This document shows positions 1 through 37,427 of a DNA stretch of 37,427 nucleotides, piece by piece. The notes under the pieces were generated by a model. The model saw only the letters and a list, made by a program, of their open reading frames with translations, was not told the origin of the DNA and did not search any database. Every line of letters begins with the position of its first letter. The first letter of the stretch is position 1. Both the position numbers and the translations under genes were made by a program. Source of the stretch: a virus; IMG/VR virus record IMGVR_UViG_3300033145_000996, positions 1 to 37,427 of that record. The stretch is one strand, 5' to 3'.

Positions 1-60
1 TGCATTAACAAGAACAAGGACGACAGTAGCAACCTGCTCTGAAAGTTTTTCAATACTCAT
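1..60 (-). CDS. Truncated 5' end of a leftward gene, product unknown
   Basis: The first 20 codons of a leftward gene are visible before the window ends. The ATG at 60-58 has an AAAGGA-type ribosome-binding site about 7 bases upstream, inside the T-rich tail of the folded element at 81-181. The peptide begins MSIEKLSEQVAT and turns hydrophobic (VVLVLV), which could be the start of a membrane segment. A holin or other small membrane protein is possible given the lysis-type genes upstream, but no function can be assigned from 20 residues. Confidence 0.5.
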   Translation of the reverse strand, partial: MSIEKLSEQVATVVLVLVNA

Positions 61-80
61 TTTTCAATCCTTTCAAAAAG

Positions 81-181
81 ACCGGCGGCAGCAAGGCGGT
101 TAAGCTCAAGCCCTTATCCTCGGCTATACTTTCACTGCTGTGAAAAGGTGCAAGCCGTGTATTAAACACGCCGCCGCCGGT
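81..181 (-). other. Folded RNA-like element with terminator-like end
   Basis: A 9-bp closing stem (81-89 with 173-181) encloses a perfect 6-bp hairpin with a 4-base loop (130-135/140-145), a 5-bp hairpin (156-160/166-170) and a 5-bp outer stem (121-125/153-157). On the minus strand the closing stem is followed at once by CTTTTT, so it could act as an intrinsic terminator just before the gene at 60. Two short blocks (87-95 and 108-116) recur exactly and in the same order in the terminator hairpin before the portal gene (30876-30884 and 30894-30902). Whether this is a terminator, a processed RNA or a packaging signal cannot be told. Confidence 0.4.
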
Positions 182-197
182 ATCTGAACTTGTAAAA

Positions 198-278
198 TGG
201 GGCAGGCAGTTGGTCTGCAACTAAGCCGAATCGAACGGATGATACCCAGTATCGTCAAGCTACCACGCCACTGCCCCA
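198..278. ncRNA. Cloverleaf-like, tRNA-resembling element (non-canonical)
   Basis: An 81-base unit is closed by an 8-bp perfect stem (198-205 with 271-278). Inside are three hairpins: 208-212/218-222 (5 bp), 225-227/235-237 (3 bp, 7-base loop) and 238-245/249-256 (8 bp including one G-U on the plus strand, which becomes A-C on the minus strand). Read on the minus strand it holds a consensus T-loop string, GTTCGATTC, and a D-arm-like GTGGTAGC near the 5' end. However, the T-loop is not next to the acceptor stem, so no canonical tRNA can be folded. It may be a tRNA remnant, a tRNA mimic or an unrelated cloverleaf RNA. Confidence 0.35.
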
Positions 279-435
279 TTATTTAGTTTTCAAAGGCGGC
301 TGGTAGGGCAGGACTACGCCTGCCCCGTCGTTAACCATATTGCTTTTCATCGGAATCTGTTTCTGGAATTTACCAGCCGCATCACGGTTACATCCTCATT
401 TCTGGCCTCCTTCAAATTAGTTATTATTCCAAATA

Positions 436-487
436 AGGGTCAAGGCTGCGCGGAGGGAAGAGGGGGATGCGAGAATACCTTGACCCT
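436..487. other. Long hairpin, 10-bp stem
   Basis: AGGGTCAAGG at 436-445 pairs perfectly with CCTTGACCCT at 478-487 around a 32-base, purine-rich loop (plus strand). No T-run follows on either strand, so an intrinsic terminator is unlikely. The role is unknown. Confidence 0.4.
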
Positions 488-569
488 GTATCTGCCCCGA
501 CACGGCCTTCCGTGGCCGAGGCTTTCGGAGGAGTATGAGAAAAGTCTTGAGTTATAAAAGAACAATGTT

Positions 570-648
570 AAGAGTGTAGTAGGCAGGATTGGCATAACCC
601 GCTACCTGCTTGCCCGTTCCGGCCACAACGGGCTACGCTACAACTCTT
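570..648. other. Multibranch folded element
   Basis: A 10-bp outer stem with one bulged base (570-579 with 638-648) encloses a 5-bp stem (583-587/605-609) and a perfect 7-bp hairpin with an 8-base loop (612-618/627-633). Its size and branching resemble the element at 198-278, but it lacks a T-loop consensus. It is flanked by another hairpin at 653-667. Confidence 0.35.
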
Positions 649-737
649 CGTGATGAGGCCGTCTCATAAATGTAGTTCGTATCGTTTCACACACGCTGCT
701 ACCACACTCTCAAGTTTTCAAAGAGCCTTATTTCATC

Positions 738-905
738 TTACTTTACTATCTGCCAATATATCCCATAGACAAAACTAAAAAGCACACTGGTTAATATGAC
801 TAGATAAACCTCGTCTTTGGGCGCATTGGCAAAAAATCCAAGCAAGCAAGTAATAAGTATCACAATCCAACAGGTTACTAAACAGCCTATGTGTTTCCGA
901 AGCAT
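738..905 (-). CDS. Small two-helix membrane protein, holin candidate
   Basis: A 55-residue frame starts at ATG 905-903, 6 bases behind an AAGGTG ribosome-binding site. It begins with a charged MLRKH and has two hydrophobic stretches, about residues 6-26 (ending LLGFF) and 33-52 (VYLVILTSVLFSFVYGIYW), joined by a short polar turn (NAPKDE). That is the size and topology of a class II holin. It lies downstream of an i-spanin-like protein and a lipoprotein. Any small membrane protein would look the same, so the holin role is inferred from size and context. Confidence 0.5.
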   Translation of the reverse strand: MLRKHIGCLVTCWIVILITCLLGFFANAPKDEVYLVILTSVLFSFVYGIYWQIVK

Positions 906-913
906 TATTTCAC

Positions 914-938
914 CTTATATACTTGTATTTCTTATTTA
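914..938. repeat. 25-bp direct repeat, left copy
   Basis: This 25-base string is identical to 1286-1310, 372 bases away. On the minus strand the copy covers the stop codon of the 112-residue gene and the leader of the holin-like gene. The pair brackets the gene at 932-1270. Confidence 0.85.
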
Positions 939-1270
939 GCCTTTTTTTTCTTTGTAATTTTTTGGAGTTGAGCTTGTAAATCGCTAATTTCTCTCGTAAG
1001 CGCCTGAACTGTCCCGCCTTCAATATACAGGTCGTAATACATTGACTTTATCCGGTCTGTTCTGTTCTTGTCAAATAAACACTCCCCGCCCTTGTCCATA
1101 ATCTGGGACGTTGCTTTGTTCCAGTAAATCTTTTTCTCTCTCCATTCTTTCCAATTTTTTACTATTTGTGCTACTGCGCCGCCTATCAGCAGACAAACAA
1201 ATACAAATCCCCCTGTCAGACCCATAACTACAGCACATTTTAACCACCATTCTAAAAATACTACCCACAT
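932..1270 (-). CDS. Membrane-anchored coiled-coil protein, unknown function
   Basis: The 112-residue protein starts at an ATG 7 bases behind GGAG. One hydrophobic helix (about residues 10-36, rich in Gly, Val and Phe) is followed by a charged segment and a helical, coiled-coil-like C-terminus ending in a lysine-rich tail. It could be a second spanin-like or holin-associated protein, judged only from topology and the neighbouring lysis-type genes. No family is recognised. A 25-bp direct repeat flanks the gene almost exactly, hinting that it can be gained or lost as a unit. Confidence 0.65.
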   Translation of the reverse strand: MWVVFLEWWLKCAVVMGLTGGFVFVCLLIGGAVAQIVKNWKEWREKKIYWNKATSQIMDKGGECLFDKNRTDRIKSMYYDLYIEGGTVQALTREISDLQAQLQKITKKKKAK

Positions 1271-1281
1271 CTTTATTCTCC

Positions 1282-1443
1282 TTATCTTATATACTTGTAT
1301 TTCTTATTTAATCGCTTTGCGAATTTGGCTATGACCTCGCCCATCGTCACGCAGTGGGCGCTTTTGAACGTCTGCCGGATAGCCTCAAGCTGGATTATTC
1401 TGTGGGTTTGCTTGTCTAATTGTATTGGATTACGCCTTATCAT
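1282..1443 (-). CDS. Small ribbon-helix-helix-like protein, possible regulator
   Basis: A 53-residue frame starts at ATG 1443-1441 with a purine-rich AGGAAAG upstream. The basic sequence has a short strand-like start (NPIQLDKQTHRIIQL) and then VTMGEVIAKFAKRL, the layout of a ribbon-helix-helix DNA-binding fold. A recognisable promoter with repeat motifs lies just upstream, so autoregulation is plausible. The stop overlaps the start region of the 112-residue gene, within the 25-bp repeat. The fold is judged from pattern only. Confidence 0.5.
   Translation of the reverse strand: MIRRNPIQLDKQTHRIIQLEAIRQTFKSAHCVTMGEVIAKFAKRLNKKYKYIR
1286..1310. repeat. 25-bp direct repeat, right copy
   Basis: Identical to 914-938 in the same orientation. 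It encodes the last codons of the 53-residue gene and lies just upstream of the ribosome-binding site of the 112-residue gene. Confidence 0.85.
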
Positions 1444-1466
1444 TTCTGTCTCACTTTCCTATACAG

Positions 1467-1494
1467 ACTATACGATGTCCTTCGGCAGATGCAA
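1467..1494 (-). promoter_or_regulatory. Putative sigma70-type promoter for the 53-residue gene
   Basis: On the minus strand TTGCAT (1494-1489) and TATAGT (1472-1467) are separated by 16 bases, about 23 bases before the ATG at 1443. The match is moderate. The AT-rich upstream DNA and operator-like repeats strengthen the call. Confidence 0.45.
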
Positions 1495-1513
1495 GAGAAA
1501 AATCCAAACTTTC

Positions 1514-1546
1514 TACAACTTTTTTACAACTATTGTATTGACAATA
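1514..1546. promoter_or_regulatory. Operator-like repeats upstream of the promoter
   Basis: TACAACT occurs at 1514-1520 and again at 1525-1531, an 11-base period that would place both on the same helix face. It is followed by an inverted repeat, TATTGT at 1531-1536 with ACAATA at 1541-1546. This arrangement suits a small dimeric regulator such as a ribbon-helix-helix protein. Confidence 0.35.
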
Positions 1547-1592
1547 TGTTATGAGCGAAAAAATTTCTGGCCATCCGTGGCCATATTCTTCC

Positions 1593-1739
1593 CTAATTCC
1601 GTGGGGCTTGTTCTACATACGGCGCAGATGCACTTTTCAGGTCTTGGCCGAAGCCGTGGATTGTGTGGCATCCCGACAGCATCCAGACCAGACCCAAGAT
1701 GACCGCAGCCTCAACCAGCCGCTTCAGTAAATCCTTCAT
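1593..1739 (-). CDS. Entericidin-like small lipoprotein, o-spanin candidate
   Basis: The chosen ATG at 1739-1737 has AAAGGA 8 bases upstream, giving 48 residues; an upstream in-frame ATG at 1781 lacks a good site. The N-terminus is basic, then hydrophobic, ending in a lipobox LSGC with Cys24. The mature part CHTIHGFGQDLK resembles the Cys-x-Thr-x-x-Gly-x-Gly-x-Asp pattern of the entericidin family of outer-membrane lipoproteins. In this place an outer-membrane spanin partner of the coiled-coil protein at 2022-2348 is the likeliest role. An entericidin-type toxin or a superinfection-exclusion lipoprotein are alternatives. Confidence 0.7.
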   Translation of the reverse strand: MKDLLKRLVEAAVILGLVWMLSGCHTIHGFGQDLKSASAPYVEQAPRN

Positions 1740-1800
1740 CTTTTCATCCTTTCTATTAACATTTTGAGATGGTATCGGCAAGGATGAAGTGGGACTTTAA

Positions 1801-1841
1801 TAAAAAATAAAAACCCCCGCCAACCTCCGTGTCAGCAGGGG
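1801..1841 (-). terminator. Probable intrinsic terminator
   Basis: On the minus strand CCCCTGC (1841-1835) pairs with GCGGGG (1820-1815), with one bulge and a 14-base loop. A T-rich run follows (1813-1803). It lies between the 42-residue gene and the entericidin-like gene, so it would end or attenuate the long leftward transcript there. Confidence 0.6.
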
Positions 1842-1896
1842 CAAAAAGAGCCTTAATCCGCTTTAATCTGTTTAGGATTTCGTCGATTTAGCTCTT

Positions 1897-2025
1897 TTAC
1901 TTGTTTTTCGGCTCGTCATATCTATCTGCAAGCATTTCCCGTATTTTGTCTTTTAGCTCATCGTTGGCCTTTATAACTGCCTTGAGGCAGATTTTAAGCT
2001 GTATGTTTTCTTCTTCACTGGTCAT
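1897..2025 (-). CDS. Small acidic helical protein, unknown
   Basis: A 42-residue frame begins MTSEEENIQLKICLKAV and ends PKNK. Its ATG overlaps the stop of the spanin-like gene as ATGA (2025-2022), which implies translational coupling. It is highly charged and helical with no membrane segment. A terminator follows it. No family is recognised. Confidence 0.6.
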   Translation of the reverse strand: MTSEEENIQLKICLKAVIKANDELKDKIREMLADRYDEPKNK

Positions 2026-2348
2026 TCCGGCAATCGCCTTAAAATCTCTTTGAAACCATTGTTCATAGCATCTCGCATTTTTCTCTGCTCAACCTTAAAT
2101 TCTTTCCGCTCGCCTTTTGCCTCGGCTGATTTTTCTATAATAACCCGCATTTTTTCCCCAATAAGGGCAATATCAATCTTATGTTTGTTTGCAAGCTCAC
2201 AGCCTTCCTTGTCGAGCTTGTCAATGGCCTCGGTATTGGCCTCAATATCCCTGCCGTAAACTGCCCACGTGCCCGCAACCCCTGCTACAAGCAGCACTAA
2301 CGTTACTATCAGGCCAATAAGTCTAATCTTGCCGTTCGTCTTTGCCAT
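2022..2348 (-). CDS. i-spanin-like inner-membrane coiled-coil protein
   Basis: The 108-residue protein starts behind AAAGGAC. A short basic N-terminus and one uncleaved hydrophobic helix (about residues 10-30) precede a long charged helical region (about 35-108) with heptad-like spacing. This is the topology of inner-membrane spanins (Rz-like), which span the periplasm and act with an outer-membrane lipoprotein after the cell wall is cut. A candidate lipoprotein partner lies at 1593-1739. The role rests on topology and context, not sequence identity. Confidence 0.6.
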   Translation of the reverse strand: MAKTNGKIRLIGLIVTLVLLVAGVAGTWAVYGRDIEANTEAIDKLDKEGCELANKHKIDIALIGEKMRVIIEKSAEAKGERKEFKVEQRKMRDAMNNGFKEILRRLPE

Positions 2349-2358
2349 TGTCAGTCCT

Positions 2359-5300
2359 TTATAAGTTCAAATACTTCTTTTTTTCTTTTTTCGTCCAGCC
2401 CTGATATATCTTGCGGGGCACATCAACGGGCACACCATATAAAGTGCCTATGGTTTCAATCATTATAAATGTTCCATCCAGAATCATATCGATAGCTTTG
2501 GCTTCATCAGAACTTAATTTTGCAAAACCCGTCCCAATTTTAACAGTCGCCTTTCCTGTTTGATTAACTATATTCAAAGGAAGAGTGCCAACTTCCGGCG
2601 TGAACCAGTCTGGTTTTTTATCCAATGAAATCTTTGCTATCTTTTTAATAACCTCTTTCACGGGATAGCCTATGACAGCTAAAATAGAAACAGGTGCGAA
2701 CACAACGTCAAAAACAAAATCCGCCCAGTCGTCTTCCTTGCGGTATAATATAAGTCCTAACATAAACTTCATCGCAGCGTAGGCAGAAAGAGTCGCCCAG
2801 ATATTGCCCCAATTCATAGTTAATTCATTGAAAGTATTCCTGTTGTTTTTGAATCCTGTATATTCCCGATACGCCATTCTTAACGGTTGGTCAACGTAAG
2901 ACCTGAATAGAAACCACATCTTCTTCGATGGTGCGGCTACTCCTGTATGAACAGAACGATTTTCGCCATTGAACATAGGTTGCGTTCGGCGACATAAATA
3001 ATTTGCTCTCTTAACAAAAGCATCCCAGTATTCGGGGCTATCTTTCTCAAATTCCGTTGGCTCTATACCACGCTTCTCCCAATATTCTCTGCTTCTGCCT
3101 TCTCTGTATTTGTCGGCCATTTCAGTTTCCGCCAGCATACCCCCCATTGCGATTGCTCTGGTATCTACTTTATGTATTAGGGTTGTAAAATAATTGACAA
3201 AATCAGCCTTATCTGCAAACATTCGCAGGGCTTGGTCGCTTTGGGATATATCCTGCAAGGCCACACTGGAAATACCGCCCTCAACTCGCTGCTTGAATGT
3301 TTTCCAGTGTTCTTTGTATCGTTTGATTGTCTCATTAGTGGCAAATTCTGTCGTCGCTATATTTCTGTATTTATTATCAACTTCATTAAAATAACCGTTT
3401 ACCGAGACGTATTGCCCTAACCAGATATGCGGCTCACCCAAAGTAGCTCGCACTGCACCTCGCAAAATATGTGAGATCAGACTATCAATGGGTGCTTTGT
3501 CGTATGGGTGCTGTTCGGTATTTCGGATAATCTGGTCGAGATTAGTAAGTTCTTTGCCGTATCCTAAAGATTTAACTTTTTCTCTGAACGCCTTATAGTT
3601 GAGAAGGGTTTTTGCAGAACGATACGCCTTTGCCATACCATAATATTCGCCCACCGCCTGGCGGTCATTGAAGAGACATTCGAAAAAATCCCTTATAATT
3701 ATCGGTTCTCTACTGCCGGTTCTTGCCTGCAATAAACCCATAGCCTCTAATAAGGAAATGCGATACGTTTCCGCACCTGCAATACCACCTTCAGACCACC
3801 GTTCTATATGCCAATAATTCTCCTCCTGCGCTAACGCTATACCCTTCAAATCAAGTGATGTCTGATTGATAGCATCTTTCGATATTGTTGCATAAATATG
3901 AACGGCGGCATCACACAATGCGTTTGCTTTAGGATTGGCTTCGATTTTTTCAGCGATAACCTCCAGCTCATCGACAGATAAAAGGCCTAACTTCCTTTTG
4001 TTTTCAGGTTTCTTAATGGCTACGCCCTCTCTTAACATTGCCATAAGATTATATTTGGCTTGAGCGTGCATATAAACACTCATCATTTCGGCCAGAGTTA
4101 ATTGTTCTGTCTTGCCCGCTATTTCAACATCATATACCGGAGTGGCTTTGACATCAGAGCCGGTCATATCAGAAACAATCTGGCGGAATTTCTCGCCTCG
4201 TTCACCTTTGAAAATCCGCAAGAATCCAGGACTCATTTCCTGCAAGTCCCGAAGCGATATATCATTGTCCTCCATTGTTTTTTTCAGATAGTCGGAAACA
4301 TCTGTTTTATAGGTCGCTTCTAATTCTCTACCATCGGATAACATTTCAGGGACGGCCTCAAAAACAACTCCCTGTTGACCGCCTATGATAGTGTCCTGCA
4401 ATGTTTCTACATCGTGATTATCGGCAGTAGCTATCCAGTCCATAACTTTCTTGGTAAGAGAATGATTTTGCATATCCGTATGGCGGGTGGGCTTAACGCT
4501 TTTATCTACTACATCGTCAAGTTCCCGCATTGCAGTATTAAGAACATCCGCTTCATTGCGGGCTATACCACCAAGAATGAGGCTGTTCTTCGTAGCGTTA
4601 AGATGTATAAGCTGCTGAAGTTCCTGATTTATGGCAATAAGCTCATCGGTTGACATCTCTGCCGCCGGACGAACACCGATTTTATCTAACTGGCTCATTA
4701 AATGAGTGGGTATGCGCTCTTCTGTAAAGTCCCGTTCGTATTTGGATTCGTCGGCACTGCGAAGCGTGTCAAGATGCGCCCGCAGGCTTTCAAGCTTTCG
4801 CTGCGTCTTCTCAGTAGGCTTCTTCATAACAAAGCTGTCGGTAACAGCCTTAATCTTATCCATATATTCAGGCCGGATACCTTTTTCATACATCTGCTTA
4901 CCGGCTTTTTTATTGATGTATCTGACAGTTTTGCGAAGCTCGGCGAAGGCTTTTGCGTGGAAAGCTTTATCAATAATCGCCTGAACAGTTGCCATAGCAG
5001 CCACTCTTTCGCTTTGTGTCCGCCCTCTGGCAATTGAAGTCATTAAAATCCTCTGCTGGCTCTTAGTAATAGCAATACCTTTGAGCATTGTATTGGCCAT
5101 ACGAGCAAGGTTCTTGTGTTCTTTGACTATTTCCCTCGCTGCCACCATATACGATTTTTGCGCAGCCTTCGACTGGCCTTTCATAACGAAATTGAGTAAC
5201 TGCCTTACAGTATATGTTTTCTTCTCTATATCAGGAAGTAAAGGCGCACGCCGCTCTTCTTCAGGTATTATCTCGCCGGAATTAAGGGCGTTCATTTTCG

Positions 5301-6876
5301 TCACAGCGTTCTTGGCGCTTTCGTGTATGCTAATTTCTTTTTGTGTCTCGTAATCAATTACTACTTTGCCCGATTCGTCCAGACCATATCTGGGCGTGCG
5401 GTTGATGTCTTGCTGTAAGTTCTCGGCAGGTTTTAATAGCTCTACCGGCCTCACAGGAGGCTTCTCGACGAACTCACCGGCCTCTACCTGTGCTTTAATC
5501 CGGTCGCATTCATCATTGATTTCCTCTCGCTGCTCGGTCGTCAAATCCGCATCAACGAACATATCCCTGACAAGCTCAATTCGTTCCAACTGTGCTTCTT
5601 TGGCCACTAACTTGAGCCTTCTAATCTCCTTGCGATGAGCGTATCGGCCACCGGCGGCAAAACCGCCTGCCATTACCATCTCAATCAAACCGCCACTTGC
5701 GCCAGCTTCAGAAACGCCCTGCATCAACTTCTGGTCAGTATCAGTAAAAACTATATTCCAGAAATTCCTGTTTAACTCTTGAGTGCTTTCCTCTATAACA
5801 CCACGGCCGTAAGCCTTACCTCCGCCTATAATAGTTGCCGCTGCCGTTCCTGCCATTCCTTTGGAAACGTTTTTGCCTATACCCTTAAAGATGTTCATTT
5901 TTTTACGAATTGTCCATTCCTCGATTATTGCCTCGCCCTGCCCTGTTAAAATAGCCTGTGGTAAAGCAAAATGAGGCGCAATCCCCCTGTCTCTTAATTC
6001 GGCGTAGGTCTCTCCCATAATCGGGACAGCCATACCCTCGACCCTACCAAGCCACGGCAGGAACTTTGCGCCTTTACCTATCATCTGTGCAGCCTTTGTG
6101 CCTGCAAGATGGCCGATATAAGCCTCTAATAACATCGGCACAGCCTCTAAAACGCCTTGATAAATATAATGAGGATTTTGCAGATATGTTTTCGTAACGT
6201 CCATAAAACCATCACCAGTATCTCTGGGAATAATTTCGGGATGTTCTTTGTAGTAAGTCTCTACTGCTTCGGACATTTCCCTGCTCCAGGTGCGTAGTTT
6301 GTCATCGTATTCCACAGCGTCCGCACCCCACGGCAAACCAGTGACGTAACCTATCGCCTCGGCAGTTCCGGCGATTCCCTTCATTCCCCTTAATCCTGCA
6401 CGGATAAGAGATTCGTCCGACCATTTTTTAACCCTGCCGAACCAGTTATCGCTATACATCCGGCTTTGTTTAGCTTCGATTATATCCTTTTTGGCATTAG
6501 TGGTTTTATCCTGAACGGAAATAGCAGATACCCCTTCACCGAATAATTCCTTAATCATTGCATCGTGATTTTCAAATGCCTGATTAAAAGGAATATCATA
6601 AGTCTCAGCAAGGTAAATGGAATTGACAAGTTTCGCTCGAAGTTCATCTGGCTTGGGGTGACTGTCCAAAGCAGCAATCGTCTGATGGGCGGTATAATCA
6701 GTTTCTTCGCCTGCAAGCCAATCATCGATACGCCCATCGTTAATGAGAGTATAATCCAGCCGCTGCATTAAGGCTTTACGTTCGGGCGTGCGAATATCTT
6801 TGGCTTTGTCCCAAACAGAGCCGCTGCCCTCTGCTGTGGAAATCTTTATTTTTTCAGCTTCATCCCAAACGTTCAT
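2359..6876 (-). CDS. Giant internal virion / DNA-ejection protein (gp16-like role)
   Basis: At 1505 residues this is the longest gene. It overlaps the preceding 541-residue gene by ATGA, so the two are coupled. The start MNVWDEAEKIK is followed by a near repeat, SVWDKAKDI. Most of the chain is charged and helical. A Gly/Ala-rich hydrophobic region sits at about 240-400, and two hydrophobic segments near the C-terminus (about 1355-1400) could insert into membrane. Length, position after the gp14- and gp15-like genes and composition fit the large ejection protein of podoviruses, which helps build the channel across the envelope. I could not identify a lytic transglycosylase signature with confidence. 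It also resembles phage large polyvalent proteins in style. Confidence 0.65.
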   Translation of the reverse strand: MNVWDEAEKIKISTAEGSGSVWDKAKDIRTPERKALMQRLDYTLINDGRIDDWLAGEETDYTAHQTIAALDSHPKPDELRAKLVNSIYLAETYDIPFNQAFENHDAMIKELFGEGVSAISVQDKTTNAKKDIIEAKQSRMYSDNWFGRVKKWSDESLIRAGLRGMKGIAGTAEAIGYVTGLPWGADAVEYDDKLRTWSREMSEAVETYYKEHPEIIPRDTGDGFMDVTKTYLQNPHYIYQGVLEAVPMLLEAYIGHLAGTKAAQMIGKGAKFLPWLGRVEGMAVPIMGETYAELRDRGIAPHFALPQAILTGQGEAIIEEWTIRKKMNIFKGIGKNVSKGMAGTAAATIIGGGKAYGRGVIEESTQELNRNFWNIVFTDTDQKLMQGVSEAGASGGLIEMVMAGGFAAGGRYAHRKEIRRLKLVAKEAQLERIELVRDMFVDADLTTEQREEINDECDRIKAQVEAGEFVEKPPVRPVELLKPAENLQQDINRTPRYGLDESGKVVIDYETQKEISIHESAKNAVTKMNALNSGEIIPEEERRAPLLPDIEKKTYTVRQLLNFVMKGQSKAAQKSYMVAAREIVKEHKNLARMANTMLKGIAITKSQQRILMTSIARGRTQSERVAAMATVQAIIDKAFHAKAFAELRKTVRYINKKAGKQMYEKGIRPEYMDKIKAVTDSFVMKKPTEKTQRKLESLRAHLDTLRSADESKYERDFTEERIPTHLMSQLDKIGVRPAAEMSTDELIAINQELQQLIHLNATKNSLILGGIARNEADVLNTAMRELDDVVDKSVKPTRHTDMQNHSLTKKVMDWIATADNHDVETLQDTIIGGQQGVVFEAVPEMLSDGRELEATYKTDVSDYLKKTMEDNDISLRDLQEMSPGFLRIFKGERGEKFRQIVSDMTGSDVKATPVYDVEIAGKTEQLTLAEMMSVYMHAQAKYNLMAMLREGVAIKKPENKRKLGLLSVDELEVIAEKIEANPKANALCDAAVHIYATISKDAINQTSLDLKGIALAQEENYWHIERWSEGGIAGAETYRISLLEAMGLLQARTGSREPIIIRDFFECLFNDRQAVGEYYGMAKAYRSAKTLLNYKAFREKVKSLGYGKELTNLDQIIRNTEQHPYDKAPIDSLISHILRGAVRATLGEPHIWLGQYVSVNGYFNEVDNKYRNIATTEFATNETIKRYKEHWKTFKQRVEGGISSVALQDISQSDQALRMFADKADFVNYFTTLIHKVDTRAIAMGGMLAETEMADKYREGRSREYWEKRGIEPTEFEKDSPEYWDAFVKRANYLCRRTQPMFNGENRSVHTGVAAPSKKMWFLFRSYVDQPLRMAYREYTGFKNNRNTFNELTMNWGNIWATLSAYAAMKFMLGLILYRKEDDWADFVFDVVFAPVSILAVIGYPVKEVIKKIAKISLDKKPDWFTPEVGTLPLNIVNQTGKATVKIGTGFAKLSSDEAKAIDMILDGTFIMIETIGTLYGVPVDVPRKIYQGWTKKEKKKYLNL

Positions 6877-8498
6877 TCGTAATATCCATCCCTATGTGCT
6901 ATTTTTATTGCCTCTTCCCTATTATCCGCAATATCCAAGTAATGCCTTGCTATTTCAGGTGTGAGCAGCTTTTTCTGGCTTCTGAACTCTTTCAAAAATA
7001 ATCCCAAGGGCGTTTTATATCGCTGGTATGCTTTTCTGAACTCTATTTGAGCATCTATCGGTAGCTGCTTGAACTGTTTTTCGTGTTCCTTTGTTTTGTA
7101 TATTGATATCCCCATTCCTACAGGTGATATTCTTATTGCAAATCCGAGGGCTTTCTCTATGACAGATTGTGCATAATCTTCGCTCACAGGGGCAACGAGT
7201 TCTGCTGTTAATTTTCTTGCATCTTCGGGCGTTATGCCCTCTCTCGCTTTGGCGTCAATTTCATCGTGCATCTTATCAACAGCATCCATATATTTCATTA
7301 CATCTTCGGGAGCGCTGTCTTCGTCTGGAGCTTCTATACCCTCAATCGGCATCTTGTTATCTTTTAATCCGTCTATTCTATCGTGCGCCCGCTTAATATG
7401 AGACTGTGCCAATGGACTGTCCTTGCGCTGCATCTCGTCCTGTAATTCACCTAATTCAATAACCTCATCTGGCGTTAAGCCGTGTCCCATTTTTTTAGCG
7501 ACATCTTCAACGTAATCGACACTATCAGGGTCTTCCCGTATCTGTTCTTTTATGGAATTATAATAAATCGGGTCGTGCGTTTTGAATATATCAACAGGGC
7601 TTTTCTTTCTGTCTAACTTCTCTTCTCTTTCGGCTAATAAATTTTGAAAATGGGTTTTTAATTCAGAGCCTTCTAACATATCAATTGTAGTGGTGTCTCT
7701 GGGATTTTTAGTTAATTCAGAAGCAATTTGCTTAAATGTTTGTGTAATATATGTATTGATTTGTTCTTCTGCTTTATTTTTATCACGACTTATTGCAGCA
7801 TTGGCCTGTCTCCATAACGCAGTCTTATGTTTTTCAGGCAAACCAGATTGCTCAATTAAAGCCAATGCAGTTTCCGGCTCAAAGCGTATTGCATTTTGGA
7901 TAAGAGCTTCCTGCTTCACCCTTTCCATCTCCGGTATGTCAACGGCCTTGAACAGCTTGCCCTCTTCTTCGCTGTAAACCCGATTTTCCACCTGCTCATC
8001 CACGAAAGCGATTGCCTTATCTGTCTCACCGCCAGCCTTGTATATTTGCAGTTGTGCATCAGCCTTCGCCCTCTCCTGCTTCGTTCGTGTAGTCGCAGCC
8101 ATTGTCAATGCTTTTTGGGTATAAAGACTCTCGTTCAGGGCGAGAAAGTTCGTCATATCCCTTTTGGCCGGTGCGGTTTTCATTGTCGAAGGAATTGTCT
8201 TTATCTGCGCATTGACTTTCGACCACTGCTTCTTCAATTCTTCAGGGCTGATGTTGGGATTATCCGCTACATAAGTATTGTAACCCTCCAGAAAGGTATT
8301 CAGCTGCCCTCTGCCGGCAGCTACTTCGTTAGCTGCCTGCGCCTGTATAATCCCAGCCCATATCTTCTCGCCGAAACCGGCAGCCAGCCGACCTAACTGA
8401 CGCTGGCCGGATGTGTCGGCTAATGAATAAGGCGGTTTGGCTATACCCGCCCTTTCGGGCGGCAGTTCTGTTTTCTGGTATAGTGGTATATTAATCAT
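6873..8498 (-). CDS. Internal virion protein (gp15-like role)
   Basis: This 541-residue, largely helical protein opens MINIPLYQKTELPPER, a type of N-terminus common in podovirus internal proteins. It contains helical-repeat-like units (for example residues 150-250, with ALIQNAIRFEPETALALIEQSG). It lies between the fibre-like gene and the giant ejection protein, matching the gp15-gp16 order of T7-like phages. The ribosome-binding site is weak. A 12-codon frame (8544-8506) starts in the TAATG overlap with the upstream gene and may carry ribosomes to this start. The function is inferred from order and composition. Confidence 0.6.
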   Translation of the reverse strand: MINIPLYQKTELPPERAGIAKPPYSLADTSGQRQLGRLAAGFGEKIWAGIIQAQAANEVAAGRGQLNTFLEGYNTYVADNPNISPEELKKQWSKVNAQIKTIPSTMKTAPAKRDMTNFLALNESLYTQKALTMAATTRTKQERAKADAQLQIYKAGGETDKAIAFVDEQVENRVYSEEEGKLFKAVDIPEMERVKQEALIQNAIRFEPETALALIEQSGLPEKHKTALWRQANAAISRDKNKAEEQINTYITQTFKQIASELTKNPRDTTTIDMLEGSELKTHFQNLLAEREEKLDRKKSPVDIFKTHDPIYYNSIKEQIREDPDSVDYVEDVAKKMGHGLTPDEVIELGELQDEMQRKDSPLAQSHIKRAHDRIDGLKDNKMPIEGIEAPDEDSAPEDVMKYMDAVDKMHDEIDAKAREGITPEDARKLTAELVAPVSEDYAQSVIEKALGFAIRISPVGMGISIYKTKEHEKQFKQLPIDAQIEFRKAYQRYKTPLGLFLKEFRSQKKLLTPEIARHYLDIADNREEAIKIAHRDGYYE

Positions 8499-8543
8499 AT
8501 TCTAATTATTCTTTGTAAAGCTCATTAAACAATCTAATATCCA

Positions 8544-10757
8544 TTATAATCCTGTGCCCAATTTATCTGAAGTATATTGCAAACAAACTCCGTGCAATTC
8601 CGCTGTATCCGTTAAGTCGTCATCGCCGTCAACGCCCAGTCTTTTTACTCTGCAATGCATACAGACATCGGTTGCACTCGGCAAATCAATTCCTGTAATC
8701 TCCGCTACAACCAAACCATTGGCCTGTGCCACCGCATTTGAATTAACCGTCAAGGTTTCCTGCGCCGCAGCAGTTGTATCTTCTCCGGCGGAAGTCCATA
8801 AATACTCTAATTGCCACACTGCTGTTTCTGTAGTAACTGGTGTATTTGTGCTCCATCCTATCAACAGCGAAGGGGCTACGCCCCTGTCCATATCAGGCGG
8901 AGTCCGTAGATTAAATACTATGGTATCATCAGTCCCATCTGAAAACTCCCATGCTCCGCTTATGCCCCATTCCTTAAAGGCCGCCGGTTTTGTTCCGGGC
9001 GCTTTTAATGCGTTAAAGGAAATCCATATACCCCTTAATACTCTTGCCGTGCCGTTTAAAGTCAATTCGCCGTCGTCGGCGAAGCTGGTGTAATTTGCAG
9101 CACCGCCGATATTCGCATCTGCGAAAGTCCCCGTGCCGAGAGTAGTGATATTACCGGATTGCATATCGAAGTTACCAGTATCATCAACATCAAGCTGCAA
9201 CTCATCCCCATCAACGCTGTGCTTGGAGTAGATTTTCAAATAGCCGGCAACGCCGTCATTCTCTTTGCCGTAGAAAATCTTTAGCGGATAACTTCTTTCC
9301 TTCGTTGCTATATTTGCAGCGTATCTTGGGCCAAGCTCTGCGATGTTCCCAGTTGTTATCCTCATCATTGGAACGCTTGCACCAACATCAGCACTTTGAA
9401 GACTAATTTCTTTATTGTTAGCCCACATAGTTTTTTTTGCCAAAAAGAATAGCTCCCCATAATCTCCACCAGGAGTCCACGAACCCCTAAACTGTAGAAA
9501 CTGGTCTATATCATTATCATATCTAATCCCAACAATTTCAGGTCTGCCGGAACCGTGTTCTAATTTAATCCCCAAGCCTTTTAACTCTCTGTCGAGAAGT
9601 GTCAAGTCTTCGTTCTTAACCGTAAATGGAGTGCTCGTAGCATCGCCGGTTTCTTCAATAGCAAGTCGCTTGACAGTCCCTATACCGCTAAATGTGCCAT
9701 CAACACCATTAACATCGTCTCCAACATCAAGCCCGCCAGTCATAACAACATCGCCGTCTGTCTTCAATAGAATCTGGTCGGCATTTGCGCCTGTGTATAT
9801 TTCCAACTCTCTTACAGTCCCCGTGCCAGCTGCGGTTGACCCTATAAGATACTGTTCTGCATCCTCGCTCCAACTCAGGGAAAGCCGTTCGGTATTTACT
9901 TGTGACGCAACCGTTCCCTTTCCAAATATCTGAAAGCCAACGCTGTCTCCTCCATCGCCCCTTTTAGTAAACAAATCGACATATAAAGCCTTGTCCAGTG
10001 TCTGCCCCTCGATATACAGCGAAGTCTTTCCCAGGCCGCCGAATTTAACATCGGATTCTGTAGGGCTGGTAAAAAGCAAACTATCAGATAATATGGCATT
10101 TTCCTGGTTTATCGTTACCGCCCCTGAAATATCACCGCTTGCAATTACAACAGTTCCGTCCGTTAAAGTCCTTGCCGTTATCTGGTGTGTAAATCTTACA
10201 TTTGCATCAGGAAATAAAAAGTCATCCTCCGATTGGTCGTATTCTATTGAGCCTGTATTGACCGAACCCAGAAAGGAGAATACCGTATCATCAGCAGAGC
10301 CGGTGCTACCGCCGGTAAATAAATGCCCCTGCATAGTTATATCATCGGTCGAGGTTAATTGCTCCGCCTGAACTATCTCACCAGCAGTTAAATTCAAGGC
10401 AGTCAATATGTCATTGCCGTCATCGAAGTAGAAGTTCGTATTGTCTTCGGTGAACCCGCCGTTGGCATCTATGAAAACAACCGAGCCTTCAGTTAAATCA
10501 GATATCATATAAGGGGTAATAAGAACATCATTTACATCGTCCCAATACATTTTATCGGCAGTATCAAATGATATATCGCCGGTCTTGAAATATAAAATGC
10601 CTTCACTCCAACTCCAGTAAGTGTCTTCGTTATCTCGATAAATCTGCGCCTTCTTCGTGCCGTCAGGTGAAAAGAGTTCTATCCTGCCATCGGATATTTC
10701 GACATTGGCAGCAGCCGTTGACGTTAAGAACAGAATGAGAAAAATCTTTTTAAGCAT
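8544..10757 (-). CDS. Tail fibre / appendage-like protein with signal peptide
   Basis: The chosen start at 10757 (737 residues) has GGGAGGAG only 4 bases upstream, embedded in the last glycine codons of the previous gene. The N-terminus MLKKIFLILFLTSTAAAN reads as a Sec signal with a cleavage region near AAA-N. The rest is low-complexity, Asp/Gly/Thr-rich and beta-like, with repeated forms such as FYFDDGND and MYWDDVND. This is typical of phage fibres. The C-terminal 150 residues look like a separate beta-sandwich. It sits between the gp14- and gp15-like ejection genes, an unusual place for a fibre gene. Confidence 0.6.
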   Translation of the reverse strand: MLKKIFLILFLTSTAAANVEISDGRIELFSPDGTKKAQIYRDNEDTYWSWSEGILYFKTGDISFDTADKMYWDDVNDVLITPYMISDLTEGSVVFIDANGGFTEDNTNFYFDDGNDILTALNLTAGEIVQAEQLTSTDDITMQGHLFTGGSTGSADDTVFSFLGSVNTGSIEYDQSEDDFLFPDANVRFTHQITARTLTDGTVVIASGDISGAVTINQENAILSDSLLFTSPTESDVKFGGLGKTSLYIEGQTLDKALYVDLFTKRGDGGDSVGFQIFGKGTVASQVNTERLSLSWSEDAEQYLIGSTAAGTGTVRELEIYTGANADQILLKTDGDVVMTGGLDVGDDVNGVDGTFSGIGTVKRLAIEETGDATSTPFTVKNEDLTLLDRELKGLGIKLEHGSGRPEIVGIRYDNDIDQFLQFRGSWTPGGDYGELFFLAKKTMWANNKEISLQSADVGASVPMMRITTGNIAELGPRYAANIATKERSYPLKIFYGKENDGVAGYLKIYSKHSVDGDELQLDVDDTGNFDMQSGNITTLGTGTFADANIGGAANYTSFADDGELTLNGTARVLRGIWISFNALKAPGTKPAAFKEWGISGAWEFSDGTDDTIVFNLRTPPDMDRGVAPSLLIGWSTNTPVTTETAVWQLEYLWTSAGEDTTAAAQETLTVNSNAVAQANGLVVAEITGIDLPSATDVCMHCRVKRLGVDGDDDLTDTAELHGVCLQYTSDKLGTGL

Positions 10758-11340
10758 AAGCTCCTCCCATACCACCCATACCAGCCCACGTCCCTTGTGT
10801 AACCCTTACGTTCCTGCCCTGTAGAGAACCAACCGCCCCTCCTCTGCCTAACGGCACATTTGTCTTTCCATTAAACATCCCGCTTTCAGCACCCATATAA
10901 GCGATAGAACCAAATCCCATAATACCCGTAGCCCACGCAGAACGCTTCGCCTGCTTTTTAGCGGCCTTACCAGTAGCAATCTCCAGAGCAGCACTTGATT
11001 CATAATATCTTTTTCCTTCTCGGCCCCGTTCCAGAATATATCCTATGTCTTGTGCAATAAGAGCTTCTGTTTCAGCTTCAATAACCAAAGGTGAGCCTAC
11101 ATTGATTCTAATACCGGCGGCAGCAGCTACGCCTTTCTGTCTTTCTATAAGCCTGCGGCCACGCTCTTTTGTTATCCCCGCCTGCGCAATAGCGGCCTTT
11201 TCTGCCATTTCAGCATTTTGCCTATCAATGGCCGCTCTGGATTCAGCAATTTTCTGAGCCTGCTCACCCTGCTGGCGGGTGGCCTGTATCTGCATTACCG
11301 TGCCAGCCCCCATCGCAGCTATAGCTAATGTTTCAAGCAT
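10750..11340 (-). CDS. Internal virion protein (gp14-like)
   Basis: This 196-residue protein starts in a TAATG overlap. It has a short hydrophobic N-terminus (LAIAAMGAGTVMQI), then an Ala/Gln/Arg/Glu-rich coiled coil (about 20-75), then AAAAGIRINVGSPLVIEAETEA. That last phrase resembles a conserved segment (Gly-Ser-Pro before a helix) of many podovirus internal core proteins. The C-terminus is Gly/Met-rich. In T7 the equivalent is ejected first and forms a pore in the outer membrane. Its neighbours are the gp13-like and glycine-rich genes. Confidence 0.65.
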   Translation of the reverse strand: MLETLAIAAMGAGTVMQIQATRQQGEQAQKIAESRAAIDRQNAEMAEKAAIAQAGITKERGRRLIERQKGVAAAAGIRINVGSPLVIEAETEALIAQDIGYILERGREGKRYYESSAALEIATGKAAKKQAKRSAWATGIMGFGSIAYMGAESGMFNGKTNVPLGRGGAVGSLQGRNVRVTQGTWAGMGGMGGAYA

Positions 11341-11780
11341 TATCCTAATACTCCGGCAGAACCAAAACCCTCGCCTATCAATGAAGGCTTACCTAATTTC
11401 GGCTCACCCCAACCTTTAGTTAAAAGTGAAGCCATACGCTGCCTGTTTCGCCTTTCCCGTTCGGACAGTTGGGTTATCGGAGTAGCGGTTTTTTTAGGAA
11501 CCCCAGCTCTGACCGCAGGCGTTCCTTTCTGCAATGGCTGGCCTCCAGCACCAAACGAAGATGCTGTAATTCCCCCCATCGCCCCGCCAATAGCAGCACC
11601 TTGACCGGCAGTAAGTCCACCAGCACCTCCAGCGGCTGCACCACCGATTGCCCCGCCGATACCACCGCCAGCAGCACCCCACATAGCGCCTGCGCCCACA
11701 TCGCCGCCGGTAAGTGCGGCTACCCCAGCACCCGTCCCAGCCCCTATGGCTGCACCGATTAAAATTGCTTCAATACCCAT
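11340..11780 (-). CDS. Glycine-zipper virion protein
   Basis: The first half of this 146-residue protein is a run of Gly/Ala-rich hydrophobic segments (GAAIGAGTGAG, GGGIGGAIGGAAAGG). The second half is basic and ends RMASLLTKGWGEPKLGKPSLIG. Proteins with this plan (glycine zipper plus a short tail pairing Trp/Pro with LGKP) commonly sit beside internal virion genes in podoviruses. The start overlaps the upstream stop as TAATG. It may insert into membranes during ejection. The exact role is unknown. Confidence 0.55.
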   Translation of the reverse strand: MGIEAILIGAAIGAGTGAGVAALTGGDVGAGAMWGAAGGGIGGAIGGAAAGGAGGLTAGQGAAIGGAMGGITASSFGAGGQPLQKGTPAVRAGVPKKTATPITQLSERERRNRQRMASLLTKGWGEPKLGKPSLIGEGFGSAGVLG

Positions 11781-12208
11781 TATAAAACCTCATACATATT
11801 GTTTATTACACCGGAGAACAACTGGCTTTGCTTCACGCCCCTAAAGATAGCGCCTAAAAAATCACCGTATCGTTTGCCATTATCCAAATCCGATGGTATG
11901 GCAAACATTACCTTCTCCGAATGGCTTTCCTTCCATTTATAAAGCTCTTTACGAAATACTACCGCCGCCCTCGCCCTCTCTAAACGAGATGCTATACTTG
12001 AATAAATCGCCCATATTTCCCAGACGTTACCTTTTTTTACCACACCACAGCAGGCAACAACCTTTTCGCTTTTCACGTAACTTACAGCTTGCCCGACGGC
12101 GACCATTTTCTTTGCGTCCTCGAAACTAATACCCCGCCATATATCTCTGACCTCAACGAGATTGTCCTTAATCGCCATTATATCTTCAGGTTGTAACTGT
12201 CGAATCAT
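11780..12208 (-). CDS. GNAT-like virion-associated protein (T7 gp13-like)
   Basis: The 142-residue protein opens MIRQLQPEDIMAIKDNLVEVR and has a central strand pattern, AVSYVKSEKVVACCGVVKKGNVWEIWAIY. Together these look like a GNAT acetyltransferase fold lacking a clear acetyl-CoA loop. T7 gp13 and related proteins between nozzle and core genes have this appearance. Its ATG overlaps the nozzle gene stop by ATGA. Catalytic activity is doubtful and an assembly role is likelier. Confidence 0.5.
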   Translation of the reverse strand: MIRQLQPEDIMAIKDNLVEVRDIWRGISFEDAKKMVAVGQAVSYVKSEKVVACCGVVKKGNVWEIWAIYSSIASRLERARAAVVFRKELYKWKESHSEKVMFAIPSDLDNGKRYGDFLGAIFRGVKQSQLFSGVINNMYEVL

Positions 12209-14508
12209 CTTATTTCCATATCCAGCACAATCGCACGAATACCAAAAGGCGCAGGGTCTCCACTTTCGAAGTAGATTGTCTGCTTCGTCATTCCCGAATA
12301 GATAAACGGAAACTGTAATAGTTTTACTTCGGACGTAAATAAGTCCTGCTTCGCTGTCAGGGTTGCACCTTGATAAAATTGTATATCAGATAAAACACTA
12401 TCAGCACCATTACCGAAAGAGCATTGACCAGTCTTGTAAAAATCGACATACAACCGTTTGATTTTCTTGTTCATCGCCATATCCTGCGGATGCGCCCTTA
12501 TCGGCAGGGTCTCTAATTTAGCGGTATAAGGCAAGCCGACAATAACTCTCGCCGAAGAAACGCCAATCGTTACCGCCCCGTCACTAACCGTTTCTTTCGG
12601 CAAGACCATTCCATCAGCCCAGATACTAATTGATTCAGCCTCTAAATGGTCTAACCCGCTAAAAGAGGCTGTTGCCGTCGAATCATAACCCAAGCCGGAA
12701 TCCACAAACCAGCAATCATCCTGGTCGTCACCCCAATCGAATGGCTGAAACTGCTCGATATATCTATAATCCGTCCCGTCAATAGTTCTTTTAACCGATA
12801 CCCAAACCTCATCCTCATCTTCACCGGAGGATATAACCGCAACACTCTCAAAGTCACCATCCGTTATCTGCTTCGTCCAGGCAATTACCGACTGGTCTTT
12901 CAGATAAGTCAAAGTAGCTATGTCACCGTTATTTAATACGCACCAGAGAATAGGGTTCGGTCTCAACTGGAAGGCAATATCTTTAATCCCCGAGTCAGTA
13001 ATCTCCGGCGATAGCAAGGTCAGGTCGGGCGAGATATATTTGTCCCGTTCCAGATTATAGTCGAACTCTCTTACTTTCCTCGCTCCCCTTTCGATATAAA
13101 GCATTGCTTCACCCGCCCGAACCACACCCAGTTGGGCCGAGCCGTATCTTGTCTGCTCCTGATAATTAGGTGAGGTCGGCGTAATTGCTTTACCGTCATC
13201 GCCGTATTTACCACAAGAGCCGGAAGTGCCTATGAATAAATAATTACTGCCCAATAACCATCTGATAGGGTTCTGCCCTGGCAGGGCAATCGTAAATGCA
13301 GAGGTATCTAAAGTCCCTTCCAGAAAATCAGTATAATCATCGGGATTGGCCTGGCCGAACCAGATAGTTTGCGGATATGTCTCCGAACCGCCGTATGTAA
13401 GTCTCTGCTGATGAACGGTCACTGCTTCCGGCCAGCCCCTATAATCAGACCAGTAACCCTCTCTCCAGGTAGAGGTCGCAGCAGTATCAACTAAAGCTGT
13501 AAGAACAGTCGCCGTCGCCGATACACCGGAGGTAATAGCAGTTATTTCAACAACACCCTTGTTCGTATTGTCGGTGATAGTGAATACATAATCAGGTGTG
13601 CCACTACCGAAGTCACTGCATACTACTCGATAAACAGCGCCGTCCTCTTCATATTCAGTTGGATTGTCGAAATCAGTATCAGTTAATGCTGTCAGTGCAG
13701 GTCTCCACGAGATACCGTTGTTCGTGCTTCGCTGGAGTGTTATTGTGCTGTCTGCGTTATCTGTCGTGGTAAAGCCATAGTCGCCGGAAAAATGGGGTGT
13801 TGATATTGAGACCCCATTAGCCGTAAATGTGCCCGATATAGTTGAAGTGCCTCGAACCTGGTCTATCCTCCAAATCGAACCAATATGACTTGCACCTATA
13901 TCCGGCTCAAATATATCAAAACTTGCAGTTAGTGTAATTGAATCACCAACATTTACATCTCCTACTGGCGTTATTGTCGTAGTAGTATCGTTCTCCGGCA
14001 GGAACGGGCCGGTTTCAAAATCAACATCCTCGATTGTCCAGTTGTCGTGGGCCGACCGAGAAAGAACCTGCGGCGGGTCACTGCCATTGGTAAGATACAT
14101 CTCATTATCAACTTGAACGTAGCGAACGTCCCATATTTCATCCGAATCGTAATCCGTTGATATTTCATAGGGGTCGTCACCAGCAAGTATCTGCCCGTCA
14201 TTGCGGTAGAATCGTAAATACTCATCGCCAAATTCGAGAATATAAGCATCATCAGTAGAATACTCGAATGGTATGAGCCGCACACTGCCTGCCGCAGAAG
14301 CAATGTATTTCGTGCCTGGCCTTTTGAGGGCCGGCCCCTGAACAGTAACGAACATATTCTCAAGCGTTCTGCACGATGATGTGTATTTCTCATAATCCGC
14401 CCGTGCCTCAATTAACGGTGATACTTGGCCAGTATTAAAATTGGTCATAGACGGCATATAGCCGAAAGACGCCGAGCACAAGACTAAAACTAAAGCCAGT
14501 CTTTTCAT
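12205..14508 (-). CDS. Tail tubular protein B / nozzle (T7 gp12-like) with signal peptide
   Basis: The 767-residue protein begins MKRLALVLVLCSASFG, which reads as a signal peptide. The next part, TNFNTGQVSPLIEARADYEKYTSSC, then NMFVTVQGPALKRPGTKYI, is the typical N-terminus of T7 gp12-type nozzle proteins: a 'tGevsP' turn, 'leNm' and 'G...rRPGT'. The start at 14508 follows the upstream stop by one base (TGA-t-ATG); there is no clear ribosome-binding site, so coupling is likely. The frame opens earlier (14592), but that start lies inside the upstream gene. A nozzle normally joins the adaptor in the cytoplasm, so a Sec signal here is odd. Confidence 0.75.
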   Translation of the reverse strand: MKRLALVLVLCSASFGYMPSMTNFNTGQVSPLIEARADYEKYTSSCRTLENMFVTVQGPALKRPGTKYIASAAGSVRLIPFEYSTDDAYILEFGDEYLRFYRNDGQILAGDDPYEISTDYDSDEIWDVRYVQVDNEMYLTNGSDPPQVLSRSAHDNWTIEDVDFETGPFLPENDTTTTITPVGDVNVGDSITLTASFDIFEPDIGASHIGSIWRIDQVRGTSTISGTFTANGVSISTPHFSGDYGFTTTDNADSTITLQRSTNNGISWRPALTALTDTDFDNPTEYEEDGAVYRVVCSDFGSGTPDYVFTITDNTNKGVVEITAITSGVSATATVLTALVDTAATSTWREGYWSDYRGWPEAVTVHQQRLTYGGSETYPQTIWFGQANPDDYTDFLEGTLDTSAFTIALPGQNPIRWLLGSNYLFIGTSGSCGKYGDDGKAITPTSPNYQEQTRYGSAQLGVVRAGEAMLYIERGARKVREFDYNLERDKYISPDLTLLSPEITDSGIKDIAFQLRPNPILWCVLNNGDIATLTYLKDQSVIAWTKQITDGDFESVAVISSGEDEDEVWVSVKRTIDGTDYRYIEQFQPFDWGDDQDDCWFVDSGLGYDSTATASFSGLDHLEAESISIWADGMVLPKETVSDGAVTIGVSSARVIVGLPYTAKLETLPIRAHPQDMAMNKKIKRLYVDFYKTGQCSFGNGADSVLSDIQFYQGATLTAKQDLFTSEVKLLQFPFIYSGMTKQTIYFESGDPAPFGIRAIVLDMEIR

Positions 14509-14509
14509 A

Positions 14510-14959
14510 TCAGTAAAGATAACCAAATACATCAATAGTAGCAGTAACGGCACTTGCATCGCTGGATACGTCCGTTTGAATACCAAAGGCATCGCCTGCG
14601 GCGAATACAGCCTCTACTCGTGTATCATCTGCGGTCACGCAATAGAAGTCATCAGTCGCATCTACGGTTGATAGATTGACCGTATCGTTCCAGCCTGCGG
14701 CCGCTGTCCCCGCCCCGAAATCATTGTCTGTTCCGCAGGCCACAGCACCACTTAAAGAATGAATAACCACTCTTGTTACGATGCAGGTTTTACCAGGGGG
14801 AACGGTATAAAGAGTAGCTTTCGTATTATTAGTTCCCATAGCAACGGAAGTTGTCGTGCTAAGAAGACCTTGAGAGGATTCTTCCAAATCTGCGCCCATT
14901 ACCAACACAGTAAGAAGCAGGCAGACTATTAGCCACGGTAGTGTTTTTTCCCTGAACAT
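14510..14959 (-). CDS. Small secreted-type beta-sandwich tail protein
   Basis: The 149-residue protein starts behind AAGGAG. Its hydrophobic N-terminus (about residues 7-22, ending VMGAD) reads as a signal peptide. The rest is Thr/Ser/Ala/Val-rich beta sequence containing VPPGKTCIVTRVVIHSLSG, a pattern seen in small jelly-roll proteins. It ends IDVFGYLY, close to the TVYGRLY ending of the 298-residue protein at 18594-19490. It lies between the tailspike and the nozzle genes, so a tail accessory subunit is likely. Confidence 0.5.
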   Translation of the reverse strand: MFREKTLPWLIVCLLLTVLVMGADLEESSQGLLSTTTSVAMGTNNTKATLYTVPPGKTCIVTRVVIHSLSGAVACGTDNDFGAGTAAAGWNDTVNLSTVDATDDFYCVTADDTRVEAVFAAGDAFGIQTDVSSDASAVTATIDVFGYLY

Positions 14960-14973
14960 TTTTTTCTCCTTAA

Positions 14974-17022
14974 TTAGTAACCATAAGTAACAACATCACC
15001 TTTATAAGTAACAACGTCACCTTTGTAAGTAACAACATTAGACGGCGTTAAAAAATGCCTTATATCTTCAGGCAGAATTACTATCTGGCTTATGTAAACA
15101 TCTTCTGAATCGTGACCTGAAGATTTAGTAACCTTAACCTCAATCGTATCGCCATCATCTGAATAATTATCCGTATCCCCGATAATAAATGGCATACCAC
15201 CGGCAGGATACGGGATGAACTGGTCGCCGCTATTGGAAATTACCTGGCCTGTAAGCTGGGTAGCTAAATGACCGTCATTGCTGTTATACACCCTCATCGC
15301 CACTGTGGCCGTCCCCGATTCGCTTTTCATATAAAAGTAAGCCCTGTAATTCCCAGGTGCAAGCATTGCAGGTGATTTTATGCCGCTTATCATAGCATAA
15401 TTGCCATTGGTTGTTATAGTAGCCCTGCGACCATAAAGACCTCTTGTATCCGCTACCCGCACGGCAGGGCTGACAGTCATATCCGGCGGAAGAATAGTCA
15501 TTGAATGTTGGCCGCCGGCAAGTAAATCACCTACCAATCCAGACGTCCACGATGTTGATATAATACCTTCAGGATTACCGCCAGGGGTATGAGGCGAGAC
15601 CAAAGTTCTGCTCGGGCTATAATTATAATATGTTTGCGTGCTGCGACCTGGTTGTATATCACAACCTAAAGATTCTCTTGCAATATAATAACCACCGGAA
15701 GTATTCCCCTCAAACCACGAACCTGTCAATACAGTATCTATTGCGACACCTAAATATAAACCATAGCCAGTATTACCTTGGAACGAACCGCCGATAATGA
15801 CATTACCATTACCATTGGCTATTCGCATTCCATCTTTGTCTGAACCATCCTGCGACCAGGAATTTACGTTGATGAAAGTATTGATATTGGGTTGATAGGT
15901 GCCGTCTGTGACTAAATATATTCCGTGGTCGTCACAATCTCTAACGTGAACATCTGCGACTCTGGAATAATATACATTGCCGTAAACCTGCAAACCATAA
16001 CTGCCGCAATCGGTTATCTTGACTCTCTTTATTAAATGATGCCAGCCGCTATTTGCGTTAATCCCAATACCGGAAGTTGCGTTACCTAAAATTGCCAAAT
16101 CTCTTACTGCGTTGTAACAATTGTTTCCTTCACCAGTAGAGTTGATAGTAATAGTAGGATTGCCGCTACCAGTATTGTCGTCGATAATAGTTAAATTCAT
16201 ATTCTCGCCTACAAGCTCTACTTCGTGTGCTTCAATAGTAAGAACGTCCGCGATAAGAGTGTAAACTCCGGCAGAAAGATTTACCTTCCCTCCACCGGTA
16301 GCTTCGGCAGCATCAATAGCCGCCTGTATATACTCAGAATCGTCAAGACCATCATCTGGTATCGCACCATAGGCATCTACATAGTAAGTCAGCCCAAGCG
16401 TCTGCTTCGCAGCACCGGAAGTTGTATCATCAAGAACCGTTTCCATAAAAGAACTAACCTCTACATCATCGGGCGTTACCCCTGATACATACGTCAATGT
16501 GCCGTCGTCGCCGAAATAAGGATACGTCTCCGCCCTTAAAGCAAGCCCTGGCAATTCCATATCGAAGGATGCCGAATCAGTTTCCTGCAATCGCACCGTC
16601 CTGTTGAGCCTGTCCTCTAAATCCTGAACCTGACGGGTTAGTTTGTCCAAAGACGCCTCTACTGTAACTACTGTTGTCGCACCAGAGATAGTCTCCTGAC
16701 TCTTTTTTATCGACCGGACAATAACAATCCTGTAAGTGGATGCGTAAGTATCTGTTGTAGTTACTACACCGCCATTAAGATAATCACTGCTGGTTGCTTC
16801 AATTGTATAGTCTGTATCTACAGTCAAAAGACTTTCCACACCAGTAGCAATAATGTGAGTATAAACCAATACATCATCGGCGGAATTACAGGCGAAAGTA
16901 AACGTGAACGCAGTAACCGAACCGTTGCAGCTAAAATACTGCCTGACAGTCTCATCTTCGGAAACCGTCCCGAAAGCCGGAATTGCAAATAATAGAAATA
17001 ATACCATTATTAGTCTTTTCAT
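14974..17022 (-). CDS. Tailspike: T7-fibre N-domain plus pectate-lyase-like beta-helix, with signal peptide
   Basis: The 682-residue protein starts behind AAGGAG. MKRLIMVLFLLFAIPAFG reads as a signal peptide. Residues about 28-160 match the T7 tail-fibre attachment domain pattern (YFSCNGSVTAFTFTF, then VLVYTH, then LDKLTRQVQDLEDRLNRTV, a coiled coil). From about 210, VDAYGAIPDDGLDDSEYIQAA is the pectate-lyase-superfamily entry motif (GA-x-x-DG-x-x-D-x-x-x-I), followed by beta-helix coils rich in Asn/Gly. A C-terminal carbohydrate-binding-like domain and short repeats end the chain. It likely binds and cuts a surface polysaccharide. Confidence 0.75.
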   Translation of the reverse strand: MKRLIMVLFLLFAIPAFGTVSEDETVRQYFSCNGSVTAFTFTFACNSADDVLVYTHIIATGVESLLTVDTDYTIEATSSDYLNGGVVTTTDTYASTYRIVIVRSIKKSQETISGATTVVTVEASLDKLTRQVQDLEDRLNRTVRLQETDSASFDMELPGLALRAETYPYFGDDGTLTYVSGVTPDDVEVSSFMETVLDDTTSGAAKQTLGLTYYVDAYGAIPDDGLDDSEYIQAAIDAAEATGGGKVNLSAGVYTLIADVLTIEAHEVELVGENMNLTIIDDNTGSGNPTITINSTGEGNNCYNAVRDLAILGNATSGIGINANSGWHHLIKRVKITDCGSYGLQVYGNVYYSRVADVHVRDCDDHGIYLVTDGTYQPNINTFINVNSWSQDGSDKDGMRIANGNGNVIIGGSFQGNTGYGLYLGVAIDTVLTGSWFEGNTSGGYYIARESLGCDIQPGRSTQTYYNYSPSRTLVSPHTPGGNPEGIISTSWTSGLVGDLLAGGQHSMTILPPDMTVSPAVRVADTRGLYGRRATITTNGNYAMISGIKSPAMLAPGNYRAYFYMKSESGTATVAMRVYNSNDGHLATQLTGQVISNSGDQFIPYPAGGMPFIIGDTDNYSDDGDTIEVKVTKSSGHDSEDVYISQIVILPEDIRHFLTPSNVVTYKGDVVTYKGDVVTYGY
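14983..15036. repeat. 21-bp tandem repeat at the tailspike C-terminus
   Basis: About 2.6 copies of a 21-base unit encode VVTYKGD, VVTYKGD, VVTYGY just before the stop. The copies are nearly identical at DNA level and keep frame, so copy number could change without breaking the gene. Confidence 0.8.
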
Positions 17023-17036
17023 TTTCTTTTAACTCC

Positions 17037-17792
17037 TTATGAAGCATCCTCGACTAAATAATTCATATCCACCTGCTTTATACCCGTGCCTCTCAAAGTC
17101 TTGTTCCGCCCGCCGGACAAGTCCTGAACCGTTCTGGCTGTATCATTGAAGCCTGTTTGATTAAACGCCTGAGCGTCCGGTATGCTCTTTAAGTAATACT
17201 CCTGCATCATCGCCGCCCGTGCTTCCATATCACGGCCAACTACCGGACAGAGTTCCGCAGCTAATAAAGTGGCAATGCACTCAATCATCTGCTCGGAAAA
17301 TGCACCTACAGTAGTGATGTCAATGGCATATTCAATAAAGGCGCTGTCAGTGTCGTAATTACTCAATGTATCAGTCAGGAGAATCTTGCCGTTGCCTTTG
17401 GCATTAGCTATCATTTCCCACTGATAATTGACGTTCGTTCTTGTCTGATAATTAGTCGGGTGCTTTCTTGTGCTTATGGAATTTTCATTGAATTGCCGGA
17501 TAACAACAAGACAATTACTCGGTAGGTTAAAGGCGTATTGCCACTGGCCTATTTCCGGTGCATCGCTTATTTCAGCACCTAAATCTTTGAACCGCACAGT
17601 TTCCCGAAACGGGCATTCTCTTATAGCAAGGTCGATAATAGACCTTCTTCTCACTCTCGGAAGACTGAATTTGCAGAACGTCGATACATTGTCCGTGCCG
17701 TCTATACTCGATATGAAAGCATTGCCCTGAAGCTGGTCGCCAGCACCGCCAATTTTGCCGAGCGAAATATTGCATAAATCAGTTTCGGTCAT
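17037..17792 (-). CDS. Tail tubular protein A / adaptor (T7 gp11-like)
   Basis: I chose the ATG at 17792 (251 residues, MTETDLCNISLGKIGGAG), with AAGGAA about 8 bases upstream, because T7 gp11-type adaptors begin with T-x-x-D-x-x-N-x-A/S-L-x-x-I-G. Later features also fit: a WQYAFNLPSNCLVVI strand, then AFIEYAIDITTVGAFSEQMIECIATLLAAELCP, the helical segment typical of gp11. The adaptor joins portal and nozzle. It lacks a signal peptide, unlike its presumed partner at 12205-14508. It overlaps the end of the 86-residue gene upstream. Confidence 0.75.
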   Translation of the reverse strand: MTETDLCNISLGKIGGAGDQLQGNAFISSIDGTDNVSTFCKFSLPRVRRRSIIDLAIRECPFRETVRFKDLGAEISDAPEIGQWQYAFNLPSNCLVVIRQFNENSISTRKHPTNYQTRTNVNYQWEMIANAKGNGKILLTDTLSNYDTDSAFIEYAIDITTVGAFSEQMIECIATLLAAELCPVVGRDMEARAAMMQEYYLKSIPDAQAFNQTGFNDTARTVQDLSGGRNKTLRGTGIKQVDMNYLVEDAS

Positions 17793-18039
17793 TACTTTTT
17801 TCCTTAATATCATCTAAGTAATCGTGTATTAACTGCCAATGAGTAGCGTGCAGCATCTCTGTCGCTTCTATAAGGTCAAATCCTTTGTCTTGCCTGCCTT
17901 TTTTGCCGAAATTTGTTTTTACGAAAACATTGTCCTTATTAATGCGCTTTTTACATTCACGTATCACGATAATTTCTTTATGCCTACTGGCAAGTTCAGT
18001 AATTAAATCACCAGTTGAAACCAAATTTAAATCATCCAT
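17779..18039 (-). CDS. Small hypothetical phage protein
   Basis: An 86-residue protein starts at 18039 (MDDLNLVSTGDLITELASRH). The GGAAGGAG site lies 6 bases upstream; an in-frame ATG at 18045 is too close to it. It is mixed alpha/beta, with central IIVIRECKKR and a helical C-terminus. Small proteins opening with 'st-dL-x-eL-x-sR' occur next to adaptor genes in podoviruses, but I know no function. It overlaps the adaptor gene by 14 bases. Confidence 0.6.
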   Translation of the reverse strand: MDDLNLVSTGDLITELASRHKEIIVIRECKKRINKDNVFVKTNFGKKGRQDKGFDLIEATEMLHATHWQLIHDYLDDIKEKSNDRN

Positions 18040-18152
18040 TACCATCTCCTTCCACGTCCTGTTTTGCGTGTAGTTTTGCAGCCGCCACGACCTCTGTTTG
18101 CCCTGACACCTCTGCCACTACCATCTTTTCGGGGAACTCCTTTCTTTGCCAT
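18039..18152 (-). CDS. Tiny Arg/Gly-rich basic protein
   Basis: A 37-residue frame (MAKKGVPRKDGSGRGVRANR ... TTRKTGRGRRW) starts 6 bases behind AAAGGA. Its start and stop are both linked to neighbours by TAATG overlaps (18154-18150 and 18041-18037). Fifteen of 37 residues are Arg or Lys. Similar tiny 'PRKDGSG' proteins occur in phage structural operons. An RNA- or DNA-binding role is only a guess. Confidence 0.6.
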   Translation of the reverse strand: MAKKGVPRKDGSGRGVRANRGRGGCKTTRKTGRGRRW

Positions 18153-18271
18153 TATTTTCCTTTCGAATGTTTCTTTGCTAAGTATGCTCTGTAAGCACGT
18201 TCAGCACTGGCCTTGTTCTTAAACGTCTTACTTCCCATTTTCCATTTTCCGCCAACTTTTCTTACCGGCAC
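18152..18271 (-). CDS. Tiny basic phage protein, GTG start
   Basis: A 39-residue frame begins with GTG at 18271-18269, about 9 bases behind AAAGGA, and reads MPVRKVGGKWKMGSKTFKNK ... HSKGK. This resembles the family of about 40-residue phage proteins of form MPV-K-x-x-GG-x-x-x-GS-x-x-x-x-x-x-K-x-x-A. It overlaps the HNH gene end by 10 bases and the next start as TAATG. Function unknown. Confidence 0.6.
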   Translation of the reverse strand: MPVRKVGGKWKMGSKTFKNKASAERAYRAYLAKKHSKGK

Positions 18272-18594
18272 AATTTATTGTCCTTTCTAATACTAAGCTC
18301 TCTTACATACCAGCAGACTATCTCAATGGCTTCGTTATAAGTAAAATACGAATTCAAATGCCCAATGTGAAAATGACAGTCTTTGCACATAACAATCAGA
18401 TTAGAATGGTCAAGTGCCAAGTCCGGCCTTATGTGCCGAGGAAGTATGTGATGAACCTGTATCTTCTTCTTATACCCGCAGCAGGCGCAAATCCGGCCGT
18501 GCTTTTTCAAGAAAAGCCTGCGGCATCTCTGCCAAGCCCAGTTCCAGCTGGCCCCGTCGGGTGCTGTCAAATTTAACAAATGTCTTTCAAACAT
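18262..18594 (-). CDS. HNH endonuclease
   Basis: The 110-residue protein has C36-x2-C39, H48-H49 (QVHHILPRH), Asn65 (DHSNLIVMC) and C70-x2-C73 followed by HxxxGH. This is the zinc-braced HNH nuclease pattern. It overlaps the upstream structural gene as TGATG. Free-standing HNH genes inside late operons are often selfish homing-type elements, while HNH proteins beside terminase can aid packaging. Here it is 13 kb from terminase among tail genes, so a mobile role is likelier. Confidence 0.8.
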   Translation of the reverse strand: MFERHLLNLTAPDGASWNWAWQRCRRLFLKKHGRICACCGYKKKIQVHHILPRHIRPDLALDHSNLIVMCKDCHFHIGHLNSYFTYNEAIEIVCWYVRELSIRKDNKLCR

Positions 18595-19490
18595 CAGTAT
18601 AATCTGCCATAAACCGTTACATCGCCTGCTTCACCTGTTTGTGCTGGAGTTGCATCGTAAACAACAAACTGCACCCATTCCAAACCGGTCATATCCACTA
18701 CGATAAAGGCCATTTCGTTATCGCCGGAATTGTAAACGGCTACCGAAGGCCATTTGGTAGTCTCATCGAGATTGATAGTATCCGCCCAAAAAACAGGATT
18801 AGCCTGCACAGTAGAGTCTGTGTTATTGTCTGTTGACGCCATACCACTGCAAACGATATTATTAGCGTCCGTTGCAGTCGTTATCGCATAGTAACCATTC
18901 GTAATATCCGTGCCAGTTACATAAATCATCATACCGGCAACAGTGCCATCGAAACCTTCGTTAGTAACTGTAAAAGTTTCACTACTGTGTGTATATGTCA
19001 CACCCGTCTCATCAACCAATGCACCTACCGCATCAGCACTATCATCGGGATATGTAATAACCGCCTGTGTCCCAAGGATACCATCTCCCTCTGCTATGAC
19101 CTGAAGCATACCATTGATTCTACTCCAGCCAACAATATTGAAACTGAATGTATTATCTATGGTATTATCATCGCCAACATCGTAATTCTTGCCGCAGATA
19201 GCAAAGACCCACGCACCACCAGATGACTGATACTCCGTGCCGTCACCACTGCCCTGATAAGAGCGTATATGGTAAGGCCCGCCGTTGGCCACAGTAGATG
19301 AGTCCTTATTGGCGAAATTGCCCTGAATAGGCAAATTATAGACCTCCAGAAAGTCGCCGCCATCCTCATCCGCCGTTTCACGAATCAGTTTCCATCCTGA
19401 ATGGTAAGTATCCAGAGGTATAGCCGGTAGAATAGTGCACAAAAGCAGAAGCAGTATGAGAATGTGCCATTTTCTTAACATCTTTTTCAT
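18594..19490 (-). CDS. Secreted-type tail/appendage protein
   Basis: The 298-residue protein starts behind AAGGAG. MKKMLRKWHILILLLLLCTI is a strongly signal-like N-terminus (cleavage near AIPLD uncertain). The body is beta-rich with Thr, Asp and Gly, and one internal stretch (about 145-225, TYTHSSETFTVTNEGF ... YVTGTDITNGYYAI) looks like a receptor-binding or coat-type beta domain. The ending DVTVYGRLY mirrors that of the protein at 14510-14959. No enzyme motif is visible. Confidence 0.5.
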   Translation of the reverse strand: MKKMLRKWHILILLLLLCTILPAIPLDTYHSGWKLIRETADEDGGDFLEVYNLPIQGNFANKDSSTVANGGPYHIRSYQGSGDGTEYQSSGGAWVFAICGKNYDVGDDNTIDNTFSFNIVGWSRINGMLQVIAEGDGILGTQAVITYPDDSADAVGALVDETGVTYTHSSETFTVTNEGFDGTVAGMMIYVTGTDITNGYYAITTATDANNIVCSGMASTDNNTDSTVQANPVFWADTINLDETTKWPSVAVYNSGDNEMAFIVVDMTGLEWVQFVVYDATPAQTGEAGDVTVYGRLY

Positions 19491-19502
19491 TTTTATTTCT
19501 CC

Positions 19503-21836
19503 TTAAAAAGCATGTCTTGTTCTGTAAGTAATACGATACTCTATATAACGACTTCTTATGCCCGTAATAATATCCGTTGTCGCACTTGCTGAACTTGACG
19601 CTGTGCCGGTATTCGGAATGGTATCTCTCGCCTGAACGGTATATGTATATTGTGTTCTTGATGCTAAACCAGTATCAATATAGATTGGGCTTGATTGCCA
19701 CCCGCTATTTGAAGCGCCTTGATTATCGGTTGTTTCGGTAAAATTATATTCAACCGTAGTGCCACCATCAGCCGCCGTTGTCGCCGTCATAATTATTGAC
19801 GAGGTGTTCAATGCTGTCGGGGCAACAGAAAAAGTAGCAGGGTCTGGTTCTGGTGCAGCCGTGTCTGCAACGACTACACTATTGGAATCTGACCATACCC
19901 CTGTCTCCGGTGGATCGGAAGCATCCCTTAATTGCAGTCGATAAGTATATGTAACGCCTCCATCAAGGTTGGCATCAGTGTAGCTTGTGCTTAATTGCCA
20001 GTCGGAATCGTCACTGCCAGGATTACCGGTTGTTTCGTCAAAATAATACATAATTGGGGCATTGGCGTCAGTTCCTTCAGTTGCTACCATAGTAATTGCG
20101 TTTTCACCATCAGCAGCAGGGTCAGTAGCCCAGGTCGCTGGATTTGGTGTTGGCGGGCCTGCTTCAACGTAACCTTCAATATTTTCGTAAGCACCGGCAT
20201 CAGGGCTTGCGTCACGGGAAACACCGAGGATGTCCGTAGAAGGAGAGTTTTCGGGGTCGCCGTGCCCAACTCCTAAACTACTTGCTGATGCGTGGGTAAA
20301 ATCGTTGGCGTCAAAATCGGAGAATAACTCTCTGAACGTAGCGTTGTCCCAAGCGCCATCGAGGAAATCCGAAGTACCATCATATACCCAAGACTGCATA
20401 CCTGTATCTTGCCGATTAACGATATTGTAAGACTCCTCCGTTATATGTGTGTATGAATCGGAACCGGCATATCCTAACTGCAAATAACTTATGATGTTGT
20501 TCTTGATAGTAATGTCTGTATTTGAAGGTTCTGTGCATCGAAGCCTGCCGCTAACAATATTATTCCTGAATACCGCACCATCGGTCGAACCTATAAGAAC
20601 AGTCCCAAGATACTCATCGTCACCGTCAGAATACTGTCGATAAAATATGTTGTTTTCGACCGTCAAATTATCAGAGCCCGTTCCTGTGTCATTCAGCCAC
20701 ATAATCTGTGTATCTGAATTGTAAAACAAGTTGCCACTGATAGTCACTCCTGTATTTTGTACGGTTGAAGCGTTGAACTGAATGTGGTCGGTATGGACAC
20801 CCCCTTGAAAGTAATAAACAACATTGCTCGGCGTACCACCCGAAGCCACAGTCTTGCTCAAAGTTATTTTTGTATCACTTACCACTGTTACATAGACATT
20901 ATTATCACCGGTAATAACGTTATTGCCGGACACAATGAAAATTTCAGTTGACGTAGCCAGCGTATCGCCAGCCGTATTCCACTCGGCCGCACCGTTGTTC
21001 ATTTCAAGACCGTCCGCCTCAAATATGGTGTCCGTAGGAGTTTCGGACAACGTGGCAACCCAATAATTAAGGTCGTAAAACTCACACCCGCTAATGAGAA
21101 GATTGTTCGCATCAATGACAATTATACCATCGCTTGCCAAGTTGTGTATTTTGCTATCTTCAATACTGATATTGGTATTATCAGACGTATCACTTAACTG
21201 GATACCAATATGACAATCTGTTATATTGCAATCGCTGATTGAAATATCGTTGGCTTTCAAATGAATACCCCACGAAAACCCGCCAAGACGATGAGCAACG
21301 GGGGCGCGAACCGTACATTCTTTAACATCGACATCGGACGCACCATTGTAAAACCAGAATCCCTTAGCTTCATCATTTACAGTTGCAAGGGTATAGCCGT
21401 CACCGATGCAATCCAGACCTACAAAATTAACATCGCTGAAATTTTGGAGCCTAACGCAATACCCCTTTACGTGAGTTGGAGTAATAGTCAAATCTTCAAA
21501 TTGCAACTTAACTGATATACTGTCACCAACCAGATTTATGTAATCAAAATCAGGAACTTCGCTGTCAGCGGCTTTAATCGTCAACCATTCGTCGCGAGCT
21601 TTTACGAGAACGCCGCCGGAAAGGTTGTCATAATCGCCCGTGTAAACTAACACGGTATCGCCCGCTCCATCATCGCCAAGAGCATCAAGGAGGGTGTCCA
21701 TTGCGCCCCAGGTTTTCTTCGCCGCTCCAACAGATAAACCATCCCCCGAATCATTAGGCCGGCCAGCATCAAGATAATAAGTCGTTGCACTTGCCTGATA
21801 AGCAAATAGCAATATCAGGAATAGAATGCGCTTCAT
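19503..21836 (-). CDS. Secreted-type beta-helix protein with two Fn3-like domains
   Basis: The 777-residue protein starts 6 bases behind GGGAG. MKRILFLILLFAYQASA reads as a signal peptide with an ASA cleavage site. Then TTYYLDAGRPNDSGDGLS begins a parallel beta-helix (to about 500) of the polysaccharide-lyase or chondroitinase-B-like type, rich in N-N-x-I-x-x coils. Two Fn3-like beta domains follow (about 560-650 and 660-750: ATWATDP ... YTYRLQLRDAS; ATFSVAP ... YTYTVQARD). The tail ends in a basic RSRYIEYRITYRTRHAF. A surface glycan-binding or cutting appendage is likely. No catalytic residues can be assigned by eye. Confidence 0.6.
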   Translation of the reverse strand: MKRILFLILLFAYQASATTYYLDAGRPNDSGDGLSVGAAKKTWGAMDTLLDALGDDGAGDTVLVYTGDYDNLSGGVLVKARDEWLTIKAADSEVPDFDYINLVGDSISVKLQFEDLTITPTHVKGYCVRLQNFSDVNFVGLDCIGDGYTLATVNDEAKGFWFYNGASDVDVKECTVRAPVAHRLGGFSWGIHLKANDISISDCNITDCHIGIQLSDTSDNTNISIEDSKIHNLASDGIIVIDANNLLISGCEFYDLNYWVATLSETPTDTIFEADGLEMNNGAAEWNTAGDTLATSTEIFIVSGNNVITGDNNVYVTVVSDTKITLSKTVASGGTPSNVVYYFQGGVHTDHIQFNASTVQNTGVTISGNLFYNSDTQIMWLNDTGTGSDNLTVENNIFYRQYSDGDDEYLGTVLIGSTDGAVFRNNIVSGRLRCTEPSNTDITIKNNIISYLQLGYAGSDSYTHITEESYNIVNRQDTGMQSWVYDGTSDFLDGAWDNATFRELFSDFDANDFTHASASSLGVGHGDPENSPSTDILGVSRDASPDAGAYENIEGYVEAGPPTPNPATWATDPAADGENAITMVATEGTDANAPIMYYFDETTGNPGSDDSDWQLSTSYTDANLDGGVTYTYRLQLRDASDPPETGVWSDSNSVVVADTAAPEPDPATFSVAPTALNTSSIIMTATTAADGGTTVEYNFTETTDNQGASNSGWQSSPIYIDTGLASRTQYTYTVQARDTIPNTGTASSSASATTDIITGIRSRYIEYRITYRTRHAF

Positions 21837-21846
21837 AACATTCTCC

Positions 21847-22173
21847 CTAATTAACTAATTTTTTGGCTTCAGCAATAGCTTTGGCTTTGGCCTCGGCAGC
21901 AGCTTTGGCTTTTGCTTTAGCCTCTTTTGCAGTCTTCTGCTCGGCTTCAAATTCGGCGAGCAATGCTTTCGCATCGGCGATTTTTCTGGCTTCCACTTCT
22001 TCAATTTCCGCACGCACGGCTTTCGCTATGGCCTTGGCCTCAAGCCTGGCACGAGCCGCCTCTGCTCTCTCTGTAAGCGGGGCTATCACAATGTTAATCC
22101 CATTTATGCCATCCACCACGCCATCCAGAAACCTTTTCAGCGTTTCGGGATTTAAGTTTTCAATCTTTTTCAT
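21847..22173 (-). CDS. Ala/Lys/Glu-rich coiled-coil protein
   Basis: A 108-residue protein starts behind AAGGAA. After a short N-terminal domain (MKKIENLNPETLKRFLDGVVDG) it is almost one long helix of Ala, Lys, Glu and Arg (about 35-105), with AKAKAKAAAEAKAKA-type low-complexity repeats. It has no signal peptide although both neighbours do. It may be a trimeric spacer, a chaperone or a scaffold for the beta-helix proteins. Function unknown. Confidence 0.55.
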   Translation of the reverse strand: MKKIENLNPETLKRFLDGVVDGINGINIVIAPLTERAEAARARLEAKAIAKAVRAEIEEVEARKIADAKALLAEFEAEQKTAKEAKAKAKAAAEAKAKAIAEAKKLVN

Positions 22174-22231
22174 AATAGATTCCTTAAAATATAGGAGCGA
22201 GCGGTTAAACCCGCCCCCATTAAAGTTAAAC

Positions 22232-24922
22232 TTATGCTCCGCTTGTTACAACAGCAGTTGCAACCATTGGTTCGTAGCGGATGTAAAATACAACTTCATC
22301 ATCAGCATCACCATTTGCGCTGAGGTTCATCTCTATTACGCCCGCAGGTGCGATAAACTGCATATCTGGTGCGACAGCACCACCGGCTGTAACCGGAGTC
22401 ATTGCACCGCCAAACGTAGCATTGCAGTACCAAATCGTCCCAGCAGCGTCGGCAGTTGTATCAACCGCCGAAGTAATATCTACCTGTGAAGCACCAGGGC
22501 TTGTGGGAGTCATAGCGAATTTCATATTGATAGTAGCTGTCTTTATCGTGTTGGTAACTACACCAATCAATGAAAGAACCCTAACCGGCCCGTTGGCTAC
22601 GGTAAAGATGGTCGTATTGCCGGAAGCGGCAGACAAGTTTGTCTTGGTGAAAGTCGCAGAACGAGCTTGCTGCTGGAGTAAATCTTCCAAACGCTCAAGG
22701 TTAGAACCATCATCATCGGCAGTAATGTCCGAAGTATCAGCACTCAAAGGAATACGGATTGCCTGCTGGTCAAGAGCGTCAGTTCCCCAGTTGTTAAAAG
22801 CCTTTAGTGAACCTGGCTCATACATTGTGGAATAACTATCAGAATACAAATAGTTATTGGCCCACACACCAGTTGCAGCACCACTGCCATTGATACAATA
22901 CTTGGTAGTGAGCGTGTTGCTTAACGTGTTGTCCATAATGACCAGATTGAGCGGAACAGAAGTAGTCCAGTAGATGCAACCGAGCTGGGAATCGCCAAAG
23001 ACAGTATTACCAATTATCGTAGTATCCTGGATAGCCGTTTCTGAAAGGTCGATAAAACAATCGACATCGGCGGCCGTGGCAGAGGTATTGTAATATGTGC
23101 AATTCTTGACAGTTAGTTTGTCAGCCAAAGCGTCAACATCGATACATATTTCAAATTCCTCGTCACTGCCTTCAGCTACAACAAATGCACAATTCTCAAT
23201 CGTACAGCCGATACCGGCATCCTCTACCCGAAAAGCGTAGGTACATTTGTCAGCGCCCGCTTGTAATCGCAGGTTCTTAACCGCAATACCGGCATTGTCA
23301 AGGGTGATTTCGTCCGTAGCGTCATTCCAGGTCAGTAACGGTCGTGCATCGCCTTCGCCCATACCGATAAATGAAACATTGGCTATATTCAGAAGAAGGT
23401 CGCCTATCTCTTCATCGTGTCCGTCGGCAATAAAAACTACATCACCGGCAGAACAGGCAGCCTCAGCAAGAGCGACAGTAGCATAAGCATTTTCCATAGT
23501 CAGGCCAGAACCGTCGCCGGAAGTGCCACTGTCAACATAGCGAATCGTTCCTGCACAACCTAACATTGTAGGGTCGTTAAGATTCAATTCTTCAACTCTC
23601 CTAATGTAAATTTCATCACTGGCAGTTATCGCCTCTGAAGAGGAAACATTAAGAGTGAATGTTCCGGTTGCTGAATCATAATCGGTAATATCAATAGTTT
23701 CGCCTTCATAAGTACCGGCCGAAGAATTGTTGTAAAGCCAAACCAAAGACCAGCCGGTATTAAAGTAGTCATTGCCAAAACCAGATAAACCAAGACATAT
23801 TGCCTGTGTATCAGTACTGTTGGTCTGACATTCTCCCGTATAACCGGTATCGTCAAGAGCAGCTATCGAAGCCACTAAACTCGTTCCAGTATCGGTAAGA
23901 ATATCCCGAAGAAGGGTATCGTAGTTTATCGTCTCAGCATCTTCGGTCTGAATACAGATATTATCAGGTGAAACAAACATTGCATCGGCGACAATCGCAA
24001 AAGATGAGCCGTTGCCGTAGCATTTGTTGTTGATTATACTTCCAGTCGAAGCAGTCTCGAAGCCTATTGTCTTACCAGCACTGGTATCGTAATTGTGGAT
24101 TACGTTGTCATTAACTAACATCTCAGTTGAAGTCGCAGCAGTAGCCTTAATAACATAATCACTCCAGTCGCCATAGAAATGGTTGCCGGATATAACTGTC
24201 TCGTCGGAAGCACCTTCGATAACTATCGCAGAAGAACTTGTGCCGCCAGTTGCACCAATAAAACTGTTACCGACAATAGTCAGCCTATGAGCGGCAGTAG
24301 TAACATTGACCATTATCAAAAGCTCCTCGTTGCTGGAATTTTCCCTAAACTGACAACCGAGAATTCTTAAACCATCACCAGTTGCAGCTACGTCAAAACC
24401 ATAAGTCGAACCTGTAGCAAATTCACCCAGAAAGCGAATGTTGTAAACCGTTACATCAGGTGAACTTACTCCGACTTTAGATGCCTGCGCAGTTAGGGAA
24501 ATCTCCGGCATTTCATCGCCTGGACCGAATCCGATAATAGTCATACCTGGACAATCAAGGTCTAAAGCAGATGCGGTTGCAATATTTTCAGCGTGAGCCT
24601 GGGCGACAAAAACAAAGTCGCCAGCGTTATCCGTGCATAGGTCAATGCCTTCCTGCAAGGTATCTTTGGCAGTTGACCAACTTGTTCCCGCACCTTCTGA
24701 TGATACGGCGGAATCAACGTAATAAATTGTGCCAGTTCCTTTTCCAGTAATGCCTAATTCCGCTTCGACCTCAACCATAAACCGTCTGACAGGATCGTCG
24801 GTAGCATTAGTCCTGACAAATTGCAGGTTCTTCTTATAGTTATCAGCCCCGTAGGTAAGACCATAAGTTGCGTTCGCCATAAACAGGGTCAATAACAAAA
24901 CTAACAAAATCTTCTTTTTCAT
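22232..24922 (-). CDS. Secreted-type double beta-helix protein with C-terminal beta-sandwich
   Basis: The 896-residue protein starts behind AAGGATAT. MKKKILLVLLLTLFMANATYG reads as a signal peptide. Two homologous beta-helix modules follow. The first begins near residue 60 (GTIYYVDSAVSSEGAGTSW) and the second near 460 (GTIRYVDSGTSGDGSGLTM). Each goes on to a VFVAxxHxE or VFIADGHDEE phrase, then IGFGPGDEMPEI or IGMGEGDARPLL. The last 120 residues are a beta-sandwich (TTIFTVANGPVRVLSLIGVV ... DDEVVFYIRYEPM). It follows the cement gene, so a capsid or tail decoration is plausible. Confidence 0.6.
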   Translation of the reverse strand: MKKKILLVLLLTLFMANATYGLTYGADNYKKNLQFVRTNATDDPVRRFMVEVEAELGITGKGTGTIYYVDSAVSSEGAGTSWSTAKDTLQEGIDLCTDNAGDFVFVAQAHAENIATASALDLDCPGMTIIGFGPGDEMPEISLTAQASKVGVSSPDVTVYNIRFLGEFATGSTYGFDVAATGDGLRILGCQFRENSSNEELLIMVNVTTAAHRLTIVGNSFIGATGGTSSSAIVIEGASDETVISGNHFYGDWSDYVIKATAATSTEMLVNDNVIHNYDTSAGKTIGFETASTGSIINNKCYGNGSSFAIVADAMFVSPDNICIQTEDAETINYDTLLRDILTDTGTSLVASIAALDDTGYTGECQTNSTDTQAICLGLSGFGNDYFNTGWSLVWLYNNSSAGTYEGETIDITDYDSATGTFTLNVSSSEAITASDEIYIRRVEELNLNDPTMLGCAGTIRYVDSGTSGDGSGLTMENAYATVALAEAACSAGDVVFIADGHDEEIGDLLLNIANVSFIGMGEGDARPLLTWNDATDEITLDNAGIAVKNLRLQAGADKCTYAFRVEDAGIGCTIENCAFVVAEGSDEEFEICIDVDALADKLTVKNCTYYNTSATAADVDCFIDLSETAIQDTTIIGNTVFGDSQLGCIYWTTSVPLNLVIMDNTLSNTLTTKYCINGSGAATGVWANNYLYSDSYSTMYEPGSLKAFNNWGTDALDQQAIRIPLSADTSDITADDDGSNLERLEDLLQQQARSATFTKTNLSAASGNTTIFTVANGPVRVLSLIGVVTNTIKTATINMKFAMTPTSPGASQVDITSAVDTTADAAGTIWYCNATFGGAMTPVTAGGAVAPDMQFIAPAGVIEMNLSANGDADDEVVFYIRYEPMVATAVVTSGA

Positions 24923-24944
24923 TTTCTATATCCTTAAAATATTG

Positions 24945-24985
24945 GGAATGACCGGCAGAAAGGGTAAAAGAACCGGCCACTCCCT
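24945..24985 (-). terminator. Strong hairpin between cement and beta-helix genes, possible attenuator
   Basis: Bases 24974-24985 and 24945-24956 form a 12-bp stem when read on the minus strand, with two G-U pairs; on the plus strand these would be C-A mismatches. The loop is 17 bases. Only a weak AATATTTT follows, so it is better seen as a partial terminator or mRNA-processing hairpin that lowers expression downstream of the capsid genes. Confidence 0.5.
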
Positions 24986-24992
24986 GTAAATA

Positions 24993-25481
24993 TTAACTCG
25001 GCACTCCGACATTGGAGCGCGTAACCTGAACGTTATCCTTCGTTCTCGGCTTACTCGGTGACATTGCAGCATTGATACTTACCGTCGCCGTTCCATTACC
25101 ATCAGCCAGCGTTGAAATAAGACCAAGATACCGATATGTAGCATCGGCAACTTCTGCAATCTGCATCCCAAGCTCACAACGGGCAATGTTGCGGTCAGCC
25201 GCAGCAATACGAGGGTCGGCAGCCGTATTAACGATAACGATACGACAGACACTTCGCACAAGGGTATCCAGTGTCGCCGTAGATGAGACAACAAGGTCAA
25301 ATTGATAAGTTGAACTTGTCCCCGCCGAACCACCTATGGCCGTCTCGCAAACAATACTGAGCCACATATCACCGAAACCCACATCGGCTATTGTGCCTAA
25401 ATCAATAACGTTTTCGCTATCAGTTGCACCATTAGTTAAATCTTGTGCTGTTGAAAGCGAACCTAAAGCCTCTAAAATCAT
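24993..25481 (-). CDS. Capsid cement protein (Bbp16-like)
   Basis: This 162-residue beta-rich protein opens MILEALGSLSTAQDLTNGATDSENVIDLGT, closely following the start style of Bbp16-type cement proteins ('MILDAL...saqa.t..a.s.nviDlg'). It lies directly downstream of the major capsid gene, as in Bordetella phage BPP-1. The middle has the expected strand FDLVVSSTATLDTLV. Cement proteins bind the outer capsid surface and stabilise it. AAGGAG precedes the ATG at a good distance. Confidence 0.65.
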   Translation of the reverse strand: MILEALGSLSTAQDLTNGATDSENVIDLGTIADVGFGDMWLSIVCETAIGGSAGTSSTYQFDLVVSSTATLDTLVRSVCRIVIVNTAADPRIAAADRNIARCELGMQIAEVADATYRYLGLISTLADGNGTATVSINAAMSPSKPRTKDNVQVTRSNVGVPS

Positions 25482-25505
25482 TTTATATCTCCTTAAAATT
25501 TGTTT

Positions 25506-26543
25506 TTAAGCTGTTACTTGGGTTTCTCCGCTTGATACGGCCTTGTTAAGAGCATCGAGTCTGCGGATTATTACATTCGGGCCAATCATCGGAAGAACCG
25601 TCTGGTAAATGTTCTTATCCGACATAAAGACCTTTAATTTATCATTCGCACCCAAAACTAACTGGGTATAAAGGTCTGCATCGCAATAGAGCATCCACAT
25701 CTTGCTGCTTGACAGGTTGTGCTTGAGAGATGCACGAATGACGTTGTTAATCAAATCTGCGCCAGGGGTATCGGTCGAGCCGCAGGGCACATTGGCTATT
25801 CTCTTGACTGCCCTCTGGTCTCTGATGCAGATACCCGCCTGAAGCATATATTCGTGGATAATATCCCACCGGCCTTCGGCGGCATCCAGTGAAGCGGGAT
25901 TAGAGGCCGACCCAAAATCCTGAACGAATACCTCGCCTTTATCCTCTAACGAAACCCCTAAAGTCGGGTGATTAGGATTGTAGATAAGGTGGACTGTAGT
26001 AACGCCAGGCTGCATAAGCCAGGCGCTACGGAGGTCATCACCCGTCCCGCCAACGTCGTAGCAAAACTCACTGTCGATAGCGTTCCACGGCGCTCTCTTC
26101 ATTAAGCCGACAATAGAGTTCTGCTTCGGAGTAGTCTGGCCTTCGAGGAGAAGATTTGCCCAGGCCTGGGTATTGCCCTCAAGATGGTTCCTGTCCTCAT
26201 CGGCGACGAGTGCCTGTGAAACGTCCGCACCTTCAGTGGTAAGAACATCCTTCGGCGACTGCCACCTGTCCCTGATAGTTGCCAACGCCTCTACGAACGG
26301 CGTTCGCTGTGACTTGCTCGAACCCCACGTATCACCGATATTGACTAATGAACCGGAAGGAAGTGCGCTTAATCTCACTCCCTGATGGAATAAACCACCA
26401 TTCGAGGGAAGGGCATCCAGGTCGGCAAGAAGGTCACAAACCTCGGTGAGTGTGTTAGTGACATCTACCATCCCCCCATCTGGTGCTTTTAACTTTTGTA
26501 CATCGAACAGATTTGCTCTGTTAGCTAATGCAAGCGTGCTCAT
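25506..26543 (-). CDS. Major capsid protein (BPP-1/epsilon15-type, HK97 fold)
   Basis: I chose the ATG at 26543 (345 residues, MSTLALANRANLFDVQKLKAPDG) because AGGAG lies 7 bases upstream; the open frame continues upstream through non-protein-like leader sequence. Length, position between scaffold and Bbp16-like genes, and phrases such as IRDQRAVKRIANVPC, MLYCDADLYTQL and VFMSDKNIYQTVLPMIGPNVIIRRLDAL fit the BPP-1/epsilon15 capsid family. There is no signal peptide. An unusually long hairpin-rich leader precedes it. Confidence 0.75.
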   Translation of the reverse strand: MSTLALANRANLFDVQKLKAPDGGMVDVTNTLTEVCDLLADLDALPSNGGLFHQGVRLSALPSGSLVNIGDTWGSSKSQRTPFVEALATIRDRWQSPKDVLTTEGADVSQALVADEDRNHLEGNTQAWANLLLEGQTTPKQNSIVGLMKRAPWNAIDSEFCYDVGGTGDDLRSAWLMQPGVTTVHLIYNPNHPTLGVSLEDKGEVFVQDFGSASNPASLDAAEGRWDIIHEYMLQAGICIRDQRAVKRIANVPCGSTDTPGADLINNVIRASLKHNLSSSKMWMLYCDADLYTQLVLGANDKLKVFMSDKNIYQTVLPMIGPNVIIRRLDALNKAVSSGETQVTA

Positions 26544-26588
26544 TGAAATTCTCCTAAAATAATTTTCAGTTTTAACTATTTTTCGGAG

Positions 26589-26685
26589 AAGGTGTCTCTT
26601 GCGAGGCTTCACCTTGTGTTTTCGGGCTACACATAAAGCCCACCGTCTTTCCGGTTGCCACAAGGCCCAACACGCTTGTGTTAGG
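26589..26685 (-). promoter_or_regulatory. Structured leader of the major capsid mRNA
   Basis: The 181 bases between the scaffold-like and capsid genes hold four hairpins: 26589-26594/26610-26615 with an inner CTC-GCAA-GAG tetraloop stem, 26624-26628/26637-26641, 26642-26645/26652-26655, and 26666-26673/26678-26685. The last contains a T-G pair that forms only in the minus-strand RNA. No T-run follows the last stem, so mRNA stabilisation or processing before the most abundant product is likelier than termination. Confidence 0.5.
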
Positions 26686-26724
26686 GTATCTCAATTTTTA
26701 TTTGAGAAAGAGCAGTATCTGCTT

Positions 26725-27510
26725 TTACGCAGGTGCTTTTTTCCAGCCCAAAGCCTTACCAGTTTTTGAATCTGCTGGGTCTGGCTTGGTTTCTATTACT
26801 TCCGCAGTGCCTCCACCGCTTTCAGTCGAACCTTCGGCGGCAAGAGGCGATAACAAGGTTATCATAGTTTTGGCCATAGTAAAGTTTTTAGTCAGCATAC
26901 TACTTGCCATTGTATCGCCGACCTCTTCAAATTCTTCAGTAGTCAATCCGGCATTGTTCTGAATGGCTCGGCGCAATAGCTCTGAAAGCTCCTTGACCTT
27001 ATCGGCGTTGCCATAATGAGCAACCAGTGCTTTATTGGTCTTTTCGGCGGCATCTTTGGCCTGCACCGCCGCTCTGGCCGACTGTGCCTCAATTGCGTAT
27101 TTGGTCAGCGCACCGTTATATAACTCGATAATGTCCTTCACTACTGATTTCGGCCATTTCTTTTCAACCGCCGTTTTCTTGAGCATACCGGCGATGTTAT
27201 CATCGACTACACCGCCTTCGGCCATACCGGCCTTAAAGTCTATGTCGGCTAATGCCTCTACGCTCTCGGCATGCTCGATACCAAGCACCTTGTTAGCCTG
27301 CGTCCTGAAACTGTTTCTCGCCTCATCATCAGGCAGTTTGTCAAGCGATTCGGGTATCTTAAAGGGCTTGCCGACCTCCTTCATAGCATTGAAGCCGCCA
27401 ATTAAGGCAGCCTCTTTGCTATCGTATTTGCCCATAGCTGTCTTAAATGCCTCTTGGGACTCTAACGTCCCTAACGATTCGTGTTCAAATTCGTCTGTCC
27501 AATGTTCCAT
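26725..27510 (-). CDS. Capsid scaffolding-like protein
   Basis: This 261-residue acidic, helical protein starts behind AAAGGAC and sits just before the major capsid gene, the usual scaffold position. It has alternating charged helices, an Ala/Gln-rich coiled coil at about 140-180 and a Gly/Ser/Pro linker ending in a basic GWKKAPA tail. A basic C-terminus often contacts the capsid protein in scaffolds. No protease signature is visible. The role is inferred from position and composition. Confidence 0.65.
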   Translation of the reverse strand: MEHWTDEFEHESLGTLESQEAFKTAMGKYDSKEAALIGGFNAMKEVGKPFKIPESLDKLPDDEARNSFRTQANKVLGIEHAESVEALADIDFKAGMAEGGVVDDNIAGMLKKTAVEKKWPKSVVKDIIELYNGALTKYAIEAQSARAAVQAKDAAEKTNKALVAHYGNADKVKELSELLRRAIQNNAGLTTEEFEEVGDTMASSMLTKNFTMAKTMITLLSPLAAEGSTESGGGTAEVIETKPDPADSKTGKALGWKKAPA

Positions 27511-27522
27511 AATTTGTCCTTT

Positions 27523-28047
27523 CTATTTCCAATAATCAACGGTTATGAAAGTTGTCAGGTTCTCTTTCTTGTCCGGCACACAATCCCGCTCTAAAGTTAT
27601 TTTCCGAATATCTTCGGGCTTAATTTTGTTCTTGCGGCAGAACATCCACAGTAAAGACTCATCGTAATCCGACCGGCGAACGTTCTGCGCCCGCATTACA
27701 CTTATAGTTGTAGTTGTCTTTATCACAGCAGGCTCACCTTTTGGCTTGTCAGCAACTATCCTGTATTTCGGTCTTGGTTTTTTCGGAGCAGGTTGGGGCG
27801 TAGCCTGCGGTTTCAGCCGGTTGCAGGCCATTTCAAGGTCTGTCGGGTCGGTATAAGTGGATATCTGCTCATCGGTGAAGCCTATGTTCTTTGCTCGCTC
27901 AATAAGTGCTTCAGGCAAGATGGCCTTTGGCTCTGGCAACTTTTCTTTCAGCAAGTCCCACAAAACATCGTATTTCGCCTGTGGGTCAAACTCAATACCC
28001 TTAATCTTGAGTTCGGCGATAACTGAATCTTTTGTCTGCCGTGCCAT
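27523..28047 (-). CDS. SAP/HeH-like small phage protein
   Basis: The 174-residue protein starts behind AAAGGAT. Its N-terminus (DSVIAELKIKGIEFDPQAKYDVLWDLL) has the helix-extended-helix pattern of SAP/HeH nucleic-acid-binding motifs common in phage head genes. A Pro/Lys linker (about 78-95, PQPAPKKPRPKYR) leads to an alpha/beta C-terminal domain ending TTFITVDYWK. It lies between portal-side small genes and the scaffold. It may be a head-completion or accessory protein. Not recognised further. Confidence 0.5.
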   Translation of the reverse strand: MARQTKDSVIAELKIKGIEFDPQAKYDVLWDLLKEKLPEPKAILPEALIERAKNIGFTDEQISTYTDPTDLEMACNRLKPQATPQPAPKKPRPKYRIVADKPKGEPAVIKTTTTISVMRAQNVRRSDYDESLLWMFCRKNKIKPEDIRKITLERDCVPDKKENLTTFITVDYWK

Positions 28048-28049
28048 AC

Positions 28050-28328
28050 TTATCCTTTCTTTTGAGCGATATTCAAAACTTGATTGGCTACCCTGAACAG
28101 AAACCGCTTCCGCTTATCCTGCTGATACAATACTATCCCTGCAAGGTTCCTGAGAAAGCTCTGTTCACTACCAGAGACTATCAGCAAAACCTCAGCAAGA
28201 ATGTCATTGTGCAGGGCTGTGTCTTCGGGCGTCTCGATTCTGGTGAATAACTTGCCTAACCGATAGGCAAGAAAATCCCTGCCAGCAGACCTGTATGCCC
28301 TTGCTAATCCTTTGCCAGTTTCACTCAT
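28050..28328 (-). CDS. Small helical phage protein, unknown
   Basis: A 92-residue basic, helical protein (MSETGKGLARAYRSAGRDFLAYRLGKL ...) overlaps the upstream gene as ATGA. It belongs to a tightly coupled run of very small genes between portal and scaffold. No motif is recognised. Confidence 0.55.
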   Translation of the reverse strand: MSETGKGLARAYRSAGRDFLAYRLGKLFTRIETPEDTALHNDILAEVLLIVSGSEQSFLRNLAGIVLYQQDKRKRFLFRVANQVLNIAQKKG

Positions 28329-28525
28329 CCGTGCACTCCCCTTTCAATATGCTCTTTCATTGAGTTTTGTAATCGTTCCTGTTCACGAGCCAACAACATA
28401 ATTGAATAAAGCACATCATTCATAGTAATATCTTTTTCCACGCACTTGTCACAAAAAGCCCGTGCTTGTTCTGACGACATATTACCAAATCTACTCTCAT
28501 CGATTGCTTGAATAAATTCAGTCAT
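28325..28525 (-). CDS. Small acidic helical protein, unknown
   Basis: A 66-residue protein contains SSEQARAFCDKCVEKDITMNDVL, a helix-turn-helix-like charged segment with a CxxC pair. It overlaps the gene on each side by 4 to 8 bases. No family is recognised. Confidence 0.5.
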   Translation of the reverse strand: MTEFIQAIDESRFGNMSSEQARAFCDKCVEKDITMNDVLYSIMLLAREQERLQNSMKEHIERGVHG

Positions 28526-28676
28526 TTCTTAATCTCCCTTTCTCATCAACAATACGATCAGAAGGCATCACGTTGCAAATGCGTTTTATAGCATCCTGGT
28601 CTTCTGCAATAAGACCGTTGGCTTCCAAATATCTTCCCAATGACCCAATATCTCGAATCAGTTCTTCTGTTATCAT
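28518..28676 (-). CDS. Small phage protein, unknown
   Basis: A 52-residue frame (MITEELIRDIGSLGRYLEAN ... GRLRND) starts immediately after the upstream TAA (28679-28677), and its last 8 bases overlap the next start. There is no separate ribosome-binding site, so it is probably translated by re-initiation. The helical N-terminus is amphipathic. Confidence 0.5.
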   Translation of the reverse strand: MITEELIRDIGSLGRYLEANGLIAEDQDAIKRICNVMPSDRIVDEKGRLRND

Positions 28677-28958
28677 TTATACGATTAACCCATTATTGTC
28701 TGGTATAAACAATCCAGGCCGCAAAACAGCTTTCAAAATAAGAGTATTGTCAGTAGTGTTTAACTGAACCTTTACGCCTGCGGCCGGAGGCACCTGCTTT
28801 AATTCATCGGCTCTAAAAGTAATTTCACCACCCCTGCCAGCAACTATTTTCCATAAAAGAGCGTTTATTATATGCTGAGCGCTGTTCTTGCCGAAACGAG
28901 CCTTAATCTCTCGCTCCAACTGCCTTCTTTTGGCTCTTGTATCTGTCTGTGCTATCAT
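28677..28958 (-). CDS. Small phage protein, unknown
   Basis: The 93-residue protein has a basic helical N-terminus (RAKRRQLEREIKARFGKNSAQHIINALLWKI) and a beta C-terminus (ITFRADELKQVPPAAGVKVQLN). The pattern suggests a compact two-part domain. Its start overlaps the region after the 27-codon gene. No known family. Confidence 0.5.
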   Translation of the reverse strand: MIAQTDTRAKRRQLEREIKARFGKNSAQHIINALLWKIVAGRGGEITFRADELKQVPPAAGVKVQLNTTDNTLILKAVLRPGLFIPDNNGLIV

Positions 28959-29042
28959 TTAGCTGCTCCTAATCTTATTGTCATACGCACCTTTTATAAG
29001 TTTCGGGTCTCTATAAAACAATACTCTTTTTGGCTTTTCCAT
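28959..29042 (-). CDS. Tiny basic protein, 27 residues
   Basis: The frame MEKPKRVLFYRDPKLIKGAY ... RSS starts 3 bases behind AGGA (GGGACAGGATA-ATG) just after the portal stop and ends where the 93-residue gene begins. Good spacing and coupling support translation. Its brevity keeps confidence moderate. Confidence 0.4.
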   Translation of the reverse strand: MEKPKRVLFYRDPKLIKGAYDNKIRSS

Positions 29043-29056
29043 TATCCTGTCCCTTT

Positions 29057-30849
29057 CTAACCTTCTGCTCCTGCCAACGAACCTAATACACTATCCGGCT
29101 CGACTGAACCGGAAACGTCCTTGCTTGCCTTGGCCGCCTCAATCGTATTCTCGAACTGCTGCTGTTGCTGCCTCTGCTGGTTGATTATGGCAATTGCCTC
29201 CTCATACTCATCCTTCGGCACGATGTTCTTCTGCGGAAAGTCAACCGCCTCCAGTATGTCCTCTAATGTATCATATTCCCTGATTGCCATAGCAAGGTCA
29301 GGATATAATTGTATCAAGCCGGAAATTGCTGTAATCCCAGATTGTATCGGCTCTAATGCCTGATTCCTCTTCTGCGCCTGAGCTAATGCGCCTATGAAGA
29401 CCGGCATAATCCCAATACTGTCAACAGGCTCTTTGGCGTTGGATACTACAATGTCAGTAATCTCACCTAACCGCTCGCGGTTAAAAGGCCCACGACCGGC
29501 AGCCCACTCAATACTAATCATCCGCTCGTCACAGCTTTCGAGATACCTCGAATGGGTCTCGATAGCAGGACTTAATAATGTAGATTTCTCACCTGCCATC
29601 TGCCAGATTTGCGTAGCCGTTACAGGCTGTTTGTTCATTCGTATAAGGTCAGTGAACATCTGGAACCGGTCAACGTAAAACCATCGCTTCAAAGCATCTT
29701 CGTATAAATCAGATAACTCTTTGCTCAACTGGACGTCACCAATAAGGTCCAATTGCTTAGGCGGCCGGTCATATTCGGCAGCAGTTACTAACATCTCCCC
29801 TTCAGCGGATAATGCTAATCTATTCTTCATTGTGTTTAAGGCAAATACCGGCATCCGATTCCTTAACTGAATGTTCTCAAGATAGTTCTTCTGAACCTGC
29901 TGCAAACCCATACAGTCCCAAATCGCATAAAAGGAAGGTGTCCGGCTAACGGTCTCCCAGGGCTTCTTATCGAAGTCCCAGGTAGCGAAGGGTCGGGAAA
30001 AATAGCCTATGTTCTCATTCAATGGGGTATTCTTCTTTTCGTCGTCCGATTCAGTGATTTCAAGGAAATATACAGAATACCAGGTCCACTGGCCTTTGGG
30101 CTTGTCCCAGCCATTCCAAATCGGGTCAGTAGCCCTGAAAACCGCCCTGTAAACGGTAAATACATCGTTCAACTTGCCTGATTTAAGGGCGTTATTGACC
30201 TCCTTACTCAACTTTTTCGTGCGTTTCGTTCCCTTATCGTCGTCCTGGCCTATGAATGTGTCGAATATCTGCTTCGCCGTCCAGGTCTTGTCCTGAATGA
30301 TAACACCCTCAATCTGGTTGAACTTGTCGTAATACGACCGGACGTTGGTATAATGCTGCGGCTGCCACATTGTCCTGCCACTTACAATATCCTCCTCACC
30401 GAACATTACCGGCCCGCCCGTGGTTATACCATCCAACGTAAACTGCGGCTGGACGTCGTAAAAGTTAGACCTGTGATAAACGCTTGCCATATGTTCTTTT
30501 ATGTCTTGAGTCCACAAATCAAGCTCATCCACGCCCCTTAACTCAAACTGCCTCATCTGGTATCTTATCCAGACTATGCTCTTCGAGACTGATAAACCCT
30601 GAAAGCCCGTTGCCATAACCCTCGAATACCACGCACCTGAGCCGTTATAGATGTCCTGACCTAACAGCCCATTCTTATCGTCCGTCTCTAATAGCTCATC
30701 CGGCCGGAAAAGGGCGTTGATAGTATGGCGATTATTGTTGACCTTCGCATAGTCAGCCTCTGGCTCTTTCCAGCGGTCGAGTATTCGTTCGTATAATGTC
30801 TTCAGCGGTCGAGTATTCGTTCGTATAATGTCTTCTTGTCCCAGTTCAT
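29057..30849 (-). CDS. Portal (head-to-tail connector) gene, frame broken near 5' end
   Basis: The main frame encodes a podovirus portal of the BPP-1/T7 type: LYERILDRWKEPEADYAKV, then IYNGSGAWYSRVMATGFQGLS, then FRATDPIWNGW and MFTDLIRMNKQPVTATQIWQMA. The portal forms the ring through which DNA passes. The natural start is the ATG at 30849-30847 behind AAGGAG (MNWDKKTLYERILDR), but an exact 32-bp tandem duplication (30771-30834) makes that frame stop at TGA 30804-30802. The remaining frame opens to 30883 only through terminator sequence. Removing one 32-bp copy gives 1761 bases, an intact 586-residue protein. Confidence 0.8.
30771..30834. repeat. Exact 32-bp tandem duplication in the portal gene
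   Basis: Bases 30771-30802 and 30803-30834 are identical. As 32 is not a multiple of 3, the second copy is read in another frame (DIIRTNTRPL versus TLYERILDR). It separates the native portal start from the rest of the gene. Confidence 0.9.
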
Positions 30850-30868
30850 AAGACTCCTTCTGGGCAAC

Positions 30869-30913
30869 AAAAAAAGGCAGCAAGTAAGGTGGTAAGCCCT
30901 TACCGGCTGCCTT
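30869..30913 (-). terminator. Intrinsic terminator upstream of portal
   Basis: On the minus strand an 8-bp stem (30913-30906 with 30881-30874) encloses a 6-bp stem (30903-30898 with 30889-30884). The hairpin runs directly into seven T (30875-30869). It lies about 20 bases before the portal start, inside a leader that also holds the palindrome AGCTGGCCAGCT. It should reduce or gate transcription from the packaging genes into the rest of the late block. Confidence 0.75.
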
Positions 30914-30961
30914 ATATTTGTTCTTAGCACCTTCAAGCTGGCCAGCTATCAGGTGAACCCG

Positions 30962-31162
30962 TTATTTAGAATTTATTTTATTCCAAGCCTTCTCTAATTT
31001 ACCATCTCCCCAGTCGTATATCGACACTTGCCTGCCACAACTGCACGAAAGCACAGGAGCATATTCGCCGTGCCCCCGACATTCCGAACCAACTGTCGGT
31101 TTAGTAGTATTGCCACATATACACGAAGCCAATAAATTAAGATTTATCCCAAATTGCGTCAT
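30962..31162 (-). CDS. Zinc-ribbon-like small protein (Lar-like), N-terminus cut by a stop
   Basis: The 66-residue frame has CICG, then C-x18-CSCG-type cysteines, and a C-terminal KLEKAWNKI. This resembles the Cys pairs and closing A-W-N of the Lar restriction-alleviation family, though the first pair is spaced unusually. The same frame continues upstream of its ATG without interruption to an in-frame TGA at 31186-31184, and beyond it to an ATG at 31240 (see the 18-codon frame). The original product was probably about 92 residues. Role uncertain. Confidence 0.5.
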   Translation of the reverse strand: MTQFGINLNLLASCICGNTTKPTVGSECRGHGEYAPVLSCSCGRQVSIYDWGDGKLEKAWNKINSK

Positions 31163-31183
31163 ACCTTTGGCTTTGTCACGCCT

Positions 31184-31240
31184 TCACTGTGAAGCGGCCT
31201 TGTTGGCTTCCTTCTGCTTGTTCTGGTCTTTATATGGCAT
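31184..31240 (-). pseudogene. 18-codon N-terminal fragment of the Lar-like gene
   Basis: MPYKDQNKQKEANKAASQ starts in a TAATG overlap with the large terminase stop (31242-31238) and ends at TGA. The 'MPYKD-x-x-K-Q-K-E' opening is common at N-termini of phage proteins whose next part is basic; here RRDKAKGMTQFG follows in the same frame after the TGA. This looks like a nonsense-split gene. Genuine termination with re-initiation at 31162, or stop read-through, are alternatives. Confidence 0.5.
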
Positions 31241-32853
31241 TATCTCGCTAATATCCGCCCTAAACCTCTTGTCAGTATATGGTTATCGTAGCTACTCTTG
31301 CCCAGTTTAGTCTCTAAATTACCAGCTATGGGCGTTGTAGAGCCTAATCTCTTTCCGTTGATGGTCTCAGTCAGCCATACCATTCCTAATCCCTGAAAGG
31401 CATCACTACCATCAGCACTCCAGTCATCCTCTGGTTTATCATTGAACCGTTGAGCGTCACCATCCCACTCATAACGATAGAAACCTAAACACTTTATGAG
31501 CCTTGTGGTGTTCTGGGTATCAAAGAAGCAATGGGGGAATATCTGCCTTGCTGCCTGAATACTATCAGCTTTACTTAGTGTCCTCGGCACACGGATAACC
31601 CTGTTGACATCCAATAACTCGCCTATTGTATCCAATAAGGGCGTTCCAGTCTCCATACTGCGCTTGCTAACATCGTGCGGGACGTAGTGTTTAGCGTAAA
31701 GATAAGGCTTGTCCTTAACGACCTTACAATGATAAACAATGCCTCTACTGGCCTCCTCGTGGTAGTCTATGACGTGAACTTTCTCGCCTATGAATTGAAC
31801 GAAGATAATCGCTGTCGGATGCCCAATTCCTAAGTCCCAGAAGGTATAAACCGGCTGCGTAGCCCTGTAAGGCAGGAATCTTATCCTCCCGTCTGTCCTT
31901 ACCTTCTCTAACTCTATCCCGAATACAGCCCCTTCGACAGACTGCTCGAATGCCTCAGCAGGATATGAAGGATGCTCCCGCTTCATAAGTCTGCCTAAGC
32001 CCATAGCCCCATCACGGGTCAGGGCATACCAGGCTTGCTTCTGGTCGTTAAGGTCTATATCGTAATTATCCTTCAATTCCTTGAAATACCGCTTTAAGGC
32101 ATCGGAAACAACTATTCCCTCTGGTTCAGTCTCGTTCTTATCATCCTTGAACCAGGGATAGAAATGAAATCGACACTGCTTCTTGTTGAGCTTGATACCC
32201 TGCTTCTCTCTGGCTGTATCAGCCTGAGCCTGTTGGCAGGCATCGTAAAAATCACCCGCCCCGCCGTCTGCCGTGCTCTCGTCAAAATAGTAACTGCCTT
32301 CGTGCAGAGCTGGCATAGTGCCCGTTTTAAGCTCTTCCGCCTTTTTAGGATACTTTGCACACATCTTGCCGTGTTCGGATACGTGCAAAGCTCTCAAGGT
32401 GCTTGAACGCATCGACGTTGCTACCCTTAACCAGCTATTGTTGGCCAGTTTAAGCTCATTAGCGTCACACTTTAAGGCTGGAATACGCTCTAATATCACC
32501 GGAGGCAGGTTTTCATACGGATACTTGATTTTAGTGGCGAATATGTGCTGAACGTCTTTAAGCGTATGAGCTACTATCCCAGCCTCGATATTGTCGTTCC
32601 ATAAACACAAGTCTAACATAAGTAAGTCAATAAGTGTGCTGAAGCCGTGCTGCCGGCTCTTTAAGAGTAAGTTCCAATACCACATATCCTTATAAAATCT
32701 ATCCTGCATCGGCCGCATCTTGAATTTGACACGGTTAGACTGCTCGTCAATAATCCAATACAGGTTGTTAAGCCGCCAGTATGGGTCATGTAGCTGCAAT
32801 TCGTCAAAACCCTTTTTAGTCTTATTCTTTAATTTGCAAGCCTGTGCCGTCAC
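31240..32853 (-). CDS. terL: Terminase large subunit
   Basis: The 537-residue protein uses a GTG start (32853-32851) with AAGGA about 8 bases upstream. The ATPase domain shows a deviant Walker A, KSRQHGFST (65-73), Walker B ending in ALHVSE (155-160) and a DEST coupling motif (191-194). The nuclease domain has TFWDLGIGHPTA (Asp340), a PHD segment and DDWSADGSDAFQ near residue 490, the acidic metal-binding set of terminase nucleases. It packages DNA into the procapsid through the portal. The small terminase gene overlaps its start by 32 bases. Confidence 0.9.
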   Translation of the reverse strand: MTAQACKLKNKTKKGFDELQLHDPYWRLNNLYWIIDEQSNRVKFKMRPMQDRFYKDMWYWNLLLKSRQHGFSTLIDLLMLDLCLWNDNIEAGIVAHTLKDVQHIFATKIKYPYENLPPVILERIPALKCDANELKLANNSWLRVATSMRSSTLRALHVSEHGKMCAKYPKKAEELKTGTMPALHEGSYYFDESTADGGAGDFYDACQQAQADTAREKQGIKLNKKQCRFHFYPWFKDDKNETEPEGIVVSDALKRYFKELKDNYDIDLNDQKQAWYALTRDGAMGLGRLMKREHPSYPAEAFEQSVEGAVFGIELEKVRTDGRIRFLPYRATQPVYTFWDLGIGHPTAIIFVQFIGEKVHVIDYHEEASRGIVYHCKVVKDKPYLYAKHYVPHDVSKRSMETGTPLLDTIGELLDVNRVIRVPRTLSKADSIQAARQIFPHCFFDTQNTTRLIKCLGFYRYEWDGDAQRFNDKPEDDWSADGSDAFQGLGMVWLTETINGKRLGSTTPIAGNLETKLGKSSYDNHILTRGLGRILAR

Positions 32854-33328
32854 TGCTTATTTCCTTCATTAAATCAGCTAAAGCATCAGTTACGCCGTGC
32901 TTTGTCTCGCTCTTATCCTGCATATCCGTCAAATTCGTAGCTACAAACTTAAAGCTGTTAGCTGGAGACAGTCCTGACAGGCCTACATCAATCAGCCATT
33001 CCTTCCTAAGTTGTATAGCCTTATTGTAAGCTTGCAGAAAGTCTTTGTGGAATACTGAGCTTTCTTTATCAGCCCAGCTATAAATCGTTCTATAACAGAC
33101 ATTTATAGAATCAGCAAACCTTACAAACGACGGCATCCTTTGGTATTGTCTTTTGCCGTTTACTACTGTCCAGGGTTTAATATCAAAGCAGGCTATTAAC
33201 TGTTCGCAAAATTCAGGCTTGTATTTAGTTGGTGCGCCTGGTTTGGTAGTGTAATTATACTTTTTGGGTGATTTTACCCCCCGATGTTTCTTTTTTTCAA
33301 CATCCTTGTTTTTCATAGTAAACACCAT
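32822..33328 (-). CDS. terS: Terminase small subunit
   Basis: The 168-residue protein contains GAPTKYKPEFCEQLIACFDIKPW, then SFVRFADSINVCYRTIYSWADKESSVFHKDFLQAYNKA (a helix-turn-helix-like DNA-recognition part), then GLSGLSPANSFKFVATNLTDMQDKSE. This is the well-known layout of a common phage small terminase family. Two starts are possible, 33328 and 33316. The predicted transcript start is only 1-3 bases before the first ATG, and neither has a ribosome-binding site, so leaderless translation is likely. It recognises the packaging site. Confidence 0.85.
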   Translation of the reverse strand: MVFTMKNKDVEKKKHRGVKSPKKYNYTTKPGAPTKYKPEFCEQLIACFDIKPWTVVNGKRQYQRMPSFVRFADSINVCYRTIYSWADKESSVFHKDFLQAYNKAIQLRKEWLIDVGLSGLSPANSFKFVATNLTDMQDKSETKHGVTDALADLMKEISSDGTGLQIKE

Positions 33329-33336
33329 TGTTGATA

Positions 33337-33365
33337 ATTATAAACACTTCTTTGAAGTTTGTCAA
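33337..33365 (-). promoter_or_regulatory. Full-consensus sigma70 promoter of the leftward late block
   Basis: On the minus strand TTGACA (33365-33360) and TATAAT (33342-33337) are exactly 17 bases apart, a perfect sigma70/RpoD consensus. The spacer contains the inverted repeat ACTTC-TTT-GAAGT (33346-33358), a likely operator where a bound repressor would block polymerase. It fires into terS and probably the whole late block. Confidence 0.85.
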
Positions 33366-33405
33366 GATATTTTTCACTTTTTTTATTATTTTCCTGATTT
33401 TTCTC

Positions 33406-33434
33406 TTGACTTGTTGATTTATTGACGATATACT
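33406..33434 (+). promoter_or_regulatory. Sigma70-type promoter of the rightward operon
   Basis: TTGACT (33406-33411) and TATACT (33429-33434) are 17 bases apart, 55 bases before the ATG at 33490. It is divergent from the late promoter with about 40 bases between the two -35 boxes, so one regulator could control both. Confidence 0.75.
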
Positions 33435-33489
33435 TTATATAGATGATGAAAGATAATCAACTGAAACCTTAATCAAAGGAGTATGAACA

Positions 33490-33783
33490 ATGGAACATAC
33501 AAAAAGTGATATTGAAACAGCTATTGTTAAAGAACCCTGCGGGTGTCTGATAATGACTGTTGCCAAGCGAACCAAAGGCAACAAAACAAATCTCTCTGGG
33601 TTTAGGATTGAGCATTGCCAACTTCATAAGGCCGCACCGAAGCTGCTGGCTGCGTGTGAGAAATTATATGACATAGAAGAATATCGACGAAAACTATGCA
33701 GAGCCAGTGATTTAAGCTCGCCAGAATTACCATTAAGCGAGATTCAACAAATTGCTAAACAAGCTATCGCAGAAGCGAAATAA
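33490..33783 (+). CDS. Small phage protein, first gene of the rightward operon
   Basis: The 97-residue protein starts behind AAAGGAG (8-base spacing). It has EPCGCLIMTV, then RIEHCQLHKAAPKLLAACEKLYDI, and ends IQQIAKQAIAEAK. The phrase 'Cx-LHKAAPxLLxAC' with a helical C-terminus 'IaeAk' is widespread in small phage proteins found in early and accessory regions; their function is not known to me. The Cys/His residues could bind a metal. Confidence 0.65.
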   Translation: MEHTKSDIETAIVKEPCGCLIMTVAKRTKGNKTNLSGFRIEHCQLHKAAPKLLAACEKLYDIEEYRRKLCRASDLSSPELPLSEIQQIAKQAIAEAK

Positions 33784-33863
33784 GGCATACATTAGCCCTC
33801 AAAGAATTATTTAACGCCTTAGACGGCAAGCAGTTAAGCTGTTTTTGGGCAGAAAGGCTGGAA

Positions 33864-34295
33864 ATGCGATATTTACTCATAATCCTGTTTTTTGTGTCCG
33901 GTTGCATAAGTCAGGCAGATATTGACTACCAGCTCAGCCGATGCCCACAATTCGTCCAAGATAATGTCGGGACGATAGAATACAGGCCGGTCAGTATTCC
34001 ATCTTTACTCCTTATGAACGGAGCTACGCACAAGCCAACCGGCAAGATTTTGCTGTTCGCTTTGGCCGACGAGCATACTATTCTGCACGAGATAGGCCAC
34101 AGCGTCTATTTTAAGACGCCCCACGCTCGATTTGACGCAGATTTCAGGGCAAGGCGGGGATTTATCAGCGTTTGGGCGATTGGCCACTACGAGGCCATAG
34201 CGGAAGCCTTCGTGGAAGGTATGAAAGGTCGGTCAAACCCGAAAATTGACTGTGCAATGAGATTTTTTAACGGAGAATACTATGAAAACAGATAA
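33864..34295 (+). CDS. Lipoprotein zinc metallopeptidase-like protein
   Basis: The 143-residue protein starts behind AAAGGCTGG. Its N-terminus MRYLLIILFFVSGC ends in a lipobox with Cys14, so the product should be lipid-anchored in the envelope. TILHEIGHS (HEIGH at 75-79) is a zinc-metallopeptidase motif, and HYEAIAEAF (Glu110 or Glu114) could give the third ligand as in gluzincins. Substrate unknown. A wall- or surface-acting enzyme, a lysis helper, or a host-modifying lipoprotein expressed in prophage state are possible. It sits in a small operon apart from the structural genes. Confidence 0.65.
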   Translation: MRYLLIILFFVSGCISQADIDYQLSRCPQFVQDNVGTIEYRPVSIPSLLLMNGATHKPTGKILLFALADEHTILHEIGHSVYFKTPHARFDADFRARRGFISVWAIGHYEAIAEAFVEGMKGRSNPKIDCAMRFFNGEYYENR

Positions 34296-34503
34296 AATGC
34301 CAGGTTTTAAGAAAATCAAAGCTATATCACCAATTAAGACATCAGAACAATCAATATATATCGGTGCCTTGCACGTAAATAGAGTAAAAGAAATAGCTGT
34401 CTGGCTGACCCGTGAGCTTAAAAGGCCGGTATCTACGCAAGAGGCCGCTCGGTATGTTATTGATAAATTCTCTTTCGGGAAAAATGACTTTAATCGTTCT
34501 TGA
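34282..34503 (+). CDS. Small basic protein, possible ribbon-helix-helix regulator
   Basis: The 73-residue protein starts 6 bases behind GGAG and overlaps the metallopeptidase gene by 14 bases. After a basic N-terminus, EQSIYIGALHVNRVKEIAVWLTREL and RPVSTQEAARYVIDKF look like a strand, then two helices of a DNA-binding fold. It could bind the operator-like repeat in the late promoter 0.9 kb away. It ends convergently with the YopX-like gene, overlapping 14 bases. Confidence 0.45.
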   Translation: MKTDKMPGFKKIKAISPIKTSEQSIYIGALHVNRVKEIAVWLTRELKRPVSTQEAARYVIDKFSFGKNDFNRS

Positions 34504-34921
34504 CCTTTAATTCAGGGTTGTCGTGGACGTCACTAATGACTTCCAAGTCAAAATAATCATCTTCGCCGCCAGTGCCGGTTGCACCGTAATGTGTGTGAAA
34601 ATATCCATCGTTCAATTCCCATCGCAAGCCACTTTCATCCCACATAAATCCCTTTGGGTAATCTTCGCCCGCATAACGAATAGGAGCTTTGGCAAAAATA
34701 TCCTTGCCATTTTTATCTTTGCGGAGAAACTGGCCGACTGTTTCAGGGATGACTCTAAAGGCCGTGTTTATCTTTAACGATTTGCCATTTGTCATTGACC
34801 AACCACTGCCATATTTCTCTGTCGGAAACACCAAAAGGATATAAGCTACATTGTTTACTTGAAATAGGCACCCATACGCCCACTCCCCATTATCAACCCG
34901 CTTGCCTCTGAATTTACGCAT
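34490..34921 (-). CDS. YopX-family phage protein
   Basis: The 143-residue protein opens MRKFRGKRVDNGEWAYGCLF and later has VIPETVGQF, KDKNGKDIFAKAPI and a C-terminal VISDVHDNPEL. These are the hallmark pieces of the YopX family (R-x-x-K-x-W-Y-G, G-Q-x-T/x-x-D-K-N-G-x-x-I, G-N-x-x-D-N-P-E-L). YopX proteins are common in phages and prophages; their function is unresolved. The start lies behind AAGGTGAAATA, the same leader string that precedes the holin-like gene. Confidence 0.85.
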   Translation of the reverse strand: MRKFRGKRVDNGEWAYGCLFQVNNVAYILLVFPTEKYGSGWSMTNGKSLKINTAFRVIPETVGQFLRKDKNGKDIFAKAPIRYAGEDYPKGFMWDESGLRWELNDGYFHTHYGATGTGGEDDYFDLEVISDVHDNPELKVKND

Positions 34922-34960
34922 TATTTCACCTTTTTTTCCAAAGCCATATCAAGACAATAA

Positions 34961-35320
34961 TTACTTCGATTCCACAGAGACCACAGCCTCCGTTGTCCAA
35001 GATTGGATAGGGTTTACCGTAATATCCCAAGCGAAAATCCTTTTCTTCGGCTCCCAGCATCCATTTATGGGTTCCAAGGAAACCTCGATATGGAATACGC
35101 CTGCGGCCTCCGGCGAGAAGGTAACAATGTCATTCACATCATCTATCACTGTGCCTTGCGGCCAGCTCTCGCCAAGCAGTGTAGTCTCTACAGGCTCATT
35201 GGCATCGTTGACAGATGAAAACTGCGCCCTGAAGACTTCGTTCTGGCACATTTCGTAGTCTGCACCAAGTGCTATTCTCGATAGCAATACCAAAATCAGA
35301 ATTGTTATTAGCTTTTTCAT
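34961..35320 (-). CDS. Secreted small beta-domain protein
   Basis: The 119-residue protein starts behind AAAGGAAAC. MKKLITILILVLLSRIALGA reads as a signal peptide. The rest (residues 21-119) is an Ig/cadherin-like beta domain (FRAQFSSVNDANEPVETTLL ... DIVTFSPEAAGVFHIEVSL ... FAWDITVNPI). Two cysteines could form a disulfide. Possible roles are superinfection exclusion or periplasmic binding. Not recognised. Confidence 0.5.
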   Translation of the reverse strand: MKKLITILILVLLSRIALGADYEMCQNEVFRAQFSSVNDANEPVETTLLGESWPQGTVIDDVNDIVTFSPEAAGVFHIEVSLEPINGCWEPKKRIFAWDITVNPIQSWTTEAVVSVESK

Positions 35321-35322
35321 AA

Positions 35323-35613
35323 TTAGTTTCCTTTCGTCTTTAGAGCCTGTTCAAGCTCAATAATTCGTTCTCGTGCTTTTGCCAATGGAGATTCACAAAA
35401 GTTTTCAGCAGATACCATTATTGATAGACCACTTTCTTCGGCCTGTAATAATGCGGCGATGGGCTGCATCTGTTTCCGTGTTTCAGGAAAATGGTCAGAG
35501 CGAAACAATGCTGATATAAAAGACTTTTCAAACTCTGTTTCAGTCTTAATCTCCAGTGCCCAATCCTGATGATTGTGCCTATTGCCTTTGAATCCAAGAA
35601 AGTCAACTTTCAT
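35323..35613 (-). CDS. Hypothetical phage protein
   Basis: I chose the second ATG (35613, 96 residues, MKVDFLGFKGNRHNHQDWALEI) because AAAGGTG lies 8 bases upstream; the first ATG (35619) is only 2 bases away. After IKTETEFEKSFISALF the chain is helical and ends in a coiled-coil-like KARERIIELEQALKTKG. The tail 'Ar-x-I-x-x-LEqaL' is common in phage accessory proteins. Function unknown. Confidence 0.5.
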   Translation of the reverse strand: MKVDFLGFKGNRHNHQDWALEIKTETEFEKSFISALFRSDHFPETRKQMQPIAALLQAEESGLSIMVSAENFCESPLAKARERIIELEQALKTKGN

Positions 35614-35615
35614 AA

Positions 35616-36200
35616 TCATTCACCTTTCAACGGCTTCGGCTGTCCCCATACTTTCGACAGTAAATAAGCTGACCGGCGAGGGGATATTCTTTTGCTTCTC
35701 TTTGCTTTCAGCCTCAATAAGACCTTTGCCCAGTCGCTTATTTCCGAACACGCCCAGTCGTCAGGATTTTGCACAAGAAAAGGCTGGAGGAAACTGAGAA
35801 CAAATCCATAATCATAGCCAGCACCGACAAGCCTCTGTGCCTCGTCCATAAACACTTCAAAGCGATAATCAGAGACTTCACACTCAATATAGCAATAGCG
35901 TTCGGGGTGCTTACCTAAAACTTCAGACGCAGGGGCGAAGCGGACTCCCTTCCACTTACCCCTTGTAGTTGAGGAGAAGCATTGACCTGCGTATTGTTGG
36001 GTAGCATAGGCATTAACTGTATCAGCAAAATCAATATATCCAAAGTTTCCGTGTTCGTCCGGTATCCACATTTCCTCGTGCGAATATGAGTATCTTAAAA
36101 TGCGCCAATTGTAAAACAGCGCCAAAAAACCTGTCCATATAACTATTGCCCTGCCAACAAAAGAATCCTTGCCTTTATGGAAAACGAACCTAACTTTCAC
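35616..36200 (-). CDS. Permuted papain-like (NlpC/P60, YiiX-type) hydrolase
   Basis: The 194-residue protein has the order seen in permuted papain-fold enzymes: an early His in YSYSHEEMW (His41), a CFSSTTR segment (74-80), GYDYGFVLSF and a late DDWACSEISDW with Cys151. In this family Cys and His form the active site, and members cut peptide, amide or lipid bonds. It may trim peptidoglycan cross-links or act on host lipids. No signal peptide is visible, though residues 13-32 are moderately hydrophobic. It overlaps the HNH-AP2 gene. Confidence 0.6.
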   Translation of the reverse strand: MKVRFVFHKGKDSFVGRAIVIWTGFLALFYNWRILRYSYSHEEMWIPDEHGNFGYIDFADTVNAYATQQYAGQCFSSTTRGKWKGVRFAPASEVLGKHPERYCYIECEVSDYRFEVFMDEAQRLVGAGYDYGFVLSFLQPFLVQNPDDWACSEISDWAKVLLRLKAKRSKRISPRRSAYLLSKVWGQPKPLKGE

Positions 36201-36700
36201 GGCTTCTCCTTTATATTAAAATTAAGACAAGCAAATTCCCCAAACAATTCTAATGCCGCAGAATCATAGGCTCTTGCTGCCTCAATTCGGTTGTCATAAA
36301 GGCCAATGTATTTTTGTTTTCTGTTTAGGCATATTTTGGCCATCCATTGTTTTGTTTTCTTAAACCAAGAAACCCCCTTAAATCCGCTTGAGTTATTTTT
36401 TCTCATAGGCTGATTGTGTTGATTACCAGAGCCATTACAAGCCCTAATGTTTCCTCTGCGGTTATCAAGGCCGTTTCCGTCTTTATGGTCTCCAAGCACG
36501 GTTTTTTGATGTAACAAACCCAAGATGACTCTATGCATTCTGATTCTACGGGGCATATTAACTTCAGATTTCAGCCTATTTCTTACAACGTAAAATGTTT
36601 TTCTGTGCCTACTCGCATACCATTTCCATTGATTGAGCCATTCATAATCTTCATCATCAACTAATGCAAACTTGCCTTGTGTTAATTTGATACGTTTCAT
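36197..36700 (-). CDS. HNH-AP2 homing endonuclease
   Basis: I chose ATG 36700 (167 residues, MKRIKLTQGKFALVDDEDYE) behind AGGAG. The HNH part has His56 (MHRVIL), D71-H72 (GDHKDGNGLDNRRGN) and Asn84. The C-terminal AP2 DNA-binding domain spans about 104-161 (SGFKGVSWFKKTKQWMAKI ... YDNRIEAARAYDSAALELFG). The HNH-AP2 fusion is typical of free-standing homing endonucleases in phages. Its flanking genes overlap its ends by 4 bases, so if it was inserted it has become well integrated. Confidence 0.85.
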   Translation of the reverse strand: MKRIKLTQGKFALVDDEDYEWLNQWKWYASRHRKTFYVVRNRLKSEVNMPRRIRMHRVILGLLHQKTVLGDHKDGNGLDNRRGNIRACNGSGNQHNQPMRKNNSSGFKGVSWFKKTKQWMAKICLNRKQKYIGLYDNRIEAARAYDSAALELFGEFACLNFNIKEKP

Positions 36701-36825
36701 AATGCTATCTCCTGTAATAGCTCCTGAAATAGTTGTGCGGCAGGACGATTCAGGATGTATCGCCTTTTCGGGTTGCATACCCTATCCGCACATATCGGCG
36801 TGTGATATACGAATCTGATTTTCAT
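36697..36825 (-). CDS. Small protein or gene remnant, 42 residues
   Basis: The frame MKIRFVYHTPICADRVCNPK ... LLQEIAL starts in a TAATG overlap with the upstream lipoprotein gene and ends in an ATGA overlap with the HNH-AP2 gene, whose ribosome-binding site lies inside it. The first residues resemble the start of the papain-like protein (MKVRFVFHKG), weakly suggesting a duplicated or interrupted N-terminus. Function unknown. Confidence 0.45.
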   Translation of the reverse strand: MKIRFVYHTPICADRVCNPKRRYILNRPAAQLFQELLQEIAL

Positions 36826-37274
36826 TACGTTATCGGCGGCAAGCCCCTCAATGCTCGAATAATATTCTCAGCAGCCGGCCCCAAAGCCTTTTTGAGTTTT
36901 TCTTCGAGCTTCGTCCAATCATCAGGATTCGATTCCTTGAACGCTTCAATCGCCGCTACAACGGACGCAGTAGTCGAATGATATTGTTCCGCCTCTGACT
37001 TCGCATCGACAAGCTGCGGCTTAATTTTCCTGAAAGCTGCAAGAGCACCTATCAAAATGGCCGCAAGGCCAGCAGGTATTAAGCCTGGCCAGATAACACT
37101 TAAAGCCATTAGGACGGTTATGCCGGTCTCGACATACTTCTCGACTTCTGCCGCCTTTTCAGCATCGAGGGCATACTGTGTTTCGCCCGATGCTGGGTCG
37201 GTTGACTCGACACAGCCCGTCAGACCAACCGACAGCACAACAGCTAACAATAATACTTTGAACCACTTTTTCAT
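36825..37274 (-). CDS. Lipoprotein with one membrane segment and coiled coil
   Basis: The 149-residue protein starts behind AAAGGAC. MKKWFKVLLLAVVLSVGLTGC ends in a lipobox with Cys21. A hydrophobic stretch (about 52-82, TVLMALSVIWPGLIPAGLAAILIG) and a charged helical tail (KIKPQLVDAKSEAEQYHSTTASVVAAIEAF ... GPAAENIIRALRGLPP) follow. Proteins of this plan occur near phage lysis genes, so a unimolecular-spanin or holin-accessory role is possible. The ribosome-binding site overlaps the upstream stop region. Confidence 0.6.
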   Translation of the reverse strand: MKKWFKVLLLAVVLSVGLTGCVESTDPASGETQYALDAEKAAEVEKYVETGITVLMALSVIWPGLIPAGLAAILIGALAAFRKIKPQLVDAKSEAEQYHSTTASVVAAIEAFKESNPDDWTKLEEKLKKALGPAAENIIRALRGLPPIT

Positions 37275-37286
37275 TTTTCTGTCCTT

Positions 37287-37427
37287 TCAATTATGGTTAA
37301 TCTTCTTAAATTCAATTACCCAACACCAACAATTCGTGTCCCAGCCATAACCTCGCTTTGCGTTGATAGAGTCCCAAAGATTTATAAACCAATCGATAGT
37401 TCTTTCATTATCATTATCAGTCAGCCA
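37287..37427 (-). CDS. 3' end of an ASCH-domain-like phage protein
   Basis: Forty-six C-terminal residues are visible before the window edge (WLTDNDNERTIDWFINLWDS, then INAKRGYGWDTNCWCWVIEF, KKINHN). The string 'LWDSINAKRGYGWDxNxWxWVIEFK' closely matches the C-terminus of phage ASCH-domain ('morphogenetic'-annotated) proteins, where CWCW is usually PWVW. ASCH domains bind RNA or modified nucleosides. The 5' part lies outside the window. Confidence 0.65.
   Translation of the reverse strand, partial: WLTDNDNERTIDWFINLWDSINAKRGYGWDTNCWCWVIEFKKINHN

What the first reader, a model, noticed from the sequence alone, without database searches (positions are those of the whole stretch)
8544..24922. 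Seven tail and appendage genes carry Sec-type signal peptides, including the nozzle
Seen: seven genes (8544-10757, 12205-14508, 14510-14959, 14974-17022, 18594-19490, 19503-21836, 22232-24922) each begin with 1-4 basic residues, a 10-15 residue Leu/Ile/Val core and a small-residue cleavage region (AFG, ASA, TYG, AAA). Six start directly behind a good ribosome-binding site, so the extension is genuine. The adaptor, ejection proteins, portal, cement and capsid lack it. Known: podovirus nozzles and fibres are normally cytoplasmic and assemble onto filled heads. Inference: this phage may export its whole distal tail module through Sec and store or assemble it in the periplasm until lysis, or keep hydrophobic N-termini for membrane use at entry. 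I know of no described phage that does this for a nozzle plus fibres.
Basis: partly seen in the sequence, partly recalled or inferred. Interest (0 to 1): 0.85.

Follow-up and report, generated by a model that had tools for sequence, protein, structure and literature searches.

The report
Podovirus tail proteins with export signals
A group of uncultured short-tailed viruses of bacteria puts export signals on the outer half of its tail, including the nozzle, but never on the head, so the two halves of one virus particle seem to be made on opposite sides of the host's inner membrane.

Summary
All seven genes begin with Sec/SPase-I-type signal peptides; six have a good ribosome-binding site, and the nozzle start abuts the upstream stop. 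In 86 loci of the same nozzle family only 8 of 916 genes score so. The signals sit before the ancestral N-termini: the nozzle matches phrog_376 from residue 19, and the 14974 fibre resumes BPP-1 Bbp9 homology right after AFG|. The pattern is conserved: 19 viral contigs carry signal-bearing nozzles, against 121 signal-less family rows. In signal-nozzle phages, terminase, portal, scaffold, capsid, cement, adaptor and internal proteins carry 0 of 131 signals; nozzle and appendages carry 56 of 70 by blind start choice. Signal sequences diverge to about 31% identity yet all persist, and cleavage sites beat every shuffle. Two divergent phages split the nozzle into separate polypeptides, each with its own signal. 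Relatives next to this clade carry signals on appendages but not on the nozzle. Best reading: nozzle plus appendages are exported and cleaved, and meet the cytoplasmic head-portal-adaptor complex at or after inner-membrane breach. Export is strongly inferred; where and when assembly happens is not shown. Host unknown, with weak Planctomycetota hints. I found no precedent in tailed phages.

The parts
12205..14508 (-). Tail nozzle (gp12-like) with N-terminal signal MKRLALVLVLCSASFG|YMPS (signal at 14461-14508)
   Evidence: phrog_376 residues 19-766 E 9e-177; PDB 8ck1 Tail Nozzle; signal
14974..17022 (-). Tail fibre/spike with Bbp9-like N-terminal domain and beta-helix; signal MKRLIMVLFLLFAIPAFG| (16969-17022)
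   Evidence: phrog_7458 and Pfam Beta_helix; homology to BPP-1 Bbp9 begins right after the signal; RBS aaggag
22232..24922 (-). Large appendage behind the cement gene; signal MKKKILLVLLLTLFMANA|TYG (24869-24922)
   Evidence: Family of 17 genes in relatives, 16 called with signal and the 17th (L101) visibly so
19503..21836 (-). Beta-helix appendage; signal MKRILFLILLFAYQASA| (21786-21836)
   Evidence: Pfam Beta_helix E 2e-11; strong cleavage score
18594..19490 (-). Appendage; signal MKKMLRKWHILILLLLLCTILPA (19416-19490; cut site weak)
   Evidence: Relatives L089, L159 (57-73% id) and more distant L115, L116, L122, L165, all with signals
14510..14959 (-). Small (149 aa) protein; signal MFREKTLPWLIVCLLLTVLVMG|
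   Evidence: RBS aaggag; no family and no relative found
8544..10757 (-). Appendage behind the nozzle block; signal MLKKIFLILFLTSTAA| (10710-10757)
   Evidence: Relatives L105 (7177), L108, L111 (9091), L115, L122 with signals; RBS ggagg
17037..17813 (-). Adaptor (tail tube A-like), no signal: last cytoplasmic part before the nozzle
   Evidence: phrog_394 E 7e-15; 0 of 19 orthologues with signal
24993..26663 (-). Cement (24993-25481) and capsid (25506-26663, real start about 26540), no signals
   Evidence: 0 of 11 and 0 of 18 orthologues with signal
29057..30883 (-). Portal, no signal
   Evidence: phrog_332 head-tail adaptor; 0 of 12
2359..8498 (-). Ejection/internal proteins (2359-6876, 6873-8498), no signals
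   Evidence: 0 of 9 and 0 of 14 orthologues with signal

Best explanation
A BPP-1/epsilon15/pelagiphage-type podovirus in which everything distal to the adaptor (nozzle, fibres, other appendages) is made as a precursor with a Sec/signal-peptidase-I signal, exported across the host inner membrane and cut, which restores N-termini like those of ordinary podovirus tails. Head, portal, adaptor and ejection proteins stay in the cytoplasm. The virion is thus made as two half-assemblies with the boundary at the adaptor-nozzle joint, which most likely meet when the phage breaches the inner membrane at lysis. Shown by sequence: signals, exact position, conservation, class partition. Strongly inferred (about 0.85): export and cleavage. 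Inferred only (about 0.5): folding or assembly outside the cytoplasm and joining at lysis. Likely history: appendages gained signals first, the nozzle later.
For: Signals precede the canonical nozzle and fibre N-termini; 19 signal-bearing nozzles against 121 rows without; 0/131 against 56/70 by gene class; cleavage score 7.5 against 5.2 shuffled, 0/300; kept at about 31% identity where unselected mutation leaves 17-26% readable; split nozzles in L089 and L150 with a signal on each polypeptide; no strong transmembrane stretch in mature chains; no conserved internal start and no second nozzle in the window; phages next to the clade with signals on appendages only.
Against: No experiment. The scorer cannot by itself tell cleaved signals from anchors. 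A head without a nozzle should leak DNA in T7-like models, and no compensating plug was identified. Host unknown. Some cut sites are weak (18594, 14510). No clear lysis cassette was found in the window.
Confidence: 0.6

Rival explanations
1. Signal-anchor or entry-device reading: the hydrophobic N-termini are not cleaved. They tether the tail to the inner membrane during assembly (capsids dock on it from the cytoplasm) or stay in the virion and insert into membranes at infection.
For: Long hydrophobic cores; some weak cut sites; would explain why only distal tail parts have them.
Against: A/G/S at -1 in 67 of 93 and cleavage scores above all shuffles; the C-piece of split nozzles has its own signal although the N-piece already has one; the cut restores the ancestral N-terminus.
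Confidence: 0.2
2. The exported proteins act mainly in or outside the infected cell (glycan degradation, receptor masking, biofilm escape), and the virion gets its tail from a fraction that stays in the cytoplasm through inefficient targeting or alternative starts.
For: Beta-helix and LamG domains are typical of secreted enzymes and lectins.
Against: The nozzle has no such role and is the only nozzle found in the window; no conserved internal start; the signals are strong.
Confidence: 0.14
3. Artefact: start codons extended by chance, or signals dragged in with host-derived secreted domains and without function.
For: The window nozzle start has no Shine-Dalgarno sequence; the appendages look like secreted bacterial proteins.
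Against: Good RBSs on six of seven; signals kept in all relatives despite divergence; the signal is fused to a classical nozzle, not to a captured domain; 121 family rows without any extension.
Confidence: 0.04

Closest known systems
BPP-1 / epsilon15 / pelagiphage HTVC010P-type podoviruses
   Same: Gene order portal-scaffold-capsid-adaptor-nozzle-acetyltransferase-like-internal proteins, and the nozzle and fibre families
   Different: None of the nozzles or homologous fibres examined there has a signal
Filamentous phages (Ff: pIII, pVIII)
   Same: Virion proteins made with type I signal sequences and sent through SecYEG (PMC4823517)
   Different: There the mature proteins sit in the inner membrane and DNA is extruded through it; here the mature chains lack a membrane helix and the DNA head is an ordinary cytoplasmic capsid
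Sec- or SAR-type endolysins and spanin lipoproteins of tailed phages
   Same: Tailed-phage proteins sent through Sec in the infected cell (for example a Sec endolysin, PMC8951688)
   Different: Lysis proteins, not virion structural parts; single genes, not half of the tail

Membership tests
Podovirus tail nozzle (gp12-like, phrog_376) | Full-length profile match and position behind the adaptor | tested here: met
   E 9e-177 over residues 19-766; adaptor 17037 and nozzle in epsilon15/pelagiphage order, here with the fibre and 14510 inserted between
Podovirus tail nozzle (gp12-like, phrog_376) | No N-terminal export signal (as in all other members examined) | tested here: not met
   121 family rows without, window and 18 more contigs with a signal
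Sec/SPase I signal peptide | Positive n-region, hydrophobic h-region, small residues at -3/-1 | tested here: met
   weak at -1 for 18594
Sec/SPase I signal peptide | Positive call by SignalP 6 | not testable with these tools
   program not available
Sec/SPase I signal peptide | Export and cleavage in the cell | not testable with these tools
   needs fusions or proteomics
Lipoprotein (SPase II) signal | Lipobox with cysteine at +1 | tested here: not met
   none of the seven; only 33864 and 36825 in the window
Filamentous-phage-type exported virion protein | Mature protein held in the inner membrane by its own transmembrane helix | tested here: not met
   maximum 19-residue hydropathy of mature chains 1.2-1.6

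The most novel reading that the evidence does not exclude
A tailed dsDNA phage lineage assembles one virion from two half-particles made in different compartments: a cytoplasmic DNA-filled head ending at the adaptor, and a Sec-exported nozzle-and-fibre crown folded outside the cytoplasm. They join only when, or where, the inner membrane is opened. Export spread stepwise from fibres inward to the nozzle.
Probability: 0.5. Interest if true: 0.93.

Novelty: new variant of a known kind. Interest (0 to 1): 0.84.

Why it matters
Tailed-phage assembly is taken to be a cytoplasmic affair. A conserved, class-specific set of export signals on the distal tail would mean that virion assembly is divided by a membrane. 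It raises testable questions: how DNA is kept in a nozzle-less head, what drives joining, and why export pays (oxidising or chaperone-assisted folding, glycan-binding domains that fold outside the cytoplasm, or protection from premature tail activity). It also gives a genomic marker for such phages and a case where the compartment boundary appears to have moved inward during evolution.

Tried and rejected
Internal restart giving a signal-less nozzle: rejected, no conserved internal start with an RBS in 18 nozzles; the window's M18 and M21 are not conserved. Disulphide need as the driver: nozzle Cys content does not differ between signal and non-signal nozzles (p 0.29). Lower K+R in exported proteins: mostly a property of beta-rich tails, only a small difference within nozzles (0.068 against 0.0755). 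Host by prophage: two genome-contig scans (capsid, nozzle) found nothing. PVC-host test case: Lentisphaerae phage zth2-2 has the same fibre and nozzle families but no signals. AlphaFold models of the 18594 family and the nozzle were too poor to use (pLDDT 37 and 28), so no fold search was run. Literature searches for exported tail proteins in tailed phages found nothing relevant (open-access PMC only). A broad capsid alignment was too diverse to scan with.

Full report
OBSERVATION. Their N-termini are MLKKIFLILFLTSTAA|ANVE, MKRLALVLVLCSASFG|YMPS, MFREKTLPWLIVCLLLTVLVMG|ADL, MKRLIMVLFLLFAIPAFG|TVSE, MKKMLRKWHILILLLLLCTILPAIP|LDT, MKRILFLILLFAYQASA|TTYY and MKKKILLVLLLTLFMANA|TYGL. Six have Shine-Dalgarno-like sequences; the nozzle instead starts one base past the preceding stop. 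On an annotated E. coli segment it called 5 of 6 known exported proteins and no soluble cytoplasmic protein, but it also called several inner-membrane or membrane-associated proteins. It therefore does not by itself separate cleaved signals from anchors. Among 916 genes of 86 loci from the same nozzle family only 8 score positive, and four of those lie in L016 and L052, two close outgroup phages that show the same phenomenon. Seven of about 18 structural genes has a binomial chance of about 1e-10 (this treats genes as independent).

WHERE THE SIGNALS SIT. The nozzle matches phrog_376 from residue 19 to its end (E 9e-177) and a solved tail nozzle, 8ck1. Aligned with pelagiphage and epsilon15 nozzles, the stretch after the predicted cut (YMPSMTNFNTGQVSP) lines up with their N-termini (MARVAVELTNFTGGELSP), so the signal is an addition in front of a canonical nozzle. 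The 14974 fibre resumes homology with BPP-1 Bbp9 and other fibres (MSVQSTDRVAGPYPCNG..) immediately after AFG|TVSEDETVRQYFSCNG.

CONSERVATION. Capsid-based, nozzle-based and fibre-based scans brought in relatives. Nozzles with a signal occur in the window, L089, L098, L100, L107 (contig of L090), L115, L116, L117, L118, L122, L165, L169, L150, L159, L160, L161, L181, L177 and L202: 19 contigs counting the window. L107 lacks a clear ATG start, and L177 uses TTG behind a GGAGGT sequence. A tree of 138 nozzles puts 16 signal nozzles in one clade (support 95) with L177 apart. A second tree (70 rows, mixture model) puts L202, and also the signal-less L016, in an unresolved fork with that clade, L052 next outside it, and L121, L123 and L125 beyond. 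L016 and L052 carry signals on appendages but not on the nozzle; L121 and L125 each have a signal gene just upstream of the nozzle. This suggests that appendage export came first and nozzle export followed, though a loss in L016 is also possible.

PARTITION. In 26 loci of these phages, genes were labelled by homology and starts were chosen without regard to signals. Terminase, portal, scaffold, capsid, cement, adaptor, acetyltransferase-like and internal virion proteins carry 0 signals among 131 genes; nozzle and appendage families carry 56 of 70 (Fisher 7e-37; orthologues are not independent). Most of the 14 exceptions are visibly wrong starts or near-threshold signals. The boundary falls between adaptor and nozzle.

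SELECTION AND CLEAVAGE. Nozzle signals have a median pairwise identity of 31% (the following N-terminal stretch 43%; one of its 19 rows, L090, is a mislabelled appendage), yet all still read as signals. Simulated mutation without selection to 40% identity leaves only 17-26% readable. Over 93 signals the best cleavage score averages 7.5 against 5.2 for shuffled c-regions (0 of 300 shuffles as high), with A, G or S at -1 in 67. The mature chains have no strong transmembrane stretch. No conserved internal start could supply a signal-less nozzle, and tblastn finds a single nozzle in the window.

SPLIT NOZZLES. In L089 and in L150 (C-parts 38% identical to each other) the nozzle is broken at the same point. 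N-pieces cover window residues 1-102 and exist twice, one copy plain and one with a large insert between residues about 73 and 77. The C-piece covers about 100/105-766 and starts at SGQILD. Each of the six polypeptides carries its own signal. A merely tail-embedded hydrophobic N-terminus would not require this; export of every piece would. I regard this as the strongest single argument for functional export.

MECHANISM. Shown by sequence: signals, position, conservation, partition, cleavage-site enrichment. Strongly inferred: Sec export and SPase I processing. Inferred only: folding and partial assembly outside the cytoplasm, and joining to DNA-filled head-portal-adaptor complexes when the inner membrane is breached. 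The open problem is DNA retention without a nozzle; a plug by ejection proteins or late packaging is conceivable but untested. No clear lysis cassette was recognised in the window; the lipoprotein 36825-37274 has only a weak Rz-spanin-like hit.

HOST. Unknown. Two scans of GTDB genomes found no relative. Two phages of this group encode dockerin-like repeats (L101 gene 2827-3306, PF00404 E 0.002, below the curated cut-off; L202 gene 11805-13040, not matched by Pfam Dockerin). I associate such repeats with Planctomycetota/Phycisphaerae secreted proteins from my own knowledge; this is a weak hint. A PVC host is not sufficient: Lentisphaerae phage zth2-2 has no signals on its tail proteins.

KNOWN OR NEW. 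Filamentous phages export virion proteins through Sec (PMC4823517). In tailed phages, signals are known on lysis proteins (for example PMC8951688). Searches of open-access papers found no tailed phage with an exported nozzle or tail module. Subscription journals were not searchable.

VERDICT. Observation confirmed and extended from one genome to a phage lineage; the interpretation of export is strongly supported, periplasmic assembly plausible but unproven.

Noticed in passing
L089:15882-20889 and L150:8062-12213: Nozzle encoded as separate polypeptides: duplicated N-domains (one plain, one with a large insert, GLUG-containing in L089) plus a C-piece, so the nozzle may be a mixed-subunit ring.
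   Followed up: partly
L117:8249-12004, L169:9683-12622, L177:8957-11848: LamG-type lectin domains inserted inside the nozzle chain, suggesting that the nozzle itself binds glycans; L107, L160 and L165 nozzles are also enlarged.
   Followed up: partly
L107:5708-7009 and L104:1924-2286: N-termini with twin-arginine (Tat-like) motifs, MKTRRQLLKESLVALLF and MKRRNFLKLIGCLPFAG, in phage genes; one is an appendage in the tail module.
   Followed up: no
L101:2827-3306 and L202:11805-13040: Dockerin-like repeats in phage proteins (VDLTDLMILAERWL; VNFEDFAIFSDGW..INDLADFSDEWL), a weak hint of a Planctomycetota host.
   Followed up: partly
L120:2894-7194: Four signal-bearing genes (2894, 4343, 6203, 6544) before a signal-less nozzle in a distant nozzle lineage: possibly an independent case of exported appendages.
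   Followed up: no
L108:1503-1823 (-), L111:12285-12614, L181:5526-5846: Small family (GDVEITIVIPADKV..) with signals in three phages; a possibly related ORF in L105 (9770-10045) has none.
   Followed up: no
window 33864-34295 (+), 34961-35320 (-), 36825-37274 (-): Further export-type proteins outside the tail module: a lipoprotein-like protein with an HEIGH (HExxH) motif, a small Sec protein, and a lipoprotein with a weak Rz-spanin-like hit (phrog_739, E 0.035).
   Followed up: partly
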